DNA from: a virus
DNA length: 24,836 nt
Strand: one strand, 5' to 3'
IMG/VR virus record: IMGVR_UViG_3300038319_000021
Coordinates: 1-24,836 of that record
Under the pieces are notes generated by a model. It had not been told where the DNA came from and did no database searches. It worked only from the letters and a program-made list of their open reading frames with translations. The position numbers and the translations under genes are program-made. This document shows, piece after piece, positions 1-24,836 of this stretch; within the stretch, counting starts at the first letter, position 1, and every line of letters starts with the position of its first letter.

Positions 1-162
1 GTCGTTCAGCGTGCTTTCGCTTCGCCCTCGTTGGCATTTCAGCGTTCGAGTCAATCAGAGAAGATTTAACGATGTCCAAGTTATAACCAAAACATCGAAT
101 AAGCAGTAGTGCCATGAAACACTAGGTCCATTTCTGCCTATTTAATCCCCAACCTATTTTGT
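1..162 (-). other. Candidate group I intron, 5' part only
   Basis: On the minus strand, codon 21 of the short ORF starting at 225 ends in CCCT. It is followed by a 12-nt loop and then GGGGATT, which pairs with the exon bases AATCCCT (positions 169-163) to give a 7-bp P1 helix. The last exon base is a U opposite G, the hallmark of a group I 5' splice site. A stop codon (TAG) appears three codons into the proposed intron. A hairpin with arms CGATGT/ACATCG follows further in. The catalytic core (P3-P8) would lie beyond the left edge and cannot be checked here. The call rests on P1 and on the context: first codons of a probable capsid gene in a phage full of homing endonucleases. Confidence 0.4.
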
Positions 163-225
163 AGGGATTTCTTTAGCGAAGGCGTCTAGTTCAACTGCCT
201 CCACCGCTGCTTCAAGTAATGCCAT
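163..225 (-). CDS. Probable first exon of major capsid protein (partial)
   Basis: An ATG at 225 opens a 21-codon stretch (MALLEAAVEAVELDA, then FAKEIP), followed by ACA AAA and TAG. The peptide resembles the start of a phage capsid protein. The gene sits just after the portal and scaffold-like genes, where the major capsid gene is expected. The reading stops too early for a gene, but a group I type P1 helix at the end of codon 21 would remove the stop by splicing. The ribosome-binding site is weak (AAAAGG, about 11 nt upstream). If the intron call is wrong this is only a 23-aa leader peptide. Confidence 0.35.
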
Positions 226-460
226 AATAGTTAATACCTTTTTATGTAATGTACGTCTTGAGCCTGAGTGCCCATCACGCCACGACGAGTACGTCTCGCG
301 CCACTGAGTTCTGCATTACCACGCCTAAGGGTGCCTCATATTTATAGTGTCTCGCCACTGCGTTCATCCTAAGGTAGTGTTTAGATCGTGTTACTTTCTA
401 AAGTGTGCGGCGATTCCCACGCCGCTTATACGGTCAAATTTAGCGTACTCTAATTTTTTA
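226..460 (-). promoter_or_regulatory. Leader region of the capsid gene with a late-promoter-like site
   Basis: No gene is visible in this stretch between the 47-aa gene and the probable capsid start. On the minus strand it holds a hairpin (GCGGCG, 7-nt loop, CGCCGC) near 410-428 without a T-run, and the octamer TATAAATA at 339-346. The octamer is the T4-type late promoter consensus and is preceded by GAGACAC. A near copy, GGGACACTTTATAAACA, lies at 15584-15600 ahead of the packaging genes. A CAGTGGCGAGAC-like sequence is also repeated within the leader. The promoter role is inference. Confidence 0.3.
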
Positions 461-604
461 CTACGCCGCTGGGGCAGGTGCTACAGGGGCTGGGGCTGGT
501 GCAACAGGTGCGGCAACCGCTGTGATTGTTCCGACGATGGTGGCCTGATCACCGACGTTTAGTGGTTTCCCTGCGCGGGAATTTGGACCTGCGTTTGTTG
601 ACAT
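461..604 (-). CDS. Small 47-aa protein with GDQxxxVGxI motif
   Basis: This ATG-started ORF follows the TAA of the upstream GIY-YIG gene with no gap; its SD (AGGAG) lies inside the end of that gene. The protein has a short polar N-terminus, then NVGDQATIVGTITAV, and an Ala/Pro-rich tail. The central motif recurs in three other small proteins of this window (reading in the 7840, 8351 and 8569-8916 regions), so they form a paralogous set. They are probably small beta-barrel virion or decoration proteins, but I do not recognise the family. Its place before the capsid gene fits a head-associated role. Confidence 0.6.
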   Translation of the reverse strand: MSTNAGPNSRAGKPLNVGDQATIVGTITAVAAPVAPAPAPVAPAPAA

Positions 605-1255
605 TTAGTTCTCCTGTGCAGGAATGTCCTGCTTCTTCTTGTACGGTCCTCTCTTCTTCCCGAGTATAGGACCGCTGTGTCTCTTTATCAGTGTGGGATT
701 TGCATTTTCGGCTTCTTCTCTTGTTGAAAAGTAGCCTAATTGCTTCCACTCTGAAGTTCTAGCACGCCACTTGTTTTTGTCTTTATCAAAGGTTACGTGT
801 AGCTTGCCAAGCGGCCATGTGCTAGTCTTTTTGCCCATGTGTGCTGCACTCTGTTTTGCCTTCCACTGTTCAGTTCGTGGGTGGCTCTTTACATGCTGTA
901 TGTTAGCCTCTTTAATTTTGGCTCTCCATACTTCACTTTTTGTAGTGCCTTTGTGGGCGGAACTTTGTTTGCTGCGGGTTTCTGTAGAAACCACCGTACC
1001 AGAAGCGCCCTCTCCGCCTTCTGTAAGGTTTGCAAGACACCCTGTTTTTAAGTCTATACGACCATAAAAATTTATCAAAAAACACTCTGCAACAAATGCT
1101 TCTTTTTCAGATGAGTGATTTTGTACAACAATTCTGCTGTTGTCGTTAGGGCATTTTACCCTATGCAGTCTACTGGTAAACCCACGTTTTCCTTTTCCTT
1201 TCCCTACATAGTAGGGAGTGCCGTCTTCTCTCAACCACAAATACGTGTAGAACAT
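605..1255 (-). CDS. GIY-YIG homing endonuclease with NUMOD3 and AP2-like domains
   Basis: 216 aa. The N-terminal GIY-YIG nuclease shows FYTYLWL (residues 2-8) and YYVGKGKG (15-22), followed by the ANLTEGGEG segment near 75-83 typical of phage GIY-YIG enzymes. Residues about 90-145 contain NUMOD3-like DNA-binding segments (SSAHKG, SAAHMGKK). Residues about 150-187 resemble an AP2 domain (HVTFDKDKNKWRA, then LGYFSTREEA). Such enzymes cut a target site and spread by repair. The start is supported by GGAGG five nt upstream. The gene is preceded by pseudoknot element 1 and ends exactly before the next ATG, providing that gene's SD. Confidence 0.88.
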   Translation of the reverse strand: MFYTYLWLREDGTPYYVGKGKGKRGFTSRLHRVKCPNDNSRIVVQNHSSEKEAFVAECFLINFYGRIDLKTGCLANLTEGGEGASGTVVSTETRSKQSSAHKGTTKSEVWRAKIKEANIQHVKSHPRTEQWKAKQSAAHMGKKTSTWPLGKLHVTFDKDKNKWRARTSEWKQLGYFSTREEAENANPTLIKRHSGPILGKKRGPYKKKQDIPAQEN

Positions 1256-1258
1256 TTA

Positions 1259-1327
1259 CCCTCCAATAAGGTCGAGCGGGAGGTGTATTGGCACCTCCCA
1301 ACTCTAGCCCAGGGAGCAACCCCTGAG
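1259..1327 (-). promoter_or_regulatory. HEG-associated pseudoknot RNA element, copy 1
   Basis: In minus-strand order: hairpin H1 CTCAGGG/CCCTGGG (1321-1327 with 1308-1314), then CTAGAG; stem S1 GGGAGGTG (1292-1299) with CACCTCCC (1278-1285); and the loop CCAATA (1286-1291). The loop is the exact complement of TATTGG (1263-1268), which runs straight into the SD of the GIY-YIG gene. CTCGACC lies between S1 and the pseudoknot strand. Folding would hide the GG of the GGAGG site. Four further copies with different but still complementary stems precede other nuclease genes. Confidence 0.8.
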
Positions 1328-1341
1328 GTTCTTACATTATA

Positions 1342-2838
1342 TCATCGTCTCCAAGTTACGTACCTAAAACCTTTGCCATCGGTGGTTTTGACGAAGCCCT
1401 TACCTGCGATTTGTAAGGTTACTAAGTCTGACGCGCTGTACTCTTTGTCCCCAACTTTAATAGCGTCACGAATCAAGTTGTTGGGCCTTGCAGCTATATA
1501 CACTGGTTTCCCTGTGGAAACTGACGTTGCTGCTGCTTTGGTTGCTACGGCCTTCTTGGCTGTGGCTGCTGCGACACGTCCTGCTGCGCTGCCCCCTTTA
1601 GCATATCCTGGGTAGCGGCTCTGGATGGTCTTGGTCACAATGTCGTTGGCAATTGCTTCCAACTTGGCATTGTGATATGCCACAATCTTGGCACGATCTG
1701 GAGACTTCTGCTTCCACATCGATCCAATCTGAGTCTGATACGCCTTGTCGGCTTTGAGTGCTTCATAGAAGCGCGTCTTGATTCCGTTGCCGAGGTCAAC
1801 TTTAGTCTCGTACGGGAAATCTTTGAAGAAGGGCATCTTCAAGAACGAACCGAGATGCTTACCGAGCACGCGGTTATTATTCTTGTCGCACTCCTCTGCA
1901 ACTCCGTTCTGGAATTCCTGAGTCTTGCGCTTCGCATCTTCCGTCTTGGTTGCTTCGAATGCTGCCTTCTCTTCCAAGAACTTTTTGCGCTCCGGTGAGT
2001 CAGTTGGTTCCACTGGCTTCGCAGTCTTTTCTAGGTCTGCGTACCAATCTCCCATGACTTTAGCAATCTGTGCCAGCATCTGGTAGTTGGGTGCGGATTC
2101 GCCTTTTTCGTTCTTTGCGTTCAAGGCTTCATTGATCTGCTTGAGCTTTACGTCTAGCCCTACTTCTTTAATGCCTTCGAAGAAGTGTGGAGTGAACGTA
2201 TCGTAGTACGCCTGCGAATCGTGGTTCTTCAGTTTAGCCAAGAACGACGGAGCCAGCTTACCAAGAGCCTCAGGATGCCCTGAAGACTTCAGGTCGTCAA
2301 TGACGTTATCCCATAGGCGGCTATCGGCCGCGTAGAGCAGTTCGTCTGTTGCAGCCACAGCGTCTGCTGCTTCTTGCATTTTAGCGTAGCCATCGGCACC
2401 CCCAATGGACTCAATGAACTGCTTTGCTTCCTTGGCAGCTGCCACTGTGGGGAACTCTGTCTTGTACGCATTGAACCTTTCATACGCGCCGTGCAGCTCT
2501 TTAACTACCTGGGCATTCTTGGGGTCTGAGTCCCTCATCGCTTTTAGGGCTTTGCGTACGTTGTCAGGGGTGGCCTTCGTGTCGATGGCCTTATCTGACT
2601 CTGCTTTTGCTGCGGCAGCTTTCTTGAAGGTTTCTACTTGCTCTGGTGTTTTTTCGCTGCCATCTGCATTAGTTGTTTCGGTTTCCGTGCCTTCTTCGGC
2701 TCCTTCAACTACTTCTGTTGGAGTTTCAACTACTTCTGAGTCTACTTCTGGTGTTTCATCTACTACTGTTTCTGAGCCTGCTGCTGGGTCTACGACTTGT
2801 GCATCCAAAGATGCAAAGTCAACTAGAGCATCGGACAT
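1342..2838 (-). CDS. Scaffold-like / head-assembly protein
   Basis: 498 aa, strongly charged. An acidic N-terminal 80 residues (many Glu/Thr/Val, for example EVDSEVVETPTEVVEG) precede a helical, Lys/Glu/Ala-rich middle likely to form coiled coil. An Ala/Lys-rich hinge lies near residue 420, followed by a small basic C-terminus ending VTWRR. No enzyme motif is visible. Its place between the portal and the probable capsid gene, and its composition, fit an internal scaffold guiding capsid assembly; this is inference from synteny rather than recognised homology. A hairpin terminator/attenuator lies between it and the portal. Start ATG has GAGAC upstream. Confidence 0.55.
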   Translation of the reverse strand: MSDALVDFASLDAQVVDPAAGSETVVDETPEVDSEVVETPTEVVEGAEEGTETETTNADGSEKTPEQVETFKKAAAAKAESDKAIDTKATPDNVRKALKAMRDSDPKNAQVVKELHGAYERFNAYKTEFPTVAAAKEAKQFIESIGGADGYAKMQEAADAVAATDELLYAADSRLWDNVIDDLKSSGHPEALGKLAPSFLAKLKNHDSQAYYDTFTPHFFEGIKEVGLDVKLKQINEALNAKNEKGESAPNYQMLAQIAKVMGDWYADLEKTAKPVEPTDSPERKKFLEEKAAFEATKTEDAKRKTQEFQNGVAEECDKNNNRVLGKHLGSFLKMPFFKDFPYETKVDLGNGIKTRFYEALKADKAYQTQIGSMWKQKSPDRAKIVAYHNAKLEAIANDIVTKTIQSRYPGYAKGGSAAGRVAAATAKKAVATKAAATSVSTGKPVYIAARPNNLIRDAIKVGDKEYSASDLVTLQIAGKGFVKTTDGKGFRYVTWRR

Positions 2839-2875
2839 AATGTTGAGTCTCTTTTCTGAGTTTTATTCTGAGTCT

Positions 2876-2901
2876 AACAAAGGAGGACCGTTAGGCCCTC
2901 C
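2876..2901 (-). terminator. Hairpin between portal and scaffold genes
   Basis: On the minus strand GGAGGGCC, loop TAAC, GGTCCTCC (one G-U pair) is followed by TTTGTT. It resembles a weak intrinsic terminator or attenuator. It lies directly after the portal stop and could set the ratio between portal and the more abundant downstream head proteins. Confidence 0.45.
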
Positions 2902-2906
2902 CCTGT

Positions 2907-5555
2907 TTATTTCTGTGGCGGTGCCCCTGCAGTTGGTGGTGCTTGTGCAGGTTTAGGCTCTGGGTGTTCCAGTGCCTGTGGTAGTACTTTGGCTGCGACC
3001 TTGTGGTTCAACGCTTGGTCTGTTTGCTGTTGGAACATATCAGGCGTGGCTTGAATTCCAGCCTTGCTTAATGCTTGAACAGCGACAGGTGGAGGCATCT
3101 TAGATACGTCAATGCTGATAGATTCAGAAGGTGGTTTGTCTGGAGCCTTGTTAGCTATAGCTATCTTCTTAGCCATCGCTACGTGTTCTGCCCAGTGCAA
3201 ATGCACATTCTCAAAACCTGCGCGTTGCTGCGGCGTTCCATTCTTAAATTTTTGTCCTTCGGTGCTGTTGATCCACTCGAAGCACTCGTTCGCTTCAACC
3301 GCGTGGTTTTCGCTTTCATCTTGTGCCACAGGGATCGTACTGACCATCTTTGGCATTTGCTGCACTGCCTGGGTCATCTGGGTCATCTGCTGCACTAGCT
3401 CAGGGGGTACTGGTTGTCCAGTAACTTGGGCCTCATGTGCTTGCATCTGTATGTTTTCCCCTGCATCTTGCATCTGTATCAATTGCGGGTTTGGCATCGG
3501 ACCTTGCCGCAGAAGAACTTCGAATTCTGACTTCTGCTTCAACGCTGATGTTGCGCCGGGAATCTTGATGCCCTTGATACGCAACGCACTGAGTACTGCA
3601 GGTGCGTTCTGTGGAGCCATCATATAGCCATTCAGTATTGGGTTCGCAGCGGCCTTGTCAATCATATCCATGATCTTGGTTTCTTTCTGTTGCCAAGATT
3701 CTGGGAATGCTGGGTTGCTCTCTGCGTAGCACAGCACCTTGCCACTAAGCAAGTTCGCTGTGTTCACTGTGACGTTTCCACGTCCAGGGATGTTCTGAGC
3801 TATCTCTTTACCGTCGCGGCATTCTGCCGCACACTCTACCGCTTGTCCTGCAGCTATAGCGAACAGGTCTTGAATATTATTCCACGGACATCCTACGCGC
3901 TGTAATGCTTGGTCGCGCTGGATGATTGCGTTTCCTACGGTGTTCTCACCAGTCGCTGCCCCGAATAAGGAAGGCAGTGCGCCTGAGATTTCTTCAGACA
4001 GACTTGTGATAAACCATTTAATGAAGTCTCCCAGTGCCGACTGTGGCTGCGGAGTAGGCTCGACCATGATGTACTGGTCCATCGTGGTGAGTCCAGGCTG
4101 AACCTGAAACGGTCCTGTGCTGCCTGGGACGTTGGTTTGTTTGGCTATTGCTTCCAAATCAAATGCTTCGGCGTTCATCCATTTCTTGGGGACGGTTCGT
4201 TTGAAGAAGTCGTCCAGAAGGTCAACCCAATCGTTGATTCTCTTCTGCACCGAAATAAGGGATGTGCCCATCGACCTGCGGTTTTGTCCTTTGCCTGATG
4301 TCGGGTGTCCGATAGCAAGATGTTTATCCATGCTCTCATTGCGTGCAAACGCAAATTCGGCACCTGCTCGCGCCATAAGCACTCCATCAGGAAATGCTTC
4401 TAACAACTCTGCCTTTGCCTCGTCGCCTACCGAATCATCAAGGAACATCGAAGGACGCAACCAAGTGTACTTGATCGTTGTGTGCCGTACTAAGGATTCG
4501 CCTGTTACGTAGTTGCCTACAACGGCTTGACGTACGTTCTCGCGTGCGATCCTGTCCAGCTGTGTTTCTGACATCCCATCGGTACCGACTGTGATCTTGC
4601 TAGCGATCCACGGAAAGGTTGCCCTTGCGGTGGTAACGTCTACGTCGAACATCAGCTGGATAAATGGAGTGTCTTTAAATTCGTCAACGGAAATGGAAAT
4701 TTTGTGATCCAGTTTTCCGTGCACTGTTGTAACTTCTCGTCCCAACGGCTTCTTTGCGTTCTGACTGGAACCGCTTGCTCCAAGCAGCTCATCAATGGTA
4801 TCGCCACCCTCTGCTGGGGAAGTTGTTTCGTCTATGAAGGACTCTTGTCCTTCTTGTCCAGTCGGGTCCATGTTAGGAGGATTTTGCTCATCCTCAGGAA
4901 CCATGGGCTCTTCTATTTGGTCTTCTTCGAAGCCATACTTCTGCCCGTTCAATTCATAACGGGTCCATAGAAGTACACGGTCTTCGTTCCAAAAGATTCT
5001 TGCACAGTCAACTAGCAGTGCGTGTAGGTTGTTGTTTCTTGCCCAGATGTCTTTGAAACGGTCGGCTTCTTCTGCCGCTACGTTGTCCGGTCCCCATTCA
5101 GGATTCATGGGGAAGAACTCAACCTTTGGAATCTCGCGTGACAGAGCGGCAACGATGATGTCGCCTTTGGCTCCGTACACGTTCGTATCATAAATCGAGT
5201 TGTGATTGTTCTGCGAATTCTTTCCAAAGCCCGTACCAGAACCTGGCAGTTCCCAGCCACCTTTACGTGCTCTCAGCAAATGCTGGTAGCCTCTTTCAAA
5301 ATGAAGAGCCTCCCAGGCCTGCTCCACTTCCATTCTTCGCGCCGCAACATCGGTCTTTGTTGCGATGTTATCAAGCTGAATCAATGCGCCTCGCGCTTTG
5401 TCGCTCAGCTCTGCAAACGGCTCTGGACTGTAAGGGAACGGTGCGTATACACCCAGAGGGCTGTCATTAGGACTTTCAGGCTGGGCGTCAGTTCCGCCCT
5501 TCTTTCCACCTTCAGTGCCTGTCCCTACATCAACAGGAACGTCATTCGTTGCCAT
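2907..5555 (-). CDS. Portal protein
   Basis: 882 aa, long for a portal. The dodecameric portal forms the DNA entry channel at one capsid vertex and docks the terminase. Evidence is its size, its place two genes after packaging and small virion genes and before the scaffold, and features usual in large phage portals. These include an N-terminal alpha/beta body with YGAKGDIIVAAL and PKVEFFP, a central helical region (MGTSLISVQKRINDWVDLLD), the segment SGALPSLFGAATGENTVGNA, and a Gln/Met-rich helical C-terminus ending in a Pro/Ala tail. An acidic insertion occupies about residues 210-265. ATG with GAGGG upstream, 26 nt after the preceding gene. Confidence 0.82.
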   Translation of the reverse strand: MATNDVPVDVGTGTEGGKKGGTDAQPESPNDSPLGVYAPFPYSPEPFAELSDKARGALIQLDNIATKTDVAARRMEVEQAWEALHFERGYQHLLRARKGGWELPGSGTGFGKNSQNNHNSIYDTNVYGAKGDIIVAALSREIPKVEFFPMNPEWGPDNVAAEEADRFKDIWARNNNLHALLVDCARIFWNEDRVLLWTRYELNGQKYGFEEDQIEEPMVPEDEQNPPNMDPTGQEGQESFIDETTSPAEGGDTIDELLGASGSSQNAKKPLGREVTTVHGKLDHKISISVDEFKDTPFIQLMFDVDVTTARATFPWIASKITVGTDGMSETQLDRIARENVRQAVVGNYVTGESLVRHTTIKYTWLRPSMFLDDSVGDEAKAELLEAFPDGVLMARAGAEFAFARNESMDKHLAIGHPTSGKGQNRRSMGTSLISVQKRINDWVDLLDDFFKRTVPKKWMNAEAFDLEAIAKQTNVPGSTGPFQVQPGLTTMDQYIMVEPTPQPQSALGDFIKWFITSLSEEISGALPSLFGAATGENTVGNAIIQRDQALQRVGCPWNNIQDLFAIAAGQAVECAAECRDGKEIAQNIPGRGNVTVNTANLLSGKVLCYAESNPAFPESWQQKETKIMDMIDKAAANPILNGYMMAPQNAPAVLSALRIKGIKIPGATSALKQKSEFEVLLRQGPMPNPQLIQMQDAGENIQMQAHEAQVTGQPVPPELVQQMTQMTQAVQQMPKMVSTIPVAQDESENHAVEANECFEWINSTEGQKFKNGTPQQRAGFENVHLHWAEHVAMAKKIAIANKAPDKPPSESISIDVSKMPPPVAVQALSKAGIQATPDMFQQQTDQALNHKVAAKVLPQALEHPEPKPAQAPPTAGAPPQK

Positions 5556-5581
5556 ATTCCCTCATCTCCCTTTACTACTTC

Positions 5582-5968
5582 TTAATGCCGCATTGCGGCA
5601 AACCCTTTGGCCGATGCTTTCATGTGCTTAACGTGAGAGCTATCTCTCGGCTTGGGTTCTTTCTGTGCTGCTGTCAACTTCTTATCTTTGGGAATGCCGA
5701 GGGCTTCGTGCAGTCCGCCTTCATGGACTGTGAAACTGCCCTTGTCTCCCAGGTTGACATTATGTTTCTTATGTCCGATTGCCATGGGTTCTCCTATGCG
5801 GCTCGCATTGAACCGCGTGCTAATTGACCTCGTTGCCTTCGCATTGCTGCCTTTACGAATCCCCATGGTCACACGCTTGAATGACGTTGGGTTCTGATCC
5901 TTGGCAGACAATGGAGGCTGTTGCGGAGATGCGTTCAATTTTGTTCTACGTCCCATTCCTACTGCCAC
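5582..5968 (-). CDS. Small basic virion-type protein of unknown function
   Basis: 128 aa with a GTG start, or 124 aa from an in-frame ATG at 5956. GTG is preferred because GAGGTG lies five nt upstream. The C-terminal half (GSFTVHEGGLHEALGIP, then AAQ and a His/Lys/Ala-rich tail) is of a type often seen in small phage proteins encoded next to portal genes. Function is unknown. The first 23 nt overlap the end of the upstream GIY-YIG gene in another frame, so its ribosome-binding site is supplied by the inserted nuclease gene. Confidence 0.62.
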   Translation of the reverse strand: MAVGMGRRTKLNASPQQPPLSAKDQNPTSFKRVTMGIRKGSNAKATRSISTRFNASRIGEPMAIGHKKHNVNLGDKGSFTVHEGGLHEALGIPKDKKLTAAQKEPKPRDSSHVKHMKASAKGFAAMRH

Positions 5969-6476
5969 GTTTCCACCTCAATTTTGCAGATGCACTCATT
6001 TTCTTTTTTGTTTCTTCTGAAATGAACCTAGTAGCCATAGCCAAACTTACTTTTTTCTTGTGCTCGGCACTGAGGTGTCTTCCAAGAAATCCTTTACTAA
6101 GGACTCTTCCTTTTAATGCATCGCTTATCTTTTTGCGCTGTTCGGTAGTGTGCTTCTTTCCCATGTGGGATTTTCTAAGTCGCTCTATAGTTTCTTCTGA
6201 GCGTTTCATTCCTGTGCAATTTACTTTAGGAGGATTTTCTCCTCCATCGGTAAGGTTCCTAAGAAGCCCTAGTCCCAAATCTTTGCGACCATAGTACCAG
6301 ATAAGGGCTACTTCTATTTCAAATGCTTCGGATTCATCCTTAGCAATATAGAAAACAATTCTACCCAAAGGAGGAGCACTTCCAACTCTGTGTTTTCTAT
6401 AGGCCCTTATGCCTGTTCCCTTTCCAACGTAGTAAGGAGAACCGTCACTTCTCAACCACACATATGTATAAAACAT
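5946..6476 (-). CDS. GIY-YIG homing endonuclease with NUMOD3 repeats
   Basis: 176 aa. The GIY-YIG domain has FYTYVWL (2-8), YYVGKGTG (15-22), EVALIWYYGRKDLG (55-68) and NLTDGGE (74-80). Residues 90-170 carry about four NUMOD3 repeats (KRSEETIERLRKSHMGKK; TTEQRKKISDALKGR; SAEHKKKVSLAM; SEETKKKMSASAK), which track along the DNA target. The N-terminal 22 residues are close to the other GIY-YIG protein at 605-1255, so the two share origin. The start at 6476 has GGAGA upstream; pseudoknot element 2 sits in front. The end overlaps the next gene. Confidence 0.88.
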   Translation of the reverse strand: MFYTYVWLRSDGSPYYVGKGTGIRAYRKHRVGSAPPLGRIVFYIAKDESEAFEIEVALIWYYGRKDLGLGLLRNLTDGGENPPKVNCTGMKRSEETIERLRKSHMGKKHTTEQRKKISDALKGRVLSKGFLGRHLSAEHKKKVSLAMATRFISEETKKKMSASAKLRWKRGSRNGT

Positions 6477-6480
6477 TTTA

Positions 6481-6552
6481 TCTCCTATCAAGATCGAGAG
6501 GGAGGTGTGATAGGCACCTCCCAACTCTAACCCAAGGCCGCTAAACCTTGAG
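6481..6552 (-). promoter_or_regulatory. HEG-associated pseudoknot RNA element, copy 2
   Basis: H1 CTCAAGG/CCTTGGG (6546-6552 with 6531-6537), then TTAGAG. S1 GGGAGGTG (6515-6522) pairs with CACCTCCC (6500-6507). The loop CCTATCA (6508-6514) is the exact complement of TGATAGG (6484-6490), whose GG begins the SD. S1 equals that of copy 1, but H1 and the pseudoknot strands differ and remain paired, with the G-U in H1 kept at the same place. CTCGATC replaces CTCGACC. Confidence 0.8.
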
Positions 6553-6565
6553 ATGCTTCAAAACT

Positions 6566-6748
6566 CTAGGCCGCACGCATACTTCCGCGAGCAAGTTGCC
6601 CACCGGAGTCTATACGAGGACGTTTCCTACGAGGAGGAGTTTGCGGTGCCTCTCCCTGCAACCAACTAGGCAATGGCGTGGAATTTACAGCTGCCATGTC
6701 CTGTGCGATTGGCTGCTTCTTCTTCTTTGGTGATCCTAGGCCAATCAT
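6566..6748 (-). CDS. Small Pro/Lys-rich protein, unknown
   Basis: 60 aa, basic and proline-rich (GSPKKKKQP, PRRKRPR), probably disordered. ATG overlaps the TGA of the preceding gene by four nt (ATGA), with GGAGG about five nt upstream, so it is translationally coupled. Its family is not recognised. Together with the next three upstream genes it forms a string of small virion-type proteins between the phosphatase-like gene and the portal. Confidence 0.6.
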   Translation of the reverse strand: MIGLGSPKKKKQPIAQDMAAVNSTPLPSWLQGEAPQTPPRRKRPRIDSGGQLARGSMRAA

Positions 6749-6966
6749 TTTTCCTCCCAGAAACGGCAGTATGCTACCGCGTGTACCTTGACATCACCGT
6801 TGGGAAGTTTAGGACGCGCAGACAGTTCCTTCATCTTCGGCCCATTGCATCCACTCTCCGACTTGACGAAGTGTTCGCAATTGAAGCAATGCTCCGAACT
6901 TCCTGGGTGATGCGACTGATACCCAGTCTTTGGTTCCTTGATAATGCTGAAGACGGTCTTAGCCAT
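6745..6966 (-). CDS. Small cysteine-containing (metal-binding) phage protein
   Basis: 73 aa starting MAKTVFSIIKEP. It carries CFNCEHF, a further Cys in SGCNGPKM, and the terminal YCRFWEEK. The four Cys could bind zinc or an iron-sulfur cluster. Small phage proteins with this CxxC...YCxFW layout are common and uncharacterised. The ATG lies inside the last codons of the upstream gene (AATGGCTAA arrangement), indicating translational coupling. The longer reading from 7065 has no support. Confidence 0.6.
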   Translation of the reverse strand: MAKTVFSIIKEPKTGYQSHHPGSSEHCFNCEHFVKSESGCNGPKMKELSARPKLPNGDVKVHAVAYCRFWEEK

Positions 6967-7120
6967 TGGTTTTCTTTCTTCCAAGGCCAGTTGCTTTCTT
7001 CTTCTCTGGCAGAGTTTTGAAATCGGTGGCGCTGGACCACTCTGCCAACTTACTCTTCCCTCCAACTTTCTCGGGATGAGCGTACAAAAATCTTTGTTGC
7101 GCCTTTGACTGGAACGGCAT
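6959..7120 (-). CDS. Small phage protein of the PFQSKAQ type
   Basis: 53 aa. It begins MPFQSKAQQRFLYAHPEKVG, a start seen in many small, uncharacterised phage proteins near head and tail genes. The rest is Lys-rich and polar (KTLPEKKKATGLGRKK). The ATG overlaps the TAA of the phosphatase-like gene (TAATG), with GGAGG eight nt upstream. No function assigned. Confidence 0.65.
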   Translation of the reverse strand: MPFQSKAQQRFLYAHPEKVGGKSKLAEWSSATDFKTLPEKKKATGLGRKKTNG

Positions 7121-7830
7121 TAGGAAGCCTCCGGGTTTTTCTTTTGATCGTTTTCGTCTCTTTGTCCGCAGATGACTTTGGCCGTCCAATCGCCGTTTGT
7201 TTTGGGATACATCTCAAAAACTCCTGCCTCATCCATATCTAGAACTGTCCTGTCACCAAACAACAATTCACTGATCCTTCGACATGCTGACCCAGATAAA
7301 ACCAAAAGAAATGGCCCATCCTTTTTGGATGATTTTTCTTTCTTCTCTATCCAAGAATCCAAACGATCTGTAAACTGCGCATATGACTCTCCGTCTGGTG
7401 CGGATTTGTGCGGGTTTGCAATCAAGTCTTTGACTACCTTCTTATTGGGTTTCTTTGGGTCGCCTGCCATGCTTCCCAAATCCCAAGTCTTGATGTCGTT
7501 AACTACTTTCACACTGGGATCAGAAGTTATACCGGATTTAAGTATGTTTGCAGTTTCTTTGGTTCTGAGAAGATCAGCTGTAAATATGGTAGTGATTGGG
7601 AGTTCTTTTAGATGCTTTGCAAGAACTACTACTACGTTCTTTCTTCCTTCGTCATTAAGAGGAAGGTCCAACCAACCGTCCGAACGATGCAAATCATCCA
7701 AAGCAGTTTGCCCATGACGTACGCCATAAATCTTTTGCTTAGCCGAATCAGACGTGTGCTCAGCATCATAACGTCTCTGCACAAACTTTGATCCAAACTT
7801 TTTGTATGGATTTGTAGTTGATTGGTACAT
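7120..7830 (-). CDS. Histidine phosphatase-like protein (phosphoglycerate mutase fold)
   Basis: 236 aa. Residues 34-41 (IYGVRHGQ) contain the RHG motif whose His is phosphorylated in this superfamily. LLRTKETA (about 105-112) matches the second conserved Arg block, and PDGESYAQFTDRLDSWI the Glu region. At the place where a second catalytic His is expected (usually V-S/G-H-G) it reads LVLSGSACRR, so that His seems absent and activity may be altered or lost. The first 25 residues precede the domain and resemble the start of the protein at 8920-9402. Start ATG has AAGGA upstream. Confidence 0.72.
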   Translation of the reverse strand: MYQSTTNPYKKFGSKFVQRRYDAEHTSDSAKQKIYGVRHGQTALDDLHRSDGWLDLPLNDEGRKNVVVVLAKHLKELPITTIFTADLLRTKETANILKSGITSDPSVKVVNDIKTWDLGSMAGDPKKPNKKVVKDLIANPHKSAPDGESYAQFTDRLDSWIEKKEKSSKKDGPFLLVLSGSACRRISELLFGDRTVLDMDEAGVFEMYPKTNGDWTAKVICGQRDENDQKKNPEAS

Positions 7831-7839
7831 GACTGTTCC

Positions 7840-8193
7840 TTAAACGTTGTCCGAATTTACAGCCAGTGATGGCACTGTTACACTAGTCCCTGAATTGGTC
7901 AGTTGCACAGTTAAACTCGCGTTGCCGCTGCCAGAAATAGCCGTAACTATTCCTAGGACACTCACTTGATCCCCTGCTACACCGAAGTGATGACCGTCCT
8001 GACTTACCGCAGTATGCGTTGCATCTGCTGCGAAGTCCGGTGCCTTCATATCCTGCGCGGATGCTACGAACGTGTTTGCAGACCATGGGACTTCCACAGT
8101 AACTTGTGCCGTGCTGCCGGAACCTGAATAGGAAGATCACTCTCCAAATGTGCGACTTCCCTTGCTAGATGAGAATGGCTCAGAAAAACTCAT
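7840..8193 (-). pseudogene. Small GDQVxVxGxV protein gene with in-frame TGA
   Basis: An ATG at 8193 (ATGA overlap with the upstream stop) opens MSFSEPFSSSKGSRTFGE and meets TGA at 8137-8139. The same frame then continues for 98 codons (SSYSGSGSTAQVTVEVP and onward) to a TAA at 7840. The continuation contains FGVAGDQVSVLGIVTAISG, the motif shared with three small proteins here. There is no convincing SD for a restart: a GTG at 8097 gives 85 aa and an ATG at 8049 is shorter. TGA is a normal stop elsewhere in this genome. The choices are a nonsense-mutated gene, readthrough, or two separate ORFs. Confidence 0.5.
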
Positions 8194-8348
8194 CTCTTTA
8201 GAAGTAAGTAGGCGTTCTTCCCAGTACCGTGTAATTCTAGGCGCCCAGTAAACTCGCCCCAAAGGTCGTTAATATGGCCTTGTGGTTCTCGACGCCAGAT
8301 TGCGATTAGGAGCCGTTTTAACTGTCTTAGCTTCAAGCTGTGATTCAC
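8190..8348 (-). CDS. Small unknown protein, GTG start
   Basis: 52 aa beginning with GTG at 8348, with AGGA seven nt upstream. It starts two nt after the stop of the 80-aa gene and ends in a TGA overlapping the next ATG (ATGA). The sequence has a basic helix (LKLRQLKRLLIAIWRRE) followed by LWGEFTGRLELHGTGKNAY and LLLKR. No family recognised. SD, coupling at both ends and protein-like composition support it as a real gene despite its length. Confidence 0.5.
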   Translation of the reverse strand: MNHSLKLRQLKRLLIAIWRREPQGHINDLWGEFTGRLELHGTGKNAYLLLKR

Positions 8349-8350
8349 AC

Positions 8351-8593
8351 TCACTTCCTAAAGCTATCACTGGCCGGATTAGGCGATGCGGGGAGAAGTC
8401 CGAGGAAGTCTTCAATGTGAAGGCATTCTTTCAAATTAGGGCACGCGTCATTGGGTTTCGCCACTGCGATCTTCCCGTTACAGTAGTCATTGCCCGCTGT
8501 CGCATCGTAGAGAATGCCGACAACTGGCCCGCCATACCCGAGCAATACAACCTTGTCACCATTCTTTGCTACTCGTCCATTCGCGTAGTGCAT
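8351..8593 (-). CDS. Small 80-aa protein with GDKVxxLG motif
   Basis: Begins MHYANGRVAKNGDKVVLLGY, close in layout to NGKVVNAGDRVTVQGRV of the neighbouring ORF at 8916, so the two are paralogues. After the motif come VVGILYDATAGNDYCNGKI and a Cys-containing tail (CPNLKECLHIEDF). AGGAG lies eight nt upstream of the ATG. The GDxVxxxG core suggests a small SH3-like beta-barrel; the role is unknown but the context is virion genes. Confidence 0.62.
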   Translation of the reverse strand: MHYANGRVAKNGDKVVLLGYGGPVVGILYDATAGNDYCNGKIAVAKPNDACPNLKECLHIEDFLGLLPASPNPASDSFRK

Positions 8594-8916
8594 AACATTC
8601 TCTCCTGTTGCGCCATCGTCGGCGCTTTCTTGGCGACCCGGGCATGATCTCCCATGTCCTCCGCCAAAGGTTTCGGAATCTCTATGGTGCGTTCCTTGTA
8701 AGTTCGGACTCGGTTACGCCGCTCAGCTTTATAATACTTGGTAGCGTGACGTTGGTAGCAAATGGTGCGCCGTAGAGGACTCGAACCTCTGGCCTCCACC
8801 GTGTCAAGGTGGCGCTCTAACCAGACTGAGCTAACCGCGCAAAACTCGACTCGACCTTGTACTGTCACGCGGTCTCCCGCGTTTACAACTTTTCCATTTG
8901 CATTGAATGCGGCCAT
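8569..8916 (-). pseudogene. Small GDRVTVQG protein gene interrupted by tRNA-Val
   Basis: The ATG at 8916 has GGAG seven nt upstream and starts four nt after the previous stop. It opens MAAFNANGKVVNAGDRVTVQ, then GRVE, clearly related to the 80-aa gene at 8593. After 24 codons the frame enters the tRNA-Val gene and the remaining residues are a translation of tRNA and flanking DNA. Past the tRNA another frame reads FATNVTLPSIIKLSG, and may be the displaced 3' end of the original gene. I read it as a gene split by tRNA acquisition. The frame stays open to 8569, so a chimeric 115-aa protein is formally possible. Confidence 0.55.
8763..8840 (-). tRNA. tRNA-Val (anticodon GAC)
   Basis: Acceptor GCGCGGT (8834-8840) pairs with ACGGCGC with a single G-G mismatch. 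There is a standard D-arm TAGCTCAGTCTGGTTAGAGC, anticodon stem CCACC/GGTGG with loop TTGACAC, T-arm AGAGG-TTCGAGT-CCTCT, discriminator A and an encoded CCA (8763-8765). It lies inside an otherwise open reading frame (8569-8916), interrupting a small paralogous protein gene. Confidence 0.93.
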
Positions 8917-8919
8917 GGA

Positions 8920-9402
8920 TTACTCCAGTCCAGGCATCTGGAAGCCATCTTCCTCTGCCGCTGCAGGTGCTGCGTGTTGCGCTGGTTTCTCGCTCTCGTC
9001 AACTTCTGGTGCATGCATGCCAGCAAGTTTGCGACCAGCTTCGTGCGCTTTGTGTCCGTCTTCGTGCATCTCGGTGTGCATATGACCATCTTTGTGGTGT
9101 GAGGTGACGGTGTGGCGTCCAGCTTTCTCGTCGTGATGTACAATGATTTTGTGTGCAGGGCCATGCTCTGTTACGACTGGATGCTGCTCGCCTTCATGTT
9201 GCTCTTCGCCTTCGTTCTCTGTTTTGTGTTCTGTTGCGCCCTCTTGTTCACCTGCTTCGAATTCTGGGGTTTCTTTAGCTTCGTGCTCAGGGGACTGCTC
9301 ACCTAGTTGGTGCATGCCGTCTTCGCTGTGCATTTCATCGTATTTTTTACCTACCATCGCGGACCCGAACTTCTTACCGGGACTTTTCTTCGACTCGTAC
9401 AT
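8920..9402 (-). CDS. Acidic His/Glu-rich protein, unknown
   Basis: 160 aa starting MYESKKSPGKKFGSAMVG, chosen over the ATG six nt upstream because GGAG is seven nt away. The first 25 residues match the N-terminus of the phosphatase-like protein (MYxSxxxPxKKFGSxxVxxxYDxxH). The rest is extremely Glu- and His-rich (for example KIIVHHDEKAGRHTVTSHH and HMHTEMHEDGHKAHE), suggesting a disordered or metal-binding body. It ends FQMPGLE. The function is unknown. Its SD lies within the upstream HNH gene, whose last 29 nt overlap it. Confidence 0.65.
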   Translation of the reverse strand: MYESKKSPGKKFGSAMVGKKYDEMHSEDGMHQLGEQSPEHEAKETPEFEAGEQEGATEHKTENEGEEQHEGEQHPVVTEHGPAHKIIVHHDEKAGRHTVTSHHKDGHMHTEMHEDGHKAHEAGRKLAGMHAPEVDESEKPAQHAAPAAAEEDGFQMPGLE

Positions 9403-9799
9403 TTTCATCTCCTATGTGCTTCTCTAAGTATTCTGCCGCTAGTCTGCAAAGCTCTGGGTTATCTCCAAAGAATCCTATTCCTACATTACATTTCCTGTGA
9501 AGAAACTCCCTTAGCTTATTAGTCTGGTGGTTATGATCTAAGTAAGCATCGTCGCCCAGAGGTAGTTTGCATAGCCCGCATAAATCTCCGGCGTCCCTTT
9601 GCTTCTGACGCAACGCCAAGTATGTCTCTAAAGATATACCAAAACGTTTGCGTACATTTTCTACTCTGCGGTCCCGGTTATCTGGGTGTGTTTTTCTGAA
9701 CTTTACCTGATAACATGCTTTACACAAACCTTTGCCCTGGTACTCCGCTTCTGGGTGACAAGTGGGCACACTTCTTGAGCCAGGAATTCCTGTTGGCAT
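9374..9799 (-). CDS. HNH homing endonuclease, endonuclease VII-like
   Basis: 141 aa. N-terminal Cys residues (C14, C26, C29) form a small zinc site. The nuclease core has CGLC (74-77), LDHNH (87-91), HRKCNVGIG (101-109), then a C-terminal helix DNPELCRLAAEYLEKH. This layout is that of the recombination endonuclease VII family (beta-beta-alpha metal fold), often used by phage homing genes. The start at 9799 has GGAGGAG five nt upstream and pseudoknot element 3 in front. The last 11 codons run out of frame over the next gene, suggesting insertion at its start. Confidence 0.87.
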   Translation of the reverse strand: MPTGIPGSRSVPTCHPEAEYQGKGLCKACYQVKFRKTHPDNRDRRVENVRKRFGISLETYLALRQKQRDAGDLCGLCKLPLGDDAYLDHNHQTNKLREFLHRKCNVGIGFFGDNPELCRLAAEYLEKHIGDENVRVEEKSR

Positions 9800-9802
9800 T
9801 TC

Positions 9803-9872
9803 TCCTCCACTAAGGTCGAGAGGGAGGTGTAGTGGCACCTCCCAGCTCTAACGCTGGGTAATTAATCCAGCG
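9803..9872 (-). promoter_or_regulatory. HEG-associated pseudoknot RNA element, copy 3
   Basis: H1 CGCTGG/CCAGCG (9867-9872 with 9852-9857), then TTAGAG. S1 GGGAGGTG (9836-9843) pairs with CACCTCCC (9822-9829). The loop CCACTA (9830-9835) is the exact complement of TAGTGG (9807-9812), which abuts AGGAG of the HNH gene. CTCGACC is present. The 9-nt H1 loop (ATTAATTAC) nearly equals that of copy 5 (ACTAATTAC), while the stem differs by a C-G to T-A type pair change. Confidence 0.8.
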
Positions 9873-9875
9873 ATT

Positions 9876-10097
9876 TTACTTACTGCATCCGCCTAAAATT
9901 TCTTTGATCTTCTTGCTCAAGCTCTCACACGAAGTGCATGTGAACTTCTCGGGTTCCGAATAGCCTGAACTAGGAACCCAACCTTTTCGCTGCGAGAGCG
10001 TTTGTTTCTGTTTGCGAGTAACTTCGACGCGGTAAGCTTCTTTGCCGTCCACTTCTTCGCAAGTGATGTAGATGTTGCTGATCTTTTCTTTAGCCAT
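9876..10097 (-). CDS. Small CxxC-containing protein, unknown
   Basis: 73 aa. It starts MAKEKISNIYITCEEVDG, then a basic beta-rich stretch and FTCTSCESLSKKIKEILGGC. The three Cys in the C-terminal half might bind metal. The ATG lies inside the stop region of the upstream coiled-coil gene (AATGGCTAA), so translation is coupled. Family not recognised. Confidence 0.6.
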   Translation of the reverse strand: MAKEKISNIYITCEEVDGKEAYRVEVTRKQKQTLSQRKGWVPSSGYSEPEKFTCTSCESLSKKIKEILGGCSK

Positions 10098-10470
10098 TGG
10101 CTGCTGCCTTCTTGGCGGCTGCTGCCGCTTCTGCTGCGTCTAACTCTGCGTTCTTCCTGTCGTGCTCTTCAACCTGCAGTTGCCATGAGGACTTCATGGG
10201 CGGCGAATTGAAGTTTAAAAAACTAGGCTTCTCTGGGTTCTTGGCTGATGGGTCTATGCCAACACGGCGGTTGACGTTGACTTGGTACATCGCAACCGTA
10301 GCAGATAATTGCACTTTCTCACTGCGTAGTTCTGAAATCACTATGTCTTTCTCTTGACGAAGTGTTTGCATGTCCATACGCAGCTGCGCAAGGTCGCCCT
10401 CCAGCCTGCGTATCAAAGACGAGTGAAACAAGTCTTCGAAGAACAGTCTAACTTTTTCTGCGAATCTCAT
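10090..10470 (-). CDS. Coiled-coil protein, unknown
   Basis: 126 aa beginning MRFAEKVRLFFEDLFHSSLI. Residues about 20-60 form a likely coiled coil (RRLEGDLAQLRMDMQTLRQE onward). A loop contains NRRVGIDPSAKNPEKP and the C-terminus is an Ala/Lys helix. The ATG at 10470 overlaps the preceding TGA (ATGA) and is preferred to the in-frame ATG at 10488 inside the upstream gene. Its place after the terminase suggests a small structural role, which is inference. Confidence 0.6.
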   Translation of the reverse strand: MRFAEKVRLFFEDLFHSSLIRRLEGDLAQLRMDMQTLRQEKDIVISELRSEKVQLSATVAMYQVNVNRRVGIDPSAKNPEKPSFLNFNSPPMKSSWQLQVEEHDRKNAELDAAEAAAAAKKAAANG

Positions 10471-10676
10471 TGAGTCTCCAAAGCGCACAGCAATGCGCGT
10501 GCGAGCTTTAGTAGCACATCTGGAGACAGCACTGCAGCTGCAGTGTCACCGCATGTTCCGTCTCCCCACGCTGCTGATCTAACAGTTAATGAGATGTCCC
10601 CATTTTCTTCTCGGTTAATCGACACATACTGTGGGTAATTACCAGGATCAGTGTGTGCAAATATGTTTTTTCTCAT
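10467..10676 (-). CDS. Small unknown protein
   Basis: 69 aa. YPQYVSINREENGDISLTVR looks like two beta strands; GDTAAAVLSPDVLLKLARAL is a C-terminal helix. Such short alpha/beta proteins are common in phage genomes and lack known function. The ATG overlaps the TGA of the upstream HNH gene (ATGA), whose 3' end contains its SD (GGGAG). Confidence 0.6.
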   Translation of the reverse strand: MRKNIFAHTDPGNYPQYVSINREENGDISLTVRSAAWGDGTCGDTAAAVLSPDVLLKLARALLCALETQ

Positions 10677-11119
10677 TGAGTCTCCCTATAATCAATCTCT
10701 TTGTCGCCTTTACTGCAGTTACAGGGCAAACAAAGAGGTTGAATATTTGAAATCCAGCTTGTTCCGCCTTTTGAAATCGGCAGCACATGGTCTGCAGTTA
10801 GTGGTTTTACTTCATCGCAACATAGGCACCTATTGTCGTATGCCTCGCATAAGTCTAACCACTCTTGGGCAGTAAAACTTCCACCTGCTTCGGTTTTCTT
10901 TGTGCGCCTAGCAATACAGTATGCAAGGTACTGAGTTCTGTGCTTCTTTGCATACGCTGACGACACCGAGTTTACATGCCCTCTATCTTTGTCTCTCCAT
11001 CTAGCACTAGCTTCTTTAGCCCTATCTGGGTGCGCAGCATAATACCGTGCGCTTCTAATACGTGCGTTCTCCTTCTTTGTTTCCTCAGAAGGTTCAAATC
11101 CTTTTTTCGGTCTTCCCAT
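10673..11119 (-). CDS. HNH homing endonuclease (McrA-like)
   Basis: 148 aa. A Lys/Arg-rich N-terminal half probably contacts DNA (RIRSARYYAAHPDRAKEAS). The C-terminal HNH domain is classical: CLCCDEVKPLTADHVLPISK (98-117) with catalytic H111, NIQPLCLPCNCSKGDK with N125 and a CxxC zinc knuckle (C130, C133). It sits directly behind the terminase gene and is preceded by pseudoknot element 4. The ATG has GGAGGAG upstream. Its end overlaps the next gene by four nt. Confidence 0.88.
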   Translation of the reverse strand: MGRPKKGFEPSEETKKENARIRSARYYAAHPDRAKEASARWRDKDRGHVNSVSSAYAKKHRTQYLAYCIARRTKKTEAGGSFTAQEWLDLCEAYDNRCLCCDEVKPLTADHVLPISKGGTSWISNIQPLCLPCNCSKGDKEIDYRETQ

Positions 11120-11122
11120 TTC

Positions 11123-11194
11123 TCCTCCATATAAGGTCGAGCCTAGGGTGTATATGGCACTCTAGGCTCTAGCTCATGCTGATCAAGGCATGAG
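11123..11194 (-). promoter_or_regulatory. HEG-associated pseudoknot RNA element, copy 4
   Basis: H1 CTCATGC/GCATGAG (11188-11194 with 11173-11179), then CTAGAG. S1 GAGCCTAG/CTAGGCTC, one A-C mismatch, then GTG/CAC (11139-11150 with 11158-11169). The loop CCATATA (11151-11157) is the exact complement of TATATGG (11127-11133), which abuts AGGAG. S1 is entirely different in sequence from copies 1-3 but pairs as well, so this copy is the clearest case of compensatory change. Confidence 0.8.
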
Positions 11195-11204
11195 ATTCTT
11201 CAAA

Positions 11205-13622
11205 TTATTTATTCATCCAAACTGGGGACTCAGGCTGTCGGAAGCATACAGTTCTGTTTTCTTGCTCTGCGTTCTTCTTTTGTTGGTAAAACCACGCAGC
11301 GAGTGGATCGGTTTTTGCTAATTCTTTTACTCTGTCTCTGTACACATCCGCCGCTGGTTTGTTCTTCGCCCCTAATTGCCCATACAGTCCGTACCGGAAC
11401 CCGTCGTATGCATCATCCCCCTTGGCGTCTACTTTAAGAACGTCGTCCATCAAGTCAGGATTTCGCATCAACGAAGGTATTGCTAGAATTATCTCCTTGC
11501 AATTATCGAGTATGGCTAGTTCACCTTTTTTGAAGGCGTTGTACATAAATGAAGCCGAACTTATACGGTCTTGTGTTGCTCTCGTAACTGGCGGCAAGCC
11601 TACTGCACGCAGAGCGCGTGAGTACTCATCCGCTGGGGTATGTGCCATACCCGCTATTCCTGCGCCGCTTCTGTTGAACTTTTCATGAGAGAAGAATATA
11701 TTTTTAAGTTTTACTTGTGTGCCGTTTGGCAATACGCATTTCTGTTTAATAATGGATGCCAACTGGTCGAATGTCTTGCCTCCGGTGGTAACTACTTCGG
11801 CAAAACAAACTGTCTTAAGATTATAATCTTCCCCTACTGCATTCTTTACTAGGGCCTTGGTGAATAAATATGTGGCATTAGCGTGCTGCATGCCCCAATC
11901 GGCTCCCGCCCAGCAAGGTTGATACTCTTGCCAGATAATTGCATCCGGTTCTTCTCGTAGATTGATGACGTGGTATGTTGGATCGAAGCAGTCGAAGTAT
12001 TGTCCTTCTGTCACTCCATCCAAGCCGTACAGTACCTTGTCACGTTTTGCTTTTGGCATTGACTCCAAACGTTGAATGATGCCAGGGTCACGATCTAACA
12101 GCTGCTGGTTATCCAGCACTGTCGAACGTTGGTACGCATACATGTTCGGGTCATAAATCTTGATCCACTGCCCCGACTCAATTGACCACCATGTTCCATC
12201 CACGTCTTGTCGCGCATCTTCTGGTGGGTTCCATGGACGCTTGTCTACAAACAGTGTTCTGTAATACTCGTAGTGCGGACCCAATGGGTTCGTGCACCCT
12301 ACGATGGCAGGTATTGGCAAGTTTCCAGCGGCATCACGTGCACAAGCTGGGTTGACAATGTTACGTTGAAACAGCATCATCCATGCGTCTGGAGAGAACT
12401 GACCACATTCGTCAACCAGAATGGCGGGATATGCTTGTCCAAGATATTGTTCAATGTCTCGGTCTTTATTGTTCTGACAGTTGTGAACAAGCACACCATT
12501 GGCAAAGAACTCATGCTCTTCTTCAACTTGTAAGTCAAATACTGGTACAGGTTCTGAGGTAATCTGCTCGGAAGGCGTTGCCACAGTTAACGTCACAAAA
12601 TCGTTTCTTTTTTGTTCTGGCGATAATTGGTTTGCCACATTCCCAGCACATGCTTTCCCACGGCTCGCGGAGCAACGGTCTTCCGCTGCGTCCAATACCA
12701 TAGGGGGCGTGGTGAATTCTGTGCTCCCTAACGGGAAGCAGTTCGTAGTTGCTGCCATCAAAGGGGTTGTTAAGAGAGTTTTCATCCTTGTGATGAACTT
12801 CGAAACCCTGTGGAATAGTCCCACGTATGCTCTCGTAAATAGCGACGTGGAGATAGGCTTTGATTCCGTTTCTCCATCCTTTGTAGTACACGCGATCAGA
12901 CCTTCTACTTGAGTCTGGATACCTGTAGTAGACAACATCTTCGAATACGACGGTTTGTGACACAGCAGGTGCACAGTCTTTTTTGAATCCCTTTGGCATG
13001 TAATCTCCTCTGCGGATTTCCATTCTCCATTGGCTAAGAGTTTGTGCTCTTTAGTCAGGCTTAATGGTCCAAGTTGGACGACTGCTTTGGTGCCAGTCTG
13101 CCCAGACCATAGTACACGCCTAAATCCTTTACGAGTCAATGTCGAGTCTTCTGTGGTCACTTCTTCAATGGGTACCAGACCCCGCTGTGTGGTTACTAAC
13201 GTGCCTTTGGCAAGGCAGTGTCCAAATACCACTCTGGAGCCATTGTAAAGTGTGGCAACGTGCTTCGTTGAGTCGTACGTATACAACTCTTCAGGCATGA
13301 AAGTCTTGAAATCGGCAATCGCGCCGTTTTCCAATTCCTTGAAGTTTCTACGCAGCACCAAGATATTGCAGTTGTCAAACGCCAAGCAATAGTGCATTAC
13401 GAAGTACATCAGCCATCCGCAGGTTTTACCTGATCGGATTCCGCCAGTGCTCAAATTCTGCGGTGCTGCTGGCTGGATGTAGGCTTTGCCATTTCGCACT
13501 ATGTAGCGAAGCAGCTCCTGTTGCTTTGGCTGGAATTTGAAAATCTTATCAAAGTTCAGTGTCCCGTCTGCATTCAGGTAGTGCTTCTTTGGCTTTTCTT
13601 CTACTTGTTTCTTTCTGGGCAC
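11205..13622 (-). CDS. terL: Terminase large subunit precursor with intein
   Basis: 805 aa precursor; 559 aa after removal of a 246-residue intein (136-381). The packaging motor has an ATPase with Walker A GGIRSGKT (60-67) and Walker B ILVDECG (401-407), and a C-terminal RNase H-fold nuclease with WAGADWG (D575) and KGDDAYDGF (D736-D740). It docks on the portal, pumps DNA into the prohead and cuts concatemers. The intein is placed between Walker A and Walker B, a typical conserved insertion site. The start is GTG with AGAGG eight nt upstream. It follows the probable small terminase by 11 nt. Unspliced protein should be inactive. Confidence 0.93.
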   Translation of the reverse strand: MPRKKQVEEKPKKHYLNADGTLNFDKIFKFQPKQQELLRYIVRNGKAYIQPAAPQNLSTGGIRSGKTCGWLMYFVMHYCLAFDNCNILVLRRNFKELENGAIADFKTFMPEELYTYDSTKHVATLYNGSRVVFGHCLAKGTLVTTQRGLVPIEEVTTEDSTLTRKGFRRVLWSGQTGTKAVVQLGPLSLTKEHKLLANGEWKSAEEITCQRDSKKTVHLLCHKPSYSKMLSTTGIQTQVEGLIACTTKDGETESKPISTSLFTRAYVGLFHRVSKFITRMKTLLTTPLMAATTNCFPLGSTEFTTPPMVLDAAEDRCSASRGKACAGNVANQLSPEQKRNDFVTLTVATPSEQITSEPVPVFDLQVEEEHEFFANGVLVHNCQNNKDRDIEQYLGQAYPAILVDECGQFSPDAWMMLFQRNIVNPACARDAAGNLPIPAIVGCTNPLGPHYEYYRTLFVDKRPWNPPEDARQDVDGTWWSIESGQWIKIYDPNMYAYQRSTVLDNQQLLDRDPGIIQRLESMPKAKRDKVLYGLDGVTEGQYFDCFDPTYHVINLREEPDAIIWQEYQPCWAGADWGMQHANATYLFTKALVKNAVGEDYNLKTVCFAEVVTTGGKTFDQLASIIKQKCVLPNGTQVKLKNIFFSHEKFNRSGAGIAGMAHTPADEYSRALRAVGLPPVTRATQDRISSASFMYNAFKKGELAILDNCKEIILAIPSLMRNPDLMDDVLKVDAKGDDAYDGFRYGLYGQLGAKNKPAADVYRDRVKELAKTDPLAAWFYQQKKNAEQENRTVCFRQPESPVWMNK
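12480..13217 (-). mobile_element. Intein in terminase large subunit
   Basis: 246 codons. The N-terminal splicing block begins CLAKGTLVTT (Cys1); the block B-like PLSLTKEHKLL carries the conserved His. The C-terminal blocks read VPVFDLQVEEEHEFFANG and VLVHN followed by extein Cys+1. Splicing would join GH to CQNN. No endonuclease motif is visible in the intein's own frame. Instead an HNH gene lies between blocks B and F in another frame, and the intein frame stays open through all of it. Confidence 0.93.
12535..12999 (-). CDS. HNH endonuclease nested out of frame in the intein
   Basis: 154 aa from ATG at 12999, with GAGGAG five nt upstream. The HNH_3-like core is FEVHHKDENSLNNPFDGSNY (67-86), LLPVREHRIHH, with H69/H70, N84 and H93. 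The C-terminus has a zinc ribbon (CWEC at 118-121, C135, C139). It overlaps intein residues about 74-228 but is read in a different phase, so it is made independently and not as a domain of the intein. It probably mobilises the intein allele. A possible extended start at 13023 lacks a good SD. Confidence 0.85.
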   Translation of the reverse strand: MPKGFKKDCAPAVSQTVVFEDVVYYRYPDSSRRSDRVYYKGWRNGIKAYLHVAIYESIRGTIPQGFEVHHKDENSLNNPFDGSNYELLPVREHRIHHAPYGIGRSGRPLLREPWESMCWECGKPIIARTKKKRFCDVNCGNAFRADYLRTCTSI

Positions 13623-13633
13623 TGAGTTTGCCT

Positions 13634-14170
13634 CTATTTCTTGTTGGTGGTAATCCCTAACACTTCAGCAAAGGTCGGTGTAGTGGCTATCTTTCTTTCT
13701 TCCATCGGTTTTACATCCGGTGGGGAAACTACCAAAACAGTGTTGATGGGATTTACGACATTGCCTTCGGTGTCTATTTCTGAAGTGGGCGTCTTTCCCT
13801 CGACCAACGTGTGGAATAACTCAATCGCATCAAGCTTTACCTTAGCCATTCGTGCGTCTGGAAGTCCGGTCTTCGCGTCCGTCTCTACTTCCATGTGCAC
13901 CATTTCAATTAACTCTTCGAAGGCTGCTTCACTTTCCGACACTTCTGAGTAGCGCGGACAGATGCTTGGCTTCAACGCACGTTTACGCCTTTTTCTGATG
14001 AACTCTTTGGTCGGTGGAAGTGGCACGCTTTTCTTTGCTACGAATTTTCCACCCTCGTTCCGCAATATGGTAACTGGCTGGCCTTTTCTTTGCATCACCA
14101 TTGCAGTAACACCAGACGGATTCGATGAATCCGCCTGGGTTTGGTTCTTTGCTCCTGAGTCTTCCGACAT
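13634..14170 (-). CDS. Probable terminase small subunit
   Basis: 178 aa, directly upstream of the large subunit gene, where small terminases usually lie. N-terminal disordered segment, a basic patch FIRKRRKRALKP, then a helical acidic part (SESEAAFEELIEMVHMEVET, ARMAKVKLDAIELFHTLVEG) that could form the oligomerisation core, and a flexible tail. I see no recognisable helix-turn-helix, so the call rests on position. ATG with AAGGAG seven nt upstream. Confidence 0.45.
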   Translation of the reverse strand: MSEDSGAKNQTQADSSNPSGVTAMVMQRKGQPVTILRNEGGKFVAKKSVPLPPTKEFIRKRRKRALKPSICPRYSEVSESEAAFEELIEMVHMEVETDAKTGLPDARMAKVKLDAIELFHTLVEGKTPTSEIDTEGNVVNPINTVLVVSPPDVKPMEERKIATTPTFAEVLGITTNKK

Positions 14171-14179
14171 TACAACTCC

Positions 14180-14566
14180 TTACAGTTTCTTGAAGGTGTT
14201 CGTAACCGCGTCAAAGGTGTATTCTACTTTATCAATTCCGTAAGTCTTTAAAAGACTTTCAATGTAAGCAGTGTACTCCTTGGACTTGCTTTCAACAATC
14301 TTCTGTAGGTTGTTGATCTGCATTGTAGCTTTAAGATACTCCAGCTCTGCATTGCGGAGCACAAGCTGTTCCTCTGCTTTAATCTCTACAACTGCTTTCT
14401 TGACTGCTGCTTTCACCTTTTCTTCAACCTTGGCAACTTCTGCCTTTACATCGCCCTCGACCTTGACAACTTCCGACTTGACATCGGTGGCGATTGCTTC
14501 TGCAACAGTCTCGGCCTTCGCTTCGACTGCGGCAACTTCTGACTTCACTTCCGCTTCAATTGACAT
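14180..14566 (-). CDS. Coiled-coil protein, unknown
   Basis: 128 aa. Residues 1-65 are a low-complexity Lys/Glu/Val/Ala helix with near-repeats of VKSEV/VKAEVAKVE; residues 66-105 are a second amphipathic helix (LVLRNAELEYLKATMQINNL), and the end is a small folded tail. It is likely a structural or accessory protein. Its ATG has AGGAGG seven nt upstream. The upstream HNH gene has no stop codon before it and reads straight through it in frame, so this protein can be made either alone, by internal initiation, or as the tail of a fusion. Confidence 0.65.
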   Translation of the reverse strand: MSIEAEVKSEVAAVEAKAETVAEAIATDVKSEVVKVEGDVKAEVAKVEEKVKAAVKKAVVEIKAEEQLVLRNAELEYLKATMQINNLQKIVESKSKEYTAYIESLLKTYGIDKVEYTFDAVTNTFKKL

Positions 14567-15019
14567 TCTGAGCCTCCTATGTTTATTTAAGTAATCTGCC
14601 GCTTTAAGCAGCAACTCTGAGTTTTCCATGAAGTGCCCTATGCCTACGTTGCACATTCTGCATAGTAGTTCTCTAACCACTTTTGTAGTGTGGTCGTGAT
14701 CTACGTTAGCATCTCTTTCTTTTTCTTCTATGTGCCTTCCACATATTGCGCATTTATGGTCTTGCTTTTCCAGCATAGATAGGAATTCTTCATAAGACAA
14801 ACCATATCGTCTTCTTCTATGGTTTCTTCTCTGCCTATCTTTGTTTCTTGCTTTGAACTCTGGAGTTCTTTGACGCTCTCTATTTGCCTCAAGCATCAAT
14901 TGGTAAACTTCTGGGTTTGCTCTACGCTCTCTCATCGAGTCACGTTTATAGCACCTTTCGCATTTCTTTTTGCAATAGATAGGTGCTGATACGTCTTTAC
15001 ATTCTGTGCTTATGCACAT
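14180..15019 (-). CDS. HNH (endonuclease VII-like) homing nuclease fused in frame to downstream protein
   Basis: 279 aa as read. Residues 1-151 are the nuclease: an N-terminal zinc site with several Cys, a strongly basic linker, CAICGRH (90-96), NVDHDH (105-110), LLCRMCNVGIGHF (118-130) and the typical C-terminal helix LLLKAADYLNK. The domain should end near HRRLR, but no stop follows and the frame enters the next gene at its Met (14566). The nuclease start at 15019 has GGAGG five nt upstream and pseudoknot element 5 in front. The in-frame join suggests insertion between SD and start with loss of the nuclease's stop. Confidence 0.82.
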   Translation of the reverse strand: MCISTECKDVSAPIYCKKKCERCYKRDSMRERRANPEVYQLMLEANRERQRTPEFKARNKDRQRRNHRRRRYGLSYEEFLSMLEKQDHKCAICGRHIEEKERDANVDHDHTTKVVRELLCRMCNVGIGHFMENSELLLKAADYLNKHRRLRMSIEAEVKSEVAAVEAKAETVAEAIATDVKSEVVKVEGDVKAEVAKVEEKVKAAVKKAVVEIKAEEQLVLRNAELEYLKATMQINNLQKIVESKSKEYTAYIESLLKTYGIDKVEYTFDAVTNTFKKL

Positions 15020-15022
15020 GTT

Positions 15023-15093
15023 TCCTCCGATAGTAGGTCGAGCCGAGAGGCTATCGGGCACCCTCGGCTCTACGTTGGGTAATTAGTCCAACG
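15023..15093 (-). promoter_or_regulatory. HEG-associated pseudoknot RNA element, copy 5
   Basis: H1 CGTTGG/CCAACG (15088-15093 with 15073-15078), then GTAGAG. S1 GAGCCGAG/CTCGGCTC (15063-15070 with 15040-15047). The loop strand CCGATAG (15051-15057) is the exact complement of CTATCGG (15027-15033), abutting AGG of the HNH gene. CTCGACC is conserved. Both S1 and the pseudoknot differ from all other copies yet pair fully. Confidence 0.8.
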
Positions 15094-15096
15094 GTA

Positions 15097-15528
15097 TTAA
15101 AAAATTGTAAGGCCACGCAATAGTGCGTGCTTTTTGAAGATTCCTTTGTCTGATATCATCTGACGTTTTTCTTCAAACGCTGGGCCATGGTCATCTCTCA
15201 TTTCTGTGCTCACATGAATCATTTCATGGATGAGAGTTGCCAGCACAGCAGTCTTACCAGGGTTTTTGTTTTTGCTGATAACGATGACATATTTGTGAAT
15301 CTTGTCATCTTGTTCCGTACCTTCAATGTTGCTTGTCCATGCAAAGTACATTTCTTCGAACTTTTCCTGCTCCAGTTCGTTGATCCACCTTACGCATGTG
15401 TTCTTGGGCAACTGGTTGTCGAAGAACTTGCGATTTATCTTATTGTACCAAGCCTTTAGAGTTCTGTCGGAACGCACTGCGGTTCTCCATGCTCGCCACG
15501 CGGTCTGCGTTTTCGAGCGTAGAAACAA
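15097..15528 (-). CDS. SprT-like zinc metalloprotease domain protein
   Basis: 143 aa from a TTG start, or 126 aa from an in-frame GTG at 15477. The core ATLIHEMIHVSTEMRDDHGP contains HExxH and a downstream HG, followed by FEEKRQMI, as in SprT/Wss1-type domains where two His and a third His bind zinc. In cells such proteases act on DNA-protein crosslinks; in phages the target is unknown. The TTG lies in the T-run of a strong terminator hairpin whose 3' arm contains the only plausible SD, so translation may be structure-controlled, or the later start may be used. Confidence 0.75.
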   Translation of the reverse strand: MFLRSKTQTAWRAWRTAVRSDRTLKAWYNKINRKFFDNQLPKNTCVRWINELEQEKFEEMYFAWTSNIEGTEQDDKIHKYVIVISKNKNPGKTAVLATLIHEMIHVSTEMRDDHGPAFEEKRQMISDKGIFKKHALLRGLTIF

Positions 15529-15557
15529 GAAAGCCCCACTCCAGTGGAGTGAGGCTT
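15529..15557 (-). terminator. Intrinsic terminator after tRNA-Ala / ncRNA transcript
   Basis: Minus strand: AAGCCTCACTCC, loop ACT, GGAGTGGGGCTT (12 bp with one U-G), then TTCTTGTTT. It would end the transcript that starts at the promoter near 16565 and includes the 65-aa gene, tRNA-Ala and the non-coding stretch. The SprT-like and packaging genes lie just beyond, so their expression would need readthrough, antitermination or a nearby promoter. Confidence 0.7.
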
Positions 15558-16021
15558 GGGTCCGTAGTTACTCACCACGGAGGTGTTTATAAAGTGTCCC
15601 GCTGTCAGCCTCCACGCGAGGAGGGCTTACAAAACTTCAGGGTGCGGGTGAATCCCTTAGGCAACAGTCCCGAGCCAGTACCGGATCAGGGTTGGGATCG
15701 GTGTTGCTGTGCGTTGAGATGGCCGAGGAGCAACGCTTACTCCAATGCGGTTTCCGTACCCCGCGCCGTAGTCTGCGGCGAAAGCAGAGCGGACTATGCG
15801 TGGCTCGGGGAATCCTATGCCACGGCTTTCGACAAGCCTGACCGAACGCGCATTGTGCATCATCTACCGAATGCGCACTGTGCGGCGTCTTTTACCCCCA
15901 TCGGGGAGTCAGGAACCCTATCGAATCTTTCAAACTGGTCGGCTTTGCGAGAGGCATTACTCGCTCTAACCCTCCCAATGAGGGACGTGCACCCATTTTA
16001 ACACTTTCAGCCGTCAAACTT
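15558..16021 (-). ncRNA. Candidate structured non-coding RNA downstream of tRNA-Ala
   Basis: About 460 nt with no credible gene, visibly GC-richer than the neighbours, and lying between tRNA-Ala and a strong minus-strand terminator. It contains many perfect local hairpins: CCCTC/GAGGG (15970-15985), GCGAG/CTCGC (15947-15964), CCCC/GGGG (near 15895-15906), GCGCATT/AATGCGC (15848-15876), CGTGGC/GCCACG (15799-15824) and GGCT/AGCC (15824-15838). Phages are known to carry large structured RNAs beside tRNAs (GOLLD, tmRNA), but I find no tmRNA or RNase P signature and cannot assign a family. The strand is inferred from the terminator. Confidence 0.5.
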
Positions 16022-16095
16022 TGGTGGACCGTAGAGGAATCAAACCTCTATTTTTCCCGTGCAAGGGGAAAGTTCTCTCGTTAAACTAACAGCCC
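16022..16095 (-). tRNA. tRNA-Ala (anticodon TGC)
   Basis: Acceptor GGGCTGT (16089-16095) pairs with ACGGTCC, including a G3-U70 wobble, the identity element for alanine. Anticodon stem TTCCC/GGGAA with loop CTTGCAC; T-arm AGAGG-TTTGATT-CCTCT; discriminator A and encoded CCA (16022-16024). It begins four nt after the stop of the 65-aa gene. Confidence 0.92.
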
Positions 16096-16098
16096 ACG

Positions 16099-16296
16099 TT
16101 AAACTTTTGGAATCTTGTAATGCGTCTTCTTTGCTGCTTCGAGTTCTGCTATACATTGGTCTCGGACTTCCGATGAGATGTGCACTGTCGCTGCGAGCTC
16201 TATCAAATCTGCCATGCGCTGGTCAAACTTGTCTAGGCTATTTGCTTCGCGCAGTGCGAACAACGGCTCGTCATCCTGAGGGATATCGTCGCTCAT
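16099..16296 (-). CDS. Small acidic helical protein, unknown
   Basis: 65 aa starting MSDDIPQDDEPLFALREANS; the rest is helical (FDQRMADLIELAATVH, then RDQCIAELEAAKKTHYKI). AAGGA lies four nt upstream of the ATG. It is the only protein gene in the transcript that also carries tRNA-Ala and the candidate ncRNA, and is preceded by a roughly 250-nt structured leader. Family not recognised. Confidence 0.6.
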   Translation of the reverse strand: MSDDIPQDDEPLFALREANSLDKFDQRMADLIELAATVHISSEVRDQCIAELEAAKKTHYKIPKV

Positions 16297-16556
16297 AAGT
16301 CCTTAATGAGTGGCGCGGCTCCGTTGGCTTTAGGAACCGCGCACTGCTCAGGTGCACCTTTGTCGTTGCGTGTCTTTGGTTGCGCGTGACTGATGCAAGA
16401 TTAAAGGGAAAGGCTGGTATGCGCAATCCCTATCACCAACAGCGTTGGCGTGGGTTATAAACTCTTGGCCTGGGCTTCGCTACCCTCGAAAGGAGAATAC
16501 AAGGGGAAGCCCAGGCGTACGTTGCCGCGTTGCGCGGCGTAGATATGACTATAGAC
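16297..16556 (-). promoter_or_regulatory. Long structured leader upstream of the 65-aa gene
   Basis: No gene is seen. On the minus strand, starting from the promoter at 16560-16589, come GCCGCG-CAA-CGCGGC (16523-16537) and a long hairpin with perfect 11-bp arms GCCTGGGCTTC/GAAGCCCAGGC (16468-16516, with further pairing inside), then CCAAC-GCT-GTTGG. A leader this long and folded before a 65-aa gene suggests regulation or RNA stabilisation. The mechanism is unknown. Confidence 0.4.
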
Positions 16557-16559
16557 TAT

Positions 16560-16589
16560 AGTATACACCCTACCCTCACCTTAGGTCAA
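16560..16589 (-). promoter_or_regulatory. Sigma70-type promoter
   Basis: Minus strand -35 TTGACC (16584-16589), 18-nt spacer, -10 TATACT (16560-16565). Drives the leader, 65-aa gene, tRNA-Ala and candidate ncRNA. Confidence 0.72.
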
Positions 16590-16604
16590 GCCATCATCAG
16601 TAAG

Positions 16605-16865
16605 TTATTCATTTGCAATAGCATACACAGCCTCACTAAATGCCAACCGCTGTGCCTCTATTCGGTTTGCCCTAGCCTGCTGTTGTTTTGGTGACAGTTT
16701 TGATATGGCTAAGTCTATCTTTTTCATGCGTTTAGAAGCTATTTCTACTTCCTTTAGTTCGGTCAAGTATGCTTTTATGCTTTTCACACTATCTAGCATT
16801 TCCCTAGCATGGGCGTCTATAATCTGTGCTGGGGTCAGTAATTTCAGTGCTTTTTTTAAGTTCAT
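16605..16865 (-). CDS. Small basic helical protein, unknown
   Basis: 86 aa starting MNLKKALKLLTPAQIIDAHA; almost entirely helical and Lys-rich with a coiled-coil look (SIKAYLTELKEVEIASKRMK). The ATG overlaps the preceding TGA (ATGA) with GAGGTG seven nt upstream; the longer reading from 16919 overlaps the previous gene and is rejected. Probably an early gene of the leftward operon, with no assigned function. Confidence 0.62.
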   Translation of the reverse strand: MNLKKALKLLTPAQIIDAHAREMLDSVKSIKAYLTELKEVEIASKRMKKIDLAISKLSPKQQQARANRIEAQRLAFSEAVYAIANE

Positions 16866-17056
16866 TGCTTCACCTCTTTCAATGTGCTTACCTCGTCGTA
16901 AATGGTGGAGATACCCCACTGCTTCAGTAAACGCTCCGGTACGTAGTATGTATCTTTGAACTGCCTTGCAAACCTCTTCAAATCCTCACTGCTGCCCCAG
17001 TTGTCTTCTACCACTCCCAATTTTACCGCCAGTTTCTCGAATCGTGTTTTGTGCAT
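16862..17056 (-). CDS. Small early protein, unknown
   Basis: 64 aa starting MHKTRFEKLAVKLGVVEDNW. AGGAGG lies five nt before the ATG, and a near-consensus promoter is only 18 nt upstream, so this should be a strongly expressed early gene. Basic N-terminus, helical body, no recognised domain. It is coupled to the 86-aa gene that follows. Confidence 0.65.
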   Translation of the reverse strand: MHKTRFEKLAVKLGVVEDNWGSSEDLKRFARQFKDTYYVPERLLKQWGISTIYDEVSTLKEVKQ

Positions 17057-17073
17057 AAAGCCTCCTGTAGAAT

Positions 17074-17102
17074 AGTATACTTCATAGGAACCATAAAGTC
17101 AA
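17074..17102 (-). promoter_or_regulatory. Near-consensus sigma70 promoter, leftward
   Basis: Minus strand -35 TTGACT (17097-17102), 17-nt spacer, -10 TATACT (17074-17079). It is one arm of a divergent promoter pair and drives the small leftward genes. Confidence 0.82.
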
Positions 17103-17119
17103 CAAAAAGTTTAGATCAC

Positions 17120-17147
17120 TTGACCTTAATGGGGGGTGCGTGATAAT
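17120..17147 (+). promoter_or_regulatory. Sigma70-type promoter, rightward
   Basis: TTGACC (17120-17125), 16-nt spacer, GATAAT (17142-17147) preceded by T. It drives the replication genes. Confidence 0.65.
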
Positions 17148-17211
17148 ATAAAACTGTCCTCCTGGGCAGATACTAAGGGATATATATAGGTCACTGCTAG
17201 GCTTTTGCTTG

Positions 17212-17236
17212 TATCTATTTGATAATTAAATAGATA
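17212..17236. promoter_or_regulatory. AT-rich inverted repeat in divergent promoter region
   Basis: TATCTATTT, 7-nt spacer GATAATT, AAATAGATA: a perfect 9-bp inverted repeat; TATCTAT occurs again at about 17253. It lies in the untranslated leader of the rightward operon and could be an operator or an origin-type unwinding site. Confidence 0.4.
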
Positions 17237-17272
17237 GAGGCTTTTCTAGGCAATATCTATAGAGGTAAGTCA

Positions 17273-17515
17273 TTGATAACAAACAAAGAACGTAAAGCAC
17301 TGAGTAAAGAGCGGCAACGGCTAGGCGAACTGCTAAGGCTTTGGGCGCAGAAGGTGAAAGACATGGAAGTAGCGGTTTCCTTGGACGTTCCCGAAGCCGC
17401 CCAGAAACTAGCTTTCAGTCGGCAGGAACACGCAAAGGCGGTAGCCGCCATGCGCAAGCTAAACCGAGGTGCCGCAAAGCAGAGGGCCTGGGTTTCGAAT
17501 GGACTCAAGTACTAA
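17273..17515 (+). CDS. Small basic coiled-coil protein, unknown
   Basis: 80 aa from a TTG start (17273) with AGAGGT eight nt upstream. Helical and rich in Lys/Arg/Gln/Ala (ERKALSKERQRLGELLRLWA, FSRQEHAKAVAAMRKLNRGA). It is the first gene of the rightward replication operon. It may be a DNA-binding or accessory protein, but no domain is recognised. A hairpin TGGTCCTA-GTG-TAGGACCA follows at about 17519-17537 without a T-run. Confidence 0.55.
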   Translation: MITNKERKALSKERQRLGELLRLWAQKVKDMEVAVSLDVPEAAQKLAFSRQEHAKAVAAMRKLNRGAAKQRAWVSNGLKY

Positions 17516-17568
17516 TCTGGTCCTAGTGTAGGACCACATAAAGTTTCAAAGGAGAGTTTACTAGAAGC

Positions 17569-18000
17569 ATGCCAGAGTTCATCGCACCGTTGAAGCCGCT
17601 TCTGTGCCAGCGCGGACATCCGCGCATACAAGGCGAGAAGCAGTGCTATCGCTGCAAAAGAGCGCTAGCGACCAAAAGACATCAGGAAGACCCCAGACGG
17701 CACATGCTGCAGAACGCTAGGCAGAGTGCCAAACGCCTGGGCTTGCCGTTCAACATAGAAATAGAATACTTGGAGATACCAGTTGTGTGCCCAGCACTTG
17801 GCATAACGCTGCGTGCATCCACAGGCTATCGCACGGACAGCTCCCCTTCTGTGGACAGAATCATACCGCACTTAGGCTATGTAAAGGGTAATGTGCAGGT
17901 GCTCTCCATGCGTGCAAACCGAATTAAGAACGACGCTACTGTTGAAGAGCTAAAGAAACTCTACGACTTCATGCAAAGGACTACATGCCAGAATTTATAA
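17569..18000 (+). CDS. HNH homing endonuclease at the start of the polymerase gene
   Basis: 143 aa. A zinc-finger-like part (C13, C26, C29) precedes the HNH core SPSVDRIIPHLGYVKGN (92-108), VLSMRANRIKNDATVEELKK, a layout common in phage HNH proteins that use D/N/N ligands. Remarkably the first 12 residues MPEFIAPLKPLL almost equal the polymerase N-terminus MPEFITPLKPLV, while nucleotides at third positions differ. Its last 16 nt overlap the polymerase start. AAGGAG is 14 nt upstream of the ATG, rather far. Confidence 0.82.
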   Translation: MPEFIAPLKPLLCQRGHPRIQGEKQCYRCKRALATKRHQEDPRRHMLQNARQSAKRLGLPFNIEIEYLEIPVVCPALGITLRASTGYRTDSSPSVDRIIPHLGYVKGNVQVLSMRANRIKNDATVEELKKLYDFMQRTTCQNL

Positions 18001-20552
18001 CCCCGCTGAAGCCTTTGGTGCTCAGCGATCTAAAGCCACCGCTATGCATCACCGTTGTGCATGATGCCGTTGGCTTGAAGGAACTAGAAGAGTACATCGA
18101 AAGTAAACTGCGGACAGAGGTGCGCCCAGAAATAGGCGTAGATACAGAAACCAACATCTGCGATGACTTCTGGTTTCGCCGCTGCCGCACAATCCAGGTC
18201 GGAGACAAGTTCCGACAGTTCGTAATCGACCTTCTATCTTTCGCTGGCTCCAAAGATGCGCTGATCGAATCGCAAGGCGCATACGGGGTCAACTCCAAAG
18301 GATACTACAAAGAGATTTTCAAAGTGCTGCAGCCTGTCCTGTGCACAAAGAACTTCTTGAAGGTGGGGCAGAACCTCGCGTTCGAATATACCATCTTCTG
18401 GTGGAACTTCGGCTACCGCATATGGAATTTGTACTCCACAGATATGGCAGAGCGCGTCATTCAAGCCGGGACAATTCCGCTGAAGAAGATGGCAGAGTTC
18501 TCCATGGCATCTATCGCAGCGCGTCACTTCAAGATCGCCATAGACAAATCAGAGCAAGAAGGATTCGATCTGGAGACGCCTCTAACGCCGAAGCAGATTG
18601 AGTACGCAGCGTTCGACGTGCGCTTCCCGTTCGCTATGCGGCAGGCTCAAATCAACATCATGACGGCGGACCAGCTATTAGCGACTTCGCAAATTGAGAA
18701 CGACGCTATTGGCGCGTACACAGACATGCACTTGAACGGCCAGAACCTTGACGACGAACGCTGGATAAAACGCATCCATAATGTCGTGGAACGCCGTGCA
18801 GGCGAGCTGAAGATTCTGGACGAAGGCTTCATGCCCTACGTTGGGAACAAGCACAACCAGATCGACGAAGTAGAAATCAATAAACGATACGAGCATTGGC
18901 AAAAAGACTTCGAGATTGCTACACCACGTGAGCAGCAGCTGGCCGCAGAAAAACGCCTTGAGAAAGACAAGGAGAAGAAAAAGGCGATTGGAGAGTTGTT
19001 AAAGGAGGCAGAGAAGGCGCGAGCAGCGGACAAGGCGGTAGCTAGGAAAGCGTACAGTGAGTTAAGCAAGAAGCGCACAGAGATAAAAAACAAACTGGAG
19101 AAGTGTGAAGGAGAGGCATTCATCAACTACGGCTCGCGTGACCGGTTGCTGGCCGCTCTACAGCAAATGCCTGGGATGAAGAACATTCAGGATACCCAGG
19201 ACGATACGCTATTGCGCTTCAACGACAGGCCGTTGATTCAGACACTACGAAAATACAACAAGGGAAAGAAGGACACAGGGACGTACGGACTACAGTGGAC
19301 ACAGCGCTGGATTACGAAGCCACTGTCCAAAGAAGGATGGCGTCACCCAGGTGATGGCCGTCTGCACTGCCTATTCAATCAACTTGAAGCAGAAACTGGT
19401 CGCTCATCATCGTCCAAGCCTAACGCGCAGAACCTCCCCAAAGACGACGAGGTAAGAGCATGCTTCATCTGTGATCCACCGAACCCTTTGATTCGCGTCT
19501 CGGTTTGCTGCGACTCTGACACGTACCTTGTGAACGAGAAGTACGCCTGCGCGAAGTGCAAAGAGTACTGCAAGACGAAGGACGAAGAAAACTGCCTAGT
19601 CACGTGCGACATGTCCGGTGCCGAGCTGCGTATCATTGCAGAATTGGCAAATGCCACTACATGGATCACAGCCTTCAACAAAGGCTGGGACGTTCACTCG
19701 GTTTCCACGGAAATTCTGGAGCCAGTGAAGTGGCCGCAGTTGGCACTGCCAGATTGCGCTTACTACGAGAAGGATGCGAATGGGGAACTGAGAAGACAAA
19801 AGTGTAAATGCCCAGGCCATACAGAGCTGCGGCAGAAAACAAAGTCTATCAACTTCCTATTGTGCTATGGTGGCGGTCCTGCTGCCATAGCTGACGAACT
19901 GGGCATCACGACAGACGCTGCCAAAGAACTAATGCGCAAGCACGAAGCGGCCTTCCCTGATGTATGGGGTTTTCTTGATCGTCTAGGCAAATTAGGAAAG
20001 GCAACAAGAGAGGCTAGGGACATGTTCGGCAGACGCCGTTCGTTCCCAATACCAACTAGAGAAGTAGCGAGGTTGTGGTGGGAAGATGAACACGAAGACG
20101 ATTTAGAATTGAACGATGAGGACAAAGCTGCAAGCATACTCAAGTTCAAAGCTACTAACCTTCGTGAGCCTAATAAAGAGGAATTAAGGCTTCTCACACA
20201 TCGTTCCCCTACTTCAAAAGAAATAGACAAAGCTCTATACGCACTACAGGGTATCGTTGAACGCAAAGCAAAGAATCATCCAATTCAAGGAACTAACGCG
20301 TCTATAGCGAAGCGTTCCATGGGCTGTGGTTTTGACAAAGATGGAAAACCCTACCTCTGGCATATATTGCCTCAGTACAATGCAAAGCTAATTAACTTTG
20401 TGCACGATGAGCTTTTGGTGCAATGCCCAAAAAGATACGGGCAGAAAGTAGCTGAAATAATTGCAGATTGCTTCTCTAGAGCTGCAGCCGAAGTAATGCA
20501 TAGCGTAAAAATGGAGGCCGAATGGCACGTAGCGAACCATTGGATGAAGTAA
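17985..20552 (+). CDS. DNA polymerase I family (family A) replicative polymerase
   Basis: 855 aa. The 3'-5' exonuclease domain has GVDTET (D53, E55), QNLAFEYT (129-136), D153 and YAAFD (207-211). The polymerase domain has TGRSSSSKPNAQNLP (471-485), motif A CDMSGAELR (D542), motif B RQKTKSINFLLCYGG (K618 to Y628) and motif C FVHDE (H807-E809), so both activities look intact. A long charged helix lies at 300-375. Two Cys-rich insertions (C493-C541 and C591-H612) flank motif A and may bind zinc, which is unusual in this family. ATG has AAAGGA seven nt upstream, inside the preceding HNH gene. Confidence 0.94.
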   Translation: MPEFITPLKPLVLSDLKPPLCITVVHDAVGLKELEEYIESKLRTEVRPEIGVDTETNICDDFWFRRCRTIQVGDKFRQFVIDLLSFAGSKDALIESQGAYGVNSKGYYKEIFKVLQPVLCTKNFLKVGQNLAFEYTIFWWNFGYRIWNLYSTDMAERVIQAGTIPLKKMAEFSMASIAARHFKIAIDKSEQEGFDLETPLTPKQIEYAAFDVRFPFAMRQAQINIMTADQLLATSQIENDAIGAYTDMHLNGQNLDDERWIKRIHNVVERRAGELKILDEGFMPYVGNKHNQIDEVEINKRYEHWQKDFEIATPREQQLAAEKRLEKDKEKKKAIGELLKEAEKARAADKAVARKAYSELSKKRTEIKNKLEKCEGEAFINYGSRDRLLAALQQMPGMKNIQDTQDDTLLRFNDRPLIQTLRKYNKGKKDTGTYGLQWTQRWITKPLSKEGWRHPGDGRLHCLFNQLEAETGRSSSSKPNAQNLPKDDEVRACFICDPPNPLIRVSVCCDSDTYLVNEKYACAKCKEYCKTKDEENCLVTCDMSGAELRIIAELANATTWITAFNKGWDVHSVSTEILEPVKWPQLALPDCAYYEKDANGELRRQKCKCPGHTELRQKTKSINFLLCYGGGPAAIADELGITTDAAKELMRKHEAAFPDVWGFLDRLGKLGKATREARDMFGRRRSFPIPTREVARLWWEDEHEDDLELNDEDKAASILKFKATNLREPNKEELRLLTHRSPTSKEIDKALYALQGIVERKAKNHPIQGTNASIAKRSMGCGFDKDGKPYLWHILPQYNAKLINFVHDELLVQCPKRYGQKVAEIIADCFSRAAAEVMHSVKMEAEWHVANHWMK

Positions 20553-21037
20553 ACTTAATAGGTAAAACCTTTGGTAAGCTTGTTGTAGTGTCTCCTTCTG
20601 GGCGCGTTAAGAGCCACCGAATGTGGAAGTGTAGATGTCACTGCGGAGTTGAGAAGCAGATAAGGCAGGAACATCTCATATCCGAAGGCACAGTTAGCTG
20701 TGGCTGCTTCAGAAATACGCCCAAGCTTAGGCCCTATGAATACTTATACAATAGGATTAAAAAAGGAAAGCATGCGGTGACTTTATCCTATGAAGAGTTC
20801 TTAGAGTTTACTAAAGAACCTAAGTGCCATTACTGTGGTGCTCCTGTGCGTTTCAAAACACATATCTATATGGAAGGAGAAAGCGCCACTAACTTAGACC
20901 GCAAAGACAACTTACTAGGGTACTCCAAGTCTAACTGTGTAGTTTGCTGTAAACGGTGTAATGTTGGAAAGAACTCAAACTTCACTTATGAAGAGTGGGT
21001 GCAAATAGGAGCACTGATAAAATCATGGCATACCTAA
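20522..21037 (+). CDS. HNH endonuclease with N-terminal Cys-rich domain
   Basis: 171 aa. The N-terminal part IGKTFGKLVVVSPSG, then MWKCRCHCG, is a DNA-binding module frequently joined to HNH domains in phages. The C-terminal HNH has CHYCGAP, NLDRKDNLLGYSKSNCVVC and CKRCNVGKN, with the fold of zinc-binding HNH enzymes. It starts 31 nt before the polymerase stop in another frame (GGAGG four nt upstream) and its end overlaps the next ATG by 13 nt, as expected of a homing gene inserted between two genes. Confidence 0.83.
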   Translation: MARSEPLDEVNLIGKTFGKLVVVSPSGRVKSHRMWKCRCHCGVEKQIRQEHLISEGTVSCGCFRNTPKLRPYEYLYNRIKKGKHAVTLSYEEFLEFTKEPKCHYCGAPVRFKTHIYMEGESATNLDRKDNLLGYSKSNCVVCCKRCNVGKNSNFTYEEWVQIGALIKSWHT

Positions 21038-21210
21038 ACTGTCCCTATTGCCCCTCCCAGGCGTACAGTACTGGGAGGTATGTTTATCATGGTTTGCTGG
21101 ATGAATTCCAGTGCGTTTCTAAACACAAATTCTATGCAGTGAAGGAGAGAGATGACGAAAGAACAACAACTGATGAAGGAAGTAGAAGTGGAACTGGCGA
21201 GGGCTCGTAG
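21025..21210 (+). CDS. Small zinc-ribbon-like protein
   Basis: 61 aa starting MAYLNCPYCPSQAYSTGRYV. CPYC and a later FQCVSKHKF suggest a zinc ribbon. The last 20 codons overlap the MazG-like gene in another frame and look like a shadow of it, so the folded part is only about 40 residues. Before insertion of the HNH gene this would have followed the polymerase directly. Confidence 0.5.
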   Translation: MAYLNCPYCPSQAYSTGRYVYHGLLDEFQCVSKHKFYAVKERDDERTTTDEGSRSGTGEGS

Positions 21211-21418
21211 TTTATTCAAGCCCATCTACAGTCCACATGAAGCTCTGGGAGTCGTTCAGGAAGAGTTTGACGAGTTCAAAGCTGAGGTGTACAAGTTCAA
21301 CCTTGGAAAAGGCCGGGACACACGCCCAGAGATGCGTAAGGAATTAGTCCAGCTTGCCACCATGGCTCTGCGCTCAATCCTAGACGCATTGCAGTACGAT
21401 CCCACGGCAGGTAAGTGA
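21152..21418 (+). CDS. MazG-like (all-alpha NTP pyrophosphatase) protein
   Basis: 88 aa. PHEALGVVQEEFDEFKAEV shows the EExxE-type acidic helix used to bind Mg and nucleotides in MazG-like enzymes, and MRKELVQLATMALRSILDAL is the second core helix. Phage versions are thought to adjust nucleotide or alarmone pools; this is inferred from the pattern, not proven. AAGGAGAG lies before the ATG. Its stop overlaps the RNase H start (TGATG). Confidence 0.6.
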   Translation: MTKEQQLMKEVEVELARARSLFKPIYSPHEALGVVQEEFDEFKAEVYKFNLGKGRDTRPEMRKELVQLATMALRSILDALQYDPTAGK

Positions 21419-21855
21419 TGTTCAAATCCTATACGGACGGAGCAGTGCGCGTTTCTAACCCAGGCGTGGCAAGTTGTGCCTGGGTTTTGTACGATACATA
21501 CAAACCAGAATGGAAATTGGAACAGGGAACCTTCTTAGGTTCCCCTCATTCCAACAATTACGCAGAATATCAAGGGTTGCTAACACTGTTGCAGTACTTG
21601 TATGAGCAGCGTTATCGTAATGTAGTTATATACTGTGATAGCAAACTAGTAGTGGAGCAAACCAATCAGAGATGGGAAGTGAACAGCGAAGAACTACGTC
21701 CGCTCATGAGCAGGGCGTATGGCCTGCTGGTGCAAGGCACACATGTTCTGAAGCACATCAAAGGTCACGAGGGGGAAGTAGGCAATGAACGCGCCGATGA
21801 ACTTTGCAACATGGTGCTTGATGAGCATAAGGAGGAATATGAGAAACAAAATTAG
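21418..21855 (+). CDS. Ribonuclease HI
   Basis: 145 aa. Catalytic carboxylates are in place: D7 (SYTDGA), E50 (NYAEYQGL), D74 (YCDSKLVVEQ) and D127 (NERADEL), with His in HIKGHEGEVGN. This is the full DEDD set of type 1 RNase H. It cuts RNA in RNA-DNA hybrids, and in the replication operon it likely removes primers for the family A polymerase. ATG overlaps the TGA of the MazG-like gene; a GTG three nt upstream is an alternative. Confidence 0.92.
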   Translation: MFKSYTDGAVRVSNPGVASCAWVLYDTYKPEWKLEQGTFLGSPHSNNYAEYQGLLTLLQYLYEQRYRNVVIYCDSKLVVEQTNQRWEVNSEELRPLMSRAYGLLVQGTHVLKHIKGHEGEVGNERADELCNMVLDEHKEEYEKQN

Positions 21856-22078
21856 GTTTCATCTGTTGGCTTTGCTGCGCGACCTGAAGATGTGGCGCAC
21901 AAGTTGTGTGCGCTGCGGAGGGCTGGGCGCGTACCCGTGCAGCATTTGCGCCTGTTTGCCAATGTGCACTGGGTGTCAGACGGAAGAGAGCATCTTGCTG
22001 GATAGGAGACTCAATGGCGAAACGATTGGTAAAGCGTACAGCACCAGAGGCACCGAAGCCTCTACCAACGCGCAGTGA
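21839..22078 (+). CDS. Small double zinc-finger-like protein
   Basis: 79 aa, ATG with AAGGAGG four nt upstream and a 17-nt overlap with the RNase H gene. CVRCGG, CSICAC and MCTGC give a cluster of Cys pairs similar to a DnaJ-type or treble-clef zinc site. The C-terminal part (DRRLNGETIGKAY) overlaps the next gene. Unknown function. Confidence 0.58.
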   Translation: MRNKIRFHLLALLRDLKMWRTSCVRCGGLGAYPCSICACLPMCTGCQTEESILLDRRLNGETIGKAYSTRGTEASTNAQ

Positions 22079-22280
22079 AGAACCAGAAACAACGCTGGGC
22101 AAAGAACCTGTGAATGTGGCGACGAAAACTGCGCCGTTGCTGGGTAAGTGCATCAAGTGCCAAGTTATGCCTGCGCATTCTAGCAACGACCACCTCTGCT
22201 ATGACTGTCACAAGACGGCGACAGGGTACTACTACGATGGCGAAAAGAACTTATATCTGAAGAAGGGCGGCAGGAAATGA
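22014..22280 (+). CDS. Small zinc-finger protein
   Basis: 88 aa starting MAKRLVKRTAPEAPKPLP; a basic, Pro-rich N-terminal half is followed by CIKCQVMPAHSSNDHLCYDC, a four-Cys zinc finger, and a tail with YYYDGEKNLY. AGGAG lies six nt upstream of the ATG. It overlaps the preceding gene by 65 nt. Likely nucleic-acid-binding; function unknown. Confidence 0.6.
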   Translation: MAKRLVKRTAPEAPKPLPTRSEEPETTLGKEPVNVATKTAPLLGKCIKCQVMPAHSSNDHLCYDCHKTATGYYYDGEKNLYLKKGGRK

Positions 22281-22378
22281 GATGGCAGTGGGTGGAAACA
22301 CGCTGCGAGATGTGCAGCAATATATATATATATATATACGGGCTCGTCATTGTGCCTTCCCAACAGAGCAGCCTGTAA
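22277..22378 (+). CDS. Possible 33-aa peptide spanning a TA repeat
   Basis: The ATG overlaps the preceding TGA (ATGA) with AGGAA nearby. It reads MRWQWVETRCEMCSN, then IYIYIYG encoded by a run of nine TA units (22321-22338), and ends SQQSSL. Gain or loss of one TA unit would change the frame. It is the last ORF before the operon terminator and may be real, a decayed gene, or chance. Confidence 0.35.
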   Translation: MRWQWVETRCEMCSNIYIYIYGLVIVPSQQSSL

Positions 22379-22402
22379 ATCGACAATCATAGAGTAGTAC
22401 AC

Positions 22403-22451
22403 AGCCTGTCAATATGGTTCCCTCATGGAACTGTATTGGCAGGCTATTTTT
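22403..22451 (+). terminator. Strong intrinsic terminator of the rightward operon
   Basis: A stem of 19 pairs (AGCCTGTCAATATGGTTCC with its partner, three G-U pairs) with loop CTCAT is followed by ATTTTTG. It ends the replication operon. Confidence 0.9.
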
Positions 22452-22457
22452 GTGCCC

Positions 22458-22500
22458 AAAACAAAAAGCCCTGGTCATCCGCATTGCGCGGAGCCAGGGC
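22458..22500 (-). terminator. Intrinsic terminator of the 61-aa gene
   Basis: Minus strand GCCCTGG/CCAGGGC with inner TCCGC/GCGGA pairing, then TTTTTGTTTT. It lies six nt after the stop of the gene at 22506-22691. With the previous terminator it separates the convergent transcripts. Confidence 0.88.
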
Positions 22501-22505
22501 GTTTC

Positions 22506-22691
22506 TTAGTTTACGGTGAGGCCGACAACAATGGGGTTGTTGCTGCCCATCCAGATGTGTTCGGTAATCACCTTCGGAGGGATTATGCCATAGACTTCCT
22601 TGATGCTTTCGCCAACCTCGTAGGCATTGATCAGTGCTTTGCAATACTCAAGCAGTAAATTGTCGTTCTCTGATGCTGTTGCGATTTTCAT
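22506..22691 (-). CDS. Small protein, unknown
   Basis: 61 aa starting MKIATASENDNLLLEYCKAL; helical N-terminus, then VYGIIPPKVITEHIWMG and a short beta end. GGAG is eight nt upstream. It has its own extended -10 promoter (22746-22754) and a strong terminator, so it is a separate monocistronic unit, opposite to the replication operon. Longer in-frame readings to 22850 lack support. Confidence 0.65.
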   Translation of the reverse strand: MKIATASENDNLLLEYCKALINAYEVGESIKEVYGIIPPKVITEHIWMGSNNPIVVGLTVN

Positions 22692-22745
22692 TGTGTTGCT
22701 CCATGTGCTCGGCCCTAAGGGCACGGCGGATTTAACTACGCATCC

Positions 22746-22754
22746 AGTATAGCA
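22746..22754 (-). promoter_or_regulatory. Extended -10 promoter
   Basis: Minus strand TGCTATACT: an extended -10 with no clear -35. It lies 55 nt upstream of the 61-aa gene start. Confidence 0.55.
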
Positions 22755-23012
22755 CATCTGCCCAGATCGGCCGCCGCTTTGGCGGTTGGTCCTGCTCCAT
22801 TTCCGCGAATTTTTGCAGCGCTTCCCGCCTGTGCGGCGATTGCATGGCATATTCCCCGCAGATTGTGCGGGGATTCCTACACACCTATGCGCAACATCCC
22901 CTCATGCGCGAGGCCGGGAAAATTCCCAGGCGGCTTGCTCGGCAAAAGACGGGGTGGCACCTGGGCGGATCGCAAAGCGTTTTCCCAAATGTTACACGGT
23001 TGTAACACATAG
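22755..23012. other. Intergenic region with hairpins and an operator-like repeat
   Basis: No credible gene is seen. It holds CCGCC-GCTTT-GGCGG (near 22769), CCCCGCA-GATTG-TGCGGGG (22853-22871), ATGCGC repeated in inverted contexts near 22889-22910, and the inverted repeat GTTACA-N4-TGTAAC at 22991-23006. Confidence 0.4.
22991..23006. promoter_or_regulatory. Inverted repeat GTTACA-N4-TGTAAC, site 1
   Basis: GTTACACGGTTGTAAC. The same half-sites recur at 24216-24230 and 24252-24270 with a 3-nt spacer, suggesting binding sites for a dimeric regulator. Confidence 0.45.
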
Positions 23013-23582
23013 TCAGACAGCCCAGGCTCTGAGGTAAGCGGCAGCGGCTTCGCAGTACAACGGGTTGTCCCGAAGGAAGCCTATGGCAGAGTTGCACCCA
23101 TTACATAACAGTCCCCTAGCCAGAGGCTGAACAGTATGCGCGTGATCGGCACAGGGCGTGGTTGTGAAAGCCTCTTTGCAGATAGCACAGCAATTTCCTT
23201 GCTCCTGCAGAGCGTTGCCGTAGCGTTCTGCCGTCCATCCCTTCTGTTTTAGGTGCTCTGTTCGCTTGGCTTCTGGGTGTGCTTTCCGGTAGTTGGCTCT
23301 GTGCTGTGCCTTCTTGGCGGTATGATGGGCCGCATATTCAGGGTCCGCCATGCGTCGCTCTTTGCGAGCTTCCCTGGCTTTCCTACGGCGTTCCTTGGCT
23401 TCCTCTGGGTGTGCCAATGTCCACTGCCGAGCACGCTCCACGGAAGAGGCGTTCCACCTCGCTTTGCTGTTCAAATCTCGGTCATGCTGCCACAGGGCAT
23501 AACGCTCTGCAGTGGCCTTGCTTTGGCTGGGCGTCATCATCGCGTTCGCCTTGCCGTTCCAGTAAACTTTTAACCTGGGCAT
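23013..23582 (-). CDS. HNH endonuclease, endonuclease VII-like, free-standing
   Basis: 189 aa. A long basic helical N-terminal half (RRRKAREARKERRM, KKAQHRANYRKAHPEAKR) is followed by CCAICKEAF, CADHAHTVQP, RGLLCNGCNSAIGF, and the helix DNPLYCEAAAAYLRA, the endonuclease VII-type core. Unlike the other nucleases it has its own promoter (TTGATA-18-TATAAT) and an AAGGAGG leader four nt from the ATG, and it lacks the pseudoknot element. The promoter is flanked by TAGGTAC palindromes, so expression may be repressed. Confidence 0.85.
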   Translation of the reverse strand: MPRLKVYWNGKANAMMTPSQSKATAERYALWQHDRDLNSKARWNASSVERARQWTLAHPEEAKERRRKAREARKERRMADPEYAAHHTAKKAQHRANYRKAHPEAKRTEHLKQKGWTAERYGNALQEQGNCCAICKEAFTTTPCADHAHTVQPLARGLLCNGCNSAIGFLRDNPLYCEAAAAYLRAWAV

Positions 23583-23592
23583 AAGCCCTCCT

Positions 23593-23636
23593 TAGGTACC
23601 TAAACCATTATACCACATACTAGGTACGTTTATCAA
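23593..23636 (-). promoter_or_regulatory. Sigma70 promoter with flanking TAGGTAC repeats
   Basis: Minus strand -35 TTGATA (23631-23636), 18-nt spacer, -10 TATAAT (23607-23612). The palindrome TAGGTACCTA (23593-23602) lies just downstream of the -10, and TAGGTACG lies in the spacer, a typical operator arrangement. Confidence 0.7.
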
Positions 23637-23742
23637 GACATTTTCCACCCGCGCATATGTACCTGCGTGTCGATCCTCGCCCCCGCATTTCTAGATAGGG
23701 TGGTAAAGCAGGGCGTACCTCCGGGTCGAATCGCCGGGTAGG

Positions 23743-23760
23743 ATTCGCCTAGCGTTCGCC
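23743..23760 (+). repeat. GCGTTCGCC tandem repeat, copy A
   Basis: ATTCGCCTAGCGTTCGCC: two adjacent versions of the 11-bp unit AGCGTTCGCCT, the first truncated. Confidence 0.6.
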
Positions 23761-23827
23761 CTGCGTGTGCTGTGCTCATGCTTGGCCTTCGCTGTTCGTT
23801 CGCTGGGTTGTCGCTAGGTCCAGGCCG

Positions 23828-23847
23828 AGCGTTCGCCTAGCGTTCGC
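23828..23847 (+). repeat. GCGTTCGCC tandem repeat, copy B
   Basis: AGCGTTCGCCT followed by AGCGTTCGC; same unit and register as copies A and C. Confidence 0.65.
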
Positions 23848-23925
23848 TTTGGGCTCTCCCTAATAGCTTGGATAGGTACAGTTGTTTAGGCACACTGCTG
23901 GGATGTCCTTTGTTATCAACATTGC

Positions 23926-23946
23926 TTAGGTAGAGTTCGTACCTAA
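23926..23946. repeat. Inverted repeat TTAGGTA-N7-TACCTAA
   Basis: Perfect 7-bp arms, related to the TAGGTACCTA palindrome beside the promoter at 23607; likely the same binding protein. Confidence 0.45.
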
Positions 23947-24039
23947 TGAATCCCTTGGGGCTCAAGGTCAACGATACGTGATCATACATGAGATAAGGTA
24001 AACTATAAGACACCTTAAGTCAACATGAGATAAGGACTT

Positions 24040-24060
24040 AGCGTTCGCCTAGCGTTCGCC
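24040..24060 (+). repeat. GCGTTCGCC tandem repeat, copy C
   Basis: AGCGTTCGCCT directly followed by AGCGTTCGCC, the most complete tandem pair. A related inverted copy (AACGCTAGGCGAA) falls at 24531-24543 within the membrane-protein gene. Confidence 0.65.
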
Positions 24061-24215
24061 TTGCGATGCGCAAGGGGAATCGCCGTGCAGAGGCGCGGGG
24101 AAGATCGCTTAGGAAATGCTAGGGCGAACGTTTGGCGTAAGCTATTTAGATGCTAAGGGATACGAGGAAGAAGGCAAGGCGAAAGCTTAGACTAAGACCA
24201 TGCCAATGGCTATGC

Positions 24216-24230
24216 GTTACAGCTTGTAAC
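24216..24230. promoter_or_regulatory. Inverted repeat GTTACA-N3-TGTAAC, site 2
   Basis: GTTACAGCTTGTAAC, with the same half-sites as 22991-23006 and 24252-24270. Confidence 0.45.
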
Positions 24231-24251
24231 AGTAAGATCAGGGATTCCATA

Positions 24252-24297
24252 GTGTTACACCTTGTAACACCGTAGCACGTTGCATTGTCTATTTCAA
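24252..24297 (-). promoter_or_regulatory. Inverted repeat site 3 overlapping a weak promoter
   Basis: GTGTTACACCTTGTAACAC (24252-24270) has 8-bp arms. On the minus strand a TTGAAA (24292-24297), 17-nt spacer and TACGGT (24269-24274) could form a weak promoter whose -10 touches the repeat. The repeat as operator is inference. Confidence 0.35.
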
Positions 24298-24478
24298 CGG
24301 TGATTCCAGTTATAGGTACATGAAACTGGCATGCTAGGCACAACGGTGAGAGATGCACTGCAGAGGCACGGCGGGGAAGCTAAGGCGAGACGCACGGCAA
24401 AGGCTTTGCCTGTCCCTCTGTCCTCTCCTTCAATAGGCTCCCGACTTGTGGGTCCGAATGCATACGCACAGTGTACGC

Positions 24479-24643
24479 TTAGAGGACTGCTACGAAGAAC
24501 ATAACCAGCCCGACTAAGCAACCTACGACTAACGCTAGGCGAATAACACCGATAGCGAGATCGCCAACAGTGGAATCCGCTGAAGCTACGCTGGTTGTTG
24601 GTTTGTACTCGGGATGTGCTGCTTTCCACTCTGTGAATGTCAT
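24479..24643 (-). CDS. Small single-span membrane protein
   Basis: 54 aa starting MTFTEWKAAHPEYKPTTSVA. Residues about 29-54 (LAIGVIRLALVVGCLVG, then LVMFFVAVL) form one hydrophobic helix running to the end, so it is probably a C-tail-anchored inner-membrane protein with a short polar N-terminal domain. AGGA lies eight nt before the ATG and a TTGACA-containing promoter is upstream. It might act in lysis or superinfection exclusion, but nothing in the sequence fixes this. Confidence 0.55.
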   Translation of the reverse strand: MTFTEWKAAHPEYKPTTSVASADSTVGDLAIGVIRLALVVGCLVGLVMFFVAVL

Positions 24644-24651
24644 ATGCACAT

Positions 24652-24678
24652 CCTATAGCCTAGCCAATGCCTTGTCAA
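24652..24678 (-). promoter_or_regulatory. Possible promoter of the membrane-protein gene
   Basis: Minus strand -35 TTGACA (24673-24678) and TATAGG (24652-24657) with a short 15-nt spacer. Confidence 0.35.
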
Positions 24679-24836
24679 CATAACCGTAGTAACTAATGGT
24701 AACCTGCTTGGCTAATGCTTGGCGCTGTAGCTTTGATCCTGTCCCTTGTGGCAGCCCTAGCCAATGGCGCGGCTTTGCAATGCATATTGTACTGAAAGCC
24801 TTTGTTATGAATGAGATAGACCAAGCAATAGCACAG

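Follow-up and report, generated by a model that had tools for sequence, protein, structure and literature searches.

A mobile pseudoknot RNA at the ribosome binding sites of unrelated phage homing endonuclease genes, a candidate gate for their translation

In a poorly known group of bacteriophages, homing-type nuclease genes are preceded by copies of a pseudoknot RNA element of about 70 nt, and the best explanation of its sequence features, with a probability of roughly 0.58, is that this mobile cis-acting RNA gates translation of the nuclease behind it. Because the fold sits over the ribosome landing site and hops between unrelated homing genes, it looks like portable translation control keeping homing parasites in check. 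The main parasites of phage genomes are homing endonucleases. How these are stopped from damaging the genes that carry them is, to our knowledge, understood in a few instances from T4 and its kin, with a separate hairpin reported for each. One RNA architecture that is common to unrelated nucleases, swapped among them and decaying on nuclease loss suggests that control travels as a module. About 100 natural variants with the same pairing in different letters make the regulation of selfish genes testable, and provide a compact natural set of ribosome binding sites (RBSs) with proposed pseudoknot gating.

Five copies, each ahead of a nuclease start codon, were verified in the window (the whole stretch of 24,836 nt analysed) where the original prediction had placed them, all on the minus strand; no sixth copy was found elsewhere in the window. 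Each comprises a hairpin (H1), a stem (S1) and two pseudoknot (PK) strands, the second running into the Shine-Dalgarno sequence (SD), which form helix S2. The features are as follows.

1259..1327 (-), copy 1 (R1 match, 77 bits): H1 1308-1327; TAGAG 1302-1306; S1 1292-1299 with 1278-1285; CTCGA 1272-1276; PK 5' strand CCAATA 1286-1291, 3' strand TATTGG 1263-1268; SD 1260-1264
605..1255 (-), GIY-YIG homing endonuclease gene behind copy 1 (phrog_314 homing endonuclease, E 4e-12)
2839..2906 (-), portal-scaffold intergenic junction, unoccupied here; in L202, a close relative, it holds an element and an HNH gene
6481..6552 (-), copy 2 (R1, 84 bits): TAGAG 6525-6529; S1 6515-6522 with 6500-6507; PK CCTATCA 6508-6514 with TGATAGG 6484-6490
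5946..6476 (-), GIY-YIG/NUMOD3 homing endonuclease gene behind copy 2 (PF07460, phrog_314)
9803..9872 (-), copy 3 (R1, 68.8 bits): TAGAG 9846-9850; S1 9836-9843 with 9822-9829; PK CCACTA 9830-9835 with TAGTGG 9807-9812
9374..9799 (-), endonuclease VII-like HNH gene behind copy 3 (PF02945, E 8e-12)
11123..11194 (-), copy 4 (R1, 63.3 bits): TAGAG 11167-11171; S1 11158-11166 with 11142-11150; PK CCATATA 11151-11157 with TATATGG 11127-11133
10673..11119 (-), HNH endonuclease gene behind copy 4 (PF14279 and PF01844)
15023..15093 (-), copy 5 (R1, 44.6 bits): TAGAG 15068-15072; S1 15061-15067 with 15043-15049; PK CCGATAG 15051-15057 with CTATCGG 15027-15033
14180..15019 (-), endonuclease VII-like gene behind copy 5 (PF02945, E 2e-20)

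The ATGs at 1255, 6476, 9799, 11119 and 15019 each lie 7 nt past the end of the PK 3' strand. All five predicted loop/partner pairs were exact, and the placement directly behind the stop codon of the host gene was borne out, with gaps of 0-14 nt in all five copies. The claim that S1 always pairs was too strong: one A-C mismatch in S1 of copy 4 and three bases (TGC) between S1 and the PK strand of copy 5 indicate that S1 is not always perfect.

A family search with a pseudoknot-free covariance model, supplemented by patterns, yielded 106 distinct copies that could be parsed, spread over about 64 contigs of uncultivated phages; these are the further nuclease-linked copies for which the original prediction had proposed to look. 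Of 109 copies that were parsed or for which parsing was attempted, 102 had a loop strand perfectly complementary to the SD-ward strand, with 57 distinct loop-strand sequences among them. Covariation in a larger alignment, the second check set beforehand, was likewise found: in an alignment that took the proposed helices as its anchor, 18 of the 20 pairs tested covaried beyond a tree-based, phylogeny-aware null, and proposed pairs made up 18 of the 19 column pairs that reached significance. Each of the 58 distinct S1 loops has six or more consecutive complementary bases in its own downstream strand, versus 2% with swapped partners. The full motif (S1, PK, SD and start codon) occurred 96 times on both strands of 1.07 Mb of element contigs, nearly all of these being family elements, versus 4 times in a dinucleotide shuffle of the same 1.07 Mb; as predicted, the scan places the knot essentially only ahead of nucleases. 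Helix columns held 64 G-U and 10 A-C pairs, which favours an RNA of the sense strand.

The earlier statement that no described family has this layout agrees with an Rfam 15 search (E up to 1), in which tRNAs, group I introns and one weak snoRNA match were returned and none overlapped the element, and with a literature search of open-licence papers, in which the pseudoknot leader was not described. Scanning of 84,980 bacterial and archaeal species genomes gave 61 pattern matches, none convincing as S1 plus PK at the SD, and neither megablast nor the portal gave a match among INPHARED isolates. No such knot was present in the leaders of ten GIY-YIG relatives or at the short element matches in Vibrio and Yersinia phages.

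The family nucleases behind the element are of the GIY-YIG, endonuclease VII, HNH and T5orf172 types. Near-identical S1-PK cassettes front unrelated proteins in 11 of 17 pairs, indicating, in line with the original prediction, that the element moves independently of the gene that follows and is not the ancestry of one gene. Copies that have lost the nuclease tend to decay by a broken PK, S1 or SD (L003+3752, L215+3483, L200+5449, L187, L196, L237 and L230). In seven contigs, 31 of 31 copies lie on the strand opposite DNA polymerase, together with portal/terminase.

The sequences TAGAG and CTCGA, described earlier as fixed, are so in the five window copies and in the pattern-selected set but vary in relatives, where they are replaced by TAGCG..CGCGA, TAGCTC..GAGCGA, TAGACTC..GAGTCG or CAGTGC..GCAA, so that the persisting core is roughly YA-[helix]-GA-CC. 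Distant type II copies lack even this core and keep the architecture alone. The end of the PK lies 6-9 nt from the start codon in 83 of 92 copies (mode 7), and the upstream stop codon is mostly 1-17 nt ahead of H1. The 3' arm of S1, CACCTCC, was considered as a mimic of the 16S tail and rejected, as other S1 types do not have it.

According to the proposed mechanism, a nuclease gene with its leader would insert immediately after a phage gene's stop codon, usually within the structural operon. Once transcribed, S1 would form a stable hairpin, the loop of which would pair with the SD-ward strand to give the S2 pseudoknot. Since S2 takes the first two G of GGAGG and adjoins the remainder, 30S binding and the pseudoknot are expected to compete, a weak AU-rich S2 contesting the SD with the ribosome. 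The energies fit such competition: the mean is -7.0 kcal/mol for S2, S1 stands at -16.4 kcal/mol, and SD:antiSD pairing is worth -8.7 kcal/mol when free and -3.0 kcal/mol when knotted; GC content is 26% in the variable PK part versus 75% in S1. It would keep nuclease synthesis low or late despite a strongly expressed host operon, and H1, behind the upstream stop, may shield the knot from terminating or drifting ribosomes and from variable upstream sequence. Covariation establishes the structure, and its location at the SD, its restriction to nucleases and its passage between unrelated genes are likewise shown; we infer attenuation as the direction of control, along with its timing and the role of H1; that the element limits nuclease translation or blocks coupling, as first proposed, is plausible. 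Several observations weigh against gating, namely that the AGG part of the SD stays unpaired, that S2 would have to bridge the entire loop with hardly any linker, that H1 loop families show a conservation hinting at a partner molecule, that at least one promoter-like copy (L329) retains H1, and that one copy (L200:1739-2731) precedes a non-nuclease gene, which overlaps a GIY-YIG gene. Pseudoknots next to an SD can also promote translation, as in timP (PMC11228461).

RBS-sequestering hairpins have been reported for T4 I-TevI, I-TevII, I-TevIII and segB and for Aeh1 mobE, and the I-TevI hairpin is relieved by a late promoter omitting its 5' arm (PMC2988022, PMC3014915). The present element resembles these in that the SD of a phage homing endonuclease gene lies in, or next to, an RNA structure, which would, judged by sequence, check translation from host-operon transcripts. 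It differs in being a pseudoknot family common to unrelated nucleases and moving between them, whereas theirs were reported as gene-specific plain hairpins. It may also differ in having no promoter between the arms: a scan covering sigma-70-type sites, with no excess over shuffles, picked out no promoter-like site inside the five copies or right before them. The element appears to work like the I-TevI and mobE hairpins yet is a distinct RNA family. In seg43 of Aeromonas phage 25, a stable hairpin likewise lies beside, not over, the homing endonuclease RBS, just upstream of it (PMC2988022), but it is single and has neither a pseudoknot nor a family.

Among pseudoknots in mRNA leaders, the E. 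coli rpsO (S15) operator also lies at the translation start of its gene, but serves autoregulation by a ribosomal protein; S15 and gp32 act on their mRNA pseudoknots. The T4 gene 32 pseudoknot is another phage leader pseudoknot for translational control, but it lies 67 nt ahead of the start codon and the gene's own product binds it (PMC3014915), whereas the present element overlaps the SD and fronts unrelated products. Regulation by the encoded nuclease is disfavoured, indirectly and by sequence, because the same cassette precedes unrelated nucleases. In the toxin mRNA timP a pseudoknot also governs RBS access, but there it is required for translation (PMC11228461).

That precedent bears on a competing explanation, in which the element is a portable insulated RBS whose H1 and knot stop pairing of the RBS with the upstream gene and secure nuclease expression anywhere, the knot being positive or neutral for initiation. 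Insertion close to the stop codon (a few bases away at most) of many different genes would suit it, as would the presence of the element at about half of the structural-strand nucleases, the rest having start-stop overlap or promoter-like sequence. This explanation is nevertheless doubtful, since two hairpins would be enough and S2 always takes in or abuts SD bases, costing about 5.7 kcal/mol of SD pairing. A selfish expression switch is a tentative and rather unlikely proposal: the H1 loop and UA/GA-CC would sense a stage-specific factor, and the module would recombine among unrelated homing endonucleases, with H1 and S1-PK exchanged independently and the PK strands drifting fast under pairing constraint. 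Less probable still is an operator for a factor acting in trans, from phage or host and of protein, RNA or small-molecule nature, that would stabilise or open the knot by stage, much like S15 or gp32; a handful of H1 loop types recur across about 70 different stems, and semi-conserved unpaired bases, UA..GA-CC, adjoin S1, but this motif is absent from type II copies. A self-cleaving or otherwise catalytic RNA parting the nuclease from the upstream message, the new ribozyme of the original prediction, is highly improbable: a compact 70-nt pseudoknot with few fixed bases would fit, but self-cleaving ribozymes have a conserved catalytic core, whereas type II copies of the same architecture alter the fixed bases and lack the unpaired motif, no element has an Rfam ribozyme match, and the strongest constraint sits at the SD. 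Equally improbable is a DNA-level hairpin for insertion or as nuclease target, as inverted repeats and mobility are outweighed by the G-U excess, the kept spacing to the start codon and the use of one cassette with unrelated nucleases.

Returning to translational gating, copies in L290, L296 and L300 have their own promoter-like sequence and keep S1-PK-SD while lacking H1; a strict tie of H1 to operon copies was rejected on account of L329. H1 was also considered as a general intergenic hairpin, but apart from chance matches within genes, H1-type hairpins accompany the element only. Group I introns near copies in L204, L200 and L253 are separate from the element.

The window is an uncultivated phage fragment of 24.8 kb (virus record). 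Its minus strand encodes portal, terminase and numerous small genes, and its plus strand a DNA polymerase. The five pseudoknot RNA leaders (elements) of the original prediction lie exactly at the sites claimed, all on the minus strand:

1259-1327 (-), copy 1
6481-6552 (-), copy 2
9803-9872 (-), copy 3
11123-11194 (-), copy 4
15023-15093 (-), copy 5

In RNA sense, each copy consists of the upstream stop codon, the H1 hairpin, TAGAG, the S1 5' arm, a loop strand and the S1 3' arm, followed by CTCGAYCT, the partner of the loop strand and AGG or AGA, with ~7 nt in all to the ATG. The Shine-Dalgarno sequence (SD) is formed by the final GG of the partner and the following AG(G). The description of S1 held apart from small corrections: S1 of copy 4 contains an A-C mismatch, and in copy 5 three additional bases separate S1 from the loop strand.

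A pattern scan of IMG/VR yielded 31 stretches with 33 matches, 28 of which contained S1 and the knot (S2, loop strand paired with its partner), which the pattern did not require. When 84,980 bacterial and archaeal genomes were scanned with nearly the same pattern, 61 stretches emerged, none convincing. A covariance model (R1) was built from 28 copies with H1 and S1 included and the pseudoknot left out, and was searched against whole contigs, portal-gene relatives and relatives of one nuclease. Matches at E ≤ 0.001 were found in about 64 contigs (our own count), each carrying 1 to 8 copies. In total, 106 distinct copies were parsed singly, four of which were misparsed because they are broken, and three further copies were unparseable. 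No match to Rfam 15 was found at any element (E up to 1), in agreement with the original prediction, for which no described family with this layout was known.

The loop was perfectly complementary to the strand preceding the SD in 102 copies. When each of 58 distinct loops was compared with its own downstream strand, the longest complementary run was 6 to 9 (mean 6.7); swapped partners gave a mean of 3.4, with only 2% at 6 or above. Against a null obtained by replaying each column's number of changes on a FastTree tree, significant covariation at the test floor (E 0.04) was detected for 5/5 pairs of H1, 7/8 of S1 and 6/7 of the knot, in an alignment anchored on the proposed helices and on a poor tree of short recombining pieces. 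The two non-significant helix pairs hardly vary, and only one column pair outside the helices was significant. The R1-aligned copies contained 64 G-U pairs versus 10 A-C mispairs, as expected if the sense RNA folds. Both strands of all contigs analysed from this phage group (1.07 Mb) were scanned freely for the combination of S1, knot, SD and start codon, which returned 96 unique cases, 89 of them known elements, versus 4 in one shuffle.

TAGAG and CTCGA, predicted to be fixed, change along with S1 in related copies (TAGCG..CGCGA, TAGCTC..GAGCGA, TAGACTC..GAGTCG); YA before the helix and usually GA-CC or AA-CC after it are kept, and this remnant may be read as a U-A and an A-G non-canonical pair closing S1. 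Distant type II elements of other phages (contigs L246, L253, L256, L268, L328 and L329) retain H1, S1, knot and SD with the motif replaced by GC..AATTCT or similar, and because the fold persists without the motif, the constant of the family, as judged from sequence, is architecture rather than motif. Almost every copy has a different H1 stem (about 70), but the H1 loops are of few types, either UAGC/UUGC-like or longer with 6-base palindromes (TGATCA, TAATTA, TTATAA, TCATGA) starting at loop position 3; window examples of H1 are 15074-15093 and 11173-11194. These recurring loops may reflect kissing or a bound partner.

The last 48 nt were at least 90% identical in 17 copy pairs, 11 of which precede proteins without detectable similarity, and the H1 region was usually diverged within these pairs. 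An identical S1-knot segment, TAGACTCGGAGGGTGCTCCAACACCCTCCTTGAGTCGTCCTTGGAGGGACA, stands before four different genes, accompanied by no fewer than three different H1 sequences:

L190:9846-9922
L190:17206-17282
L007:4336-4412
L189:1599-1675

Empty and occupied sites were also observed. The portal gene ends with ..AAATAA followed by ACAGGGG in L201 and the window (empty), and with ..AAATAA followed by ACATCTCAGG, the element and an HNH gene in L202 (occupied), the portal being 96% identical. Similarly, the portal stop and the next start codon are one base apart in L234, with an element and an HNH gene in between in L219. One window nuclease is hidden in an intein:

11205-13622 (-), terminase ORF with intein
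12535-13023 (-), HNH_3 endonuclease ORF, entirely inside the intein part in another frame

This ORF, similar to the hidden HNH reported in PMC11855218, has no element, and a 77% identical free-standing HNH in L225 has one. Where the nuclease is deleted, the copy is often decayed: the knot or S1 is broken in L003+3752, L215, L200+5449, L187, L196 and L237, and the SD is lost in L230. In L228 the gene is truncated yet the knot before it is intact, indicating that decay lags.

As predicted, most of the 88 downstream proteins, profile-scanned singly, matched homing-type nucleases.

Profile matches of the 88 scanned proteins
phrog_314, homing endonuclease: 33
PF02945, endonuclease VII: 25
HNH: 11
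HNH_5: 11
HNH_3: 4
T5orf172/MUG113: also present

The L064 product had no profile match and is an HNH by eye. The sole clear non-nuclease gene behind an element is L200:1739-2731, encoding a 331-aa protein without profile match, glycosidase-like by eye and followed by an overlapping GIY-YIG gene.

In seven contigs with a DNA polymerase, 31/31 copies lie opposite the polymerase strand, which is the portal and terminase strand where these were found. In these contigs the canonical element precedes 18/34 GIY-YIG and endonuclease VII genes on the structural strand versus 0/6 on the polymerase strand (our own count), a difference that is no more than suggestive (Fisher p about 0.02). Nucleases lacking the element mostly overlap the preceding gene (ATGA) or follow promoter-like sequence. 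Since L290, L296 and L300, preceded by promoter-like sequence, keep S1, knot and SD with no adjacent H1, our reading from these arrangements is that H1 would insulate against the preceding gene and the knot would control the ribosome-binding site (RBS). The promoter-like group also includes L289, with a divergent full element, and L329, in which H1 is nevertheless present, so the association of H1 with an upstream gene is not strict.

GC content is low in the variable part of the knot (AU-rich, 26% GC) and high in S1 (75%). Nearest-neighbour duplex energies, which take no account of tertiary strain, were -7.0 ± 1.4 kcal/mol for S2, -16.4 ± 4.0 for S1 and -8.7 ± 1.9 for SD:antiSD over the whole region (-3.0 with only the bases outside the knot). 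A permanent S1 would thus present the loop, which would compete with the ribosome for the SD region on nearly equal terms. Because the energies fit such competition, we favour attenuation of nuclease translation by the knot; the main rivals are an insulated RBS and an operator bound by a factor. Stable hairpins cover the RBS of T4 I-TevI, I-TevII, I-TevIII and segB and of Aeh1 mobE (PMC2988022, PMC3014915). The element is similar to these in position and probably in purpose, but differs in being a pseudoknot, common to unrelated nucleases and mobile.

Group I introns occur near some elements in the same phages (L204:4628-4842, L200:5580-5793, L253:854-1063). On the plus strand of the window, an HNH-like ORF (17569-18000) starts with MPEFIAPLKPL and the next ORF, the DNA polymerase at 17985, with the near-copy MPEFITPLKPL, a duplicated gene start. 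A putative nuclease ORF without pseudoknot leader (20522-21037, +) overlaps the 3' end of the polymerase out of frame.
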